A DNA stretch of 64,000 nucleotides from Amyloporia xantha (taxonomy: Eukaryota; Basidiomycota; Agaricomycetes; Polyporales; Adustoporiaceae), in the NCBI GenBank assembly GCA_036971615.1, contig JAYKKR010000051.1:116801-180800 (forward strand), given 5' to 3'. A program made the translations under genes and the position numbers. Positions 1-64,000 of the stretch are shown piece by piece. Under the pieces are notes generated by a model. That model did no database searches and was not told the origin of the DNA. It saw only the letters and a list, made by a program, of their open reading frames with translations. Every line of letters starts with the position of its first letter. Position 1 is the first letter of the stretch.

Positions 1-54
1 TTTTTTATCTAAACAAATTGAGGTCCATCCGAAGGATGGCACGCCTGTCGGAAT

Positions 55-615
55 TTATAAGATAAATAAATATAGGTATAAGAATGTTAAACTAAGATGA
101 AATAATATAATTCTGATATACATCTGTAGAAACCAATGTTTAGCCTGACTCGATACTTTACTATTATCCTCTATTCTATTTAACCAAGTCAATATGAATT
201 TAGGTAAGTATTTAGGCTTAGTAATATAATAATTACTATCTATGGAGAAAACTATATAAAAATAAAATTCTAAAATATAATGTATTAACCACCCTATTAT
301 CCATATTAATAAAGAATATTTTATCCAATAAGGATCAATTGAAATTAAATTCATTATATAATCATATAATGATGGTGATAAATATTTAATCATTAATATA
401 ATAAATATACATAATAGACTTAACCATTTAAATTTATTATTATAATTATTATTATTCGTATTATTAATACTATTATTTTTATTTACAGAACTATGGAAAA
501 ATCTAGAGATTAAAGTATTTGTACCTAAAGAGATATTAATACTATTTTTTATTTTTTTTAATTGACTTCTTAACATTTTTTTTATAATAAATTTAAAGCC
601 CCTCGTGTTCTGCAC
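55..615 (-). CDS. orf186, plasmid-type small membrane protein
   Basis: Unrecognised protein of up to 186 residues. The first Met lies in a GC-cluster-like context (MQNTRG), and the second Met (MLRSQLKK, residue 14) is an equally likely start. An N-terminal basic, Asn-rich stretch is followed by two strongly hydrophobic segments (about residues 64-84 and 98-125), a basic loop (TKPKYLPKFILTWLNRIED) and a C-terminal hydrophobic segment. This 'hydrophobic - basic loop - hydrophobic' build is shared with orf106, orf197, orf198, orf120, orf327 and orf340 near dpo. Its upstream region has a promoter-like AAAAGAGT motif at 851-866. No catalytic motif is visible; membrane location in the inner mitochondrial membrane is inferred. 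Confidence 0.6.
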   Translation of the reverse strand: MQNTRGFKFIIKKMLRSQLKKIKNSINISLGTNTLISRFFHSSVNKNNSINNTNNNNYNNKFKWLSLLCIFIILMIKYLSPSLYDYIMNLISIDPYWIKYSLLIWIIGWLIHYILEFYFYIVFSIDSNYYITKPKYLPKFILTWLNRIEDNSKVSSQAKHWFLQMYIRIILFHLSLTFLYLYLFIL

Positions 616-1128
616 GTTTAATAAGATAATAATCTAAACTGAGGCGGGACAGAGGTTATTTTTTTTTTTGTTTTACATTCGTCATCGTCTCTCCGGCACT
701 TACTCAGTGCCGGTGGAGGGATGAGAGGGATGAGGCATGCGAAGCATGGTAAGATATCTATTTTTTTTTTAATTAATCGTGCAAAGCACGATTAATTAAA
801 TTATGCTATGACACTGTAACTAATAATTGAACGTATATTTTAAATACATACTCAGACTCTTTTATAAAAAACTATGTGTTTATCCGAAGCCTCCTCTCCT
901 CTAGCAGGATGCACGGGCACTCATTGATTGAGTGATGCACCTCACTCTCTCGACCCTCCTGCTCTCATCGTCGCTGGTGCCATCCGAAGGATGGCAGGGA
1001 GAGAGGGTTGCCCGGCAACCGGCATCCTGCATCCCTCGACCATGGTCGCAGGATGAGGGATGAGGGTTGAGGCTAGAGGTTGGGCCGAAGGATGAGAGGG
1101 ATGCATCGGAGGGCACGGTACGAAAGAA
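616..1128. repeat. Gene-free stretch with GC-cluster palindromes
   Basis: Contains a T-run (about 660-670), a hairpin around 696-714 (CGGCACTtactcAGTGCCG) and small palindromes such as CGTGCAAAGCACG-type words near 778-793. From about 885 to 1110 there is a dense GC cluster including CATCCGAAGGATG, GGTTGCCCGGCAACC and CGACCATGGTCG. Short open frames in this cluster are compositional and were not called. Confidence 0.7.
851..866 (-). promoter_or_regulatory. Promoter-like motif upstream of orf186
   Basis: Reading the minus strand, TATAAAAGAGTCTGAG matches the recurring (A/T)TAAAAGA(G/A)T motif found ahead of most genes here. It is the nearest such motif upstream of orf186. Confidence 0.4.
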
Positions 1129-1202
1129 CAAGAGCGAGGTGATTCGAACACCTACCAATGATTTTGGAGATCGTCATACTAACCAATTAATACTACGCTC
1201 TT
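1129..1202 (-). tRNA. trnW: tRNA-Trp (CCA)
   Basis: Seven-pair acceptor AAGAGCG/CGCTCTT, D-loop with GGTTAG, T-loop TTCGAAT and anticodon loop CTCCAAA giving CCA. One C-A mismatch lies in the anticodon stem. A CCA rather than UCA anticodon fits the absence of in-frame TGA in the core genes. Confidence 0.85.
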
Positions 1203-1239
1203 AAAAGAGTTATAATCTTCAATCTTATAACTCTTTTAA
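1201..1239. promoter_or_regulatory. Inverted promoter-like pair between trnW and trnD
   Basis: A perfect 15-bp inverted repeat (TTAAAAGAGTTATAA ... TTATAACTCTTTTAA) with a 9-nt spacer sits between divergently oriented trnW and trnD. Each arm points toward one of the two genes and matches the recurrent motif, so this looks like a bidirectional transcription start region. The alternative is a hairpin used in transcript processing. Confidence 0.55.
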
Positions 1240-1246
1240 ATACGCA

Positions 1247-1319
1247 GGGCCCTTAGCTTAATTGGTAGAGTACCTAGTTGTCGATTAGGGTGGTCCCAGT
1301 TCGAATCTGGAAGGGCTCG
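1247..1319 (+). tRNA. trnD: tRNA-Asp (GUC)
   Basis: Acceptor GGGCCCT/AGGGCTC, anticodon stem CCTAG/TTAGG with loop TTGTCGA giving GTC, T-loop TTCGAAT. A full cloverleaf is visible. Confidence 0.92.
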
Positions 1320-1330
1320 TTATTAAAGAC

Positions 1331-1344
1331 TAAAAGAGTATATT
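1331..1344 (+). promoter_or_regulatory. Promoter-like motif upstream of atp9
   Basis: TAAAAGAGTATATT matches the recurrent motif and lies between trnD and atp9, on the strand of atp9. A near-identical copy is found at 33493-33508 ahead of trnC. Confidence 0.45.
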
Positions 1345-1496
1345 GCGTCAATCCTCGTCGATGCGGCACGCTGCGAGAGCTGATTTATGAGTGTGCTCTG
1401 CTGCATACGGCAACCGGCCCATCCTCTAGCGGGATGAGTGAGGAATGAGGATGCGCGCATATGTTAGACACTATCTTTCGTACTTTATTTAAACAA

Positions 1497-1718
1497 ATGT
1501 TAGCTGCAGCTAAATATTTAGGAGCTGGATTAGCCTGCTCAGGTTTAATCGGAGCTGGAGCAGGAATAGGTTTAATCTTTTCTGCACTTATAGCATCAAC
1601 TGCTAGAAACCCACAAATAAGAGGACAATTATTCAGTTACGCTATTTTAGGTTTTGCTTTAGCCGAAGCTACTGGATTATTCTCATTAATGATTGCTTTC
1701 TTATTATTATATTCATAG
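1497..1718 (+). CDS. atp9: ATP synthase Fo subunit 9 (subunit c)
   Basis: Proteolipid of the ring that turns with proton flow in complex V of the inner membrane. Two hydrophobic helices flank the polar loop [11 protein letters not shown]; the second helix contains the proton-carrying acidic residue in [12 protein letters not shown]. Starting at [11 protein letters not shown] gives 73 residues, the usual fungal length. The frame is open further upstream to an ATG at 1461, which would add 12 residues ([12 protein letters not shown]) resembling the N-terminus of cox2 in this window; that extension is more likely leader. It sits downstream of trnD on the same strand, with a promoter-like motif at 1331-1344. 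Confidence 0.95.
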
Positions 1719-1896
1719 TAATAAGTAATGACCCATCATCTCATCCTGCGCTCCTCTCTAGCCCAAGTGTCCCATCCTTCGGACCATCTAGATGAGGGAT
1801 GCCGAGCGAGAATGCAGCAGGACACGTTTACTTTATCCCCCTTTAATAAAAGTATAAACACGCGAGGTACGGGGAGGGGCGTGCAAAGCACGATGA
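1719..1896. repeat. atp9-atp6 convergent spacer with GC words
   Basis: Spacer between convergent atp9 and atp6 contains CATCCTTCGG, CATCTAGATG and a CGTGCAAAGCACG hairpin near 1878-1892. No gene is visible; the hairpin could serve as a 3'-end processing signal for either transcript. Confidence 0.5.
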
Positions 1897-2670
1897 TTAG
1901 TGTAATTCAATTGCGTCTTTGATATAAGAACATGTTAATATTACAAATACATATGCTTGTATAAAAGATACTGCTAATTCTAATCCCATTATAGCTAAGA
2001 ATAGAGTAAAAGGAATTACAGTTAAAACAGCAACAATTAAACTACCGCTAAACATTTGATATAGGAAAGTTGCTAATATTTTCAATAAAGTGTGTCCAGC
2101 CACCATGTTAGCGAAAAGTCTTATACCTAAAGAGAAAGCTCTTGCTAGGTATGAAACTAATTCGATTAAAACTAATAGAGGCACTAAAGCTAAAGGTGTT
2201 CCAGATGGTACAAAATATGAGAAGAAGTGTAATTTATGTATAGATAAACCTAGAATTGTTACTGCTATTAGTATAGTGAATGATAAACCAATTGACACCA
2301 TTATTGAGGTAGTAATTGTGAAAGAATATGGTATATTACCAGTTAAGTTCGCAATTAATATGAAAAAAAATAAAGAGTAAATAAATGGTAAGTAAAGTTC
2401 TTTACCTAATTGTTCTCTAACCATTGAGTTTATACTTGCAAATAAACTTTCTAGAGCTATAGACCATTTTGAAGGTACTAATTTAGTGTCATTATTAGCC
2501 ATATAATGTAATGATACTATTATAAATAATACTAATAATGAATATAAAGCTAGATTAGTTAAGCTTATATTTAAATAACCTAAAATAGGTGCGTTTAAAC
2601 CTAGTAAACTAGTAACTTCGAATTGTTCTAATGGAGAATTTATTATTACGGGATTTATATTTCCGAACAT
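1897..2670 (-). CDS. atp6: ATP synthase Fo subunit 6 (subunit a)
   Basis: Forms the proton half-channels next to the c ring of complex V. The 257-residue hydrophobic protein contains the family signature SLGIRLFANMVAGHTLL with the essential arginine, and ends in the conserved helix ELAVSFIQAYVFVIL. Length and order fit fungal Atp6, and the start MFGNINPVIINSPLEQFEV is the only in-frame Met near the expected N-terminus. It is followed on the same strand by nothing within the window; upstream lie trnS and trnE in the same direction, so one transcript from the motif near 2898 may carry trnE, trnS and atp6. Confidence 0.97.
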   Translation of the reverse strand: MFGNINPVIINSPLEQFEVTSLLGLNAPILGYLNISLTNLALYSLLVLFIIVSLHYMANNDTKLVPSKWSIALESLFASINSMVREQLGKELYLPFIYSLFFFILIANLTGNIPYSFTITTSIMVSIGLSFTILIAVTILGLSIHKLHFFSYFVPSGTPLALVPLLVLIELVSYLARAFSLGIRLFANMVAGHTLLKILATFLYQMFSGSLIVAVLTVIPFTLFLAIMGLELAVSFIQAYVFVILTCSYIKDAIELH

Positions 2671-2716
2671 TGTTCTTGTTGTTGTTTCGTCGTCGTGCTT
2701 AATTAGATTGAATGTA

Positions 2717-2797
2717 CGGAATAGAGGGGAGTCGAACCCCTAAGGGTATTACCCGAACAATTAGCAATCGTTTTAACTTACCTATGTAAACCATTCC
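2717..2797 (-). tRNA. trnS1: tRNA-Ser (GCU)
   Basis: Acceptor GGAATGG/CTATTCC, anticodon loop TTGCTAA giving GCT, a long variable arm (GGGTAATACCC) typical of tRNA-Ser, and T-loop TTCGACT. Confidence 0.92.
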
Positions 2798-2800
2798 TCG

Positions 2801-2871
2801 TGATCTTTATCAGAATTGAACTGATACTAGCTACTTGAAGGGTAGCTGTACAACCTTTATACTAAAAGACC
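2801..2871 (-). tRNA. trnE: tRNA-Glu (UUC)
   Basis: Acceptor GGTCTTT/AAAGATC, five-pair anticodon stem GCTAC/GTAGC and loop CCTTCAA giving TTC. Position 33 reads C rather than the usual U, which is odd but does not change the identity. Confidence 0.88.
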
Positions 2872-2897
2872 TTTTATATTATTTTTATTTTTTTTAG

Positions 2898-2909
2898 GAC
2901 TCTTTTACA
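2898..2909 (-). promoter_or_regulatory. Promoter-like motif upstream of trnE-trnS-atp6
   Basis: TGTAAAAGAGTC on the minus strand matches the recurrent motif and lies about 27 nt upstream of trnE, in position to drive trnE, trnS and atp6. Confidence 0.4.
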
Positions 2910-3012
2910 TTACTCTCCGGCCCCTCATCCCTCTCATCCCTCATCCTGCGACCATGGTCGAGGGATGCAGGATGAGGGATGAGAGAGAGGGTTGAGAGAG
3001 GAGTTAGCTGAT

Positions 3013-3221
3013 AAAGGTAAAAGAAGAATTAATTTTGTTGAGTAATGATCTTTCTTAGTATCTTAATTTTAATAGTGGCAATTGCCCTACCTTCATTCAA
3101 TAAAAATATTTCATCCATATTATATCTTAGAATATCTTCTATAATTTTTATTTATGCCGGAGCATTAGCTTTTAATGCTTTTTATATTCAGTCAATTGGA
3201 TCAGGTATTGGTATTTATAGT
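3013..3221 (+). repeat. nad2 leader and 5' coding segment duplicated at orf198
   Basis: The 32 nt before the nad2 start plus its first 59 codons recur at 12021-12229 (minus) with only two visible base differences. The shared leader begins AAAGGTAAAAGAAGAATTAA, which includes a promoter-like AAAAGAA core. In the second location it forms the N-terminus of orf198. Confidence 0.9.
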
Positions 3222-4619
3222 GGTTTATTCCATGTAAGCATAGTATCTCAACTTTTAGATGCTTTCCTATTTATAATAGGATCTTTAATTTTAATCTCTT
3301 GGCCTACTATAAATCGTAGCGACGCATCGTCGATGGGAGTGGCGTCAAAATATTCCTTAATTTGCTTGTTCAGTACACTAGGTGCGTCTTTATTAGTATC
3401 AAGTGCTGATCTTATCTCTATGTATTTAAGTATTGAATTACAATCATTTGCCGTATATATTTTATCTACTTTATATCGAGAAAAAGAAGCAGCTACTTCA
3501 GCTGGATTAAAATACTTTTTATTAGGTGGTTTATCTTCTTGTTTAATATTATTGGGAGCAGGATTAATTTATAGCTTTACAGGTCTAACAAACTTTGAAT
3601 CAATATATAGTATAGTCTCAGTATCCGGCTTTGCAGCATCAATCAGTCAAGGTTTAAGTTTAGGTTTAATATTAGTAGTAGTAGGTTTCTTATTTAAAAT
3701 AGCTGCCGCACCTTTACATAATTGGGCCCCAGATGTTTACGATGATGCTCCCACTATAGTAACAATATGGCTAACTACTATGCCAAAAATATCAATTTTA
3801 ATCTTTTTATTAGAATTGCATACACAAATAGGCGGCGTTACAGGTGACGTATTAAAAAACTTAATACTAATAAGTTCCTTACTATCCTTAATTTTAGGTA
3901 CAGTAGTAGGTTTAGCTCAATCTAGAATTAAACGATTATTAGCCTATAGTACTATATCTCACATAGGATTTATGTTATTAACATTAGCTATAAATACAGA
4001 ACAATCTATAGATTCATTAATATTTTATATTATACAATATTCAATAACTAATTTAAATACTTTCTTAATTATATTAGCTTTTGGTTACGTCGTACAACGA
4101 TCCGGCGAAGCATCATCGCCGGCGTACGAACCACGAATGCAGACCGTGCAAAGCACGGATAAAGATATTAAATTTATATCTGAATTAAAAGGTCAATTTT
4201 TTTCTAATCCTTTACTTAGTTTAAGTTTAAGTATTTGCTTATTCTCTATGGCAGGGATCCCTCCTTTAATTGGTTTCTTCTCTAAACAATTTGTATTATA
4301 TTCTGCTATACAAAGTGGATACTATTTCATGGCTATTGTAGCTATTGTAGTAAGTGTAATTAGTGCTTCTTATTACTTAAAAATAATTAGAGTTCTTCAT
4401 TCTCCTATGCCATCCGCATCCCTTTCATCGTCGATAGGGGATGGGGGGCATGCATGGATGCCAGAAGAAACTGACGTACAAGCGTCTGAATCTGAACTAA
4501 GTAATTTCCATAGTTTTTTAATTAGTACTTTAACTTTATCTATATTATTATTTGTTCTTAAACCTTCTATATTATTAAATAGTACACAATTACTTTCTTT
4601 ATCTGTATATAACTTTTAA
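3045..4619 (+). CDS. nad2: NADH dehydrogenase subunit 2
   Basis: Membrane proton-pumping subunit of complex I. The 524-residue protein carries the proton-antiporter-like core ([17 protein letters not shown] near residue 225; [17 protein letters not shown] near 306). Three polar insertions coincide with GC palindromes in the DNA: around 3313-3345, 4090-4160 (product [14 protein letters not shown]) and 4400-4480 (product [16 protein letters not shown]). These lie in loops and stay in frame, so the gene appears functional. The stop codon directly abuts the nad3 start, the common fungal nad2-nad3 pair, so the two are almost surely co-transcribed. Confidence 0.96.
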
Positions 4620-5030
4620 ATGAATACTTTATTAATGTTATTTATTTTTGTACCTATTTTATCTGTAATATTACTGGCATTAAATTTATTAGTAGCTCCA
4701 CATAGACCCGATGAAGCTAAAGTATCTGCATATGAATGTGGATTTAACGCTATACAAGGTCAAACTAGATCTACTTTTCAAATACATTTTTATATTGTTG
4801 CTATGTTATTCTTAGTTTTTGATCTGGAAATACTGTTATTATTCCCAATTGCTGTTACTTTATATCAAGTAAGTACTTTTGGTTTTTCTGTCGCATTAAT
4901 TTTCTTCATTGTATTAACTATAGGATTTGTCCTAGAAATAGGTTCAGGTGCTATATCTATAAGTGAAGCTAAAGAATATAACATGCCATCCGAAGGATGG
5001 TCACGTAATAACCCCTTACGTCTTTTCTAA
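4620..5030 (+). CDS. nad3: NADH dehydrogenase subunit 3
   Basis: Small membrane subunit of complex I. The 136-residue protein has the conserved loop signature YECGFNAIQGQTRSTFQI, which covers the conserved Cys of the TMH1-2 loop, and the helix FLVFDLEILLLFPIAV. It begins immediately after the nad2 stop. Near the C-terminus the peptide MPSEGWSRNN is encoded by a CCATCCGAAGGATGG hairpin (about 4984-5002), so a GC word has been absorbed into the tail without breaking the frame. Confidence 0.96.
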   Translation: MNTLLMLFIFVPILSVILLALNLLVAPHRPDEAKVSAYECGFNAIQGQTRSTFQIHFYIVAMLFLVFDLEILLLFPIAVTLYQVSTFGFSVALIFFIVLTIGFVLEIGSGAISISEAKEYNMPSEGWSRNNPLRLF

Positions 5031-5241
5031 CTTGTCATCTTCTTTATCTCCCATCTGCATCCTCTAGCCTCAACCCATCCTTCGGACCATCTAGATGAGG
5101 GTCGCAGGTTGCCGGTTGCCCGGCAACCGGCATCCTGCATCCATGGTGCATCCATGGATGAGAGGGATGAGGGTTGAGGTTAGAGGATGGGCCGAAGGAT
5201 GGTATCTAAGAGATGGAGGGTTCAAAGAGAGGTGGGGATAT
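5031..5241. repeat. GC cluster between nad3 and nad6
   Basis: Dense modular palindromes between convergent nad3 and nad6: CATCTAGATG, GGTTGCCCGGCAACC, CCATGGTGCATCCATGG and CATCCTTCGG. Open frames inside are compositional. Confidence 0.7.
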
Positions 5242-5841
5242 TTATTTTCTAGAAATGAAAATTGGTGAAACCATAGCAAGTAATAATACTACACTAGTAA
5301 TAATAAGCCAAGAAGCTCCATAAGTATAAAGACCTTGACCAATGGCTTCAATTTGTAAGAAGTTAGTGAATGTAGTATCAGCTATAACAGGGCTAAAAGC
5401 AGTATTTACATTTACTGTATAAATTTCAGAATTTAATATTAATCCATTTAGATTAGTTAATACTTCTAACAAAGCAGATATTGCTGAGACATTATTAAAA
5501 CTGAAAGGAATAATAGTAAAAATTTCATATATAAATAAAGATCCTATAGCTAAAGCTAAAGGAAGGTTTTTTGTATACTGAGAACCTGTTTCTAATATAT
5601 CAGTTAATTTAATATTAATCATCATAATAACAAAAAGAAATAATACAGCAATTGCACCAACGTATACAATAATATAAGAAATACCAATAAATCCTATTCC
5701 TAATAGTATTAGGTATCCTGCAGCATTAACAAAAACTGAGATTAAAAAAATTACAGCTATAACAGGATTTTTAGAAGTAATAACTAATACACCTGAAAAA
5801 AGAGTAGCGAAAGCTAAAATATCAATAAGTAAATTTTTCAT
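5242..5841 (-). CDS. nad6: NADH dehydrogenase subunit 6
   Basis: Membrane subunit of complex I. The 199-residue protein shows the Nad6 pattern: an N-terminal helix (LAFATLFSGVLVITSKNPV), then the diagnostic third helix IIVYVGAIAVLFLFVIMMIN near residues 57-77, and a C-terminal anchor WLIITSVVLLLAMV. Start at MKNLLIDIL fits the family. It is convergent with nad3 and followed upstream by a 560-bp GC-rich spacer; no clear promoter-like motif was found close to its start. Confidence 0.95.
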   Translation of the reverse strand: MKNLLIDILAFATLFSGVLVITSKNPVIAVIFLISVFVNAAGYLILLGIGFIGISYIIVYVGAIAVLFLFVIMMINIKLTDILETGSQYTKNLPLALAIGSLFIYEIFTIIPFSFNNVSAISALLEVLTNLNGLILNSEIYTVNVNTAFSPVIADTTFTNFLQIEAIGQGLYTYGASWLIITSVVLLLAMVSPIFISRK

Positions 5842-6401
5842 ACGTAAAATAATTTTATATTAGCCTGCGTCGTGCCGGTTGATGCATCCCATCCTTCGGC
5901 ATCCGAAGGATGGGATGAGAGGGGGCACGGCTCGATTAAAATATTATATCGCGAACGATAAAACATATAAACAGACAAAAGGCTGAAAACAAGACTGCTC
6001 CATCTGCATCCCTCGCCTTGCGCTCATCTGCACACCATCCCTCTCACGTGCCCCCTGCAACATCGACGATGAGGCAGGGATGGCAGGATGAGAGGATGAA
6101 AGGATGGGGCAAGACAGGATGTAGCGTGCAGAGCACGGAGAGCACGCTCAAGTAGGTTTAACCAAGAATAAGTTACCTTTCTCATATCTCGACCACCAGT
6201 CTGCTCGTGAGAGTGAGGGATGTAAGATGGGATGGTAAGGCCGAAGAAAATATATAAAATCGCCGCTGCATCTCCCAACCACCATCCTGCATCCTGCATC
6301 CTCTAGCAGGATGAGGGATGACTGGATGAGTGAAGGGGTGGCGATTAAACCAAGAGGATATACCTCTGTCTTTTATAGACGTATGGGGTTACCGTCGTGT
6401 T
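5842..6401. repeat. Gene-free GC-cluster stretch nad6-rps3
   Basis: About 560 bp with two GC clusters (about 5870-5935 and 6000-6330) made of CATCCTTCGGCATCCGAAGGATG, CATCGACGATG and GGATGAGGGATG words, separated by a short AT-rich part. No tRNA or conserved reading frame was found. Confidence 0.65.
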
Positions 6402-7166
6402 TTAGAAAAATCTATGTCCAATTGTAATAGTAAGACTAAATGTACCTCTTTTGTTTTTTGTAGTAAATCTAGATGTAGTTACAAGGTCTGCACTACTTCT
6501 AGTTAAACTTCCGTTTTGAGTTGTTTTTACTGTACGTCGAGGTATTATTTTTTGTTTTAATAAACGACCGGCTAGTCTTATTTTTAGACCAGTTAAGAAA
6601 GTAGGTACACTAGATTTAGATTCTGGAATCATTATTGTAGGGTTTTTTATAGTCGCCTTATTAAAAATATTATCCAATATATATATATAAGGTTTAAAAT
6701 TAATATCAGAAATTCTACCTAGAAGATTAGCTAAAATATTACTATCGTAAAAAGGATAATGTAATCTTACTAAATTAAGTTCTACAGGTTTTTTAAAATA
6801 GTTACTTAAATTAGCACATAATAATTCTAAATGTTTACTCTTAAGAGTCGTCGTCGTAAGAAAAAAGAAAAATAAATGTATAACTACTTTTTGAGGTGTA
6901 ATATAATATACAGGTTTACTAATTAAACTTGACATTGTCATAAATGAATTTTCTAAAATAGAAGAAATATTAGCGGCGGTTGATGTTGAGATGAGAGATG
7001 CGCTATTAAAGTTATAATTAATAATTTGAGATCGAGCTACGTCAACATTAAATTTAGCGTGCGAAGCACGTAAGTACGTTTCTTTATTTTGTACGCTATC
7101 GGCGTAGCCGCGTGGTCGTAACATATCTACGTACGTCTGGCTCTTATTATCATCTGTCAACGCCAT
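6402..7166 (-). CDS. rps3: Ribosomal protein S3 (mitochondrial)
   Basis: Small-subunit mitoribosomal protein, the only ribosomal protein commonly encoded in fungal mtDNA. The C-terminal half carries the family hallmark LTGLKIRLAGRLLKQKIIPRR and a basic tail (SRFTTKNKRGTFSLTITIGHRFF region). The 254-residue length is short for the family. The N-terminal third contains peptides encoded by GC words (LRASHA at a CGTGCGAAGCACG hairpin near 7058-7072; RPRGYADS near 7095-7120), so it has been reshaped by insertions. Start at MALTDDNKS is tentative. A run of Phe and of Thr near residues 98-108 comes from homopolymer-like DNA. Confidence 0.85.
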   Translation of the reverse strand: MALTDDNKSQTYVDMLRPRGYADSVQNKETYLRASHAKFNVDVARSQIINYNFNSASLISTSTAANISSILENSFMTMSSLISKPVYYITPQKVVIHLFFFFLTTTTLKSKHLELLCANLSNYFKKPVELNLVRLHYPFYDSNILANLLGRISDINFKPYIYILDNIFNKATIKNPTIMIPESKSSVPTFLTGLKIRLAGRLLKQKIIPRRTVKTTQNGSLTRSSADLVTTSRFTTKNKRGTFSLTITIGHRFF

Positions 7167-7405
7167 CCCGCGCGCGAGAATTGATGCGTCTTGAGATTTT
7201 TCTTTTTTCGTTTGTAAGATTGTTTTTTTATCAAGGCTTGAGATTAGCAGACTATATTTTGTTAATTCACTTATACGTAATATAAAACTTTTTTATCTTT
7301 GTCGTGTTCTTCTATACCATCTCGTGATGCGTGCAACATCGACGATGAGGCACGGATATTTTGTACGTGCATGATTTGATTTTTTTTAATAAAATTTATT
7401 TATTT

Positions 7406-7521
7406 ATTTATATAAATTTTATGATATATATATTTTACTTTGCATAACATCCGAACTTAACAATACACGTGAATAATATACATACGTTTTATTTTACATG
7501 TTAAATAGATATTTTATTGTT
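7406..7521 (-). repeat. rps3-side leader block shared with orf197
   Basis: Contains TTTGCATAACATCCGAACTT and the palindromic CACGTGAATAATATACATACG region. A copy with one 16-nt GC insertion lies at 13146-13277 upstream of orf197. On the minus strand it sits upstream of rps3. Confidence 0.75.
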
Positions 7522-7642
7522 AAGTTATAACAGCTAGGCGCGTCCCCCTCTATCTTTCTCTCAACATCGATCCTAGCCGATTGGCTAGATCAATGTTGAG
7601 GCTCCGAAGCTGGGGGGGGGTTTATGATGAGTTTTAATAGCT

Positions 7643-7657
7643 GATTCTTTTATCTCG
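7643..7657 (-). promoter_or_regulatory. Promoter-like motif, rps3 strand
   Basis: Minus-strand CGAGATAAAAGAATC matches the recurrent motif. It lies upstream of the rps3-side leader block and could start a long rps3 leader. Confidence 0.35.
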
Positions 7658-7681
7658 TCTCAACAATCACGTGCCCATGCC

Positions 7682-7753
7682 TAGATTATAGTTAAAGGGG
7701 ATAACACTAGAACTACGAAACTAGAGTTGCAGGTTCAAATCCTTCTAATCTTA
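7682..7753 (+). tRNA. trnR: tRNA-Arg (ACG)-like gene, degenerate stems
   Basis: Cloverleaf with D-stem GTTA/TAAC, T-loop TTCAAAT and a canonical loop CTACGAA giving ACG. Acceptor pairs 6 of 7, the anticodon stem has an A-A mismatch and one bulged A, and the T-stem has a C-T mismatch. Present identically in arm 2. Either a poor functional tRNA for CGN codons, which dpo uses, or a decaying copy. Confidence 0.5.
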
Positions 7754-7817
7754 GACACACCTTTATATACATTAACACACCTCAGCGCCGGCTTCGCCGG
7801 TTGACACATTTCATTCA

Positions 7818-7839
7818 TTACCGGTTCCCAAAGGACGTG
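7818..7839 (+). repeat. nad4L leader copy ahead of dpo
   Basis: The 22-nt block starting ATTACCGGTTCCCAAAGGAC is identical to the one upstream of nad4L (22394-22415, minus). A second nad4L-like block lies inside the dpo frame at 7936-7961. Confidence 0.85.
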
Positions 7840-7856
7840 TTTATTACATAAAAAAC

Positions 7857-10661
7857 ATGAAACAATTAATTATTATACTCTACTTCGCACTTCGGGCGAT
7901 TATTATCGCCCCGCGTAGCGGTCTAATAGGGTTAGTTTTAAATCGAAAAAACTTAATCCTATTTTTCATGGTCTGCGCGATTCTTGTAGCATTCACTGCT
8001 GTGGATACTAACATACTGTGCAAAAGCTCGACCTCATCCTGGTTGATGATTACTCCAATTATAAAAATAAACAAATCAGGATTCAATGAATTTATTGGTG
8101 ATATTGACACTCCAGAGATACTTAGTTTCACACCCGATTCGGGATTATCTTTAATAATCAAAGCTTTTTTCAATCGTATTATTAGCACTGCAGGCGACAG
8201 AAAATTCTTTATATTACTAAGACTACACTATGATGATGATTCAATAAGAACACTACATAAAGGACTCATAGTTAAACATGCTTCTTTAAATGAGTACATT
8301 ACTCTATGTAAAAACTTAATCTCGATTAAATCCAATGATTATACAGCAAGAGCGATAACGAAAGTAACCTTTAATTATTTCATGATTGATCTTGATCGTG
8401 AACAATATTATATTGATAAGTGGACAGAACTAGACATGCAGAATACGAAACCAATATCATTAACACCGTTTGGTAAATATAAACTTCCGTCAAATAATAA
8501 CTATTCTAGTTGGGGTGTTATAATGTCAGAAACTGATAAAGTTTCAGTGATCGCAAGTGATAATTATATTTATGTTATTACTCATCTTTCCGAAACGGAA
8601 ACGGAAATTAAAGTTTTTAAAAATAAAAAACTGATTATTACATTTACAGACGTGCTTTTATCACGGACCGATGTTGATGCCTTTTTTAAACGAGTCATTA
8701 ACTCTATGACATATTACATTCGCAATGGGGCTATACTTCTATCAATTAAAGAACTAGAAACTAAATTCCTTAAAACTCTAAAATGTAAAAACGTTCCTTC
8801 TGCTAATAAGATTATTACTTTCGATATTGAAACTCTTCTTATTGACGGTCAACATAAACCTTATCTTTATTCAATGTATGACGGCAAACGTACTTATTCT
8901 TGGTTCACTGATTCGCCTCAATCCTTATTCGATCAACTATTAAGACGTAAATATAAAAACTTTGTCTGCTATGCCCATAATCTATCTGGATTCGATATCG
9001 TATTCATTTTCAGATATCTAGCGGTCCTGCATAGTCAGGGTTATAAAATTACAATCCTTAAAAAAGATGATACCATGCTTCGCATGGAATATAAATATCG
9101 CTTCCCGAAAAGACAATATATCAATTGACATTCGTGATTCTTTTTTAATCTTACCATTTTCTCTATCTAAACTAGCATTGCAATTTAATGTAGAAACATC
9201 TAAAGACATTGAACCAGTATTAACCGGAAAAGGAGCCTGCGAACATCCAGAGTACGCCATGTCTGACTTTAAACATTATTCTAAAGACATTGAATTAGTG
9301 GAAGATTTTAATCTGTGGAAACAGAAAGTTCAGCAATATTGTGAACATGACTCGATAAGCCTACACCAGGTTTTAGTTAAATTCCGAAGCTTAGTTAAAG
9401 ATAAGTGGGGTTTAGACATAACTAAATATCCCACTACACCGTCATTAGCTTTTGCTATTTATCGTAGTTCTTACTTAAAGGATCATACTATACCTATTAC
9501 TCAAGGAGAAGTGTATGACTTTATTAAAGAAAGTTTCACCGGTGGTGCCACAGAAATGTATAAACCCGTCTCATCGTCGAGAAACATTTATTGTTATGAT
9601 GTTAACTCATTATATCCATTTGTAATGGCAAACAATAAATTCCCAGTAGGTCAAATTCTGCAGTTTGAAGGTGATCCTACTATTCTATCGCAGGATGATT
9701 ATTATTGGATTGGGGATGTAGAAGTGCAAACTAAGAAAAACTTATATTCACCTTATCTTCAAATCCACCATAATATCACGGGCGCTGCTGGTGGAATGCG
9801 TACTATAAGTCCAAATGGGGCATTCAGAATGAAAATTAACTCACCTGAATATTATAATTCTTTAAAGGATTACAATATAGTAACTTCGCGTGGATATATT
9901 TTCAGAAAAGAAGACATATTTTCGAGTTTTATAAACGATCTTTATAAAATAAGATGTTCATATCCTAAATCTGATCCGATGAACATGATCACTCGTGCAA
10001 AGCACGTTATGAATTCGTGCTATGGCCGATTCGCCATGGCACCTATTCGTTCAGTCCAAGCCTTTGTTAATAAAGAGGAATTCTTAAGATTAAGTGAAAA
10101 ATTCGAAATTTTAGAATATATCGATTTAATTGATACGTCTCCCGCGCGAGAAGGTACGGATACTTCATTATTCGTTAATTATCTTGATCCTTCTTTATTA
10201 CATAAAGAATCTAAGACATCAATTGGAATTGCATCCGCAGTCACCTCATATGCCAGAGTTCACATGTCTCAATTTAAATATCCAAGCAGTCAATATAAAT
10301 TATATTACACAGACACAGATAGTATCTATATTGATAAGCCATTAGACGACTCCTTAGTTTCTGATGTCGAATTGGGTAAATTTAAACTTGAACATGTCTT
10401 TAAAGAAGCAGTATTCCTAGGGCCTAAAATATATGCAGGTATTACCACAGATGATAAATACATCTGTAAAGTAAAAGGATTTAAGGATCCTAAAACTCGT
10501 GCTTCGCACGTTGGTGATATGAAAACCCTTTTAGCGAAGGATACCCATCCGAAGGATGATTAAGTCATCTAAAATGGTTTAAGAATTTATACTGTGCACT
10601 AAAAAGGAAGATGCGTGAGGATTACCATCTTGACACCTTGACTCCAGAAAAACTGTTTTAG
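7857..10661 (+). pseudogene. dpo: Plasmid-type family B DNA polymerase, frameshifted
   Basis: Protein-primed polymerase of linear mitochondrial plasmids. First part 7857-9128, second part open from 9067 to 10563. The first part has the exonuclease motifs FDIETL and NLSGFDIVFIF; the second has polymerase motif A (YDVNSLYPFVM), motif B (KHVMNSCYGRFAMAP) and motif C (YTDTDSIYI). Two lesions: a frameshift near 9085-9110 just after a CCATGCTTCGCATGG word, and a second near 10557-10572 at a CCATCCGAAGGATG hairpin, after which a typical C-terminal tail (KWFKNLYCAL ... TPEKLF) continues in another frame to a stop at 10659-10661. All catalytic residues survive. The N-terminus (LIGLVLNRKNLIL) resembles Nad4L. 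Arm 2 shares the first frame problem in altered form. Remnant of an integrated plasmid; sequencing indels could explain one lesion. Confidence 0.88.
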
Positions 10662-10858
10662 TGTTTGATGGGGGGGGGGGGGTATGGGCTATATACCACT
10701 TTTCGACTCTTATATCAGGTGTCCTGTCTCTGGTGTGTCGAGCTCGTCTATTGGTCCTACTCCCTTATAACTATTCATGTGCCCCGGTCCACACCCGAGT
10801 GAATAGATGATGTGCCATCCAAAGAATGTGTCTATTTTATTATTATTTTATAGCGTCA
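10662..10858. other. dpo-orf106 convergent spacer with poly-G tract
   Basis: Contains a run of 13 G at 10670-10682 (11 in arm 2) and an otherwise unstructured sequence. No gene seen. The homopolymer length difference between arms is a useful marker of assembly or replication slippage. Confidence 0.6.
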
Positions 10859-11179
10859 TTAGGAAAATAAGACTAATAAATTTAAATAGATGATTACGAA
10901 TAAGACTAAGATTATAATAAAAAAATTAATGAACAAATTGACATAGAGTATTTTTTGTCTCACCCGAATAAAAATAGCTAATTTTGGAAATCTCTCTTCC
11001 AATCCGTAATATCTTATAATTTTATCTGCAAATAATGTAGCAATAATAGTCATTAAACAATGAAGTATTAGAATAGAACCACTTAAGTGAACTATAGCTC
11101 CTATTTGTTCAAGATTTAAGTCCTTTATGCTATTAGTTATAATATCTAAGGTATTATTACCATCTATAAAATTTTTCAT
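10859..11179 (-). CDS. orf106, plasmid-type two-segment membrane protein
   Basis: Unrecognised 106-residue protein. Two hydrophobic segments (about residues 29-50 and 77-105) flank a basic loop, DKIIRYYGLEERFPKLAIF. That loop aligns with EYLIKRFDLENKYPKLAKY of orf198 and orf197, so the three are homologous: shared features are a Leu-Glu pair, an aromatic-Pro-Lys-Leu-Ala core and a following R-[VI]-R motif. It is convergent with dpo. Leader: a 60-nt A-rich stretch (AACAAAACAACAATCAAC). No copy of that leader was found in front of a core gene here; its source could be cox1 or cob outside the window. Confidence 0.7.
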   Translation of the reverse strand: MKNFIDGNNTLDIITNSIKDLNLEQIGAIVHLSGSILILHCLMTIIATLFADKIIRYYGLEERFPKLAIFIRVRQKILYVNLFINFFIIILVLFVIIYLNLLVLFS

Positions 11180-11600
11180 TGTTTTGTTTGTTGATTGTTG
11201 TTTTGTTAACGCCCTATTCTATTTTTAATCATAAAGGTGGACCCGTGCCTCATCGCTCCCATCCTGCCATCCCTGCCTCATCGTCGATGTTGCAGGGGTG
11301 AGGGATGAGTGCCCGATGGTCCACGGGTCCAAAGCAAAAGAATTATTATATTAAATTATGTAAGACTCTTTTTAATTAATAAGACGGTTGAAGCCGACTA
11401 TACCACTGTAACTAAAAAGTCGTCTATATACTTCTTTTAAATAAGTGCAATGCGACCCCAAAATTTAAAAAATCTGGTTGTGTCCTCCGAAGCCTCCTTC
11501 TCATCCATCTCAACCGGCGCTCTCAACCTTCGCCATCCCTGCAGAGCAGGGGTGAGGTGCCGGAGAGGGATGCAAGGAGGGCGTATGGGGTGGAACCATT
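11180..11600. other. Gene-free stretch orf106-orf198
   Basis: Two GC clusters (11240-11330; 11480-11585) and an AT-rich middle with two minus-strand promoter-like motifs: 11363-11380 (AAAAAGAGTC) and 11426-11443 (TTAAAAGAAGTATAT). These could serve orf106. Confidence 0.55.
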
Positions 11601-12197
11601 TTAATTAAAAAATAGTTCAATTAATTTAGGTAATATTATATGTGCATACACAAAAATTTGCGGTAGAATACCTATAAAGATCCAAACAAAACAAAGTTTT
11701 AAATAATAATTTTGTAATTTTCTTCGTATTTGTATATACTTAGCTAACTTAGGGTATTTATTTTCTAAATCGAATCGTTTAATTAAGTATTCACCATATA
11801 ACACTAAAATTATACTTACGACATAGCTTAGCACTAAACTATTTAATAATAAACCACTAAAAGCTAATAATTCCTCTTGTCTTAAGGAATCTAAGAAAGT
11901 TTGTAAGTCAAAATCAAATGAAATGATACTACTTTTGTTTATAATATTTTTTATCTCTTCTGCATAATTAATTATATGATTATAAGATATAGGCTGTGTC
12001 CATAGACAAGACATTGCCATACTATAAATACCAATGCCTGATCCAATTGACTGAATATAAAAAGCATTAAAAGCTAATGCTCCGGCATAAATAAAAATTA
12101 TAGAAAATATTCTAAGATATAATATGGATGAAATATTTTTATTGAATGAAGGTAGGGCAATTGCCACTATTAAAATTAAGATACTAAGAAAGATCAT
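11601..12197 (-). CDS. orf198, nad2 N-terminus fused to a plasmid-type membrane protein
   Basis: A chimeric 198-residue protein. Residues 1-59 are the Nad2 N-terminus with one substitution (LRIFSI for LRISSI), including its leader. After a short junction (MAMSCLWTQP) comes a module almost identical to that of orf197: NKSSIISFDFDLQTFLDSL, a hydrophobic helix (VLSYVVSIILVLYGEYLI), the basic loop KRFDLENKYPKLAKYIQIRR and a second helix. The fusion is open in both arms, so it is probably maintained. Likely inner-membrane protein of unknown function. The captured Nad2 part supplies start codon, leader and two hydrophobic helices. The plasmid module may also start at the internal Met of the junction. 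Confidence 0.8.
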   Translation of the reverse strand: MIFLSILILIVAIALPSFNKNISSILYLRIFSIIFIYAGALAFNAFYIQSIGSGIGIYSMAMSCLWTQPISYNHIINYAEEIKNIINKSSIISFDFDLQTFLDSLRQEELLAFSGLLLNSLVLSYVVSIILVLYGEYLIKRFDLENKYPKLAKYIQIRRKLQNYYLKLCFVWIFIGILPQIFVYAHIILPKLIELFFN

Positions 12198-12229
12198 TAC
12201 TCAACAAAATTAATTCTTCTTTTACCTTT
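12021..12229 (-). repeat. Captured nad2 leader plus N-terminal codons
   Basis: 209-nt copy of 3013-3221 with two base changes; it ends sharply at the junction with the orf198-specific sequence. Confidence 0.92.
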
Positions 12230-12431
12230 CGTGCCTCTCATCCCTCTCCATCCTGCATCCTGCGACCCTCATCTAGATGGTCCGAAGGATGGGTTGAGGG
12301 ACACGTTGCTAGAGAGGATGCAGGATGGGTAGGTCTTAAGGGGTAGTAACATTTATTAAACTATATTATTATTATGCCCACCCGACCCAGCTTGTAGCCA
12401 TGGTCTCAACCATGGTTAAGTAAAATAATAA
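12198..12431. repeat. orf198-orf197 spacer with GC cluster
   Basis: GC words CATCTAGATG, CATCCTTCGG and a CAACCATGGTTG palindrome near 12408-12419. No gene. Confidence 0.55.
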
Positions 12432-13025
12432 CTAAGTCGAGCATAGCACGTCTAATAGTTTAGGGTATAATATTAATATATCAATAATAAACTGTGGTAA
12501 TAAAGCAAAGAATATCCAAGCAAAGCAAAGTTTTAGGTAATAATTTTGTAATTTTCTTCGTATTTCTATAAATTTAGCAATTTTAGGGTACTTATTCTCT
12601 AAATCAAATCGTTTAATTAAGTATTCACCATATAATACTAAAATTATACTTACGACATAACTTAATACTAAACTATTAAATAATAAACTACCTAAAGCTA
12701 ATAATTCCTCTTGGCTTAAAGAATCTAAAAAAGTTTGTAAGTCAAAATCAAATGAAATGATACTACTTTTGTTTATATCATGATCATCTAATTTTGGAGA
12801 AGGATCTACGCTAACTAAAAAATTACCTTTAAATAAATTATAAAACCATTGTTTTATTGAATAAAATATGATAATATATAATATATACAAGATAGATAAT
12901 ATAAAAACAGTCGTGCATAGCACGTCTATATTATTTAATTGTTTCCCTATACCACTAACCATAATAAATACACTTAATCCACCTATCATTTTGAATATTC
13001 TTACATAAATATTTTTATATCTCAT
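12432..13025 (-). CDS. orf197, plasmid-type membrane protein
   Basis: Unrecognised 197-residue protein, paralogue of orf198. From residue 89 (INKSSIISFDFDLQTFLDSL) it matches orf198 nearly residue for residue through the helix VVSIILVLYGEYLI, basic loop RFDLENKYPKIAKFIEIRR and final helix. Its own N-terminus has two hydrophobic segments (MIGGLSVFIMVSGIG; VFILSILYILYIIIFYSI). GC hairpins of the CGTGCATAGCACG type are present in frame at about 12912-12925 and 12439-12452. Starts at MRYKNIYVRIFK; upstream lie the rps3-type and rnl-type leader copies. Function unknown, membrane location inferred. Confidence 0.75.
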   Translation of the reverse strand: MRYKNIYVRIFKMIGGLSVFIMVSGIGKQLNNIDVLCTTVFILSILYILYIIIFYSIKQWFYNLFKGNFLVSVDPSPKLDDHDINKSSIISFDFDLQTFLDSLSQEELLALGSLLFNSLVLSYVVSIILVLYGEYLIKRFDLENKYPKIAKFIEIRRKLQNYYLKLCFAWIFFALLPQFIIDILILYPKLLDVLCST

Positions 13026-13145
13026 TATTATATGATTAGGGAAGGTAGGTAAATCCCAACCAGATTTTATACCATAGAAAATTCTTTGGTTTATTGTTTT
13101 ATTATTTTTTTCATTTATTTTTTTTTGTTTTATTTTAAAATTTAT

Positions 13146-13277
13146 ATTTATATAAATTTTATGATATATATTTTTTTACTTTGCATAACATTCGAACTTA
13201 ACAATACACGTGAATAATATACATACGTTTTATTTTACGTGTTAAATATCGTGCTCTCGACGATATTTTATTGTTAT
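13146..13277 (-). repeat. rps3-type leader copy upstream of orf197
   Basis: Same block as 7406-7521, but interrupted near 13249-13264 by a small CG-rich insertion (TCGTGCTCTCGACGA). It lies about 120 nt upstream of orf197 on its strand. Confidence 0.75.
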
Positions 13278-13355
13278 TGTTTTTTTATGAAATTGTCATG
13301 TAGCGTTCCCTCAACCATGGTTGCAGCATGCTGCGACCATGGAGGATCACAATTC

Positions 13356-13445
13356 AAAAGGTACGCCGTCATTTTGCGACCGGCAACCCATCCTTCGGCA
13401 TCCGAAGGATGGGTTGAGTCGATTAAACTTCGACTGCTTATAGAT
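13356..13445 (-). repeat. Copy of an rnl domain II helix with GC-cluster loop
   Basis: AAAAGGTACGCCGTCATT ... TTCGACTGCTTATAGA matches rnl at 27924-27972. The terminal loop, an AT hairpin in rnl, is replaced by a CATCCTTCGG-type GC cluster. Confidence 0.75.
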
Positions 13446-13521
13446 TGACATCCACCTTCAAATGAAGATGGCTAGGCGTAAGCCGCTATGTATAACGCAA
13501 CAGGCGAGCGTGGATGTCAAT
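13444..13521. ncRNA. Structured hairpin element of unknown function
   Basis: A 12-bp perfect stem (ATTGACATCCAC / GTGGATGTCAAT) encloses about 54 nt with an inner GC-rich hairpin around GGCTAGGCGTAAGCC. It abuts the rnl helix copy and the rnl leader copy. It could be a small RNA, a processing site or a replication element; nothing identifies it further. Confidence 0.35.
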
Positions 13522-13573
13522 CCTTTGAAATTCATTTGATGTTATATCTATATTGTCATCGTTCCTTTTATTT
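13522..13573 (-). repeat. rnl leader copy upstream of orf197
   Basis: Minus-strand sequence AATAAAAGGAACGATGACAA and the following ATAGATATAACATCAAATG parallel the rnl leader at 28391-28443 with a few changes. Confidence 0.75.
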
Positions 13574-13748
13574 TGCTGTTTCTACCCCGATGCTCCCAAA
13601 ATGGTGTTTTTTCTAAAATAGGGGTTTTGATTGATGTGTGTTTTTCCTGTTGAGCTCAATTCCTAATAAGGGTCATAAAATCTATTCGCTTACCTGGATT
13701 GCTTATCCCTGCTTGCAGGCGTATGCATCCTGGTGAATGATGATAGAG

Positions 13749-13840
13749 AAGGTACGCCGTCATTTTGCGACCGGCCATCCTTCGGATGGCACCATCTAGA
13801 TGAGAGCAGGAGGGTCGATTAAACTTCGACTGCTTATAGA
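13749..13840 (-). repeat. Second copy of the rnl domain II helix
   Basis: Same flanks as at 13356-13445 (AAGGTACGCCGTCATT ... TTCGACTGCTTATAGA) with yet another GC-cluster loop including CATCTAGATG. Confidence 0.7.
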
Positions 13841-13955
13841 CTCATCCCTGCAACATCCTCTCATCCCTCAACCCTCATCCTGTGTCCCATCCTTCGGATG
13901 GGACACAGGATGAATGTGATTTAATGTTCAAGAAAATAGGGTAAATATTATATAA

Positions 13956-14058
13956 TAAAAGAATAGCATCTCGGTCTCTTTTTTATGAGACCAGCCATTT
14001 AAGCAGCCAAAACGAGTTGCGCACAGCTCGCTTCGTAATAACTTTGGTGATATATAAC
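13956..14058 (+). promoter_or_regulatory. cox3-type leader ahead of orf327
   Basis: Begins with AAAAGAATAGCATC, then a GGTCTC/GAGACC hairpin and CGAGTTGCGCACAGCTCG. The same module stands upstream of cox3 (23546-23724) and orf120 (24544-24727). Confidence 0.75.
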
Positions 14059-14147
14059 ATACATGCTCTGCAGTCATCCTCATCCTTCGGATGCCGAAGG
14101 ATGGGATGCAGAAGGCAACACGTATATTTACACATGTATACTAAATA

Positions 14148-15131
14148 ATGATAATTATTCAACTTTTTAATGATACCATACTTACTTGTATGTTAATAAT
14201 TTTAAATCCTATATTAATAATAACGTCTTCTTTGGTCTCCCAACCAATGTTTATTAAAACCTTTATAATAGCCTTTTTAATAGAAAGCGATTTGCTCGGG
14301 AAAAATATTAAAATGTACTGTAATTTTATAATAAATCATAAGTGGTTTCGCATCTTAGTTTATTTAATATTATTAGTTTCATTCATATTAGGCCTACTGC
14401 ATCCATCAATGCTTAACGATCATATTTTATATTTAAATGAACCTAACAATACTGACGTGCCAAACACGGATACTCCTGCTGCATCATCAACATCAACCAC
14501 GGTTACAAATGATAGCACGCATAGTGCAACAAGTTCTACTACTGTTAATAATATTTTAAATATAAATGTTCCAAATTCTGCAAAGGATACCGCTTTAACT
14601 GCTATGGGCATGAAAATAGGTCTGGAAGCTGCTAAAAGCCTACCCGCAGCTGGTAAATTAGTGGCTGTTGGTGTAGGTGGTGGCGTAGCTCTTAGTTTAT
14701 CTAAAATCTCCGATATTATTGATAAAGGTAAAGGTAAAGGTGGTGGTAAACCAGGTGAAGGTTCAAACTATGTTATGGAACCTGCAGCTGTAGAAGACTC
14801 AATCGTGCAAAGCACGTCCGATAATCAATTAATATTACAGCATTATCCCTTTAATCTCTTAAGTGAGCTATTTACAATAAATCAATTAGAGTTAGCATGT
14901 TTAATTTTAATTTTAAATTGTTTCATATCAACCTTAATTAGACATTCAGGATTTAATTATAGTAAATACATTCCTAATAACAAATTTAAACCTAAAATTG
15001 AGTATCTAATTAATAGATACATCGATATATGGTATAAATCTAATATTTTTGTATTTAGTGTTTCATGGGTCTGCTTATTTGTAATAAATTTTACAATTAA
15101 ATATTCACTTCATCTAATATTATCGTCATAA
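14148..15131 (+). CDS. orf327, plasmid-type membrane protein with Gly/Ala-rich centre
   Basis: Unrecognised 327-residue protein, intact in both arms. Layout: hydrophobic N-terminus (residues 1-50), a second helix (WFRILVYLILLVSFILGLL), a Thr/Ser/Asn-rich linker (residues 105-140), an Ala/Gly segment (LEAAKSLPAAGKLVAVGVGG), a Gly-Lys stretch (DKGKGKGGGKPGEG), then a C-terminal two-helix unit (LELACLILILNCFISTLI and FVFSVSWVCLFVINF) around a basic loop. A GC hairpin is in frame at about 14803-14816. The Gly/Ala amphipathic segment plus membrane anchors recalls proteins on fungal mitochondrial linear plasmids; the role is unknown. Start MIIIQLFND follows the cox3-type leader. Confidence 0.78.
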   Translation: MIIIQLFNDTILTCMLIILNPILIITSSLVSQPMFIKTFIIAFLIESDLLGKNIKMYCNFIINHKWFRILVYLILLVSFILGLLHPSMLNDHILYLNEPNNTDVPNTDTPAASSTSTTVTNDSTHSATSSTTVNNILNINVPNSAKDTALTAMGMKIGLEAAKSLPAAGKLVAVGVGGGVALSLSKISDIIDKGKGKGGGKPGEGSNYVMEPAAVEDSIVQSTSDNQLILQHYPFNLLSELFTINQLELACLILILNCFISTLIRHSGFNYSKYIPNNKFKPKIEYLINRYIDIWYKSNIFVFSVSWVCLFVINFTIKYSLHLILSS

Positions 15132-15649
15132 GATGCCGCATCACGGCTCTCATGCATGGAGCATCTAGATGCTCCATGCATAGCACTTCTCTCAACCCTC
15201 ATCCGGCTCGTTGTGAACATGGGGGCAGCCTATTATTATTATTATTATTCGCGGTCATCCAATGATTGTTGGCCTATAAACATATCCCCGTATTATTTAC
15301 CCAGTGTATGCGAAAATCATGTTTCTTGGATTTTAGCTATCTGCGACCATGGTCGAGAGGGTGTCTATTTTTGGCCTAAGCTGAATTCTCTTTGGTTAAG
15401 TAAAATCTACCCCGCTATCTACTACTTTCCTCATCCCTCCCTCTCTCGACCGGCAACCATGGTTGAGGGTCGCCCCTGCGCGCTGCGAGCCTCATCCCCT
15501 CATCTAGATGGTCCGAAGGATGGGATGCCGGTCGAGGGTTGCCGAGGGCCGGAAGCGAGCCCCTCTGCCGAGCTCAGCACGGAGTTGATGCACGGGTAAA
15601 TGTAAGGGGTTATTACGTCGACTCCGCCGAAACTTCGTCGACGCAACCT
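15132..15649. repeat. Gene-free stretch orf327-trnS
   Basis: A near-perfect palindrome around 15154-15182 (CATGGAGCATCTAGATGCTCCATG), an ATT microsatellite near 15232-15247 and GC clusters at 15345-15360 and 15430-15600. The 147-codon open frame across it has repeat-derived composition and was not called. Confidence 0.65.
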
Positions 15650-15735
15650 CGGGCACTGTGAGATTTGAACTCACGACTTTTTTGAAGTACTCGTTTTCAA
15701 GACGAGCGCCATAAACCAGACTCGACCAAATACCC
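15650..15735 (-). tRNA. trnS2: tRNA-Ser (UGA)
   Basis: Acceptor GGGTATT/AGTGCCC, anticodon stem CTCGT/ACGAG with loop CTTGAAA giving TGA, long variable arm, T-loop TTCAAAT. Confidence 0.93.
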
Positions 15736-15885
15736 TCTTGCATCCCTCTCTCATCCCCTCTCTAGCCCCTCATGCGAAGCATGGCCTCATCTAGATGGTG
15801 CCATCCGAAGGATGGCAGGGTGAAGGGATGGTGGATGGGGGACGGCTTGAGGTTGAGGATGAGAGAGATGAGGATGACACTCTAC
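15736..15885. repeat. GC cluster between trnS2 and trnM
   Basis: CATGCGAAGCATG, CATCTAGATG and CCATCCGAAGGATGG words in a row. Confidence 0.6.
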
Positions 15886-15959
15886 TAAGACCGAAGGGAA
15901 TTGAACCCTTATAAGATCCATTATGAGCGAATTGCATTAACCTATTATGCTACAGTCTT
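15886..15959 (-). tRNA. trnM: tRNA-Met (CAU)
   Basis: Acceptor AAGACTG/CGGTCTT, loop CTCATAA giving CAT, T-loop TTCAATT. One of two CAU tRNAs in this arm; which one initiates cannot be decided by eye. Confidence 0.88.
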
Positions 15960-15982
15960 AAACTATACTAAAAAGATACGTA

Positions 15983-16066
15983 TGAGCAGTAAAGGAATCG
16001 AACCTTTTACAGTTATACACCAATTCTTTTACAGAGAACCACCATTACCAATCGGATCACCTGCCC
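15983..16066 (-). tRNA. trnY: tRNA-Tyr (GUA)
   Basis: Acceptor GGGCAGG/ACTGCTC (one mismatch), loop CTGTAAA giving GTA, extended variable arm as usual for fungal mitochondrial tRNA-Tyr. Confidence 0.9.
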
Positions 16067-16083
16067 TTTTTAATTTTTAGTGT

Positions 16084-16155
16084 TGAAAGCACCTGGACTT
16101 GAACCAGGACTATCTTCTTAAAAGGAAGATACTCAACCACTCGAGTTCTGCTTCC
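16084..16155 (-). tRNA. trnK: tRNA-Lys (UUU)
   Basis: Acceptor GGAAGCA/TGCTTTC, anticodon stem TCTTC/GAAGA, loop CTTTTAA giving TTT. Confidence 0.93.
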
Positions 16156-16168
16156 TTTTGTTTATATC

Positions 16169-16240
16169 TGAGTTGACCAGACTCGAACTGATATTAGCCA
16201 CTTCCAAAAAATGGTGTTCTTCCAAATTAAACTACAACTC
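16169..16240 (-). tRNA. trnQ: tRNA-Gln (UUG)
   Basis: Acceptor GAGTTGT/TCAACTC with six pairs, anticodon stem CCATT/AGTGG, loop TTTTGGA giving TTG. A shifted reading would give TGG (Pro), but the stem pairing supports Gln. Confidence 0.78.
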
Positions 16241-16247
16241 ATATACT

Positions 16248-16319
16248 TGCCGAAAACTGGGATTGAACCAATATTTAAGTCTTACAAGGAATTCGTTTTA
16301 CCATTTAAACTATTTCGGC
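16248..16319 (-). tRNA. trnT: tRNA-Thr (UGU)
   Basis: Perfect acceptor GCCGAAA/TTTCGGC, loop CTTGTAA giving TGT, one T-C mismatch in the anticodon stem. Confidence 0.9.
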
Positions 16320-16349
16320 TATTATAGCCGGCTTCGCCGGCCACAAGCT

Positions 16350-16421
16350 TACCCCGGGAGAGAATTGAACTCACATCTCTAAGTCTTCAAGTTAGCGCTT
16401 TGACCACTAAGCAACCGAGGT
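16350..16421 (-). tRNA. trnF: tRNA-Phe (GAA)
   Basis: Acceptor ACCTCGG/CCGGGGT, D-stem GCTT/AAGC, loop TTGAAGA giving GAA. A GCCGGCTTCGCCGGC hairpin separates it from trnT. Confidence 0.92.
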
Positions 16422-16433
16422 TTCTCATATATT

Positions 16434-16452
16434 ATAATAACTCTTTTAAATA
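16434..16452 (-). promoter_or_regulatory. Promoter-like motif upstream of trnF cluster
   Basis: Minus-strand TATTTAAAAGAGTTATTAT matches the recurrent motif 13 nt upstream of trnF. Confidence 0.4.
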
Positions 16453-16458
16453 TCGTGT

Positions 16459-16529
16459 TGGAGATAGATAGATTCGAACTATCATATTTGTAGTGCAAAT
16501 ACAACTGATTACCATTATCAGATATCCCC
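16459..16529 (-). tRNA. trnA: tRNA-Ala (UGC)
   Basis: Acceptor GGGGATA/TATCTCC, D-stem TGAT/ATCA, anticodon stem TTGTA/TACAA with loop TTTGCAC giving TGC, perfect T-stem GATAG/CTATC. Confidence 0.94.
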
Positions 16530-16542
16530 TATCATTCCTTCA

Positions 16543-16555
16543 AACTCTTTTATTC
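16543..16555 (-). promoter_or_regulatory. Promoter-like motif upstream of trnA
   Basis: Minus-strand GAATAAAAGAGTT, 14 nt upstream of trnA. Confidence 0.4.
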
Positions 16556-16620
16556 TATAAGGGGCCATCCGGCATCCTGCGACCCTCAACCATGGTTGCC
16601 TGATGAGGGATGAGAGGATG

Positions 16621-18069
16621 TTACGCAGAATATAATAAAGTAGAAACCGGTAAGTGAATAGTATATAATATAACATTAGGTAAAATACCTAAGACTATAG
16701 TAGGTATAAGTAAAGTGATTAAAAGGTTAAATTCTTGTCTAGTTATATCTATATAAGGTTTAAGGTGAGGAGAATATACCCCATAAGAAATTCTATTATA
16801 TAAATAAATAGAATAACATGCAGATAAAACAATACCAGTAGCACCTAGAGCAGATATAATTGGACTTTTTTCCCATATACCAATTAAAGATAATTGTTCA
16901 CCTAGGAAATTTAAACTTAAAGGTATACCGGTATTACATAAAGTAAATATAAAGAATAAGACAGTAAATACAGGCATATAAGTAACTAAACCTCTAATAT
17001 ATTGAATAATTCTAGTACCAGTTCTTTCATATATAACACCACCCACACAAATAAATAAGGCAGGTGATACAAAACCATGACCTAAAGAAAGTAGAATAGC
17101 TCCTTCTATCCCTTGTATTGTATTAGAAAATAGACCTAATATAACTACACTCATGTGTGCAATACTTGAATAAGCAATAAGAGATTTAGTATCTTGTTGT
17201 ATTACAGTTGCTAATGATGAATAAATTAAAGTTATAATTGCAATAGTTTGTATTAATGGACCAAAATAATTAGAAGCATCAGGTAAAAAGTTAATCAATA
17301 CTCTAATATAACCATAAGTAGCAAATTTTAGAATAGTTCCAGCTAGTAGAATTGAACCAGCTAATGGACTATCAGCATGAGCTCTATAAAGCCAACCAGT
17401 TAAAGGCCATAGCGGAGTTTTTACTGCAAAAGCTAAGAAGAATGCTAACCATAATATTTTTTGAGTATCTAAGCTTATATCAGATAAAGAGATTAATTGA
17501 AAGTCTGTAGAACCTACATTACTATAAATATGCAGAATAGCTAAAAGCATAAATAAAGATCCAGCTAAAGTATATAAAAAAAATAATAAAGCTGATCTAA
17601 TTCTATTTTCTCCTGAACCGTAGACTACTATAATTATAAATAATACGGGTAATACACTTTCGAAAAAAATATAGAAAAGAAATAAATCTAAAACTACAAA
17701 AACTGCTATTTGTAGTGTTTCTAGGATTAAAAAGGAGATAAGGAAATATTTTATATTTTTATATATATTTTTATAATTAGAAAGTATTGCTATTGGTGTT
17801 ATAAATGTTGTTAGTAAGACATAGTATAGTGAAATCCCATCTATACCTATATTAAAGTGACAAAAACTTAATTTATTGAATTCATATATAAATTGATAAT
17901 CACTAGTACTTGAATCAAATTCAACCCATAATAAGATAGAGATTAGTAAATTAATTAGAGACGTTGAAAGAGCTATATTTTTCATTTTATTTTCATTTTT
18001 TATTGTGTCTTGTATAGGTAATATTAATAAAGAACCTATAATTGGAACTATTAGAAGTAATTGAATCAT
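16621..18069 (-). CDS. nad4: NADH dehydrogenase subunit 4
   Basis: Proton-pumping antiporter-like subunit of complex I. The 482-residue protein has the family core VKTPLWPLTGWLYRAHADSP near residue 215, the SLIAYSSIAHMSVVILG helix near residue 298 and the glycine-rich GHGFVSPALFICVGG. Length matches fungal Nad4. Start MIQLLLIVPIIGS follows a 117-nt leader that is duplicated ahead of orf340. A GC cluster separates its stop from trnA. The nearest promoter-like motif is at 18256-18270. Confidence 0.97.
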   Translation of the reverse strand: MIQLLLIVPIIGSLLILPIQDTIKNENKMKNIALSTSLINLLISILLWVEFDSSTSDYQFIYEFNKLSFCHFNIGIDGISLYYVLLTTFITPIAILSNYKNIYKNIKYFLISFLILETLQIAVFVVLDLFLFYIFFESVLPVLFIIIVVYGSGENRIRSALLFFLYTLAGSLFMLLAILHIYSNVGSTDFQLISLSDISLDTQKILWLAFFLAFAVKTPLWPLTGWLYRAHADSPLAGSILLAGTILKFATYGYIRVLINFLPDASNYFGPLIQTIAIITLIYSSLATVIQQDTKSLIAYSSIAHMSVVILGLFSNTIQGIEGAILLSLGHGFVSPALFICVGGVIYERTGTRIIQYIRGLVTYMPVFTVLFFIFTLCNTGIPLSLNFLGEQLSLIGIWEKSPIISALGATGIVLSACYSIYLYNRISYGVYSPHLKPYIDITRQEFNLLITLLIPTIVLGILPNVILYTIHLPVSTLLYSA

Positions 18070-18071
18070 TT

Positions 18072-18188
18072 TAAATTAACGTAGACGGGTTGTTGTTTTA
18101 TTAAATACGGCGAAGCCGAATATTGATGATAGGATTACGATTGTAATTCAAATTTTTATATTAAAAAATTGAAAAAAATTAATCAGAT
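18072..18188 (-). repeat. nad4 5' leader, duplicated upstream of orf340
   Basis: 117 nt ending one base before the nad4 start context; 19712-19828 is the same with a single visible base change. Confidence 0.92.
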
Positions 18189-18255
18189 TGGTAGATCGGT
18201 CATATGACCAGAGAGGCTTGACTGTATATTCTACAAAATAATTTAGCTTAGTAAA

Positions 18256-18270
18256 CGATTCTTTTATAGC
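18256..18270 (-). promoter_or_regulatory. Promoter-like motif upstream of nad4
   Basis: Minus-strand GCTATAAAAGAATCG, about 70 nt upstream of the shared nad4 leader. Confidence 0.45.
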
Positions 18271-18689
18271 GTTCGGAGGACGGTTTTTTTATTTAAAATA
18301 AAGCGTGCGAAGCACGTAAGTAAATATAAAGAAGAGTCGACCGGCAACCGGGAACCCTCGCGCGCCGGTGCATCCCTCACTCAATCAATGAGTGCCGGGG
18401 CATCCGGCAACCCATCCCATCCTTCGGATGCCGAAGGATGGGATGAGAGGGATGAGAGAGGGTTGAGGGTGCCGGAGAGAGAGCGAGAGGCTAAGGATAA
18501 GCCTTTTATCTAATAAAGGAGTAAGGTCGTGTAAGCCCATCGATCCTTTAAATCCTTTTTTAGATATTTTAATTCCCCTTTGCGACCGGCACTCCCTCGA
18601 CCCTCCTGCTCTCATCTAAATAATGCCATGCTTCGCATGAGGGTCGAGATAGGGTTGAGAGGGATGCGAGGGGTGATTGGTATTATTCT

Positions 18690-19712
18690 TTATTTCTTAG
18701 GGAAGTATGTATGCAAATCAATTGGTAACTCTTCTAATGGTAGAGGATGGGTGATAAGATAATGTAAACCTACAAAAAGCTCTATTAGGCCAAACACTAT
18801 TATTAATGGTAATAGAAAAAGACTAATTTTACTTAGGGTAATTTGGTAGTTAATAAAAAACGCAATAAATTTATTATTAGTATTAAATTTGTTTATAATG
18901 AATTCTTTATTATGTAGCATTATATTTATAAGCGTATATAAACTAAATAAAATGATTAAACTAACTACTATTAATAACATAAGTGAGTAGATAAATATTT
19001 GTTGACCTATTAAATCATCCAAATATCCGTGTACGTGTACTGGTTTAAAGAATTGAATAAAGAAATTGAAAATACCATCTAAAGATAAGTCTTGAAAGTA
19101 GTAACCGTCGCCTGTTCTAGTAGCCTCATCGCTAAGTCTGTCAAATACTGGGTTTAATCGATTATCATGTATAACAGCAGATACAATAGCTGGCCATGAA
19201 CCAGTTATTTTGTACTCCATCATTGACGTGCTCCGCACGAATCTGTTAAAGCCATTTGGATTTACAGCATGAAACCATACAGCAGAAGGTCGTGCTTTGC
19301 ACGCTAACGAAGTTAAAGCAGCTATTGCTTTAATTTTGGGTGTTCCAGGTACTAATCTATATACACCTATAGCACCTCCTATAATACCCCCTCCTGCAAC
19401 CATGGTTGAGAAGGAGGGAGGAGTACCAGAAGGCCACCATCTAACAGGGTCCTGATTATTATTACTATCATTGACATATAACCATTCAGGTTTAATATTA
19501 GAATGAAGAAATAATAGCTGGATTAAACTAAGAATAAACATGATACCAGTAAAAATTAAGAGGATTAATATTAATATTTCAATTATAGTACTAGTCTGAC
19601 ATAGGTTTTTAGCTTTTAACCCTAAAAGACCTAATTTAGAAGTATACATAATTACTAATGATAATACTGAGGTATATAATAAGAGATTTAATATCATTAA
19701 GTTGATTTCCAT
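18690..19712 (-). CDS. orf340, plasmid-type membrane protein with nad4 leader
   Basis: Unrecognised 340-residue protein, intact here but frameshifted in arm 2. N-terminal hydrophobic segments (residues 4-25 and 40-70) are followed by a glycine-rich piece (MVAGGGIIGGAIGVYRLVPG), a soluble-looking central part (WFHAVNPNGFNRFVRS; SWPAIVSAVIHDNRLNPVF) and a C-terminal two-helix unit (YSLMLLIVVSLIILFSLYTL and ISLFLLPLIIVFGLIELF) around a basic Asn-rich loop. That C-terminal unit resembles the build of the other plasmid-type ORFs. Two GC hairpins lie in frame at about 19226 and 19290, and CAACCATGGTTG at about 19397. Start codon lies exactly at the edge of the captured leader. Function unknown. Confidence 0.75.
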   Translation of the reverse strand: MEINLMILNLLLYTSVLSLVIMYTSKLGLLGLKAKNLCQTSTIIEILILILLIFTGIMFILSLIQLLFLHSNIKPEWLYVNDSNNNQDPVRWWPSGTPPSFSTMVAGGGIIGGAIGVYRLVPGTPKIKAIAALTSLACKARPSAVWFHAVNPNGFNRFVRSTSMMEYKITGSWPAIVSAVIHDNRLNPVFDRLSDEATRTGDGYYFQDLSLDGIFNFFIQFFKPVHVHGYLDDLIGQQIFIYSLMLLIVVSLIILFSLYTLINIMLHNKEFIINKFNTNNKFIAFFINYQITLSKISLFLLPLIIVFGLIELFVGLHYLITHPLPLEELPIDLHTYFPKK

Positions 19713-19828
19713 AAATTAACGTAGACGGGTTGTTGTTTTATTAAATACGGCGAAGCCGAATATTGGTGATAGGATTACGATTGTAATTCAAATTTTTATA
19801 TTAAAAAATTGAAAAAAATTAATCAGAT
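19712..19828 (-). repeat. Captured nad4 leader ahead of orf340
   Basis: Copy of 18072-18188 with one base change (TTGGTGAT for TTGATGAT). It begins at the orf340 start codon, so the ORF has taken over the leader precisely. Confidence 0.92.
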
Positions 19829-20130
19829 ATCTCCATCTCTCGACCCTCTCGACCATGGTCGAGAGGGTTGAGGGCAAGATATCTACAAAAATAGTTTTTA
19901 TTGGTAAACTATTCATTCTTTTATACGTAGGGGGTTATTATATCATCGTCATCGTCTTTAACATCCTTCCCATCTTAAAAAAAGATGTAGATAGGCTGTG
20001 TCCTGCATCCCATCCTTCGGACCATCTAGATGAGGGTCGCCGGGGCACTCATCCCTCATCCTGCGACCATGGTCGAGGGATGCAGGATGGGAGAGAGGGA
20101 CAAGAGAGATGTAAGATGTAAAAGTTTGTC
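19829..20130. repeat. orf340-nad5 spacer
   Basis: GC clusters at 19830-19880 and 20000-20110 with CTCGACCATGGTCGAG; a promoter-like motif lies between them. Confidence 0.55.
19913..19929 (-). promoter_or_regulatory. Promoter-like motif upstream of orf340
   Basis: Minus-strand CGTATAAAAGAATGAAT, the same core as the nad4 motif but in different flanking sequence. Confidence 0.4.
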
Positions 20131-22113
20131 CTATTCTGAAGAAAGAACTAATACTAAAGCTGCCATATAAATAATAACTAATCTAATTTCACTAAATAAA
20201 GAAGTATCAATTAAAATAGGAGCAAAAACTAAGAATAATAAAGAAAGTAAACCTAAAGTGATATACAGAGAATAAGTAGTAATTACTCCAGTATCTAATT
20301 TACCAATATTAATACCAGTATTACTTACTGTATTACTTAAGCCGTATGGTCCAACTAGTTCAATTACCCCTCTATCTAAAACTTTAGAAATGGTGTAACC
20401 TAGTTGTAAACCTCCTGCAATTATATAATAATTATAAACTACATCAAATAGATATTTACCATTTAAAAATGTATAAATTTTTCTACCTAGTGAAGTATCT
20501 GTAAGTTCTATTACAAAATTAGGAGTATAATGGTATAAGAATATAGCCAGACTAGCTCCTAATAAAGATAAAATAGCAGGTAAAAGTTTAATAAAAATAG
20601 GTAAACTAAATTCAGCTTCAATAATAGAAATATTATTAGGATGAATAAATAAAGAGTTAGCAAAGAAATCTGTACCTACTCCTACAAACAAATCAGAAAA
20701 TACAAAACCAAAGAAAATACTAAATAAAGCTAGTATAAACAATGGAATTATTACTGCTAAATTTGCTTCATGAGAATTTAAGTAAGCATTTCGTGAGCCA
20801 TTTGGTACAGTTAAAAATACCAATGATATTAATCTAAATGAATAAAAGGCAGTTAAACCTGCAGTAATACTTCCTAATATAAAGGCGAAAGTACCACTAA
20901 AGCTATATTGTGCATAAGCTAATTCTATTATTAAATCTTTACTATAGAATCCAGTTAGCCACGGTGTGGCTAGTAATGATAATGAACCGACTAACATACA
21001 AGTATAAGTAAATGGTAAGAATTTTATTAAACCTCCAAATCTTCTAACATCTTGTTGATCGGCAAAACTATGAATTACTGCACCAGCACCTAAGAATAAT
21101 AATGCTTTAAAGAAAGCGTGGTTAACTACATGCATTAAAGCAACATTATATTGACTTAGACCTACAGCCATAACCATATATCCTAATTGGCTTATTGTGG
21201 AGAACGCAATTATTCGTTTTAAATCATTTTGTACTAGACCACAAGTTGCTGCGAAAAAGGCTGTAGAAGCACCTACTAATGTTATTACTAATAGTGCTGT
21301 ACTACTATACTCTAATAATGGTGAGGATCTTACTAATAAGTATAATCCAGCTGTTACTAGTGTAGCCGCATGAATTAAAGCTGAGACAGGTGTAGGACCT
21401 TCCATAGAACCAGGAAGCCAAGAGTGTAATGGTATTTGAGCTGATTTAGCCATAGCTCCACTAAGAAGTAATAAACCTATTATAGTAATAGCTGTTTCAT
21501 TCATAAAAGGTGCTAAACTAAATACAGTCGCATAGTCTATACTTCCAAATAAAGCAAATACTGCAAAGAATCCTATACTTAGACCCATATCTCCTACTCT
21601 ATTCATAGTTAAAGCTAATATTGCTGCTTTATTTGCTTGTAATCTAGTAAACCAGAAATTAATTAGTAAGTATGAGACTACTCCTATACCTTCCCAACCT
21701 ACAAACATTACAAAATAATTAGCACCTGATACTAATAATAACATAAAGAAAGTGAATAAAGATAGATATGAGAAAAATCTTTGATTATGTGGATCTTCAG
21801 ACATATAATCTGTAGAAAATATATGAATTAAAGAAGAAATATATAGGACAGGTATAAACATTGCGACAGTTAATTGATCAAATAAAAATTCCCAAGATAT
21901 AGAAAGAAACTCTGAATCAATCCAAGTATTTAAATGAATTGAGAGAGGTGAGGCACAGATACCTACTTCATAAAAAGCTAGACTCGCTAAAATTGAAGAT
22001 AAAATTAGGCAGGTACATGTAATAATATGTGAGCCACTTACTCCTATTTTTCGTCCCATTAAACCTGAGACAATTGAACCTAATAAAGGTAATATTAATA
22101 TAGAAAGATACAT
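20131..22113 (-). CDS. nad5: NADH dehydrogenase subunit 5
   Basis: Largest membrane subunit of complex I, a proton-pumping antiporter-like protein with a long lateral helix. 660 residues with the signature PLHSWLPGSMEGPTPVSA near residue 227, the lysine-bearing LKRIIAFSTISQLGYM near 305 and a long C-terminal extension. Its start overlaps the nad4L stop by one base (TAATG), the usual fungal arrangement, which implies translational coupling. Identical in length in arm 2. The 18 nt around its stop (GAATAGGACAAACTTTTA) also occur inside nad4L, a possible recombination scar. Confidence 0.98.
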   Translation of the reverse strand: MYLSILILPLLGSIVSGLMGRKIGVSGSHIITCTCLILSSILASLAFYEVGICASPLSIHLNTWIDSEFLSISWEFLFDQLTVAMFIPVLYISSLIHIFSTDYMSEDPHNQRFFSYLSLFTFFMLLLVSGANYFVMFVGWEGIGVVSYLLINFWFTRLQANKAAILALTMNRVGDMGLSIGFFAVFALFGSIDYATVFSLAPFMNETAITIIGLLLLSGAMAKSAQIPLHSWLPGSMEGPTPVSALIHAATLVTAGLYLLVRSSPLLEYSSTALLVITLVGASTAFFAATCGLVQNDLKRIIAFSTISQLGYMVMAVGLSQYNVALMHVVNHAFFKALLFLGAGAVIHSFADQQDVRRFGGLIKFLPFTYTCMLVGSLSLLATPWLTGFYSKDLIIELAYAQYSFSGTFAFILGSITAGLTAFYSFRLISLVFLTVPNGSRNAYLNSHEANLAVIIPLFILALFSIFFGFVFSDLFVGVGTDFFANSLFIHPNNISIIEAEFSLPIFIKLLPAILSLLGASLAIFLYHYTPNFVIELTDTSLGRKIYTFLNGKYLFDVVYNYYIIAGGLQLGYTISKVLDRGVIELVGPYGLSNTVSNTGINIGKLDTGVITTYSLYITLGLLSLLFLVFAPILIDTSLFSEIRLVIIYMAALVLVLSSE

Positions 22114-22379
22114 TAGTTTCTTAATGAAATGTTTCCTCTTAAACGATAAAAAGCTACAAGAATACTTAAACCTATTACTGATTCTGCTCCAGCTATTGAA
22201 ATTATAAAGATACTAAAAGTTTGTCCTATTCCATCATCAAAAGTGAATGAACTAATTAAAACTAATAGTGTTACAGCTAATAGCATTATTTCTATCGCAA
22301 TAATCATTAGGATTATATTTTTTCGATTTAAAATAAATCCTAAAATACCTATTAAAAATAAGAATAATGACAGATTCAT
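22113..22379 (-). CDS. nad4L: NADH dehydrogenase subunit 4L
   Basis: Small three-helix membrane subunit of complex I (88 residues): MNLSLFLFLIGILGFILNRK, then the helix LMIIAIEIMLLAVTLLVLI with the conserved Glu, and SIAGAESVIGLSILVAFYRL. Length and motifs are standard. Overlaps nad5 by one base. Its leader (22394-22415) and a stretch of its early codons (22308-22333) have counterparts at the start of dpo. It probably shares a transcript with cox3 upstream and nad5 downstream. Confidence 0.97.
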   Translation of the reverse strand: MNLSLFLFLIGILGFILNRKNIILMIIAIEIMLLAVTLLVLISSFTFDDGIGQTFSIFIISIAGAESVIGLSILVAFYRLRGNISLRN

Positions 22380-22393
22380 AGTTATGTATTTGT

Positions 22394-22415
22394 ACGTCCT
22401 TTGGGAACCGGTAAT
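22394..22415 (-). repeat. nad4L leader block shared with dpo
   Basis: Minus strand ATTACCGGTTCCCAAAGGAC and two more bases, identical to 7818-7839 upstream of dpo; 15 nt before the nad4L start. Confidence 0.85.
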
Positions 22416-22716
22416 AAATGTTGGCTCCGTGCCCCCCCCCTCTCTCTCCCTGCCATCCTTAGGATGGGCTAGAGGGATGGTCCATCTAGATGAGGCAGGG
22501 GGGGAGGGCCGGAGAGAGATAGAGAAGAAAAGGGGGTTATGTATAACTCCGCCTGCATCCCTCTCAACCTGCGACCCATCCGAAGGATGCCGGTCGAGGT
22601 TGGCCCATCATGCGAAGCATGGCCTCATCGTCGATGGTGCAGGACCGACCTGCATCCTGCATCCCTCGACCATGGTCGCAGGATGAGGGATGAGGCTCGA
22701 GAGAGGCGAGGACGGA
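22416..22716. repeat. GC cluster between nad4L and cox3
   Basis: About 300 bp of modular palindromes (CATCTAGATG, CATCGTCGATG, CATGCGAAGCATG, CGACCATGGTCG) plus a C-run at 22431-22440. Open frames here are compositional. Confidence 0.7.
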
Positions 22717-23526
22717 CTAGTTTCCACCCCAGTAATATACAGCAATAAATAAGAATAACCATACAACATCAACAAAATGCCAATAAAGTATAGCAGATTC
22801 AAATCCTTGGTGATGTGAGGTTGTAAGATGATAATTAACTAGTCGGAAGAATGCTACTGCAATGAAAATTGTTCCAATAATTACGTGAAATCCATGTAAA
22901 CCAGTTGACGCATAAAATGCGGATCCGTATACTGAATCTGCGAATGTGAATGCTGCTTCTGAATATTCGTAATATTGTAAGCAAGTGAAAATTACAGCTA
23001 ATACAATTGTAAGAAGTGTACCTATTATTGCACCTTCTCTTGATCCTTGGATTAAGGCATGGTGTCCATATGTTACAAATGCTCCACTACTTAATAATAA
23101 AATTGTATTAAGTAATGGTATAGCAAAAGGATCTAGTGCTGTTATACCTTGTGGTGGCCATACTCCTCCAATTTCAATTGCTGGACTTAAACTAGAATGG
23201 AAAAAAGCCCAGAATACACTTAAGAAAGCAAAAACTTCACTAACAATGAATAAAACTACACCTATTGTTAATCCTTTTTGTACTTGAGTTGTATGACATC
23301 CTAAGTAAGTACCTTCTGTTATTACATCTCTAAACCATAGTGTCATACCATAAGCTGTAAGTACAAAACCTAAACTTAAGATAGTTCCACCATAAGGATA
23401 TCCGTGCATATACATTACTCCACCTATAGCCATATTTAATAGAGTAAAACTAACTAATAAAGGCCATGGACTTATTTCTACCAAATGAAAGGGAAAATTT
23501 TGAATTTGGTTTCTATTTATAATCAT
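22717..23526 (-). CDS. cox3: Cytochrome c oxidase subunit 3
   Basis: Core membrane subunit of complex IV. From MIINRNQIQNFPFHLVEISP it gives 269 residues with the conserved WPLLVSFTLLNMAIG, RDVITEGTYLGCHTTQVQKG and a C-terminal HFVDVVWLFLFIAVYYWGG. The frame is open further upstream to a Met in the leader repeat (MRDAKDADERTARK), but that peptide is encoded by the GC word region and also precedes orf120, so it is not the start. Leader 23546-23724 begins with the promoter-like motif. Intron-free. Confidence 0.97.
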   Translation of the reverse strand: MIINRNQIQNFPFHLVEISPWPLLVSFTLLNMAIGGVMYMHGYPYGGTILSLGFVLTAYGMTLWFRDVITEGTYLGCHTTQVQKGLTIGVVLFIVSEVFAFLSVFWAFFHSSLSPAIEIGGVWPPQGITALDPFAIPLLNTILLLSSGAFVTYGHHALIQGSREGAIIGTLLTIVLAVIFTCLQYYEYSEAAFTFADSVYGSAFYASTGLHGFHVIIGTIFIAVAFFRLVNYHLTTSHHQGFESAILYWHFVDVVWLFLFIAVYYWGGN

Positions 23527-23545
23527 TTTTTGTATTCGTATTTTT

Positions 23546-23724
23546 CGTGCTGTGCGCTCATCCGCATCCTTTGCATCCCTCATCTAGATGAGGGATGCGC
23601 TGCACGTGAGAGCATGGGCACGTTATGTATCACCAAAGTTATTACGAAGCGAGCTGTGCGCAACTCGTTTTGGCTGCTTAAATGGTGGCTCTCATAAAAA
23701 AGAGACCGTGATGCTATTCTTTTA
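23546..23724 (-). repeat. cox3 leader module, shared with orf120 and orf327
   Basis: About 180 nt: promoter-like motif, GGTCTC/GAGACC hairpin, GAGCTGTGCGCAACTC hairpin, ATCACCAAAGTTATTACG, then a GC palindrome (CATCCCTCATCTAGATGAGG). Copies: 24544-24727 complete, 13956-14058 distal part only. Confidence 0.9.
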
Positions 23725-23726
23725 GT
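23713..23726 (-). promoter_or_regulatory. Promoter-like motif upstream of cox3
   Basis: Minus-strand ACTAAAAGAATAGC, at the upstream end of the shared leader module; likely start of a cox3-nad4L-nad5 transcript. Confidence 0.5.
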
Positions 23727-23974
23727 CTTATTCTGTTATTACGTTGGCTCTCCTCCTTATCTAATCTTTTTTTTCCTTATTAATACACTTCTCTCATCCG
23801 TGCTTCGCACGCCTCTCTAGCAACGTGGCCCCATCCCATCCTTCGGATGCCGAAGGATGGGATGCAGACTGGTTGAGGCCGGCCGGAGAGCATCCCTCAT
23901 CCAAAGGATGGCTTCGCACGAGCATGAGCACGTTGCTAGAGAGGGATGCAGTAGGGGTGGACGATCGGATTATG

Positions 23975-24105
23975 ACGATACGACTTCGTCGATAGTGAAT
24001 ACTTAATTGTAAAGTTTATTACAAATAAACAGAGCCATGAAACAGTAAATACAAAAAGATAATTGATTATCGGACGTGCTTTGCACGATTGAGTCTTCTA
24101 CACTA
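23975..24105 (-). pseudogene. Internally deleted 3' fragment of orf327
   Basis: Minus strand joins two separate parts of orf327: the segment with the in-frame CGTGCAAAGCACG hairpin (like 14790-14829) and the last-helix segment (like 15048-15115). It lies just downstream of orf120, which uses the same leader as orf327. So orf120 seems to have replaced the body of an orf327-like gene. Confidence 0.75.
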
Positions 24106-24173
24106 CTCGACCCTCAACCCTCATCTAGATGGTCCGAAGGATGGGTTGAGGGTCGAGGGAGGAGGAGCACGAA

Positions 24174-24536
24174 TTAACTAAAATGAATTATAATTTTTAT
24201 ACTAGCCTTTAACATATATCCTATGCTACTAAATAGAAATATAAGTTCTAATATAATAAAACTTACTCTAGTTCTATTATAAAATTTAACTAATTTAGTC
24301 ATATACGCGCGAAGCACGCTATTAGATATTTTATCAATAATTTTATTATTATTTACTATATATAATGATAGTAGATATATGGAGATATTTATTACACTAA
24401 ATAAAATAATACAATTAAAAATTAAACAACCTATAGCCAAAAAAACTATAGGCGGCAGAGCCGTATCATTTATATTTACATTTAGTCCAATAAAATTTAA
24501 AAAGTCATTAATATTATTTTGCATGAGAAATTTCAT
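24174..24536 (-). CDS. orf120, plasmid-type membrane protein with cox3 leader
   Basis: Unrecognised protein of about 120 residues starting MKFLMQNNINDFLNFIG. A hydrophobic segment (IVFLAIGCLIFNCIILFSVINI) is followed by a basic loop (NNNKIIDKISNSVLRAYMTK, then FYNRTR) and a second hydrophobic segment. A GC hairpin of the GCGCGAAGCACGC type is in frame near 24306-24319. Arm 2 lacks one codon (PIVLAIG for PIVFLAIG), from a 3-nt difference. The leader is the cox3 module. Location in the inner membrane is inferred; function unknown. Confidence 0.7.
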   Translation of the reverse strand: MKFLMQNNINDFLNFIGLNVNINDTALPPIVFLAIGCLIFNCIILFSVINISIYLLSLYIVNNNKIIDKISNSVLRAYMTKLVKFYNRTRVSFIILELIFLFSSIGYMLKASIKIIIHFS

Positions 24537-24543
24537 TATTTTC

Positions 24544-24727
24544 CGTGCTGTGCGCTCATCCGCATCCTTTGCATCCCTCATCTAGATGAGGGATGCGCTG
24601 CAGGTGAGAGCATGGGCACGTTATGTATCACCAAAGTTATTACGAAGCGAGCTGTGCGCAACTCGTTTTGGCTGCTTAAATGGTTGGTCATGGGCTCAAT
24701 GAGCAGACCGTGATGCTATTCTTTTAT
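24544..24727 (-). repeat. Captured cox3 leader ahead of orf120
   Basis: Differs from 23546-23724 chiefly in the hairpin before the motif, where GGTCTG...CAATGAGCAGACC-type sequence replaces the T-rich loop. Confidence 0.9.
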
Positions 24728-24730
24728 ATC
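24713..24730 (-). promoter_or_regulatory. Promoter-like motif upstream of orf120
   Basis: Minus-strand GATATAAAAGAATAGC, same position in the leader as at cox3. Confidence 0.45.
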
Positions 24731-24819
24731 GACGATGTCGAATGGCAACCGGCCATCCTTCGGATGGCACCATCTAGATGAGAGCAGGATGGTTGAGCGC
24801 CGGATGCTATGGGAGATGA

Positions 24820-24891
24820 TATGAGTAATCAGATTCGAACTGATGATCTCTACTTGGAAGGTAGATGTTATACCAGCTTAACTATACTCAT
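24820..24891 (-). tRNA. trnG: tRNA-Gly (UCC)
   Basis: Acceptor ATGAGTA/TACTCAT, D-stem GTTA/TAAC, anticodon stem TCTAC/GTAGA with loop CTTCCAA giving TCC, T-stem ATCAG/CTGAT. Confidence 0.94.
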
Positions 24892-24939
24892 TCGTGCAAT
24901 GAACAATCCTTAACATCAAGTCTATTTAATAAATTAGTA

Positions 24940-27900
24940 ATGATAAACTAAATACCTCACAGTAATTTCATTTTCATCCTATCTAGAAATGTTCTATTTC
25001 TTACAAAATTAGATTCTAGAAGAATCTAATGATAGTATCTAGGGGATAGCTTCCTGCTTCATATTCATTCAGCGCTTATCTATCATGTTTGTGGCTACCC
25101 AACTATGCTTACGCGTGCCCATCCTTTGGATGATCGCTCATCCCCTGCACCATCGACGATGAGAGCAGGAGGGATGCCGGGCACGCTTCAACAATTGGTA
25201 CACTAGAGAAACACAGCCTATTGATCCTTTCGTACTAGAAGGTCTGCCCCTTTTTACTATTTTTCCCTCCAGAAGATAGGGACCATACTGACTCACGTCG
25301 TATTAAACCCAACTCGCGTAACCTTTTAATCGGCGAACAGCCGAACCCTTCCAAGCTTCTTCCCCCGGAGGATAGGTTGAGTCGACATCGCAAATATTAG
25401 TATATCAAATATACCCCCTCTCTCATCCTCGACCGGCAACCCATCCTTCGGATGGGTCGCAGGATGGCTGAGGGCTTAATCTTTCGATTAAGATTAGACT
25501 ATATCTTCATCCTGCATAAGAATACATTTATGTAGCTCCAGGATGTTGGCGTGTAGTCGTTGAGGGGTTACAAATTTTACAGTTGCTATAACCTAAATAG
25601 GTAACTTCCCTGCTGATTGCCCAATCTTTAAGATTTTTACAATTTATAAAAATAAATGAGTACTTAAAGCTTAAGGGTGTTCCAGCATATAGCCAATTTC
25701 TATATAAATATTTCTATTTATAGTCCCCGATGTAATTTTGCAATATTATTATATATTCAAGGTGCCAAACAGCCGGGACAATGTGTACTCTCACCAGCTA
25801 TCAGCCTGTTATCCCTAGCGTAACTTTTATCGATTGATCCCCGTCTATTCCATAATATAGCGAAGGGTCACTATGCCCTACTTACGTATCTGTGCGACTT
25901 CTAGGTCTTACAGTTAGGCATGCTTTCCGCCATTACGCCGATTACTACCTTTCTCACTGGTAGATTGTTCCCCATACAATAATCTAGCTCTACCTTTTTT
26001 TAAAAATTTATTATATAAATAAAAATACGAGGTATTTCATCTATAAACTTTAAGTTAGTATATCTTTCTCTCTCATCCCTCATCCCTCATCCAGGGGATG
26101 CGGGATGCGGGATGGAGGAAGGATATTTATTAATAAAAAAATCTTTGGATGTACTTTGCTACTTTATCAAAGACGACCGCCCCAGTCAAACTGCCAATTA
26201 GTCAACTCTCCCTCTAATTTTACAAATTATAAGGTAAACATTGACCCAACCTTAGTTAGGAGGTATTCCATCTTTCGTCTATCGACTTCCCTAATCACTA
26301 TTAACCGAGGTTGTTGTAGATCAACATGATAACTAACTACAGTAAAGCTGCATAGGGTCTTCCCGTCCACCTGGAGGCAACCCGCATCTGCACGGGTAAT
26401 TCAATTTCACTGAGCAAGTTGTAGAGACAGTGAGACCATCGTTACACTATTGATACCAGACCACATTTAATGGCCAACTGATTTTGCTACCTTTGGATCC
26501 TCATAGTTAAGACCGCTATTAACCAGACTTTCGATTAGTAACTTTCGTCATTACCTCTCTTATATTAATGGCATTGGGCAAATTTCATTCAGAATACTAT
26601 TATCTTAATCATTGCTCTGAATTGTGTTTTTAGTAAACAGTCGGGGCCTCCGATTTTGTGCCACCACCTTAATAAATAAATTATTCCTAATTTAAATTTC
26701 AGGCGGTTCCTCTTGTCGTCAAACTTATGAGGAGAACTTGCCGAGTTCCTTAACAACTTTTAGCTCTACGCCTTAGTATTCTCTACCTACGAACCTGTGT
26801 CGGTTTAGGGTACGGTAGCGTTAACTTATTTTTCCTGGTCCATTAATTTACATATGGACTTTCAGTTAGCTACTCATCAGCCAAAACTTTGGTTTTGGTC
26901 CTTAGAGGCCGCATTAACATAAGGCGGTTTAACCTTTCCTTATAACCCTTTCGTATTCGGCGAGAAGTATTATAACTTCTTTTTACGTTACTCATGTCAG
27001 CATTATCTCTTCAGTTACCTAAAAACAATGAAACACTGTTTTATTAAAAGTTATACTGAATGTTCTACTACCTGTATTCGGAATACGCGGCTTCGCCGGT
27101 ATTCAGAATAAACACGATATCGGTTGATTATTTAGACCCGTTAAATTTTAGGTACAACATTCTAAGGGCTGCTACGTTGTTACATTACGGTCATTAAAAG
27201 ATAGCTACTTCCAAGCTCACTTTACAACTGCATTCAATATGTTATTTCCTTAATTTCACTTAATAATCATTTGGGACCTTGTATTCGTGTTCTCGGCTGT
27301 TTCCGTCTTGACTACTCAACTTGCTCATGAGCAGTCTGAATATCTATCATCAATTTATGTCATTTCGAGTTTCTCTTCCATTGGTAAGATTTTCGAGGTC
27401 CCCTCAACCTAAACATTATATTAGCTCGAAGGCTAATCTTTGTTGGGAATTCAGTGCTGTACCACCATAAATTTTGAATAGATGTCATACTTACATATGT
27501 TTCGTAGAAAACCAGCTAGCACTAGGTCAGATTGGCATTTCACCGCTTCCCAAAACTCTTCGGAGAATTATGCAACATTCACCCGTTCGATCCATTATAA
27601 TCTGGTCTTGGGAAGATCACCTAGCTTCGGGTCTAATAGAAGTAACTTATCCACCACTATTCCTAGAAAATAATTAACTTTATTGATAGTTTTCTTGTCT
27701 CATCCCTCATCCCTCATCCAGGGGATGCGGGATGCAGGATGCAGGACACAAAACTTAAACAATAAAGGATTATCCTATTTTTACGTAGAAACAAAAAAAT
27801 ACACTCTCATCCCTCATCCCTCATCCAGGGGATGCGGGATGCAGGATGCAGGCTAGTTAGTCCAGTCGCTTTCACTAAGGCTTTTAACCTTGCTACTCCT

Positions 27901-28345
27901 ATTAACTTGCTGACCCATTATGCAAAAGGTACGCCGTCATTTATATTTATATAAATTTCGACTGCTTATAGAGTTACTAATTCAAGACTATTTCACTATG
28001 TCTATTAATACATACTTTTCAACTTTTCCTTTACAGTACTTTTCACTATCGCTAAATTTATAATACTTAGCCTTAGAGGATGGTTCCCCTATATTCCGAC
28101 AAGTTTTCTCTCATCGTACTTTTTACGTTATAATCTTTATACGTCTACAGGACTTCTTAACCTTCTCTGGTTATATTTTCAACGTATAAAGTTATATAGG
28201 CTATTCCGATTTCACTCACCATTACTTTCGGAGTCTCGGTTGATTTCCTTTCCTTTCCCTACTAAAATGATTTACTTCGGGAAGTTTAAATAATAAAGGT
28301 TTCCCTTAGGATCGCCACAATTTGTGTGTTTGTGTGGCTTTTGGT
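24940..28345 (-). rRNA. rnl: Large subunit ribosomal RNA
   Basis: Recognised on the minus strand by universal blocks: the sarcin-ricin loop (AGTACGAAAGGATC, near 25225-25245), GGGATAACAGGCTGAT (25800-25820), GGACGGGAAGACCCTATG (26350-26375), and GTACCTTTTGCATAATGGGTCAG (27915-27935). Boundaries are approximate. It contains one group I intron (25391-25759) and at least four GC-cluster insertions: about 25113-25188, 26066-26120, 27697-27748 and 27803-27853. The last three are near-identical (CATCCCTCATCCAGGGGATG core). It is divergent from rns and preceded by a promoter-like motif at 28428-28443. Confidence 0.95.
25391..25759 (-). mobile_element. ORF-less group I intron in rnl (site about L2500)
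   Basis: Interrupts the universal GGCACCT/CGATGTCG block of rnl. Removing 25391-25759 restores it exactly, with exon ending in T and intron ending in G as group I introns do. Core elements on the minus strand in order: P-like TGCTGGAACACCC (25675-25687), Q-like GGGCAATCAGCAGG (25605-25622), R-like CTCAACGACTACAC (25551-25564) and S AAGATATAGTCT (25496-25507), then a P9-like hairpin CTTAATCGAAAGATTAAG. No homing endonuclease frame. A GC cluster (25411-25470) is inserted after the core, in the terminal part. In known rnl genes this position corresponds to the L2500 insertion site (my recall of numbering). Confidence 0.88.
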
Positions 28346-28427
28346 TTTTTACCTCCTTTTGTATAAATTTGCTAGTTATCCTTAATAACCCCTTTGAAAT
28401 ACATTTGATGTTAGATCTATATTGTCA

Positions 28428-28443
28428 TCGATTCTTTTATTTA
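28428..28443 (-). promoter_or_regulatory. Promoter-like motif upstream of rnl
   Basis: Minus-strand AAATAAAAGAATCGAT, about 90 nt before the estimated rnl 5' end. The block from here to 28391 is copied at 13522-13573. Confidence 0.5.
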
Positions 28444-28566
28444 TCTCATCCGTGCCCCATCCTGCATCCTGCGCTCCTCTCTCATCCTGCGACCATGGTC
28501 GAGGGATGCAAACCTGCGTCCCATCCTTCGGACCATCTAGATGAGGGATGCCGGTCGAGGGATGAC
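28444..28566. repeat. GC cluster in the rnl-rns divergent spacer
   Basis: CATCCTGCGACCATGGTCG, CATCCTTCGG and CATCTAGATG words between the two divergent rRNA promoter-like motifs. Confidence 0.6.
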
Positions 28567-28570
28567 AAAA

Positions 28571-28588
28571 ATAAAAGAGTTATATAAT
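28571..28588 (+). promoter_or_regulatory. Promoter-like motif upstream of rns
   Basis: ATAAAAGAGTTATATAAT on the plus strand, about 30-40 nt before the estimated rns 5' end. Confidence 0.5.
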
Positions 28589-28614
28589 TATTGCACGAAG
28601 CATATAAAATACGA

Positions 28615-30285
28615 CACGACAATGTCGGTCTAAATTTAGTAAGAATTTAATTTTGGTTCCGATTGAACGTTTTTCAGTAGTTTTAAGACATGCAAATCGT
28701 TGTTTTCGACGTAGAGTTCACCGTCTCGGCACTTGATGTTAGACGAGTAAACGAAGGATATTAGAAAATAAGGTGTAGAGGTGAGGACAGTAAATAAGAT
28801 ACCCTGTAGTCTTCAGAAATAGGAGATATTTCTTTTTTTAAAGAAAAGAAAATAAATAAGCTATATTTATCATTAAAGGACGTATCTGCTACAGGATTCT
28901 ATTTATTTCGATTAGGTAGTTGATAGGGTAAAAGCCTACCAAGCCAACGATCGATAGCTAAGCTTGAAAGAGCCGATGGCCACATTGGGAATGAGATCTC
29001 CCAAGTAGTATTTTTAATTAATACGCTACCAGCAGTCGAGAATATTAGTCAATGCTCGCAAGAGTGAACTAGCTAACTGAAATCATTTGTGTGACACAAG
29101 TGATGTCGTAAGGGAAAATAATGATATTACCTTACTAATAGTGTCGTCAAAAACTGGTGCCAGAAGACTCGGTAAGACCAGAGACGCAAACGTTAATCAT
29201 CATAAACAGGCGTAAAGGGTTTGTAGGCTGCTTTGAAAATCTTAACTTAAATATAGCCGTACTAGGTTAAGATCAATTAAAGCTAGAATCAAATAGAGGT
29301 TATATTGAATAATACTTAGAGGAGGGATTAAATCCATAGATCCTAAGGGGAATACTTAGGGCGAAAGCATTTTACCACTAATGATTGACGCTGAGAAACG
29401 AAGGTGAGGATAGGAAATAGGATTAGATACCCCGGTACCCCTCTCTGTCAACGATGAATGGTAGTTCCTAGTTTTTTTAACTAGAGGCGATGTTAACACG
29501 TTAACCATTCCGCCTTGTGAGTACGATTGCAAAATTGAAAACAAAAAAATTAGTCGGTCTCGGAGCAAACGAAGTGAAGCATGTTATTTAATACGATAAC
29601 CCGCGTAAAACCTTACCAGTTCTTGTATACAAACTTCTACGTTGTAGAAGGAGTGTTTTCCAAAAACACTTAGTTACAGGTGTTGCATGGCTGTCGTCAG
29701 TCCGTATCGTGAGAAGTTTGGTTAATTCCTCTAACGGACGAAATCCCTGTTGTTAATTTATTCTTAACAATTTATGGAAGTGATAGACTCCATTTGGGGC
29801 AAAGACAAGTCGTTATGGCCCTCATGTACTGGGCTATAGACGTGCCACAAAAACTTTTACAAAGTGATGCAATACTTAATAAAATAGGTGGAGCTAATCA
29901 TTAAAGAAAGTTAATTTATAAAATTATGGTCGGATTGTCATCTGCAATTCGGTGGCATGAAGAAGGAATTTCGAGTAATCGTTGATCACTAGCGCAACGG
30001 TGAAGATTGAATTCGTGATGAACTAACTGTCCGTCGCTGGGAAGAAGCTTAAACTGGGGAAACTGGAGGTAGGTGAGCTTTTTCATAGTTGAGTTTTCAT
30101 TTAACGTCCTCTCATCCGTGCCTCATCGGGCAACCATGTTGAGCGATGTTGCACGGGAGGACGAGTCAATTAAGAAATAAAACATCTATGTTAAGTGAAT
30201 TGGCTTTAGTTAACCCATTTAGGTAACATCTCAAAAGTCGTAGCAAGGTAGCTGTACTGGAAAGTGCTGCTGGATAATAAATTAA
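28615..30285 (+). rRNA. rns: Small subunit ribosomal RNA
   Basis: Universal blocks visible: GTGCCAGAAGACTCGGTAAG (530 loop, 29157-29180), GATTAGATACCCCGGTA (29423-29440), GGTGTTGCATGGCTGTCGTC (29680-29700) and the 3' decoding region CTCAAAAGTCGTAGCAAGGTA (30230-30252). Length about 1.67 kb; ends are approximate. One GC cluster interrupts it at about 30108-30165 (words CGTGCCTCATCGGGCAACC and CGATGTTGCACGGG) in the 3' minor domain; no intron signature was seen. Confidence 0.95.
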
Positions 30286-30413
30286 TTTGAAACACCCCCT
30301 ACCCTCTCTCGCTCATCCAGTCTGCATCCTCTCGACCGGCGACCGGCATCCGGCAACCATGGTGCATCCATGGATGAGAGGGATGAGGCTCGAGGCTCGA
30401 GAGGATGAGAGGG
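30286..30413. repeat. GC cluster rns-trnV
   Basis: Repeated GACCGGCATCC, CAACCATGG, TCCATGGATG and CGAGGCTCGAG words; no gene. Confidence 0.6.
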
Positions 30414-30482
30414 AGGAGTTAGCTGAGTGGTTTAGCAGTAATTTTACACATTATAGACAGGGGTTCGAATCCTCTACTCTTT
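30414..30482 (+). tRNA. trnV: tRNA-Val (UAC)
   Basis: Anticodon stem GTAAT/ATTAT with loop TTTACAC giving TAC, T-loop TTCGAAT, acceptor AGGAGTT/TACTCTT with six of seven pairs. Confidence 0.85.
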
Positions 30483-30493
30483 ACTTAATCTAG

Positions 30494-30576
30494 ACGAGTG
30501 TGCCGAAATGGTAGCCGGGTGAATCTTAGGAATTCATGATTTTTGGATCGTAAGAGTTCAAGTCTCTTTGCTCGTA
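30494..30576 (+). tRNA. trnL: tRNA-Leu (UAG)
   Basis: Acceptor ACGAGTG/TGCTCGT, anticodon stem TGAAT/ATTCA with loop CTTAGGA giving TAG, long variable arm. Confidence 0.93.
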
Positions 30577-30689
30577 CTTAAAATTAACGTGCCTTGCGCC
30601 CATCCGCATCCCTCTCTCATCCCATCCCATCCTTCGGCATCCGAAGGATGGGTCGAAGAGGATGCAGGATGGGGCACGAACACGATTTA

Positions 30690-30761
30690 GCATCTTATGC
30701 TGAATGGTTCAGCAGTGGCCTTCGAAGCTATGGTTTATTGGTTCGAATCCAATAGGATGTT
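30690..30761 (+). tRNA. trnR: tRNA-Arg (UCG)
   Basis: Acceptor GCATCTT/AGGATGT, D-arm TGCTGAATGGTTCAGCA, loop CTTCGAA giving TCG, T-loop TTCGAAT. Confidence 0.92.
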
Positions 30762-30763
30762 TT

Positions 30764-30824
30764 AAAGGAATAATCGGGCTTAAAAGTAAGCAAATGTAGA
30801 GGTTCAATTCCTTTCGTCCTTAGA
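30764..30824 (+). tRNA. Truncated tRNA-like sequence
   Basis: Recognisable T-arm (AGAGG-TTCAATT-CCTTT) and a partial acceptor AAGGA/TCCTT, but only one hairpin (GCTTA/TAAGC) between them. Either a relic or an arm-less tRNA; no anticodon can be assigned. Identical in arm 2 (40562-40622). Confidence 0.35.
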
Positions 30825-31076
30825 TTTTACTACGGTAGAAGAATTGCTTAAGATGAATCTTAGGATACCCGCCCCCCCCTCGACGATGAGGGATGCGAGG
30901 GATGTAGGTCGCCAATGGCGGGCTGATGATCGATGACAGGGTATTTAGCTCTCATCCTCTCGACCGGCGCTGCATCCTGCATCCCTCGACCATGGTCGCA
31001 GGATGAGGGATGAGAGGGTCGCAGGCTAGAGGACACAGTAAACTAAGATCGAGTGTATTTTTTTCTAAATATAAAA
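30825..31076. repeat. GC clusters upstream of cox2
   Basis: C-run at 30872-30879, CATCGTCG words and a CGACCATGGTCG element at about 30985; ends with the cox2 leader. Confidence 0.55.
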
Positions 31077-31823
31077 ATGTTAAACACAATATTTTATACT
31101 ATATTTAATGACGCTCCACAACCTTGGCAAATAGGATTTCAAGATAGTGCTGCTCCAGGTTTTACAGGTATTGTAGAACTACACAATACTATTTTTTACT
31201 TAGTTGTTATATCTGTCGGTGTATTTTGGGTTTTAGGTTCAGTAATCTATTACTACAACTCTAAAAAATCTCCTATAGTTCATAAATATCTTAATCACGG
31301 AACATTAATTGAACTTATTTGGACTATTAGTCCAGCTTTAATCTTAATTGCTATCGCTTTCCCTTCATTCAGATTATTATACTTACTAGATGAAGTGATT
31401 TCTCCTACAATTACTATTAAAGTAGTAGGTCACCAATGGTACTGGTCTTATGAATATAGCGATTATATTAATGAAAGTGGAGAATCTATTGAATTTGATT
31501 CATATATGATCCCAGAATCTGACTTAGAATTAGGTCAATTCAGATTATTAGACGTAGATAATAAAGTAATGATACCTACTGATACTCATGTTAGATTAAT
31601 AGTGACTGGAGCTGATGTAATTCATTCATTTGCAGTACCTTCACTAGGTATTAAAATAGATTGTGTACCTGGTAGATTAAATCAAACATCTATCTTAGCT
31701 GAACGAACTGGTACTTTCTACGGTCAATGCTCTGAAATTTGTGGAGTATATCATGGTTTCATGCCAATTGCTGTAGAAGCTGTGTCTGTTCAAGATTATT
31801 TAGCATGGATAGATCAAGTTTAA
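31077..31823 (+). CDS. cox2: Cytochrome c oxidase subunit 2
   Basis: Carries the CuA centre that accepts electrons from cytochrome c in complex IV. Starting at [20 protein letters not shown] gives 248 residues, the usual length. Two N-terminal transmembrane helices, then the cupredoxin domain with [10 protein letters not shown], the ligand His in [11 protein letters not shown] and the cluster [14 protein letters not shown] that holds the Cys, Glu, His and Met ligands. An in-frame Met eight codons upstream (MYFFLNIK) is probably leader. Arm 2 has one extra Phe codon from a longer T run. Confidence 0.97.
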
Positions 31824-32116
31824 TACGCTTTTCGTATTAACTTCGTCTTGCCATGCTTCGCATGCCTCATCCCTCGACCGGCATCCCATCCTTCGGACCA
31901 TCGACGATGAGGGATGAGGCTCGCAGGATGAGTTACGCTAGGATACTAATTATCACCCCCTTCCTCGTCTCTCATCCCTCTCTAGCCCCTGCTGCAACCC
32001 TCTCGACCCTCAACCCATCCTTCGGATGGGTCGCCCCTGTGTCCCATCCTTCGGATGGGTTGAGAGAGGAGAGGAGGCGCTTCGAAAAATAAGTAAGACA
32101 CGACTAGTTTAAAAGA
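31824..32116. repeat. GC cluster cox2-trnH
   Basis: CATGCTTCGCATG hairpin right after cox2, then repeated CATCCTTCGGATG words; a TTTAAAAGAGGTAATATT motif directly precedes trnH (32108-32125). Confidence 0.55.
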
Positions 32117-32190
32117 GGTAATATTAGTTTAATTGGCAAAATGACGTCTTGTGGCGACGATGTTCAGAGTTCAAGTCTCTGATTTTACCC
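32117..32190 (+). tRNA. trnH: tRNA-His (GUG)
   Basis: Acceptor GGTAATA/TTTTACC, loop TTGTGGC giving GTG, T-loop TTCAAGT; preceding G at 32116 would be the G-1 typical of tRNA-His. Confidence 0.87.
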
Positions 32191-32838
32191 GAGGGTTAAG
32201 ATATCTAAATCTGAGATTATACTATAGTATAATTTTGTAAGGTTAAAAGGGTCACTTATAATATATCTATAGCAAAAATAATTTTGTGGAGATAAAAAAA
32301 TAAAGAAAATTTATACGTAATAGCGTCTCTCGCATCCCTCTAGCAGGATGACTGCAGAGCAGGTCATCATATCAAGCCCACCCCCCATCCAAAGGATGCC
32401 CCGGCAACCGGCAACCATGGTGCATCCATGGATGAGAGGGTTGAGGGTGCATCCTGCATCCCTCGACCATGGTCGCAGGATGAGGATGAGAGGGATGGGA
32501 TGGCATGTTGATATTTAAGATGTAAAGACGATAAAATATCTAACACTTAAGTATGTTTCGTATTATATTACGTTGTAAGGCTATACTCCTATATGATCTT
32601 ATTAATATTTTATAGTTAATTCAGACGTATTCGTTTTTATACTTCTACTAAATTTTTCCTATAGAAGTCTAACTCACTCCCCTTATCCCCCTGCTACATC
32701 GACGATGAGGCAGGGATGGCCGAGGACAACCCTCTCTCCCTGCCATCCTTCGGATGGCACCATCTAGATGAGGGATGCAGGATGGTCTCGGATGAGGATG
32801 CATGCCCATGGACACGGAGGAGAGGATGGTGTCGCTCG
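32191..32838. other. Gene-free stretch trnH-trnM
   Basis: AT-rich ends and two GC clusters (32325-32510, 32675-32835). Nothing codes; no tRNA found. Confidence 0.6.
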
Positions 32839-32913
32839 AGCTGATATAGTTTAAATGGTTAAAACATACCACTCATGACGGTAAAATAAAGGTTCAATCC
32901 CTTTTTTCGGCTT
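32839..32913 (+). tRNA. trnM: tRNA-Met (CAU), second gene
   Basis: Acceptor AGCTGAT/TTCGGCT, loop CTCATGA giving CAT, anticodon stem TACCA/CGGTA with one mismatch. One of the two CAU genes is presumably the initiator. Confidence 0.82.
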
Positions 32914-33132
32914 TTTAAATTATAATTACACGGGCGAAATATGAGTCTTTAAGAGCTCTAATCCCCCTCTCTCATTCTCATCCTACCCACGACCCTTACT
33001 CATCCTGTGTCCCATCCGAAGGATGATCCATGGTTGCAGCGCAGGACAAGGAATGGCCGGGGCGCGGCGCTCATCCCATCCTTCGGCATCCGAAGGATGG
33101 GATGAGGCTCGAGAGAGAGGTGGGGCTAGTAT
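32914..33132. repeat. GC cluster trnM-atp8
   Basis: CATCCTTCGGCATCCGAAGG and CCATGGTTGC words. No gene. Confidence 0.55.
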
Positions 33133-33288
33133 TTATTTATTGTTAAGTTTAGTAATATACATTCTAATTACTTGTTGAAATGTGAATAAAGGTAAAAAGT
33201 ATTTAGAAATAATATAAATTAAAGCAAGTAAAGTTAAGAATGAAAAAGATAATTGATTTATAAAATAAAAAGGTATTAATTGAGGCAT
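33133..33288 (-). CDS. atp8: ATP synthase subunit 8
   Basis: Small membrane-anchored stator subunit of complex V. The 51-residue protein begins [18 protein letters not shown], the classic Atp8 start, with one helix ([16 protein letters not shown]) and a basic C-terminus ([12 protein letters not shown]). Length is normal for fungi. It lies on the minus strand among plus-strand tRNAs; a promoter-like motif at 33538-33552 (minus) is the nearest candidate. An identical copy is in arm 2 at 38094-38249. Confidence 0.95.
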
Positions 33289-33537
33289 TATTTAATAAAA
33301 ACATTATAAATGGTTTCTTATTCGTATTAAGAAGTATCTCTGCCCTCGACCCTCCCTCTCCGGCACATCACTCTCTCGACCATGGTTGCCGGTTGCCCGG
33401 CAACCATGGTTGAGGCTAGAGGATGGGAGGGCCGGGGCACGTTGCTAGAGGGGGGAGACGATGAGACGGGAGAATTATGAGATAATGATCTAGTAAAAGA
33501 GTATATTGTCTAACGTCGACGCCGTGCCCTGCACGGA
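33289..33537. repeat. GC cluster atp8-trnC
   Basis: CAACCATGGTTG, GGTTGCCCGGCAACC and CGACCATGG words; AT-rich edges. Confidence 0.55.
33493..33508 (+). promoter_or_regulatory. Promoter-like motif upstream of trnC
   Basis: GTAAAAGAGTATATTG, nearly identical to the motif ahead of atp9; faces trnC and trnR(UCU). Confidence 0.45.
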
Positions 33538-33552
33538 AGACTCTTTTAAAGG
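33538..33552 (-). promoter_or_regulatory. Promoter-like motif facing atp8
   Basis: Minus-strand CCTTTAAAAGAGTCT; with 33493-33508 it makes a second divergent pair like that at 1201-1239, here flanking a CGTGC...GCACG hairpin. Confidence 0.45.
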
Positions 33553-33625
33553 GTTAAGTTTACAGATGGTTCTGTAGTGGACTTGCAAAGTCTATTTATT
33601 TAGGGTTCAATTCCTTCTTAACTCT
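33551..33625 (+). tRNA. trnC: tRNA-Cys (GCA)
   Basis: Acceptor GGGTTAA/TTAACTC, anticodon stem TGGAC/GTCTA with loop TTGCAAA giving GCA, T-loop TTCAATT. Confidence 0.92.
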
Positions 33626-33630
33626 ACGAC

Positions 33631-33701
33631 ATTCTCTTAGTTTAAAGGTAGAACATCATTCTTCTAAAGTGTCAATTTTGGTTCGAATCCAAAAGAGAAT
33701 T
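33631..33701 (+). tRNA. trnR: tRNA-Arg (UCU)
   Basis: Perfect acceptor ATTCTCT/AGAGAAT, loop CTTCTAA giving TCT, T-loop TTCGAAT. Confidence 0.9.
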
Positions 33702-34435
33702 AAGTAAAAACATATACGATCGTATAAAAGTTATAACCTATCTTATTAGTTACAGTGTCTTGCGTCATAAAGGACGATAAAAAATATACGTGCCTCGCGC
33801 GCCCCTGCCATCCTTCGGCATCCGAAGGATGGGATGCCAGATGGCGGTTGCCCCTCATCCTCTCTCAACCCTCTCATCCATGGATGCACCATGGTTGCCG
33901 GTTGCCGGATGAGCGCAGCGCCCCGGCGCTCATCCATGCGTCGATGGTGCACGGATTTGATACGAGAGATGCGTGTTTATAATTGGTTATACCGTGCTGT
34001 GATCCATGCCTCGTGCCATCCTTTCATCCTCGCCTCTCATCCTGCTAGAGGATGCCGAGCGAGGATGGTGGATGGGGCACGACTAAGAATATATATTTCT
34101 GTCAATTATCATTTAACGTCCCGTCCATACCATTACCCTCTTGCCGCATCCGTGCCGTGCCCCATCACCAACACCAACCTCGACCGGCATCCCATCCTTC
34201 GGCATCCGAAGGATGGGATGGAAGGATGGGGCATGCAGATGCGGCACTCCCATCCTGCATCCCTCGACCATGGTCGCAGGATGAGGATGAGTGCCGCGAC
34301 CTGCATCCCATCCTTCGGACCATCTAGATGAGGGATGAGGGTCGAGAGGCGTGCCGATGGTATTTGAGATGGAAGTTGGTAGACGAGTATAATATAAATG
34401 ATTAAAAAAATAATAATTAAATAATTTGAAAAAAG
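33702..34435. repeat. Longest GC-cluster stretch, trnR-nad1
   Basis: 734 bp; about 33785-34370 is almost all modular palindromes (CATCCTTCGGCATCCGAAGG, TCCATGGATGCACCATGG, CATCTAGATG, CGACCATGGTCG), ending in an AT-rich nad1 leader. Long open frames here reflect repeat composition and are not genes. Confidence 0.7.
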
Positions 34436-35452
34436 ATGATTAATAATAATTTAACCTTAACTATAATAAATATATTAATAAATTTAATCGACGTATTATT
34501 AGTTTTATTACCTGTTTTACTTTCAGTCGCTTTTATGACTATTATTGAACGAAAACAATTAGCTGCACACCAGCGAAGAGTAGGTCCTAATACAACAGGA
34601 TATTACGGTATACTTCAACCTTTCGCAGATGCTCTTAAATTAATTCTTAAAGAAACTGTTATACCCTCTCAATCTAATAAAGTATTATTTTATTTAGCAC
34701 CTGTTTCTACTTTAGTGTTTAGTTTATTAGGCTGGGGTATAATACCTTTTGGTGAAGGTTTAACTCTGTCTGATTTTTCATTAGGTATTTTATATACTTT
34801 AGCTTTATCTTCATTGGGTGTATATGGTATTCTATTTGCAGGTTGGTCCGCTAATTCTAAATATGCCTTTTTAGGATCACTAAGATCTACAGCAGCTATG
34901 ATTAGTTATGAATTAATATTAAGTTCAGCAATTCTTATAGTAATATTATTAACAGGATCATTTAATTTTACTACAATAATTGAAAGTCAACAAGCTGTTT
35001 GGTTTGTAGTACCTTTATTACCAGTATTTATTTTTTACTTCATATCTATATTAGCTGAAACAAGTAGAACACCTTTTGACCTACAAGAAGCTGAATCAGA
35101 ATTAGTTGCGGGTTTCTTTACTGAACATAGTTCAATTATTTTCGTTTTCTTCTTTCTTGCGGAATATAGTTCAATTGTTTTATTTAGTTGTATTACAGCT
35201 ATCTTATTCTTTGGTGGATACAATGCACCCGAACTTTTTATTAACGAATCGTTCATCAATCTACAATCTATTATTTTAGGTTTAAAAACATGTATGTTTT
35301 GTTTTTTATTTGTTTGGTTCCGTGCTACTCTACCTAGACTAAGATATGATCAACTAATAGAATTCTGTTGGCTTAACTTATTGCCTGTAGCTGTAGCCTT
35401 TATTATACTAGTTCCTAGTATTTTAGTGGCTTTTGATATTGCTCCTTATTAA
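34436..35452 (+). CDS. nad1: NADH dehydrogenase subunit 1
   Basis: Complex I subunit at the quinone-binding junction. 338 residues with ERKQLAAHQRRVGPNTTG near the start of the protein, PFDLQEAESELVAGF in the conserved acidic loop and FVWFRATLPRLRYDQLIEF near the C-terminus. The full conserved length is present only in this arm; the arm 2 copy loses its last part. Followed by a GC cluster and trnI. Confidence 0.97.
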   Translation: MINNNLTLTIINILINLIDVLLVLLPVLLSVAFMTIIERKQLAAHQRRVGPNTTGYYGILQPFADALKLILKETVIPSQSNKVLFYLAPVSTLVFSLLGWGIIPFGEGLTLSDFSLGILYTLALSSLGVYGILFAGWSANSKYAFLGSLRSTAAMISYELILSSAILIVILLTGSFNFTTIIESQQAVWFVVPLLPVFIFYFISILAETSRTPFDLQEAESELVAGFFTEHSSIIFVFFFLAEYSSIVLFSCITAILFFGGYNAPELFINESFINLQSIILGLKTCMFCFLFVWFRATLPRLRYDQLIEFCWLNLLPVAVAFIILVPSILVAFDIAPY

Positions 35453-35623
35453 TTTAGCGCAACCCCCTACCCTACATCCCTCTCAACCCTCATCCCTCAT
35501 CTAGATGGTCCGAAGGATGGGATGAGAGGGTCGAGAAGAGGGATGGGAGGGATGAGGCGAGCTCTACTCGTTTTAAAAGAAGTATAGTATAAAATACGAA
35601 GGCAGCCGTAGGCGCTTCACAAA
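35453..35623. repeat. nad1-trnI spacer
   Basis: GC cluster (35460-35565) with CATCTAGATG and CATCCTTCGG-type words; missing from arm 2. A plus-strand TTTTAAAAGAAGTATAGT motif (35572-35589) lies ahead of trnI. Confidence 0.6.
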
Positions 35624-35694
35624 AAGCCTATGATTTAAGGGTAGAATAATTTCTTGATAAGGAATCTGTAGAAGTTCAAATCTTCTTGGGCTTA
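35624..35694 (+). tRNA. trnI: tRNA-Ile (GAU)
   Basis: Acceptor AAGCCTA/TGGGCTT, anticodon stem ATTTC/GGAAT with loop TTGATAA giving GAT, T-loop TTCAAAT. Intact here, damaged in arm 2. Confidence 0.9.
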
Positions 35695-35703
35695 TACTAG
35701 TAT

Positions 35704-35872
35704 ACGTAAATTAATAGTTACAGTGTTAGACTTAGCGTGCTTCGCTCATCCTACTTCCCTTTGTGTCGATGCCTCTCAACCTGCGACCGGCAACCGGCAT
35801 CCCTTGTCCATGGACAAGATGCCTATCATATCCTTCGATGAATGAGATAGAGAGGATGAGCGGACTAGGGCA
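35704..35872. other. Spacer at the centre of the inverted repeat
   Basis: 169 bp unique at first sight, but itself weakly symmetric: CGCTCATCCT (35743-35752) faces AGGATGAGCG (35853-35862), with a perfect palindrome CTTGTCCATGGACAAG at 35803-35818 flanked by GGCAT/ATGCC. So the centre of symmetry is at about 35810. Confidence 0.75.
35796..35823. repeat. Central hairpin palindrome
   Basis: GGCAT, two bulged bases, CTTGTCCATGGACAAG, ATGCC: a loop-less hairpin at the turn of the giant palindrome. Confidence 0.8.
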
Positions 35873-35881
35873 ATACTAGTA

Positions 35882-35945
35882 TAAGCCCAAAGAGAACTTC
35901 TACAGATTCCTTATCAAAATTATTCTACCCTTAAATCATAGGCTT
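35882..35945 (-). pseudogene. trnI: Damaged copy of trnI
   Basis: Lacks two bases in the anticodon stem (AATTTTGATAAGGAAT) and about five in the T-arm compared with 35624-35694, so no cloverleaf can form. Confidence 0.85.
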
Positions 35946-35984
35946 TGTGAAGCGCCTAGTATACTATACTTCTTTTAAAACGAG

Positions 35985-36948
35985 TGATACAGGACCATCT
36001 GGCATACTAGGAACTAGTATAATAGCTACAGGCAGAATTCTATTAGTTGATCATATCTTAGTCTAGGTAGAAAAACAAATAAAAAACAAAACATACATGT
36101 TTTTAAACCTAAAATAATAGATTGTAGATTGATGAACGATTCGTTAATAAAAAGTTCGGGTGCATTGTATCCACCAAAAAATAAGCTGTAATACAACTAA
36201 ATAAAACAATTGAACTATATTCCGCAAGAAAGAAGAAAACGAAAATAATTGAACTATGTTCAGTAAAGAAACCCGCAACTAATTCTGATTCAGCTTCTTG
36301 TAGGTCAAAAGGTGTTCTACTTGTTTCAGCTAATATAGATATGAAGTAAAAAATAAATACTGGTAATAAAGGTACTACAAACCAAACAGCTTGTTGACTT
36401 TCAATTATTGTAGTAAAATTAAATGATCCTGTTAATAATATTACTATAAGAATTGCTGAACTTAATATTAATTCATAACTAATCATAGCTGCTGTAGATC
36501 TTAGTGATCCTAAAAAGGCATATTTAGAATTAGCGGACCAACCTGCAAATAGAATACCATATACACCCAATGAAGATAAAGCTAAAGTATATAAAATACC
36601 TAATGAAAAATCAGACAGAGTTAAACCTTCACCAAAAGGTATTATACCCCAGCCTAATAAACTAAACACTAAAGTAGAAACAGGTGCTAAATAAAATAAT
36701 ACTTTATTAGATTGAGAGGGTATAACAGTTTCTTTAAGAATTAATTTAAGAGCATCTGCGAAAGGTTGAAGTATACCGTAATATCCTGTTGTATTAGGAC
36801 CTACTCTTCGCTGGTGTGCAGCTAATTGTTTTCGTTCAATAATAGTCATAAAAGCGACTGAAAGTAAAACAGGTAATAAAACTAATAATACGTCGATTAA
36901 ATTTATTAATATATTTATTATAGTTAAGGTTAAATTATTATTAATCAT
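35985..36948 (-). pseudogene. nad1: Truncated, frameshifted copy of nad1
   Basis: Open for 279 residues (36109-36948), identical to nad1 for about 255 residues. A one-base loss near 36181 (ITAYFLVDT for ITAILFFGGY) then shifts the frame. The last part has several short deletions and lacks the conserved C-terminal end, so this copy cannot make complete Nad1. Confidence 0.9.
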
Positions 36949-37680
36949 CTTTTTTCAAATTATTTAATTATTATTTTTTTAATCATTTATATTATACTCG
37001 TCTACCAACTTCCATCTCAAATACCATCGGCACGCCTCTCGACCCTCATCCCTCATCTAGATGGTCCGAAGGATGGGATGCAGGTCGCGGCACTCATCCT
37101 CATCCTGCGACCATGGTCGAGGATGCAGGATGGGAGTGCCGCATCTGCATGCCCCATCCTCCATCCCATCCTTCGGATGCCGAAGGATGGGATGCCGGTC
37201 GGAGTTGGTGTTGGTGATGGGGCACGGCACGGATGCGGCAAGAGGGTAATGGTATGGACGGGACGTTAAATGATAATTGACAGAAATATATATTCTTAGT
37301 CGTGCCCCATCCACCATCCTCGCTCGGCATCCTCTAGCAGGATGAGAGGCGAGGATGAAAGGATGGCACGAGGCATGGATCACAGCACGGTATAACCAAT
37401 TATAAACACGCATCTCTCGTATCAAATCCGTGCACCATCGACGCATGGATGAGCGCCGGGGCGCTGCGCTCATCCGGCAACCGGCAACCATGGTGCATCC
37501 ATGGATGAGAGGGTTGAGAGAGGATGAGGGGCAACCGCCATCCGGCATCCCATCCTTCGGATGCCGAAGGATGGCAGGGGCGCGCGAGGCACGTATATTT
37601 TTTATCGTCCTTTATGACGCAAGACACTGTAACTAATAAGATAGGTTATAACTTTTATACGATCGTATATGTTTTTACTT

Positions 37681-37751
37681 AATTCTCTTTTGGATTCGAA
37701 CCAAAATTGACACTTTAGAAGAATGATGTTCTACCTTTAAACTAAGAGAAT
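37681..37751 (-). tRNA. trnR: tRNA-Arg (UCU), arm 2
   Basis: Same cloverleaf as 33631-33701. Confidence 0.9.
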
Positions 37752-37756
37752 GTCGT

Positions 37757-37831
37757 AGAGTTAAGAAGGAATTGAACCCTAAATAAATAGACTTTGCAAG
37801 TCCACTACAGAACCATCTGTAAACTTAACCC
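37757..37831 (-). tRNA. trnC: tRNA-Cys (GCA), arm 2
   Basis: Same as 33551-33625. Confidence 0.9.
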
Positions 37832-38093
37832 TTTAAAAGAGTCTTCCGTGCAGGGCACGGCGTCGACGTTAGACAATATACTCTTTTACTAGATCATTAT
37901 CTCATAATTCTCCCGTCTCATCGTCTCCCCCCTCTAGCAACGTGCCCCGGCCCTCCCATCCTCTAGCCTCAACCATGGTTGCCGGGCAACCGGCAACCAT
38001 GGTCGAGAGAGTGATGTGCCGGAGAGGGAGGGTCGAGGGCAGAGATACTTCTTAATACGAATAAGAAACCATTTATAATGTTTTTATTAAATA

Positions 38094-38249
38094 ATGCCTC
38101 AATTAATACCTTTTTATTTTATAAATCAATTATCTTTTTCATTCTTAACTTTACTTGCTTTAATTTATATTATTTCTAAATACTTTTTACCTTTATTCAC
38201 ATTTCAACAAGTAATTAGAATGTATATTACTAAACTTAACAATAAATAA
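38094..38249 (+). CDS. atp8: ATP synthase subunit 8, arm 2
   Basis: Intact 51-residue copy, the same as 33133-33288: MPQLIPFYF start, single helix, basic tail. Confidence 0.95.
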
Positions 38250-38468
38250 ATACTAGCCCCACCTCTCTCTCGAGCCTCATCCCATCCTTCGGATGCCGAA
38301 GGATGGGATGAGCGCCGCGCCCCAACCATTCCTTGTCCTGCGCTGCAACCATGGATCATCCTTCGGATGGGACACAGGATGAGTAAGGGTCGTGGGTAGG
38401 ATGAGAATGAGAGAGGGGGATTAGAGCTCTTAAAGACTCATATTTCGCCCGTGTAATTATAATTTAAA

Positions 38469-38543
38469 AAGCCGAAAAAAGGGATTGAACCTTTATTTTA
38501 CCGTCATGAGTGGTATGTTTTAACCATTTAAACTATATCAGCT
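38469..38543 (-). tRNA. trnM: tRNA-Met (CAU) second gene, arm 2
   Basis: Same as 32839-32913. Confidence 0.82.
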
Positions 38544-39189
38544 CGAGCGACACCATCCTCTCCTCCGTGTCCATGGGCATGCATCCTCATCCGAGACCAT
38601 CCTGCATCCCTCATCTAGATGGTGCCATCCGAAGGATGGCAGGGAGAAGAGGGTTGTCCCCGGCCATCCCTGCCTCATCGTCGATGTAGCAGGGGGATAA
38701 GGAGTGAGTTAGACTTCTATAGGAAAAATTTAGTAGAAGTATAAAAACGAATACGTCTGAATTAACTATAAAATATTAATAAGATCATATAGGAGTATAG
38801 CCTTACAACGTAATATAATACGAAACATACTTAAGTGTTAGATATTTTATCGTCTTTACATCTTAAATATCAACATGCCATCCCATCCCTCTCATCCCTC
38901 ATCCTGCGACCATGGTCGAGGGATGCAGGATGCACCCTCAACCCTCTCATCCATGGATGCACCATGGTTGCCGGTTGCCGGGGCATCCTTTGGATGGGGG
39001 TGGGCTTGATATGATGACCTGCTCTGCAGTCATCCTGCTAGAGGATGCGAGAGACGCTATTACGTATAAATTTTCTTTATTTTTTTATCTCCACAAAATT
39101 ATTTTTGCTATAGATATATTATAAGTGACCCTTTTAACCTTACAAAATTATACTATAGTATAATCTCAGATTTAGATATCTTAACCCTC

Positions 39190-39263
39190 GGGTAAAATCA
39201 GAGACTTGAACTCTGAACATCGTCGCCACAAGACGTCATTTTGCCAATTAAACTAATATTACC
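39190..39263 (-). tRNA. trnH: tRNA-His (GUG), arm 2
   Basis: Same as 32117-32190. Confidence 0.87.
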
Positions 39264-39557
39264 TCTTTTAAACTAGTCGTGTCTTACTTATTTTTCGAAG
39301 CGCCTCCCTCTCCTCTCTCAACCCATCCGAAGGATGGGACACAGGAACGACCCATCCGAAGGATGGGTTGAGGGTCGAGAAGGGTTGCAGCAGGGGCTAG
39401 AGAGGGATGAGAGACGAGGAAGGGGTGATAATTAGTATCCTAGCGTAACTCATCCTGCGAGCCTCATCCCTCATCGTCGATGGTCCGAAGGATGGGATGC
39501 CGGTCGAGGGATGAGGCATGCGAAGCATGGCAAGACGAAGTTAATACGAAAAGCGTA

Positions 39558-40307
39558 TTAAACTTGATCTATCCATGCTAAATAATCTTGAACAGACACA
39601 GCTTCTACAGCAATTGGCATGAAACCATGATATACTCCACAAATTTCAGAGCATTGACCGTAGAAAGTACCAGTTCGTTCAGCTAAGATAGATGTTTGAT
39701 TTAATCTACCAGGTACACAATCTATTTTAATACCTAGTGAAGGTACTGCAAATGAATGAATTACATCAGCTCCAGTCACTATTAATCTAACATGAGTATC
39801 AGTAGGTATCATTACTTTATTATCTACGTCTAATAATCTGAATTGACCTAATTCTAAGTCAGATTCTGGGATCATATATGAATCAAATTCAATAGATTCT
39901 CCACTTTCATTAATATAATCGCTATATTCATAAGACCAGTACCATTGGTGACCTACTACTTTAATAGTAATTGTAGGAGAAATCACTTCATCTAGTAAGT
40001 ATAATAATCTGAATGAAGGGAAAGCGATAGCAATTAAGATTAAAGCTGGACTAATAGTCCAAATAAGTTCAATTAATGTTCCGTGATTAAGATATTTATG
40101 AACTATAGGAGATTTTTTAGAGTTGTAGTAATAGATTACTGAACCTAAAACCCAAAATACACCGACAGATATAACAACTAAGTAAAAAAAAATAGTATTG
40201 TGTAGTTCTACAATACCTGTAAAACCTGGAGCAGCACTATCTTGAAATCCTATTTGCCAAGGTTGTGGAGCGTCATTAAATATAGTATAAAATATTGTGT
40301 TTAACAT
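39558..40307 (-). CDS. cox2: Cytochrome c oxidase subunit 2, arm 2
   Basis: Intact 249-residue copy. It differs from arm 1 by one extra Phe (NTIFFYLVV), caused by three additional T in a T-run; all CuA ligands are present. A homopolymer expansion of exactly one codon would be tolerated, but also fits basecalling noise. Confidence 0.93.
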
Positions 40308-40561
40308 TTTTATATTTAGAAAAAAAATACACTCGATCTTAGTTTACTGTGTCCTCTAGCCTGCGACCCTCTCATCCCTCATCCTGCGACCATGGTCGAG
40401 GGATGCAGGATGCAGCGCCGGTCGAGAGGATGAGAGCTAAATACCCTGTCATCGATCATCAGCCCGCCATTGGCGACCTACATCCCTCGCATCCCTCATC
40501 GTCGAGGGGGGGGCGGGTATCCTAAGATTCATCTTAAGCAATTCTTCTACCGTAGTAAAAT

Positions 40562-40622
40562 CTAAGGACGAAAGGAATTGAACCTCTACATTTGCTTACT
40601 TTTAAGCCCGATTATTCCTTTA
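40562..40622 (-). tRNA. Truncated tRNA-like sequence, arm 2
   Basis: Identical to 30764-30824. Confidence 0.35.
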
Positions 40623-40623
40623 A

Positions 40624-40695
40624 AACATCCTATTGGATTCGAACCAATAAACCATAGCTTCGAAGGCCACTGCTGAACCATTCAGCATAAGATGC
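40624..40695 (-). tRNA. trnR: tRNA-Arg (UCG), arm 2
   Basis: Same as 30690-30761. Confidence 0.9.
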
Positions 40696-40810
40696 TAAAT
40701 CGTGCTCCGTGCCCCATCCTGCATCCCTCTCTCGACCCATCCTTCGGATGCCGAAGGATGGGATGGGATGAAGAGGGATGCGGATGGGCGCAAAACACGT
40801 TAATTTTAAG

Positions 40811-40893
40811 TACGAGCAAAGAGACTTGAACTCTTACGATCCAAAAATCATGAATTCCTAAGATTCACCCGGCTACCATTTCGGCACACTCGT
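40811..40893 (-). tRNA. trnL: tRNA-Leu (UAG), arm 2
   Basis: Same as 30494-30576. Confidence 0.9.
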
Positions 40894-40904
40894 CTAGATT
40901 AAGT

Positions 40905-40973
40905 AAAGAGTAGAGGATTCGAACCCCTGTCTATAATGTGTAAAATTACTGCTAAACCACTCAGCTAACTCCT
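40905..40973 (-). tRNA. trnV: tRNA-Val (UAC), arm 2
   Basis: Same as 30414-30482. Confidence 0.85.
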
Positions 40974-41109
40974 CCCTCTCATCCTCTCGAGCCTCGAGCC
41001 TCATCCCTCTCATCCATGGATGCACCATGGTTGCCGGATGCCGGTCGCCGGTCGAGAGGATGCGAACTGGATGAGCGAGAGAGGGTAGGGGGTGTTTCAA
41101 ATTAATTTA

Positions 41110-42775
41110 TTATCCAGCAGCACTTTCCAGTACAGCTACCTTGCTACGACTTTTGAGATGTTACCTAAATGGGTTAACTAAAGCCAATTCACTTAACATA
41201 GATGTTTTATTTCTTAATTGACTCGTCCTCCCGTGCAACATCGCTCAACATGGTTGCCCGATGAGGCACGGATGAGAGGACGTTAAATGAAAACTCAACT
41301 ATGAAAAAGCTCACCTACCTCCAGTTTCCCCCAGTTTAAGCTTCTTCCCAGCGACGGACAGTTAGTTCATCACGAATTCAATCTTCACCGTTGCGCTAGT
41401 GATCAACGATTACTCGAAATTCCTTCTTCATGCCACCGAATTGCAGATGACAATCCGACCATAATTTTATAAATTAACTTTCTTTAATGATTAGCTCCAC
41501 CTATTTTATTAAGTATTGCATCACTTTGTAAAAGTTTTTGTGGCACGTCTATAGCCCAGTACATGAGGGCCATAACGACTTGTCTTTGCCCCAAATGGAG
41601 TCTATCACTTCCATAAATTGTTAAGAATAAATTAACAACAGGGATTTCGTCCGTTAGAGGAATTAACCAAACTTCTCACGATACGGACTGACGACAGCCA
41701 TGCAACACCTGTAACTAAGTGTTTTTGGAAAACACTCCTTCTACAACGTAGAAGTTTGTATACAAGAACTGGTAAGGTTTTACGCGGGTTATCGTATTAA
41801 ATAACATGCTTCACTTCGTTTGCTCCGAGACCGACTAATTTTTTTGTTTTCAATTTTGCAATCGTACTCACAAGGCGGAATGGTTAACGTGTTAACATCG
41901 CCTCTAGTTAAAAAAACTAGGAACTACCATTCATCGTTGACAGAGAGGGGTACCGGGGTATCTAATCCTATTTCCTATCCTCACCTTCGTTTCTCAGCGT
42001 CAATCATTAGTGGTAAAATGCTTTCGCCCTAAGTATTCCCCTTAGGATCTATGGATTTAATCCCTCCTCTAAGTATTATTCAATATAACCTCTATTTGAT
42101 TCTAGCTTTAATTGATCTTAACCTAGTACGGCTATATTTAAGTTAAGATTTTCAAAGCAGCCTACAAACCCTTTACGCCTGTTTATGATGATTAACGTTT
42201 GCGTCTCTGGTCTTACCGAGTCTTCTGGCACCAGTTTTTGACGACACTATTAGTAAGGTAATATCATTATTTTCCCTTACGACATCACTTGTGTCACACA
42301 AATGATTTCAGTTAGCTAGTTCACTCTTGCGAGCATTGACTAATATTCTCGACTGCTGGTAGCGTATTAATTAAAAATACTACTTGGGAGATCTCATTCC
42401 CAATGTGGCCATCGGCTCTTTCAAGCTTAGCTATCGATCGTTGGCTTGGTAGGCTTTTACCCTATCAACTACCTAATCGAAATAAATAGAATCCTGTAGC
42501 AGATACGTCCTTTAATGATAAATATAGCTTATTTATTTTCTTTTCTTTAAAAAAGAAATATCTCCTATTTCTGAAGACTACAGGGTATCTTATTTACTGT
42601 CCTCACCTCTACACCTTATTTTCTAATATCCTTCGTTTACTCGTCTAACATCAAGTGCCGAGACGGTGAACTCTACGTCGAAAACAACGATTTGCATGTC
42701 TTAAAACTACTGAAAAACGTTCAATCGGAACCAAAATTAAATTCTTACTAAATTTAGACCGACATTGTCGTGTCG
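41110..42775 (-). rRNA. rns: Small subunit rRNA, arm 2
   Basis: Mirror copy of rns with the same GC-cluster insertion near its 3' end (about 41225-41282). Ends approximate; small indels such as GGGGGAAACTGG versus GGGGAAACTGG are present. Confidence 0.93.
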
Positions 42776-43049
42776 TATTTTATATGCTTCGTGCAATAAT
42801 TATATAACTCTTTTATTTTTGTCATCCCTCGACCGGCATCCCTCATCTAGATGGTCCGAAGGATGGGACGCAGGTTTGCATCCCTCGACCATGGTCGCAG
42901 GATGAGAGAGGAGCGCAGGATGCAGGATGGGGCACGGATGAGATAAATAAAAGAATCGATGACAATATAGATCTAACATCAAATGTATTTCAAAGGGGTT
43001 ATTAAGGATAACTAGCAAATTTATACAAAAGGAGGTAAAAAACCAAAAG

Positions 43050-46000
43050 CCACACAAACACACAAATTGTGGCGATCCTAAGGAAACCTTTATTATTTAA
43101 ACTTCCCGAAGTAAATCATTTTAGTAGGGAAAGGAAAGGAAATCAACCGAGACTCCGAAAGTAATGGTGAGTGAAATCGGAATAGCCTATATAACTTTAT
43201 ACGTTGAAAATATAACCAGAGAAGGTTAAGAAGTCCTGTAGACGTATAAAGATTATAACGTAAAAAGTACGATGAGAGAAAACTTGTCGGAATATAGGGG
43301 AACCATCCTCTAAGGCTAAGTATTATAAATTTAGCGATAGTGAAAAGTACTGTAAAGGAAAAGTTGAAAAGTATGTATTAATAGACATAGTGAAATAGTC
43401 TTGAATTAGTAACTCTATAAGCAGTCGAAATTTATATAAATATAAATGACGGCGTACCTTTTGCATAATGGGTCAGCAAGTTAATAGGAGTAGCAAGGTT
43501 AAAAGCCTTAGTGAAAGCGACTGGACTAACTAGCCTGCATCCTGCATCCCGCATCCCCTGGATGAGGGATGAGGGATGAGTGTATTTTTTGTTTCTACGT
43601 AAAAATAGGATAATCCTTTATTGTTTAAGTTTTGTGTCCTGCATCCTGCATCCCGCATCCCCTGGATGAGGGATGAGGGATGAGACAAGAAAACTATCAA
43701 TAAAGTTAATTATTTTCTAGGAATAGTGGTGGATAAGTTACTTCTATTAGACCCGAAGCTAGGTGATCTTCCCAAGACCAGATTATAATGGATCGAACGG
43801 GTGAATGTTGCATAATTCTCCGAAGAGTTTTGGGAAGCGGTGAAATGCCAATCTGACCTAGTGCTAGCTGGTTTTCTACGAAACATATGTAAGTATGACA
43901 TCTATTCAAAATTTATGGTGGTACAGCACTGAATTCCCAACAAAGATTAGCCTTCGAGCTAATATAATGTTTAGGTTGAGGGGACCTCGAAAATCTTACC
44001 AATGGAAGAGAAACTCGAAATGACATAAATTGATGATAGATATTCAGACTGCTCATGAGCAAGTTGAGTAGTCAAGACGGAAACAGCCGAGAACACGAAT
44101 ACAAGGTCCCAAATGATTATTAAGTGAAATTAAGGAAATAACATATTGAATGCAGTTGTAAAGTGAGCTTGGAAGTAGCTATCTTTTAATGACCGTAATG
44201 TAACAACGTAGCAGCCCTTAGAATGTTGTACCTAAAATTTAACGGGTCTAAATAATCAACCGATATCGTGTTTATTCTGAATACCGGCGAAGCCACGTAT
44301 TCCGAATACAGGTAGTAGAACATTCAGTATAACTTTTAATAAAACAGTGTTTCATTGTTTTTAGGTAACTGAAGAGATAATGCTGACATGAGTAACGTAA
44401 AAGAAGTTATAATACTTCTCGCCGAATACGAAAGGGTTATAAGGAAAGGTTAAACCGCCTTATGTTAATGCGGCCTCTAAGGACCAAAACCAAAGTTTTG
44501 GCTGATGAGTAGCTAACTGAAAGTCCATATGTAAATTAATGGACCAGGAAAAATAAGTTAACGCTACCGTACCCTAAACCGACACAGGTTCGTAGGTAGA
44601 GAATACTAAGGCGTAGAGCTAAAAGTTGTTAAGGAACTCGGCAAGTTCTCCTCATAAGTTTGACGACAAGAGGAACCGCCTGAAATTTAAATTAGGAATA
44701 ATTTATTTATTAAGGTGGTGGCACAAAATCGGAGGCCCCGACTGTTTACTAAAAACACAATTCAGAGCAATGATTAAGATAATAGTATTCTGAATGAAAT
44801 TTGCCCAATGCCATTAATATAAGAGAGGTAATGACGAAAGTTACTAATCGAAAGTCTGGTTAATAGCGGTCTTAACTATGAGGATCCAAAGGTAGCAAAA
44901 TCAGTTGGCCATTAAATGTGGTCTGGTATCAATAGTGTAACGATGGTCTCACTGTCTCTACAACTTGCTCAGTGAAATTGAATTACCCGTGCAGATGCGG
45001 GTTGCCTCCAGGTGGACGGGAAGACCCTATGCAGCTTTACTGTAGTTAGTTATCATGTTGATCTACAACAACCTCGGTTAATAGTGATTAGGGAAGTCGA
45101 TAGACGAAAGATGGAATACCTCTAACTAAGGTTGGGTCAATGTTTACCTTATAATTTGTAAAATTAGAGGAGAGTTGACTAATTGGCAGTTTGACTGGGG
45201 CGGTCGTCTTTGATAAAGTAGCAAAGTACATCCAAAGATTTTTTTATTAATAAATATCCTTCCTCCATCCCGCATCCCGCATCCCCTGGATGAGGGATGA
45301 GGGATGAGAGAAAGATATACTAACTTAAAGTTTATAGATGAAATACCTCGTATTTTTATTTATATAATAAATTTTTAAAAAAAGGTAGAGCTAGATTATT
45401 GTATGGGGAACAATCTACCAGTGAGAAAGGTAGTAATCGGCGTAATGGCGGAAAGCATGCCTAACTGTAAGACCTAGAAGTCGCACAGATACGTAAGTAG
45501 GGCATAGTGACCCTTCGCTATATTATGGAATAGACGGGGATCAATCGATAAAAGTTACGCTAGGGATAACAGGCTGATAGCTGGTGAGAGTACACATTGT
45601 CCCGGCTGTTTGGCACCTTGAATATATAATAATATTGCAAAATTACATCGGGGACTATAAATAGAAATATTTATATAGAAATTGGCTATATGCTGGAACA
45701 CCCTTAAGCTTTAAGTACTCATTTATTTTTATAAATTGTAAAAATCTTAAAGATTGGGCAATCAGCAGGAAGTTACCTATTTAGGTTATAGCAACTGTAA
45801 AATTTGTAACCCCTCAACGACTACACGCCAACATCCTGGAGCTACATAAATGTATTCTTATGCAGGATGAAGATATAGTCTAATCTTAATCGAAAGATTA
45901 AGCCCTCAGCCATCCTGCGACCCATCCGAAGGATGGGTTGCCGGTCGAGATGAGAGAGGGGTATATTTGATATACTAATATTTGCGATGTCGACTCAACC

Positions 46001-46455
46001 TATCCTCCGGGGGAAGAAGCTTGGAAGGGTTCGGCTGTTCGCCGATTAAAAGGTTACGCGAGTTGGGTTTAATACGACGTGAGTCAGTATGGTCCCTATC
46101 TTCTGGAGGAAAAATAGTAAAAAGGGGCAGACCTTCTAGTACGAAAGGATCAATAGGCTGTGTTTCTCTAGTGTACCAATTGTTGAAGCGTGCCCGGCAT
46201 CCCTCCTGCTCTCATCGTCGATGGTGCAGGGGATGAGCGATCATCAAAGGATGGGCACGCGTAAGCATAGTTGGGTAGCCACAAACATGATAGATAAGCG
46301 CTGAATGAATATGAAGCAGGAAGCTATCTAGATACTATCATTAGATTCTTCTAGAATCTAATTTTGTAAGAAATAGAACATTTCTAGATAGGATGAAAAT
46401 GAAATTACTGTGAGGTATTTAGTTTATCATTACTAATTTATTAAATAGACTTGAT
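43050..46455 (+). rRNA. rnl: Large subunit rRNA, arm 2
   Basis: Mirror copy of rnl with the same intron and GC-cluster insertions. Visible small differences, for example GGAAACC for GGGAAACC near its 5' end. Confidence 0.93.
45619..45984 (+). mobile_element. Group I intron in rnl, arm 2
   Basis: Same ORF-less intron as 25391-25759, three bases shorter (366 versus 369). One of these losses is inside the Q-like element (CAGGAAG for CAGGGAAG). Confidence 0.87.
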
Positions 46456-46478
46456 GTTAAGGATTGTTCATTGCACGA

Positions 46479-46550
46479 ATGAGTATAGTTAAGCTGGTAT
46501 AACATCTACCTTCCAAGTAGAGATCATCAGTTCGAATCTGATTACTCATA
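46479..46550 (+). tRNA. trnG: tRNA-Gly (UCC), arm 2
   Basis: Same as 24820-24891. Confidence 0.93.
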
Positions 46551-46833
46551 TCATCTCCCATAGCATCCGGCGCTCAACCATCCTGCTCTCATCTAGATGG
46601 TGCCATCCGAAGGATGGCCGGTTGCCATTCGACATCGTCGATATAAAAGAATAGCATCACGGTCTGCTCATTGAGCCCATGACCAACCATTTAAGCAGCC
46701 AAAACGAGTTGCGCACAGCTCGCTTCGTAATAACTTTGGTGATACATAACGTGCCCATGCTCTCACCTGCAGCGCATCCCTCATCTAGATGAGGGATGCA
46801 AAGGATACGGATGAGCGCACAGCACGGAAAATA

Positions 46834-47193
46834 ATGAAATTTCTCATGCAAAATAATATTAATGACTTTTTAAATTTTATTGGACTAAATGTAAATATAA
46901 ATGATACGGCTCTGCCGCCTATAGTTTTGGCTATAGGTTGTTTAATTTTTAATTGTATTATTTTATTTAGTGTAATAAATATCTCCATATATCTACTATC
47001 ATTATATATAGTAAATAATAATAAAATTATTGATAAAATATCTAATAGCGTGCTTCGCGCGTATATGACTAAATTAGTTAAATTTTATAATAGAACTAGA
47101 GTAAGTTTTATTATATTAGAACTTATATTTCTATTTAGTAGCATAGGATATATGTTAAAGGCTAGTATAAAAATTATAATTCATTTTAGTTAA
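46834..47193 (+). CDS. orf120 copy, arm 2 (119 residues)
   Basis: One Phe codon shorter than arm 1; otherwise the same membrane protein with the cox3-type leader upstream. Confidence 0.68.
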   Translation: MKFLMQNNINDFLNFIGLNVNINDTALPPIVLAIGCLIFNCIILFSVINISIYLLSLYIVNNNKIIDKISNSVLRAYMTKLVKFYNRTRVSFIILELIFLFSSIGYMLKASIKIIIHFS

Positions 47194-47261
47194 TTCGTGC
47201 TCCTCCTCCCTCGACCCTCAACCCATCCTTCGGACCATCTAGATGAGGGTTGAGGGTCGAG

Positions 47262-47392
47262 TAGTGTAGAAGACTCAATCGTGCAAAGCACGTCCGATAA
47301 TCAATTATCTTTTTGTATTTACTGTTTCATGGCTCTGTTTATTTGTAATAAACTTTACAATTAAGTATTCACTATCGACGAAGTCGTATCGT
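47262..47392 (+). pseudogene. orf327 remnant, arm 2
   Basis: Mirror of 23975-24105, with the same internal junction. Confidence 0.7.
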
Positions 47393-47841
47393 CATAATCC
47401 GATCGTCCACCCCCTACTGCATCCCTCTCTAGCAACGTGCTCATGCTCGTGCGAAGCCATCCTTTGGATGAGGGATGCTCTCCGGCCGGCCTCAACCAGT
47501 CTGCATCCCATCCTTCGGCATCCGAAGGATGGGATGGGGCCACGTTGCTAGAGAGGCGTGCGAAGCACGGATGAGAGAAGTGTATTAATAAGGAAAAAAA
47601 AGATTAGATAAGGAGGAGAGCCAACGTAATAACAGAATAAGACTAAAAGAATAGCATCACGGTCTCTTTTTTATGAGAGCCACCATTTAAGCAGCCAAAA
47701 CGAGTTGCGCACAGCTCGCTTCGTAATAACTTTGGTGATACATAACGTGCCCATGCTCTCACGTGCAGCGCATCCCTCATCTAGATGAGGGATGCAAAGG
47801 ATGCGGATGAGCGCACAGCACGAAAAATACGAATACAAAAA

Positions 47842-48650
47842 ATGATTATAAATAGAAACCAAATTCAAAATTTTCCCTTTCATTTGGTAGAAATAAGTCC
47901 ATGGCCTTTATTAGTTAGTTTTACTCTATTAAATATGGCTATAGGTGGAGTAATGTATATGCACGGATATCCTTATGGTGGAACTATCTTAAGTTTAGGT
48001 TTTGTACTTACAGCTTATGGTATGACACTATGGTTTAGAGATGTAATAACAGAAGGTACTTACTTAGGATGTCATACAACTCAAGTACAAAAAGGATTAA
48101 CAATAGGTGTAGTTTTATTCATTGTTAGTGAAGTTTTTGCTTTCTTAAGTGTATTCTGGGCTTTTTCCATTCTAGTTTAAGTCCAGCAATTGAAATTGGA
48201 GGAGTATGGCCACCACAAGGTATAACAGCACTAGATCCTTTTGCTATACCATTACTTAATACAATTTTATTATTAAGTAGTGGAGCATTTGTAACATATG
48301 GACACCATGCCTTAATCCAAGGATCAAGAGAAGGTGCAATAATAGGTACACTTCTTACAATTGTATTAGCTGTAATTTTCACTTGCTTACAATATTACGA
48401 ATATTCAGAAGCAGCATTCACATTCGCAGATTCAGTATACGGATCCGCATTTTATGCGTCAACTGGTTTACATGGATTTCACGTAATTATTGGAACAATT
48501 TTCATTGCAGTAGCATTCTTCCGACTAGTTAATTATCATCTTACAACCTCACATCACCAAGGATTTGAATCTGCTATACTTTATTGGCATTTTGTTGATG
48601 TTGTATGGTTATTCTTATTTATTGCTGTATATTACTGGGGTGGAAACTAG
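47842..48650 (+). pseudogene. cox3: cox3 copy with one-base deletion, arm 2
   Basis: Frame breaks near 48165 where a run of five T replaces six (WAFSILV then stop, for WAFFHSSL). The rest continues in another frame to the normal stop. 809 versus 810 bases. Confidence 0.88.
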
Positions 48651-48987
48651 TCCGTCCTCGCCTCTCTCGAGCCTCATCCCTCATCCTGCGACCATGGTCG
48701 AGGGATGCAGGATGCAGGTCGGTCCTGCACCATCGACGATGAGGCCATGCTTCGCATGATGGGCCAACCTCGACCGGCATCCTTCGGATGGGTCGCAGGT
48801 TGAGAGGGATGCAGGCGGAGTTATACATAACCCCCTTTTCTTCTCTATCTCTCTCCGGCCCTCCCCCCCTGCCTCATCTAGATGGACCATCCCTCTAGCC
48901 CATCCTAAGGATGGCAGGGAGAGAGAGGGGGGGGGCACGGAGCCAACATTTATTACCGGTTCCCAAAGGACGTACAAATACATAACT

Positions 48988-49254
48988 ATGAATCTGTCAT
49001 TATTCTTATTTTTAATAGGTATTTTAGGATTTATTTTAAATCGAAAAAATATAATCCTAATGATTATTGCGATAGAAATAATGCTATTAGCTGTAACACT
49101 ATTAGTTTTAATTAGTTCATTCACTTTTGATGATGGAATAGGACAAACTTTTAGTATCTTTATAATTTCAATAGCTGGAGCAGAATCAGTAATAGGTTTA
49201 AGTATTCTTGTAGCTTTTTATCGTTTAAGAGGAAACATTTCATTAAGAAACTAA
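48988..49254 (+). CDS. nad4L: NADH dehydrogenase subunit 4L, arm 2
   Basis: Intact 88-residue copy identical to arm 1, overlapping nad5 by one base. Confidence 0.96.
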   Translation: MNLSLFLFLIGILGFILNRKNIILMIIAIEIMLLAVTLLVLISSFTFDDGIGQTFSIFIISIAGAESVIGLSILVAFYRLRGNISLRN

Positions 49255-51236
49255 TGTATCTTTCTATATTAATATTACCTTTATTAGGTTCAATTGTCTC
49301 AGGTTTAATGGGACGAAAAATAGGAGTAAGTGGCTCACATATTATTACATGTACCTGCCTAATTTTATCTTCAATTTTAGCGAGTCTAGCTTTTTATGAA
49401 GTAGGTATCTGTGCCTCACCTCTCTCAATTCATTTAAATACTTGGATTGATTCAGAGTTTCTTTCTATATCTTGGGAATTTTTATTTGATCAATTAACTG
49501 TCGCAATGTTTATACCTGTCCTATATATTTCTTCTTTAATTCATATATTTTCTACAGATTATATGTCTGAAGATCCACATAATCAAAGATTTTTCTCATA
49601 TCTATCTTTATTCACTTTCTTTATGTTATTATTAGTATCAGGTGCTAATTATTTTGTAATGTTTGTAGGTTGGGAAGGTATAGGAGTAGTCTCATACTTA
49701 CTAATTAATTTCTGGTTTACTAGATTACAAGCAAATAAAGCAGCAATATTAGCTTTAACTATGAATAGAGTAGGAGATATGGGTCTAAGTATAGGATTCT
49801 TTGCAGTATTTGCTTTATTTGGAAGTATAGACTATGCGACTGTATTTAGTTTAGCACCTTTTATGAATGAAACAGCTATTACTATAATAGGTTTATTACT
49901 TCTTAGTGGAGCTATGGCTAAATCAGCTCAAATACCATTACACTCTTGGCTTCCTGGTTCTATGGAAGGTCCTACACCTGTCTCAGCTTTAATTCATGCG
50001 GCTACACTAGTAACAGCTGGATTATACTTATTAGTAAGATCCTCACCATTATTAGAGTATAGTAGTACAGCACTATTAGTAATAACATTAGTAGGTGCTT
50101 CTACAGCCTTTTTCGCAGCAACTTGTGGTCTAGTACAAAATGATTTAAAACGAATAATTGCGTTCTCCACAATAAGCCAATTAGGATATATGGTTATGGC
50201 TGTAGGTCTAAGTCAATATAATGTTGCTTTAATGCATGTAGTTAACCACGCTTTCTTTAAAGCATTATTATTCTTAGGTGCTGGTGCAGTAATTCATAGT
50301 TTTGCCGATCAACAAGATGTTAGAAGATTTGGAGGTTTAATAAAATTCTTACCATTTACTTATACTTGTATGTTAGTCGGTTCATTATCATTACTAGCCA
50401 CACCGTGGCTAACTGGATTCTATAGTAAAGATTTAATAATAGAATTAGCTTATGCACAATATAGCTTTAGTGGTACTTTCGCCTTTATATTAGGAAGTAT
50501 TACTGCAGGTTTAACTGCCTTTTATTCATTTAGATTAATATCATTGGTATTTTTAACTGTACCAAATGGCTCACGAAATGCTTACTTAAATTCTCATGAA
50601 GCAAATTTAGCAGTAATAATTCCATTGTTTATACTAGCTTTATTTAGTATTTTCTTTGGTTTTGTATTTTCTGATTTGTTTGTAGGAGTAGGTACAGATT
50701 TCTTTGCTAACTCTTTATTTATTCATCCTAATAATATTTCTATTATTGAAGCTGAATTTAGTTTACCTATTTTTATTAAACTTTTACCTGCTATTTTATC
50801 TTTATTAGGAGCTAGTCTGGCTATATTCTTATACCATTATACTCCTAATTTTGTAATAGAACTTACAGATACTTCACTAGGTAGAAAAATTTATACATTT
50901 TTAAATGGTAAATATCTATTTGATGTAGTTTATAATTATTATATAATTGCAGGAGGTTTACAACTAGGTTACACCATTTCTAAAGTTTTAGATAGAGGGG
51001 TAATTGAACTAGTTGGACCATACGGCTTAAGTAATACAGTAAGTAATACTGGTATTAATATTGGTAAATTAGATACTGGAGTAATTACTACTTATTCTCT
51101 GTATATCACTTTAGGTTTACTTTCTTTATTATTCTTAGTTTTTGCTCCTATTTTAATTGATACTTCTTTATTTAGTGAAATTAGATTAGTTATTATTTAT
51201 ATGGCAGCTTTAGTATTAGTTCTTTCTTCAGAATAG
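49254..51236 (+). CDS. nad5: NADH dehydrogenase subunit 5, arm 2
   Basis: Intact 660-residue copy, identical to arm 1. That a 2-kb gene has no indel while shorter neighbours do shows that the damage is not uniform. Confidence 0.96.
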   Translation: MYLSILILPLLGSIVSGLMGRKIGVSGSHIITCTCLILSSILASLAFYEVGICASPLSIHLNTWIDSEFLSISWEFLFDQLTVAMFIPVLYISSLIHIFSTDYMSEDPHNQRFFSYLSLFTFFMLLLVSGANYFVMFVGWEGIGVVSYLLINFWFTRLQANKAAILALTMNRVGDMGLSIGFFAVFALFGSIDYATVFSLAPFMNETAITIIGLLLLSGAMAKSAQIPLHSWLPGSMEGPTPVSALIHAATLVTAGLYLLVRSSPLLEYSSTALLVITLVGASTAFFAATCGLVQNDLKRIIAFSTISQLGYMVMAVGLSQYNVALMHVVNHAFFKALLFLGAGAVIHSFADQQDVRRFGGLIKFLPFTYTCMLVGSLSLLATPWLTGFYSKDLIIELAYAQYSFSGTFAFILGSITAGLTAFYSFRLISLVFLTVPNGSRNAYLNSHEANLAVIIPLFILALFSIFFGFVFSDLFVGVGTDFFANSLFIHPNNISIIEAEFSLPIFIKLLPAILSLLGASLAIFLYHYTPNFVIELTDTSLGRKIYTFLNGKYLFDVVYNYYIIAGGLQLGYTISKVLDRGVIELVGPYGLSNTVSNTGINIGKLDTGVITTYSLYITLGLLSLLFLVFAPILIDTSLFSEIRLVIIYMAALVLVLSSE

Positions 51237-51651
51237 GACAAACTTTTACATCTTACATCTCTCTTGTCCCTCTCTCCCATCCTGCATCCCTCGACCATGG
51301 TCGCAGGATGAGGATGAAGTGCCCCGGCGACCCTCATCTAGATGGTCCGAAGGATGGGATGCAGGACACAGCCTATCTACATCTTTTTTAAGATGGGAAG
51401 GATGTTAAAGACGATGACGATGATATAATAACCCCCTACGTATAAAAGAATGAATAGTTTACCAATAAAAACTATTTTTGTAGATATCTTGCCCTCAACC
51501 CTCTCGACCATGGTCGAGAGGGTCGAAGATGGAGATATCTGATTAATTTTTTCAATTTTTTAATATAAAAATTTGAATTACAATCGTAATCCTATCACCA
51601 ATATTCGGCTTCGCCGTATTTAATAAAACAACAACCCGTCTACGTTAATTT

Positions 51652-52673
51652 ATGGAAATCAACTTAATGATATTAAATCTCTTATTATATACCTCAGTAT
51701 TATCATTAGTAATTATGTATACTTCTAAATTAGGTCTTTTAGGGTTAAAAGCTAAAAACCTATGTCAGACTAGTACTATAATTGAAATATTAATATTAAT
51801 CCTCTTAATTTTTACTGGTATCATGTTTATTCTTAGTTTAATCCAGCTATTATTTCTTCATTCTAATATTAAACCTGAATGGTTATATGTCAATGATAGT
51901 AATAATAATCAGGACCCTGTTAGATGGTGGCCTTCTGGTACTCCTCCCTCCTTCTCAACCATGGTTGCAGGAGGGGTATTATAGGAGGTGCTATAGGTGT
52001 ATATAGATTAGTACCTGGAACACCCAAAATTAAAGCAATAGCTGCTTTAACTTCGTTAGCGTGCAAAGCACGACCTTCTGCTGTATGGTTTCATGCTGTA
52101 AATCCAAATGGCTTTAACAGATTCGTGCGGAGCACGTCAATGATGGAGTACAAAATAACTGGTTCATGGCCAGCTATTGTATCTGCTGTTATACATGATA
52201 ATCGATTAAACCCAGTATTTGACAGACTTAGCGATGAGGCTACTAGAACAGGCGACGGTTACTACTTTCAAGACTTATCTTTAGATGGTATTTTCAATTT
52301 CTTTATTCAATTCTTTAAACCAGTACACGTACACGGATATTTGGATGATTTAATAGGTCAACAAATATTTATCTACTCACTTATGTTATTAATAGTAGTT
52401 AGTTTAATCATTTTATTTAGTTTATATACGCTTATAAATATAATGCTACATAATAAAGAATTCATTATAAACAAATTTAATACTAATAATAAATTTATTG
52501 CGTTTTTTATTAACTACCAAATTACCCTAAGTAAAATTAGTCTTTTTCTATTACCATTAATAATAGTGTTTGGCCTAATAGAGCTTTTTGTAGGTTTACA
52601 TTATCTTATCACCCATCCTCTACCATTAGAAGAGTTACCAATTGATTTGCATACATACTTCCCTAAGAAATAA
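51652..52673 (+). pseudogene. orf340 copy with one-base deletion, arm 2
   Basis: A G-run of four instead of five near 51972-51976 (MVAGGVL then stop for MVAGGGIIGG) splits the frame. The 117-nt nad4 leader copy precedes it. Confidence 0.85.
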
Positions 52674-53296
52674 AGAATAATACCAATCACCCCCTCGCAT
52701 CCCTCTCAACCCTATCTCGACCCTCATGCGAAGCATGGCATTATTTAGATGAGAGCAGGAGGGTCGAGGGAGTGCCGGTCGCAAAGGGGAATTAAAATAT
52801 CTAAAAAAAAGGATTTAAAGGATCGATGGGCTTACACGACCTTACTCCTTTATTAGATAAAAGGCTTATCCTTAGCCTCTCGCTCTCTCTCCGGCACCCT
52901 CAACCCTCTCTCATCCCTCTCATCCCATCCTTCGGCATCCGAAGGATGGGATGGGTTGCCAGATGCCCCGGCACTCATTGATTGAGTGAGGGATGCACCG
53001 GCGCGCGAGGGTTCCCGGTTGCCGGTCGACTCTTCTTTATATTTACTTACGTGCTTCGCACGCTTTATTTTAAATAAAAAAACCGTCCTCCGAACGCTAT
53101 AAAAGAATCGTTTACTAAGCTAAATTATTTTGTAGAATATACAGTCAAGCCTCTCTGGTCATATGACCGATCTACCAATCTGATTAATTTTTTTCAATTT
53201 TTTAATATAAAAATTTGAATTACAATCGTAATCCTATCATCAATATTCGGCTTCGCCGTATTTAATAAAACAACAACCCGTCTACGTTAATTTAAA

Positions 53297-54743
53297 ATGA
53301 TTCAATTACTTCTAATAGTTCCAATTATAGGTTCTTTATTAATATTACCTATACAAGACACAATAAAAAATGAAAATAAAATGAAAAATATAGCTCTTTC
53401 AACGTCTCTAATTAATTTACTAATCTCTATCTTATTATGGGTTGAATTTGATTCAAGTACTAGTGATTATCAATTTATATATGAATTCAATAAATTAAGT
53501 TTTTGTCACTTTAATATAGGTATAGATGGGATTTCACTATACTATGTCTTACTAACAACATTTATAACACCAATAGCAATACTTTCTAATTATAAAAATA
53601 TATATAAAAATATAAAATATTTCCTTATCTCCTTTTTAATCCTAGAAACACTACAAATAGCAGTTTTTGTAGTTTTAGATTTATTTCTTTTCTATATTTT
53701 TTTCGAAAGTGTATTACCCGTATTATTTATAATTATAGTAGTCTACGGTTCAGGAGAAAATAGAATTAGATCAGCTTTATTATTTTTTATATACTTTAGC
53801 TGGATCTTTATTTATGCTTTTAGCTATTCTGCATATTTATAGTAATGTAGGTTCTACAGACTTTCAATTAATCTCTTTATCTGATATAAGCTTAGATACT
53901 CAAAAAATATTATGGTTAGCATTCTTCTTAGCTTTTGCAGTAAAAACTCCGCTATGGCCTTTAACTGGTTGGCTTTATAGAGCTCATGCTGATAGTCCAT
54001 TAGCTGGTTCAATTCTACTAGCTGGAACTATTCTAAAATTTGCTACTTATGGTTATATTAGAGTATTGATTAACTTTTTACCTGATGCTTCTAATTATTT
54101 TGGTCCATTAATACAAACTATTGCAATTATAACTTTAATTTATTCATCATTAGCAACTGTAATACAACAAGATACTAAATCTCTTATTGCTTATTCAAGT
54201 ATTGCACACATGAGTGTAGTTATATTAGGTCTATTTTCTAATACAATACAAGGGATAGAAGGAGCTATTCTACTTTCTTTAGGTCATGGTTTTGTATCAC
54301 CTGCCTTATTTATTTGTGTGGGTGGTGTTATATATGAAAGAACTGGTACTAGAATTATTCAATATATTAGAGGTTTAGTTACTTATATGCCTGTATTTAC
54401 TGTCTTATTCTTTATATTTACTTTATGTAATACCGGTATACCTTTAAGTTTAAATTTCCTAGGTGAACAATTATCTTTAATTGGTATATGGGAAAAAAGT
54501 CCAATTATATCTGCTCTAGGTGCTACTGGTATTGTTTTATCTGCATGTTATTCTATTTATTTATATAATAGAATTTCTTATGGGGTATATTCTCCTCACC
54601 TTAAACCTTATATAGATATAACTAGACAAGAATTTAACCTTTTAATCACTTTACTTATACCTACTATAGTCTTAGGTATTTTACCTAATGTTATATTATA
54701 TACTATTCACTTACCGGTTTCTACTTTATTATATTCTGCGTAA
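53297..54743 (+). pseudogene. nad4: nad4 copy with two-base deletion, arm 2
   Basis: Frame breaks near 53785 where six T replace eight; the downstream part is open again from 53814. 1447 versus 1449 bases. Confidence 0.88.
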
Positions 54744-54834
54744 CATCCTCTCATCCCTCATCAGGCAACCATGGTTGAGGGTCGCAGGATGCCGGATGGC
54801 CCCTTATAGAATAAAAGAGTTTGAAGGAATGATA

Positions 54835-54905
54835 GGGGATATCTGATAATGGTAATCAGTTGTATTTGCACTACAAATATGATAGTTCGAATCTATCTAT
54901 CTCCA
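54835..54905 (+). tRNA. trnA: tRNA-Ala (UGC), arm 2
   Basis: Same as 16459-16529. Confidence 0.93.
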
Positions 54906-54942
54906 ACACGATATTTAAAAGAGTTATTATAATATATGAGAA

Positions 54943-55014
54943 ACCTCGGTTGCTTAGTGGTCAAAGCGCTAACTTGAAGACTTAGAGATGTGAGTTCAAT
55001 TCTCTCCCGGGGTA
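54943..55014 (+). tRNA. trnF: tRNA-Phe (GAA), arm 2
   Basis: Same as 16350-16421. Confidence 0.91.
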
Positions 55015-55043
55015 AGCTTGTGGCCGGCGAAGCCGCTATAATA

Positions 55044-55115
55044 ACCGAAATAGTTTAAATGGTAAAACGAATTCCTTGTAAGACTTAAATATTGGTTCAA
55101 TCCCAGTTTTCGGCA
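55044..55115 (+). tRNA. trnT: tRNA-Thr (UGU), arm 2, first base changed
   Basis: Acceptor begins ACCGAAA instead of GCCGAAA, so the first pair with TTTCGGC is lost. A rare substitution (not indel) between arms. Confidence 0.85.
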
Positions 55116-55122
55116 AGTATAT

Positions 55123-55194
55123 GAGTTGTAGTTTAATTTGGAAGAACACCATTTTTTGGAAGTGGCTAATATCAGTTCGAGTCTGGTCAACTCA
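55123..55194 (+). tRNA. trnQ: tRNA-Gln (UUG), arm 2
   Basis: Same as 16169-16240. Confidence 0.78.
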
Positions 55195-55207
55195 GATATA
55201 AACAAAA

Positions 55208-55279
55208 GGAAGCAGAACTCGAGTGGTTGAGTATCTTCCTTTTAAGAAGATAGTCCTGGTTCAAGTCCAGGTGCTTTCA
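55208..55279 (+). tRNA. trnK: tRNA-Lys (UUU), arm 2
   Basis: Same as 16084-16155. Confidence 0.92.
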
Positions 55280-55296
55280 ACACTAAAAATTAAAAA

Positions 55297-55380
55297 GGGC
55301 AGGTGATCCGATTGGTAATGGTGGTTCTCTGTAAAAGAATTGGTGTATAACTGTAAAAGGTTCGATTCCTTTACTGCTCA
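55297..55380 (+). tRNA. trnY: tRNA-Tyr (GUA), arm 2
   Basis: Same as 15983-16066. Confidence 0.9.
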
Positions 55381-55403
55381 TACGTATCTTTTTAGTATAG
55401 TTT

Positions 55404-55477
55404 AAGACTGTAGCATAATAGGTTAATGCAATTCGCTCATAATGGATCTTATAAGGGTTCAATTCCCTTCGGTCTTA
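55404..55477 (+). tRNA. trnM: tRNA-Met (CAU), arm 2
   Basis: Same as 15886-15959. Confidence 0.88.
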
Positions 55478-55627
55478 GTAGAGTGTCATCCTCATCTCTC
55501 TCATCCTCAACCTCAAGCCGTCCCCATCCACCATCCCTCTCACCCTGCCATCCTTCGGATGGCACCATCTAGATGAGGCCATGCTTCGCATGAGGGGCTA
55601 GAGAGGGGATGAGAGAGGGATGCAAGA

Positions 55628-55713
55628 GGGTATTTGGTCGAGTCTGGTTTATGGCGCTCGTCTTGAAAACGAGTACTTCAAAAAAGTCGTGAGTTCAAAT
55701 CTCACAGTGCCCG
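55628..55713 (+). tRNA. trnS2: tRNA-Ser (UGA), arm 2
   Basis: Same as 15650-15735. Confidence 0.92.
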
Positions 55714-56231
55714 AGGTTGCGTCGACGAAGTTTCGGCGGAGTCGACGTAATAACCCCTTACATTTACCCGTGCATCAACTCCGTGCTGAGCTCGGCAGAG
55801 GGGCTCGCTTCCGGCCCTCGGCAACCCTCGACCGGCATCCCATCCTTCGGACCATCTAGATGAGGGATGAGGCTCGCAGCGCGCAGGGCGACCCTCAACC
55901 ATGGTTGCCGGTCGAGAGAGGGAGGGATGAGGAAAGTAGTAGATAGCGGGGTAGATTTTACTTAACCAAAGAGAATTCAGCTTAGGCCAAAAATAGACAC
56001 CCTCTCGACCATGGTCGCAGATAGCTAAAATCCAAGAAACATGATTTTCGCATACACTGGGTAAATAATACGGGGATATGTTTATAGGCCAACAATCATT
56101 GGATGACCGCGAATAATAATAATAATAATAGGCTGCCCCCCCATGTTCACAACGAGCCGGATGAGGGTTGAGAGAAGTGTGCTATGCATGGAGCATCTAG
56201 ATGCTCCATGCATGAACCGTGATGCGGCATC

Positions 56232-57215
56232 TTATGACGATAATATTAGATGAAGTGAATATTTAATTGTAAAATTTATTACAAATAAGCAGACCCATGA
56301 AACACTAAATACAAAAATATTAGATTTATACCATATATCGATGTATCTATTAATTAGATACTCAATTTTAGGTTTAAATTTGTTATTAGGAATGTATTTA
56401 CTATAATTAAATCCTGAATGTCTAATTAAGGTTGATATGAAACAATTTAAAATTAAAATTAAACATGCTAACTCTAATTGATTTATTGTAAATAGCTCAC
56501 TTAAGAGATTAAAGGGATAATGCTGTAATATTAATTGATTATCGGACGTGCTTTGCACGATTGAGTCTTCTACAGCTGCAGGTTCCATAACATAGTTTGA
56601 ACCTTCACCTGGTTTACCACCACCTTTACCTTTACCTTTATCAATAATATCGGAGATTTTAGATAAACTAAGAGCTACGCCACCACCTACACCAACAGCC
56701 ACTAATTTACCAGCTGCGGGTAGGCTTTTAGCAGCTTCCAGACCTATTTTCATGCCCATAGCAGTTAAAGCGGTATCCTTTGCAGAATTTGGAACATTTA
56801 TATTTAAAATATTATTAACAGTAGTAGAACTTGTTGCACTATGCGTGCTATCATTTGTAACCGTGGTTGATGTTGATGATGCAGCAGGAGTATCCGTGTT
56901 TGGCACGTCAGTATTGTTAGGTTCATTTAAATATAAAATATGATCGTTAAGCATTGATGGATGCAGTAGGCCTAATATGAATGAAACTAATAATATTAAA
57001 TAAACTAAGATGCGAAACCACTTATGATTTATTATAAAATTACAGTACATTTTAATATTTTTCCCGAGCAAATCGCTTTCTATTAAAAAGGCTATTATAA
57101 AGGTTTTAATAAACATTGGTTGGGAGACCAAAGAAGACGTTATTATTAATATAGGATTTAAAATTATTAACATACAAGTAAGTATGGTATCATTAAAAAG
57201 TTGAATAATTATCAT
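56232..57215 (-). CDS. orf327 copy, arm 2
   Basis: Intact 327-residue copy identical to arm 1, with the cox3-type leader distal part upstream (about 57305-57410). Confidence 0.77.
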   Translation of the reverse strand: MIIIQLFNDTILTCMLIILNPILIITSSLVSQPMFIKTFIIAFLIESDLLGKNIKMYCNFIINHKWFRILVYLILLVSFILGLLHPSMLNDHILYLNEPNNTDVPNTDTPAASSTSTTVTNDSTHSATSSTTVNNILNINVPNSAKDTALTAMGMKIGLEAAKSLPAAGKLVAVGVGGGVALSLSKISDIIDKGKGKGGGKPGEGSNYVMEPAAVEDSIVQSTSDNQLILQHYPFNLLSELFTINQLELACLILILNCFISTLIRHSGFNYSKYIPNNKFKPKIEYLINRYIDIWYKSNIFVFSVSWVCLFVINFTIKYSLHLILSS

Positions 57216-58343
57216 TATTTAGTATACATGTGTAAATATACGTGCTGCCTTCTGCATCCCATCCTTCGGCATCCGAAGGATGAGGATGACTACAGAAACA
57301 TGTATGTTATATATCACCAAAGTTATTACGAAGCGAGCTGTGCGCAACTCGTTTTGGCTGCTTAAATGGCTGGTCTCATAAAAAAGAGACCGAGATGCTA
57401 TTCTTTTATTATATAATATTTACCCTATTTTCTTGAACATTGGGGTCACATCTCATCCTGTGTCCCATCCGAAGGATGGGACACAGGATGAGTTGAGATG
57501 AGAGGATGTTGCAGGGATGAGTCTATAAGCAGTCGAAGTTTAATCGACCCTCCTGCTCTCATCTAGATGGTGCCATCCGAAGGATGGCCGGTCGCAAAAT
57601 GACGGCGTACCTTCTCTATCATCATTCACCAGGATGCATACGCCTGCAAGCAGGGATAAGCAATCCAGGTAAGCGAATAGATTTTATGACCCTTATTAGG
57701 AATTGAGCTCAACAGGAAAAACACACATCAATCAAAACCCCTATTTTAGAAAAAACACCATTTTGGGAGCATCGGGGTAGAAACAGCAAAATAAAAGGAA
57801 CGATGACAATATAGATATAACATCAAATGAATTTCAAAGGATTGACATCCACGCTCGCCTGTTGCGTTATACATAGCGGCTTACGCCTAGCCATCTTCAT
57901 TTGAAGGTGGATGTCAATCTATAAGCAGTCGAAGTTTAATCGACCCTCAACCCATCCTTCGGATGCCGAAGGATGGGTTGCCGGTCGCAAAATGACGGCG
58001 TACCTTTTGAATTGTGATCCTCCATGGTCGCAGCATGCTGCAACCATGGTTGAGGAACTGCTACATGACAATTTCATAAAAAAAAAACAATAACAATAAA
58101 ATATCGTCGAGAGCACGATATTTAACACGTAAAATAAAACGTATGTATATTATTCACGTGTATTGTTAAGTTCGAATGTTATGCAAAGTAAAAAAATATA
58201 TATCATAAAATTTATATAAATATAAATTTTAAAATAAAACAAAAAAAAAATAAATGAAAAAAAATAATAAAACAATAAACCAAAGAATTTTCTATGGTAT
58301 AAAATCTGGTTGGGATTTACCTACCTTCCCTAATCATATAATA

Positions 58344-58934
58344 ATGAGATATAAAAATATTTATGTAAGAATATTCAAAATGATAGGTGGATTAAGTGTA
58401 TTTATTATGGTTAGTGGTATAGAAACAATTAAATAATATAGACGTGCTATGCACGACTGTTTTTATATTATCTATCTTGTATATATTATATATTATCATA
58501 TTTTATTCAATAAAACAATGGTTTTATAATTTATTTAAAGGTAATTTTTTAGTTAGCGTAGATCCTTCTCCAAAATTAGATGATCATGATATAAACAAAA
58601 GTAGTATCATTTCATTTGATTTTGACTTACAAACTTTTTAGATTCTTTAAGCCAAGAGGAATTATTAGCTTTAGGTAGTTTATTATTTAATAGTTTAGTA
58701 TTAAGTTATGTCGTAAGTATAATTTTAGTATTATATGGTGAATACTTAATTAAACGATTTGATTTAGAGAATAAGTACCCTAAAATTGCTAAATTTATAG
58801 AAATACGAAGAAAATTACAAAATTATTACCTAAAACTTTGCTTTGCTTGGATATTCTTTGCTTTATTACCACAGTTTATTATTGATATATTAATATTATA
58901 CCCTAAACTATTAGACGTGCTATGCTCGACTTAG
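58344..58934 (+). pseudogene. orf197 copy with frameshifts, arm 2
   Basis: Two breaks: a GGG-run shortened near 58421 (SGIETIK then stop for SGIGKQL) and a T-run shortened near 58635 (LQTF then stop). Confidence 0.85.
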
Positions 58935-59168
58935 TTATTATTTTACTTAACCATGGTTGAGACCATGGCTACAAGCTGGGTCGGGTGGGCATAATAATAA
59001 TATAGTTTAATAAATGTTACTACCCCTTAAGACCTACCCATCCTGCATCCTCTCTAGCAACGTGTCCCTCAACCCATCCTTCGGACCATCTAGATGAGGG
59101 TCGCAGGATGCAGGATGGAGAGGGATGAGAGGCACGAAAGGTAAAAGAAGAATTAATTTTGTTGAGTA

Positions 59169-59765
59169 ATGATCTTTCTTAGTATCTTAATTTTAATAGT
59201 GGCAATTGCCCTACCTTCATTCAATAAAAATATTTCATCCATATTATATCTTAGAATATTTTCTATAATTTTTATTTATGCCGGAGCATTAGCTTTTAAT
59301 GCTTTTTATATTCAGTCAATTGGATCAGGCATTGGTATTTATAGTATGGCAATGTCTTGTCTATGGACACAGCCTATATCTTATAATCATATAATTAATT
59401 ATGCAGAAGAGATAAAAAATATTATAAACAAAAGTAGTATCATTTCATTTGATTTTGACTTACAAACTTTCTTAGATTCCTTAAGACAAGAGGAATTATT
59501 AGCTTTTAGTGGTTTATTATTAAATAGTTTAGTGCTAAGCTATGTCGTAAGTATAATTTTAGTGTTATATGGTGAATACTTAATTAAACGATTCGATTTA
59601 GAAAATAAATACCCTAAGTTAGCTAAGTATATACAAATACGAAGAAAATTACAAAATTATTATTTAAAACTTTGTTTTGTTTGGATCTTTATAGGTATTC
59701 TACCGCAAATTTTTGTGTATGCACATATAATATTACCTAAATTAATTGAACTATTTTTTAATTAA
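59169..59765 (+). CDS. orf198 copy, arm 2 (nad2 fusion)
   Basis: Intact 198-residue copy of the nad2-N-terminus fusion, the same as 11601-12197. Confidence 0.8.
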   Translation: MIFLSILILIVAIALPSFNKNISSILYLRIFSIIFIYAGALAFNAFYIQSIGSGIGIYSMAMSCLWTQPISYNHIINYAEEIKNIINKSSIISFDFDLQTFLDSLRQEELLAFSGLLLNSLVLSYVVSIILVLYGEYLIKRFDLENKYPKLAKYIQIRRKLQNYYLKLCFVWIFIGILPQIFVYAHIILPKLIELFFN

Positions 59766-60188
59766 AATGGTTCCACCCCATACGCCCCCTCCTTGCATCC
59801 CTCTCCGGCACCTCACCCCTGCTCTGCAGGGATGGCGAAGGTTGAGAGCGCCGGTTGAGATGGATGAGAAGGAGGCTTCGGAGAGACACAACCAGATTTT
59901 TTAAATTTTGGGGTCGCATTGCACTTATTTAAAAGAAGTATATAGACGACTTTTTAGTTACAGTGGTATAGTCGGCTTCAACCGTCTTATTAATTAAAAG
60001 AGTCTTACATAATTTAATATAATAATTCTTTTGCTTTGGACCCGTGGACCATCGGGCACTCATCCCTCACCCCTGCAACATCGACGATGAGGCAGGGATG
60101 GCAGGATGGGAGCGATGAGGCACAGGTCCACCTTTATGATTAAAAATAGAATAGGGCGTTAACAAAACAACAATCAACAAACAAAACA

Positions 60189-60507
60189 ATGAAAAATTTT
60201 ATAGATGGTAATAATACCTTAGATATTATAACTAATAGCATAAAGGACTTAAATCTTGAACAAATAGGAGCTATAGTTCACTTAAGTGGTTCTATTCTAA
60301 TACTTCATTGTTTAATGACTATTATTGCTACATTATTTGCAGATAAAATTATAAGATATTACGGATTGGAAGAGATTTCCAAAATTAGCTATTTTTATTC
60401 GGGTGAGACAAAAAATACTCTATGTCAATTTGTTCATTAATTTTTTTATTATAATCTTAGTCTTATTCGTAATCATCTATTTAAATTTATTAGTCTTATT
60501 TTCCTAA
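60189..60507 (+). pseudogene. orf106 copy with two-base deletion, arm 2
   Basis: Loses AG in GAAGAGAGATTT (now GAAGAGATTT) near 60372, which shifts the frame inside the basic loop. Confidence 0.85.
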
Positions 60508-60702
60508 TGACGCTATAAAATAATAATAAAATAGACACATTCTTTGGATGGCACATCATCTATTCACTCGGGTGTGGACCGGGGCACATGAATAGTTATA
60601 AGGGAGTAGGACCAATAGACGAGCTCGACACACCAGAGACAGGACACCTGATATAAGAGTCGAAAAGTGGTATATAGCCCATACCCCCCCCCCCATCAAA
60701 CA

Positions 60703-63500
60703 CTAAAACAGTTTTTCTGGAGTCAAGGTGTCAAGATGGTAATCCTCACGCATCTTCCTTTTTAGTGCACAGTATAAATTCTTAAACCATTTTAGATGAC
60801 TTAATCATCCTTCGGATGGGTATCCTTCGCTAAAGGGTTTTCATATCACCAACGTGCGAAGCACGAGTTTAGGATCCTTAAATCCTTTTACTTTACAGAT
60901 GTATTTATCATCTGTGGTAATACCTGCATATATTTTAGGCCCTAGGAATACTGCTTCTTTAAAGACATGTTCAAGTTTAAATTTACCCAATTCGACATCA
61001 GAAACTAAGGAGTCGTCTAATGGCTTATCAATATAGATACTATCTGTGTCTGTGTAATATAATTTATATTGACTGCTTGGATATTTAAATTGAGACATGT
61101 GAACTCTGGCATATGAGGTGACTGCGGATGCAATTCCAATTGATGTCTTAGATTCTTTATGTAATAAAGAAGGATCAAGATAATTAACGAATAATGAAGT
61201 ATCCGTACCTTCTCGCGCGGGAGACGTATCAATTAAATCGATATATTCTAAAATTTCGAATTTTTCACTTAATCTTAAGAATTCCTCTTTATTAACAAAG
61301 GCTTGGACTGAACGAATAGGTGCCATGGCGAATCGGCCATAGCACGAATTCATAACGTGCTTTGCACGAGTGATCATGTTCATCGGATCAGATTTAGGAT
61401 ATGAACATCTTATTTTATAAAGATCGTTTATAAAACTCGAAAATATGTCTTCTTTTCTGAAAATATATCCACGCGAAGTTACTATATTGTAATCCTTTAA
61501 AGAATTATAATATTCAGGTGAGTTAATTTTCATTCTGAATGCCCCATTTGGACTTATAGTACGCATTCCACCAGCAGCGCCCGTGATATTATGGTGGATT
61601 TGAAGATAAGGTGAATATAAGTTTTCTTAGTTTGCACTTCTACATCCCCAATCCAATAATAATCATCCTGCGATAGAATAGTAGGATCACCTTCAAACTG
61701 CAGAATTTGACCTACTGGGAATTTATTGTTTGCCATTACAAATGGATATAATGAGTTAACATCATAACAATAAATGTTTCTCGACGATGAGACGGGTTTA
61801 TACATTTCTGTGGCACCACCGGTGAAACTTTCTTTAATAAAGTCATACACTTCTCCTTGAGTAATAGGTATAGTATGATCCTTTAAGTAAGAACTACGAT
61901 AAATAGCAAAAGCTAATGACGGTGTAGTGGGATATTTAGTTATGTCTAAACCCCACTTATCTTTAACTAAGCTTCGGAATTTAACTAAAACCTGGTGTAG
62001 GCTTATCGAGTCATGTTCACAATATTGCTGAACTTTCTGTTTCCACAGATTAAAATCTTCCACTAATTCAATGTCTTTAGAATAATGTTTAAAGTCAGAC
62101 ATGGCGTACTCTGGATGTTCGCAGGCTCCTTTTCCGGTTAATACTGGTTCAATGTCTTTAGATGTTTCTACATTAAATTGCAATGCTAGTTTAGATAGAG
62201 AAAATGGTAAGATTAAAAGAATCACGAATGTCAATTGATATATTGTCTTTTCGGGAAGCGATATTTATATTCCATGCGAAGCATGGTATCATCTTTTTAA
62301 GGATTGTAATTTTATAACCCTGACTATGCAGGACCGCTAGATATCTGAAAATGAATACGATATCGAATCCAGATAGATTATGGGCATAGCAGACAAAGTT
62401 TTTATATTTACGTCTTAATAGTTGATCGAATAAGGATTGAGGCGAATCAGTGAACCAAGAATAAGTACGTTTGCCGTCATACATTGAATAAAGATAAGGT
62501 TTATGTTGACCGTCAATAAGAAGAGTTTCAATATCGAAAGTAATAATCTTATTAGCAGAAGGAACGTTTTTACATTTTAGAGTTTTAAGGAATTTAGTTT
62601 CTAGTTCTTTAATTGATAGAAGTATAGCCCCATTGCGAATGTAATATGTCATAGAGTTAATGACTCGTTTAAAAAAGGCATCAACATCGGTCCGTGATAA
62701 AAGCACGTCTGTAAATGTAATAATCAGTTTTTTATTTTTAAAAACTTTAATTTCCGTTTCCGTTTCGGAAAGATGAGTAATAACATAAATATAATTATCA
62801 CTTGCGATCACTGAAACTTTATCAGTTTCTGACATTATAACACCCCAACTAGAATAGTTATTATTTGACGGAAGTTTATATTTACCAAACGGTGTTAATG
62901 ATATTGGTTTCGTATTCTGCATGTCTAGTTCTGTCCACTTATCAATATAATATTGTTCACGATCAAGATCAATCATGAAATAATTAAAGGTTACTTTCGT
63001 TATCGCTCTTGCTGTATAATCATTGGATTTAATCGAGATTAAGTTTTTACATAGAGTAATGTACTCATTTAAAGAAGCATGTTTAACTATGAGTCCTTTA
63101 TGTAGTGTTCTTATTGAATCATCATCATAGTGTAGTCTTAGTAATATAAAGAATTTTCTGTCGCCTGCAGTGCTAATAATACGATTGAAAAAAGCTTTGA
63201 TTATTAAAGATAATCCCGAATCGGGTGTGAAACTAAGTATCTCTGGAGTGTCAATATCACCAATAAATTCATTGAATCCTGATTTGTTTATTTTTATAAT
63301 TGGAGTAATCATCAACCAGGATGAGGTCGAGCTTTTGCACAGTATGTTAGTATCCACAGCAGTGAATGCTACAAGAATCGCGCAGACCATGAAAAATAGG
63401 ATTAAGTTTTTCGATTTAAAACTAACCCTATTAGACCGCTACGCGGGGCGATAATAATCGCCCGAAGTGCGAAGTAGAGTATAATAATTAATTGTTTCAT
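60703..63500 (-). pseudogene. dpo: dpo copy with extra frameshifts, arm 2
   Basis: Same polymerase. Homopolymer differences from arm 1: A-run 5 for 6 before MIPCF (near 62297), which joins the first and second frames, T-run 4 for 6 near 62218, and an A-run shortened near 61622. Catalytic motifs A, B and C are still encoded. Confidence 0.85.
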
Positions 63501-63604
63501 GTTTTTTATGTAATAAACACGTCCTTTGGGAACCGGTAATGAATGAAATGTGTCAACCGGCGAAGCCGGCGCTGAGAGTGTGTTAATGTATATAAAGGTG
63601 TGTC

Positions 63605-63676
63605 TAAGATTAGAAGGATTTGAACCTGCAACTCTAGTTTCGTAGTTCTAGTGTTATCCCCTTTAACTATAATCTA
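63605..63676 (-). tRNA. trnR: tRNA-Arg (ACG)-like gene, arm 2
   Basis: Identical to 7682-7753, with the same imperfect stems. Confidence 0.5.
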
Positions 63677-64000
63677 GGCATGGGCACGTGATTGTTGAGA
63701 CGAGATAAAAGAATCAGCTATTAAAACTCATCATAAACCCCCCCCAGCTTCGGAGCCTCAACATTGATCTAGCCAATCGGCTAGGATCGATGTTGAGAGA
63801 AAGATAGAGGGGGACGCGCCTAGCTGTTATAACTTAACAATAAAATATCTATTTAACATGTAAAATAAAACGTATGTATATTATTCACGTGTATTGTTAA
63901 GTTCGGATGTTATGCAAAGTAAAATATATATATCATAAAATTTATATAAATAAATAAATAAATTTTATTAAAAAAAAATCAAATCATGCACGTACAAAAT

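Follow-up and report, generated by a model that had tools for sequence, protein, structure and literature searches.

Organization of the locus

The window, by which we mean the whole 64-kb stretch of DNA analysed, is part of a fold-back concatemer built from a single 44.8 kb mtDNA of an Agaricomycete, and the parts of this molecule lying outside the window were recovered. Positions 36-64 kb of the window are a fold-back re-reading of the same molecule and do not represent independent evidence, while the count of eleven non-core ORFs used below covers the whole mtDNA (window plus recovered remainder). The start codons of cox3, orf135, rps3, orf197 and orf126 were picked among candidates.

On the forward strand lies dpo (7857..10563), a plasmid-type B DNA polymerase gene that occupies two frames in the assembly (7857-9170 and 9067-10563). 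Upstream of it, at 7812..7838 on the same strand, a copy of the nad4L leader is found (26 of 27 nt; donor at 22394..22420, reverse strand), and a coding piece of nad4L (22308-22342) matches dpo itself at 7927-7961 (35 nt, 86%). The next three ORFs, all on the reverse strand, belong to the same membrane family: orf106 (10859..11179), orf198 (11601..12197) and orf197 (12432..13115), the last encoding 227 aa from an upstream ATG, as in the database record P0001, or 197 aa from position 13025. Self-comparison showed orf198 to be a nad2-ORF fusion, fronted by a block (12021..12229, reverse strand) that repeats the nad2 leader and the first 59 codons of the donor at 3013..3221 (forward strand). This block comprises 32 nt of upstream sequence and 177 nt of coding sequence, 175 of them identical, with a protein match of 98% over 59 aa, and the copy stops exactly ahead of an in-frame ATG (MAMSCLW...). 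orf197 is preceded by a copy of the rps3 leader (13124..13248, reverse strand; 134 aligned nt, 89%), whose donor lies at 7375..7507 on the same strand with a candidate promoter TAAAAGAAT at 7644-7652. Still farther upstream, at 13522..13573 on the reverse strand, there is a copy of the rnl 5' end together with a promoter-like motif (52 nt, 92% to 28391-28442, the rnl 5' end as positioned by Rfam).

Two further donors are found in this region. The cox3 motif (23716-23724) and leader (23539..23724, reverse strand) were copied upstream of orf327 (14148..15131, forward strand) at 13956..14069 of that strand (116 aligned nt, 92% to 23609-23724), and upstream of orf135 (24174..24536, reverse strand) at 24537..24726 of the reverse strand, with the motif at 24718-24726 (190 aligned nt, 92%). 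Thus flanked by two cox3 leaders, orf135 is separated from the donor one by a second orf327 remnant made of C-terminal pieces (23970..24102, reverse strand; 43 nt at 100% and 91 nt at 86%). In the same way orf340 (18690..19712, reverse strand) is flanked by two nad4 leaders, the donor at 18072..18188 and the copy at 19712..19828, both on the reverse strand, identical at 116 of 117 positions (99.1%) and accompanied by candidate promoters at 18258-18266 and 19915-19923, respectively. Arrays of the form leader-ORF-leader-gene consequently exist at three donors: nad4 (orf340), cox3 (orf135 and the orf327 remnant) and rps3 (orf197-orf198-orf106-dpo).

These blocks bear out the sequence-only reading, according to which five of seven plasmid-type ORFs, plus dpo, have donor leaders (nad2, nad4L, nad4, cox3, rps3/rnl). 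It had also predicted that two ORFs without a donor, orf106 and orf186, would match cox1 or cob. For cob this is partly borne out: orf126, outside the window, has a cob leader (122 nt, 95%), and the orf106 leader (11215-11235) shows a weak in-register match to that of cob (21 nt, E 1e-4). No convincing cox1 match was obtained for orf126 or orf106, and neither orf173 (window 55-576), which we take as the former orf186 although the lengths disagree, nor orf251 carries a captured leader. A tRNA directly before orf251, suspected by eye, was dropped, as ARAGORN finds none there. The copies span different ages, from 99% identity (nad4/orf340) down to almost eroded (nad4L/dpo).

Excess of leader copies over chance

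Eight of the eleven non-core ORFs possess an in-register host 5' end, derived from nad2, nad4L, nad4, cox3 (twice), rps3 (twice) and cob; a match was considered in register when the 3' offsets differed by at most 15 nt, the matched stretch had a GC content below 0.52 and E was at most 1e-6. Each of the eight strong blocks represents the 5' end of a core gene and is placed directly upstream of an ORF start. The possibility, raised earlier, that leader identities are equally frequent elsewhere is contradicted by the other ATGs, of which only one in 1,677 has such a match. When host leaders were compared with each other, none of 120 pairs was in register even at E<=1e-4; as the host leaders thus have little in common, a promoter element shared by all genes is ruled out as the source of the matches. 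GC-rich palindromes were set aside as a source by low-GC counting: GC-rich matches were removed beforehand, a filter at GC<0.45 retaining 21 of 461 self-match pairs and the limit of 0.52 applying in the register count. Leader copying onto non-core ORFs is confirmed, and it is stronger than first claimed.

Block boundaries and the promoter-like motif

That several copied blocks include a promoter-like motif was also proposed from the sequence, and it holds for six donor-recipient pairs, in which the start of the copy precedes a TAAAAGAA-like sequence, possibly a promoter, by 0-5 nt. Measured on these TAAAAGA/TAAAAGG pairs (n=6), identity ends 0, 0, 2, 1, 3 and 5 nt upstream of the motif. The TAAAAGAAT sequence has 10 occurrences where about 1.9 would be expected, and 8 of the 10 precede a gene or ORF start of their own strand by 33-439 nt. 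Position and number are what make it a candidate promoter; it was named after the blocks had been inspected, its 10 sites include several that arose as copies, and it is missing from the nad4L and cob blocks. The cox3 and nad2 pairs are also similar upstream of the motif, with scores exceeding those of most or all shuffles; the source of this similarity is GC-rich elements, which stand at other offsets in the cox3 pairs and nearly in register in nad2-orf198. The 5' boundary of nad2-orf198 is less sure because this adjoining element matches at a near-equal offset. For the cox3 leader a small hairpin is predicted that all three copies can form despite differing letters (n=3, without shuffle control).

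In-frame fusions and direction of copying

Host sequence is fused in frame in nad2-orf198 and nad4L-dpo, and probably in nad2-orf251. dpo residues 22-59 resemble nad4L residues 11-46, and six near-full-length dpo relatives (P0121, P0122, P0124, P0126-P0128) would begin at dpo residues 62-65. The same C-terminal ORF, orf251, carries a nad2-like piece here and an orf135-type front in the relative P0248. Since host codons were captured beside the leaders, some products are host-ORF fusion proteins; the serial capture proposed earlier is thus supported as repeated acquisition, while its restriction to leaders is not. orf198 and dpo are both chimeras with an essential mitochondrial gene, in frame or at the level of the leader. 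Between orf197 and orf198, dN/dS is 0.26 over 110 codons.

The host codons that travel along demonstrate a host-to-ORF direction for nad2, nad4L and, in a relative, nad4; we infer the same direction for the other donors cox3, rps3 and cob. Non-coding blocks alone cannot give direction, and plasmid ORFs could have donated leaders to cox3, nad4, rps3 and cob. We consider this very improbable, because codons of nad2, nad4L and nad4 (the last in Taiwanofungus, P0239) move with the block and most ORF relatives do without them.

Plasmid identity of the ORFs

For dpo the plasmid-type label is firm: the product matches Pfam DNA_pol_B_2 (PF03175, E 9e-64) and has fungal relatives in the database, including an unbroken one of 862 aa (P0117). 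For the membrane ORFs the label is putative and is drawn from association and literature: some adjoin dpo or a short dpo-like piece, in the database relative P0085 part of dpo is linked to a family-1 sequence, and a link of membrane ORFs with plasmids has been argued (PMC4201751); a free plasmid was not seen. Searches of Pfam and PDB sequences with the membrane ORFs gave nothing convincing, and structure models of two ORF families were all-helical and too poor for fold searches (pTM 0.44 and 0.34). Viral contigs contained no relatives of dpo, family 1 or the cox3 leader, a plasmid collection searched with dpo returned only three distant Bacillus DNA polymerases, and a phage collection searched with a family-1 protein gave no match. 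The inverted-repeat output was dominated by the fold-back, and no clear terminal inverted repeat was isolated from it around the plasmid genes. By eye, no reverse transcriptase gene was recognized in the list of ORFs drawn up for the 44.8 kb unit.

Relatives in other fungi

A survey for ORF-leader chimeras, suggested on the sequence-only reading, found the pattern repeated in database relatives: among 287 homologues examined there are seven N-terminal fusions with nad2 and one with nad4. The nad2 N-terminus is present on 5 of 116 family-1 proteins and on 2 of the 51 proteins from the search with orf340, a set that also contains the nad4 case (1 of 51; Taiwanofungus, P0239). Among the 120 dpo relatives listed of 554, no host front was found. 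Besides these eight N-terminal matches, the relatives showed one weak host match to a middle part (cox3) and 23 weak ones to C-terminal parts (22 to nad4, 1 to cox1); the C-terminal ones line up with the membrane hairpin of family 1 and not with fronts. Homology between the C-termini of family 1 and nad4 was not accepted, the 22 matches (best E 3e-5) indicating a weak likeness only.

On the family-1 tree, built from few columns and with SH-aLRT as its sole measure of support, the nad2 label needs five changes, four of them forced by supported branches, and 48 of 500 shufflings of the label gave a change count as low as that observed. The five changes are most simply separate gains, although losses may be included. 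Repeated uptake of host 5' ends is therefore supported for the plasmid-type ORFs of this mtDNA and, at the protein level, for other fungi. Among the matches scored, all of which lay in C47, no nuclear mtDNA copy preserving a pre-insertion state was present.

Origin and possible role of the prefixes

The reading that we prefer, with a probability of about 0.68, is that plasmid-type ORFs were repeatedly prefixed with host 5' ends and that such copies were kept because the prefix would give them a working promoter and a recognized 5'UTR. Such a prefix is made up of the promoter-like motif and the 5' leader, in some cases extended by initial codons, and is attached at the start of the ORF itself or ahead of it; it may supply the ORF with a working mitochondrial promoter, and its 5'UTR may be recognized by gene-specific translation factors of the host. 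Copying could be templated by a transcript, through cDNA or a template switch from an RNA beginning at the promoter, or could occur by recombination into the leader, leaving the arrays seen at nad4, cox3 and rps3. A more specific form, in which primary transcripts template the capture from the transcription start to near the start codon and each leader is kept because it recruits its own nuclear-encoded translation activator, is a tentative proposal that we rate well below the general one.

The arrays could also be produced if the leader were duplicated by integration itself, through a single crossover at a shared short leader or a tandem duplication enclosing the ORF, and the repeated leader would then be a scar with no role in ORF expression. 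Three of the eight recipients adjoin their donor, where plain tandem duplication could suffice, and in Agrocybe aegerita nad4 is duplicated on either side of an integrated plasmid, as cited in PMC4019555. The other five (orf198, orf327, orf126, orf183 and dpo) do not stand before their donors, however, and the six copies starting at the motif and the in-frame fusions of relatives would be left unexplained, so that we regard this explanation as unlikely. A slimmer chance is given to mobile leader elements, small mtDNA circles on which a promoter is combined with a 5' end and a GC-rich palindrome, of which plasmid ORFs would be passive recipients. GC-rich palindromes are indeed abundant here and adjoin several blocks, the rnl 5' end was copied with its own motif upstream of orf197, and passages of PMC10234125 provide a precedent in the plasmid-like derivatives of Neurospora (Hausner et al. 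2006). But one stray copy among 1,677 ATGs away from ORF starts means that there is no broad scatter of leaders before ATGs; copies distant from any ATG were sought among the 21 pairs of low GC content. As a noisy fold-back concatemer, the contig could suggest an assembly artefact; the chance of this is negligible, considering that 4 to 6 full copies per locus agree (6, 5 and 4 copies, 99-100%, although they may share one source molecule), that substitutions separate donors from recipients and that the same kinds of fusion exist in other database records.

On the question of how foreign or new ORFs come to be expressed in organelles, one small mtDNA offers here many instances at different stages, and the nad2 fusions of relatives are spread over several branches in two ORF families. 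In Heterobasidion, according to passages of PMC10512249, it has been proposed that a non-conserved mitochondrial ORF with promoter/5'UTR variation takes part in a mitonuclear interaction. Provided that the prefixes are functional, the orphan ORFs of mushroom mitochondria would be tied to host expression signals, and mitonuclear effects would become testable. The pattern suggests how foreign genes may become switched on inside mitochondria; domestication, as the earlier reading called it, and use of the copies as promoters would be interpretations of sequence. Were transcript-templated capture true, Agaricomycete mitochondria would own a standing and repeatable route to the expression of foreign ORFs, with fronts exchanged between ORFs and host genes over time.

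Comparison with known systems

In the Mauriceville and Varkud retroplasmids, template switching joins mitochondrial RNA sequences to plasmid sequence, whereas here no reverse transcriptase gene was recognized and templating by transcripts is a proposal. In plants, many chimeric ORFs of cytoplasmic male sterility (CMS) sit under copied host 5' regions. Plant CMS ORFs resemble ours in being mitochondrial ORFs built from joined parts of host genes, as described in part of PMC11312923; ours differ in belonging to a fungal mtDNA, in their plasmid-type downstream ORFs and in having no known phenotype. The Neurospora derivatives mentioned above share with our blocks the promoter, the rnl 5' end and the GC palindromes, but as described in PMC10234125 they are separate tandem-repeat elements, in contrast to the fixed ORF prefixes seen here. 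In Agrocybe aegerita (Ferandon et al. 2008, as cited in PMC4019555) host sequence, nad4 included, likewise lies on both sides of plasmid-derived DNA, there as inverted gene copies and here as direct leader copies.

The closest precedent, which overturns the earlier remark, made without searches, that no described system of this form was known, is that of Heterobasidion (2023). Passages of PMC10234125 report 5' ends of nad2, cox3 and atp8 (PA_nad2, PA_cox3, PA_atp8) upstream of intergenic ORFs and cox2, and their authors suggest a role in expression for these partial 5' ends and an origin from cDNA. Core-gene 5' ends before intergenic ORFs, those of nad2 and cox3 among them, are thus common to both systems, and the Heterobasidion ORFs downstream of the partial 5' ends nearly all have transmembrane regions. 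Compared with what these passages contain, 8-9 of 11 ORFs are involved here, donors also include nad4, nad4L, rps3, cob and rnl, and the register and the promoter-like boundary were measured; the in-frame fusion proteins and the leader-ORF-leader-gene arrays set the present mtDNA apart from the description given there.

The mitochondrial unit

Of the 60 contigs that make up the 46.8 Mb genome, C47, the source of the window (C47:116801-180800), joins copies of a single mtDNA unit into a fold-back concatemer and has many small indels. From 36 to 64 kb the window is the DNA of 1-36 kb inverted, so that feature counts on the raw window come out double. A single unit, U (C47:69562-114333, 44,772 bases), supplies cox1 and cob, absent from the window, which from 1 to ~35.7 kb covers U 2.47-38.3 kb. 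GC-rich short palindromes of types CATCCTTCGGATG, CGACCATGGTCG and CATCTAGATG are numerous (e.g. window 13874-13913, 22440-22479 and 37162-37201). They occupy spacers and, by eye, interiors of genes and ORFs, seeming (also by eye) to add residues inside orf251, nad3 and dpo, the plasmid-type B DNA polymerase gene; orf126 looks fragmented by them.

Copies of host 5' ends

When U was compared with itself, 461 repeat pairs emerged, 21 with GC <0.45. Once self-palindromes, pairs of paralogous ORFs and some short pairs are discounted, the remainder of the 21 connect 5' ends of host genes with those of non-core ORFs, except for the orf327 remnant and a nad2 piece within orf251. The 250 nt upstream and 100 nt downstream of starts were then compared between 11 non-core ORFs (AT-rich in coding sequence and at least ~100 aa long; short GC-rich ORFs were dropped) and 16 host genes (14 proteins, rnl and rns; atp8 was not found in U). 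An upstream start codon was assigned to orf126, and the starts of cox3, orf135, rps3, orf197 and orf126 were picked by the analyst among candidates. Eight in-register matches were obtained, with E-values from 7e-8 to 2e-77 (positions relative to the A of ATG, ORF / host): orf198-nad2 (-73..99 / -85..99), orf197-rps3 (-135..-11 / -135..-3), orf183-rps3 (-181..-3 / -186..-5), orf327-cox3 (-192..-79 / -198..-83), orf135-cox3 (-190..-1 / -198..-13), orf340-nad4 (-116..0 / -119..-3), orf126-cob (-163..-42 / -160..-40) and dpo-nad4L (-45..-19 / -41..-15).

Of the 1,677 other ATGs a single one reaches 1e-6; it lies within a duplicated rnl 5' end that precedes orf197 by ~430 nt. Among host genes, 0 of 120 pairs are in register at 1e-4, cox1-rps3 alone reaching 0.002. 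The sharing of host leaders noted by the sequence-only reading is real, repeated and above chance (8/11 ORFs vs 1/1,677 other ATGs). That reading's prediction of donors outside the window yielded a weak cob match for orf106 (21 nt, E 1e-4), unconvincing alone because 32 of the 1,677 ATGs pass 1e-3. orf173 and orf251 have no in-register leader match among the 16 host genes. The rnl copy (U 15975-16026, window 13522-13573) carries a promoter-like motif; no other strong leader copy was seen at an ATG outside the ORF starts.

At nad4, cox3 and rps3 the minus-strand order is leader, ORF(s), leader, host gene, enclosing respectively orf340, orf135 with the orf327 remnant, and orf197-orf198-orf106-dpo (dpo on the opposite strand). 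These arrays fit single-crossover integration or tandem duplication; the five other recipients are not located before their donor and need dispersal.

Block boundaries and a candidate promoter

Blocks from cox3 (two recipients), nad4, rps3 (orf183) and rnl start 0-3 nt before the motif TAAAAGAAT, or TAAAAGGAA in the rnl copy, and the nad2 block starts 5 nt before TAAAAGAAG. In six donor-recipient pairs, 16-30 positions are identical in the 30 nt from the motif onward, and 8, 9, 9, 12, 15 and 18 (nad2) in the 30 nt upstream. Beyond that, alignments of the next 150 nt upstream score above all 300 shuffles for nad2-orf198 and the two cox3 pairs. What matches there is GC-rich elements (0.57-0.59); they sit at other offsets in the cox3 pairs and nearly in register in nad2-orf198, which makes the nad2 boundary the least sure. 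TAAAAGAAT occurs 10 times in U vs 1.9 expected (order-2 Markov, 30 runs), some sites being the copies themselves, and is a candidate promoter. In orf340, orf135, orf197, orf183 and the corresponding donors the block stops 0-13 nt short of the ATG; in the remaining pairs it stops elsewhere. The nad4-orf340 block is a mosaic: 117 nt are 99% identical, and a part closer to the motif has diverged. For each of the three cox3-type leaders (window 24537-24726, 23539-23724 and 13956-14069) a small hairpin is predicted directly after the motif; its letters differ between them, a hint that the RNA structure may be constrained.

The ORFs and their in-frame fusions

orf106, orf183, orf197 and orf198 form family 1, with a C-terminal membrane-type hairpin in common; its search gave 116 proteins, own copies counted in. 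A second search, for which five further ORFs were aligned, brought up 51, of which 49 are closest to orf340 and 2 to orf251. Named relatives of dpo and of the membrane ORFs are fungal (e.g. Taiwanofungus, Ganoderma, Fomitopsis, Porodaedalea), which points to an Agaricomycete as the most likely host. Pfam and PDB searches with the membrane ORFs gave no credible match; inner-membrane proteins of plasmid origin are expected. A dN/dS of 0.26 between orf197 and orf198 points to probable selection as proteins. The last helices of nad4 show a weak, repeated similarity to the family-1 hairpin (22/287 proteins, best E 3e-5), which may be convergence. Two family-1 relatives, P0077 (Trametes coccinea) and P0078 (Lenzites betulinus), are publicly named LAGLIDADG endonuclease, which looks like misannotation.

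In orf198 the nad2 piece ends exactly ahead of an in-frame ATG, as if placed in front of a pre-existing gene. The dpo N-terminus is ~62-64 residues longer than in six near-full-length relatives, and its residues 22-59 resemble nad4L 11-46 (E 6e-5); N-termini vary among the relatives, since in one further relative, P0159, the alignment begins at residue 27, opposite dpo 52. Outside the window, orf251 contains 42 nt of nad2 in frame (90%), probably an older fusion, and downstream of orf183 a 30-nt piece (U 44120-44149) matches dpo (U 11266-11295, 93%), perhaps as a remnant.

Recurrence in relatives

The first 100 residues of host proteins (15 queries from 14 proteins, cox1 as two pieces) were searched against 287 homologues (116, 51 and the 120 dpo relatives listed from 554). 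Fronts of nad2 were found in family 1 (P0002, P0003, P0036, P0096, P0114) and in the orf340 type (P0264 and P0269, the latter named Ganoderma calidophilum), and a nad4 front in P0239 (Taiwanofungus camphoratus; 22 residues at 95%); none occurs among the 120 listed of 554 dpo relatives. Reversed queries gave 0 matches, middle parts one weak match (three short queries fell out), and C-terminal parts 23 weak ones, of which 22 pair nad4 with the hairpin of family 1.

On the family-1 tree (118 rows including orf198, 116 columns, SH-aLRT support only) the nad2 label requires 5 changes, 4 forced by starred branches, and 48 of 500 shuffles are equally low. These changes may include losses, as they would if a single old nad2 fusion had been lost many times; the junctions differ among the fusions (nad2 residues 59, about 64, 72 and 92), which supports separate gains as the simplest reading, and the orf340-type fusion would add a further one. 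Fronts are also exchanged among ORFs, since in P0248 an orf251-type body follows an orf135-type front, and in P0085 a family-1 body is attached to a dpo piece.

Our best explanation, that non-core ORFs were repeatedly prefixed with duplicated host 5' ends that would enable their expression, we hold at roughly two chances in three, tempered because the tree permits losses and the nad2 boundary is less sure than the others.

Comparison with known systems

The sequence-only reading knew of no described system of this form, but the phenomenon has been known in outline since 2023. In Heterobasidion, 5' ends of nad2, cox3, atp8 and two ORFs lie upstream of cox2 and intergenic ORFs, and the authors suggest that these copies aid expression, with cDNA as their possible origin (PMC10234125). 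For H. irregulare a partial nad2 is reported and non-conserved ORFs are linked to plasmids (PMC4201751); truncated gene copies are reported in Armillaria (PMC6506933). The accessible part of PMC7536210 does not mention the nad4 fusion, and neither in-frame fusions nor a promoter boundary came up in the open-licence papers searched. That 2023 outline is extended here by the register of the copies, by their promoter-like boundary and by the fusion proteins, which occur in several genera.
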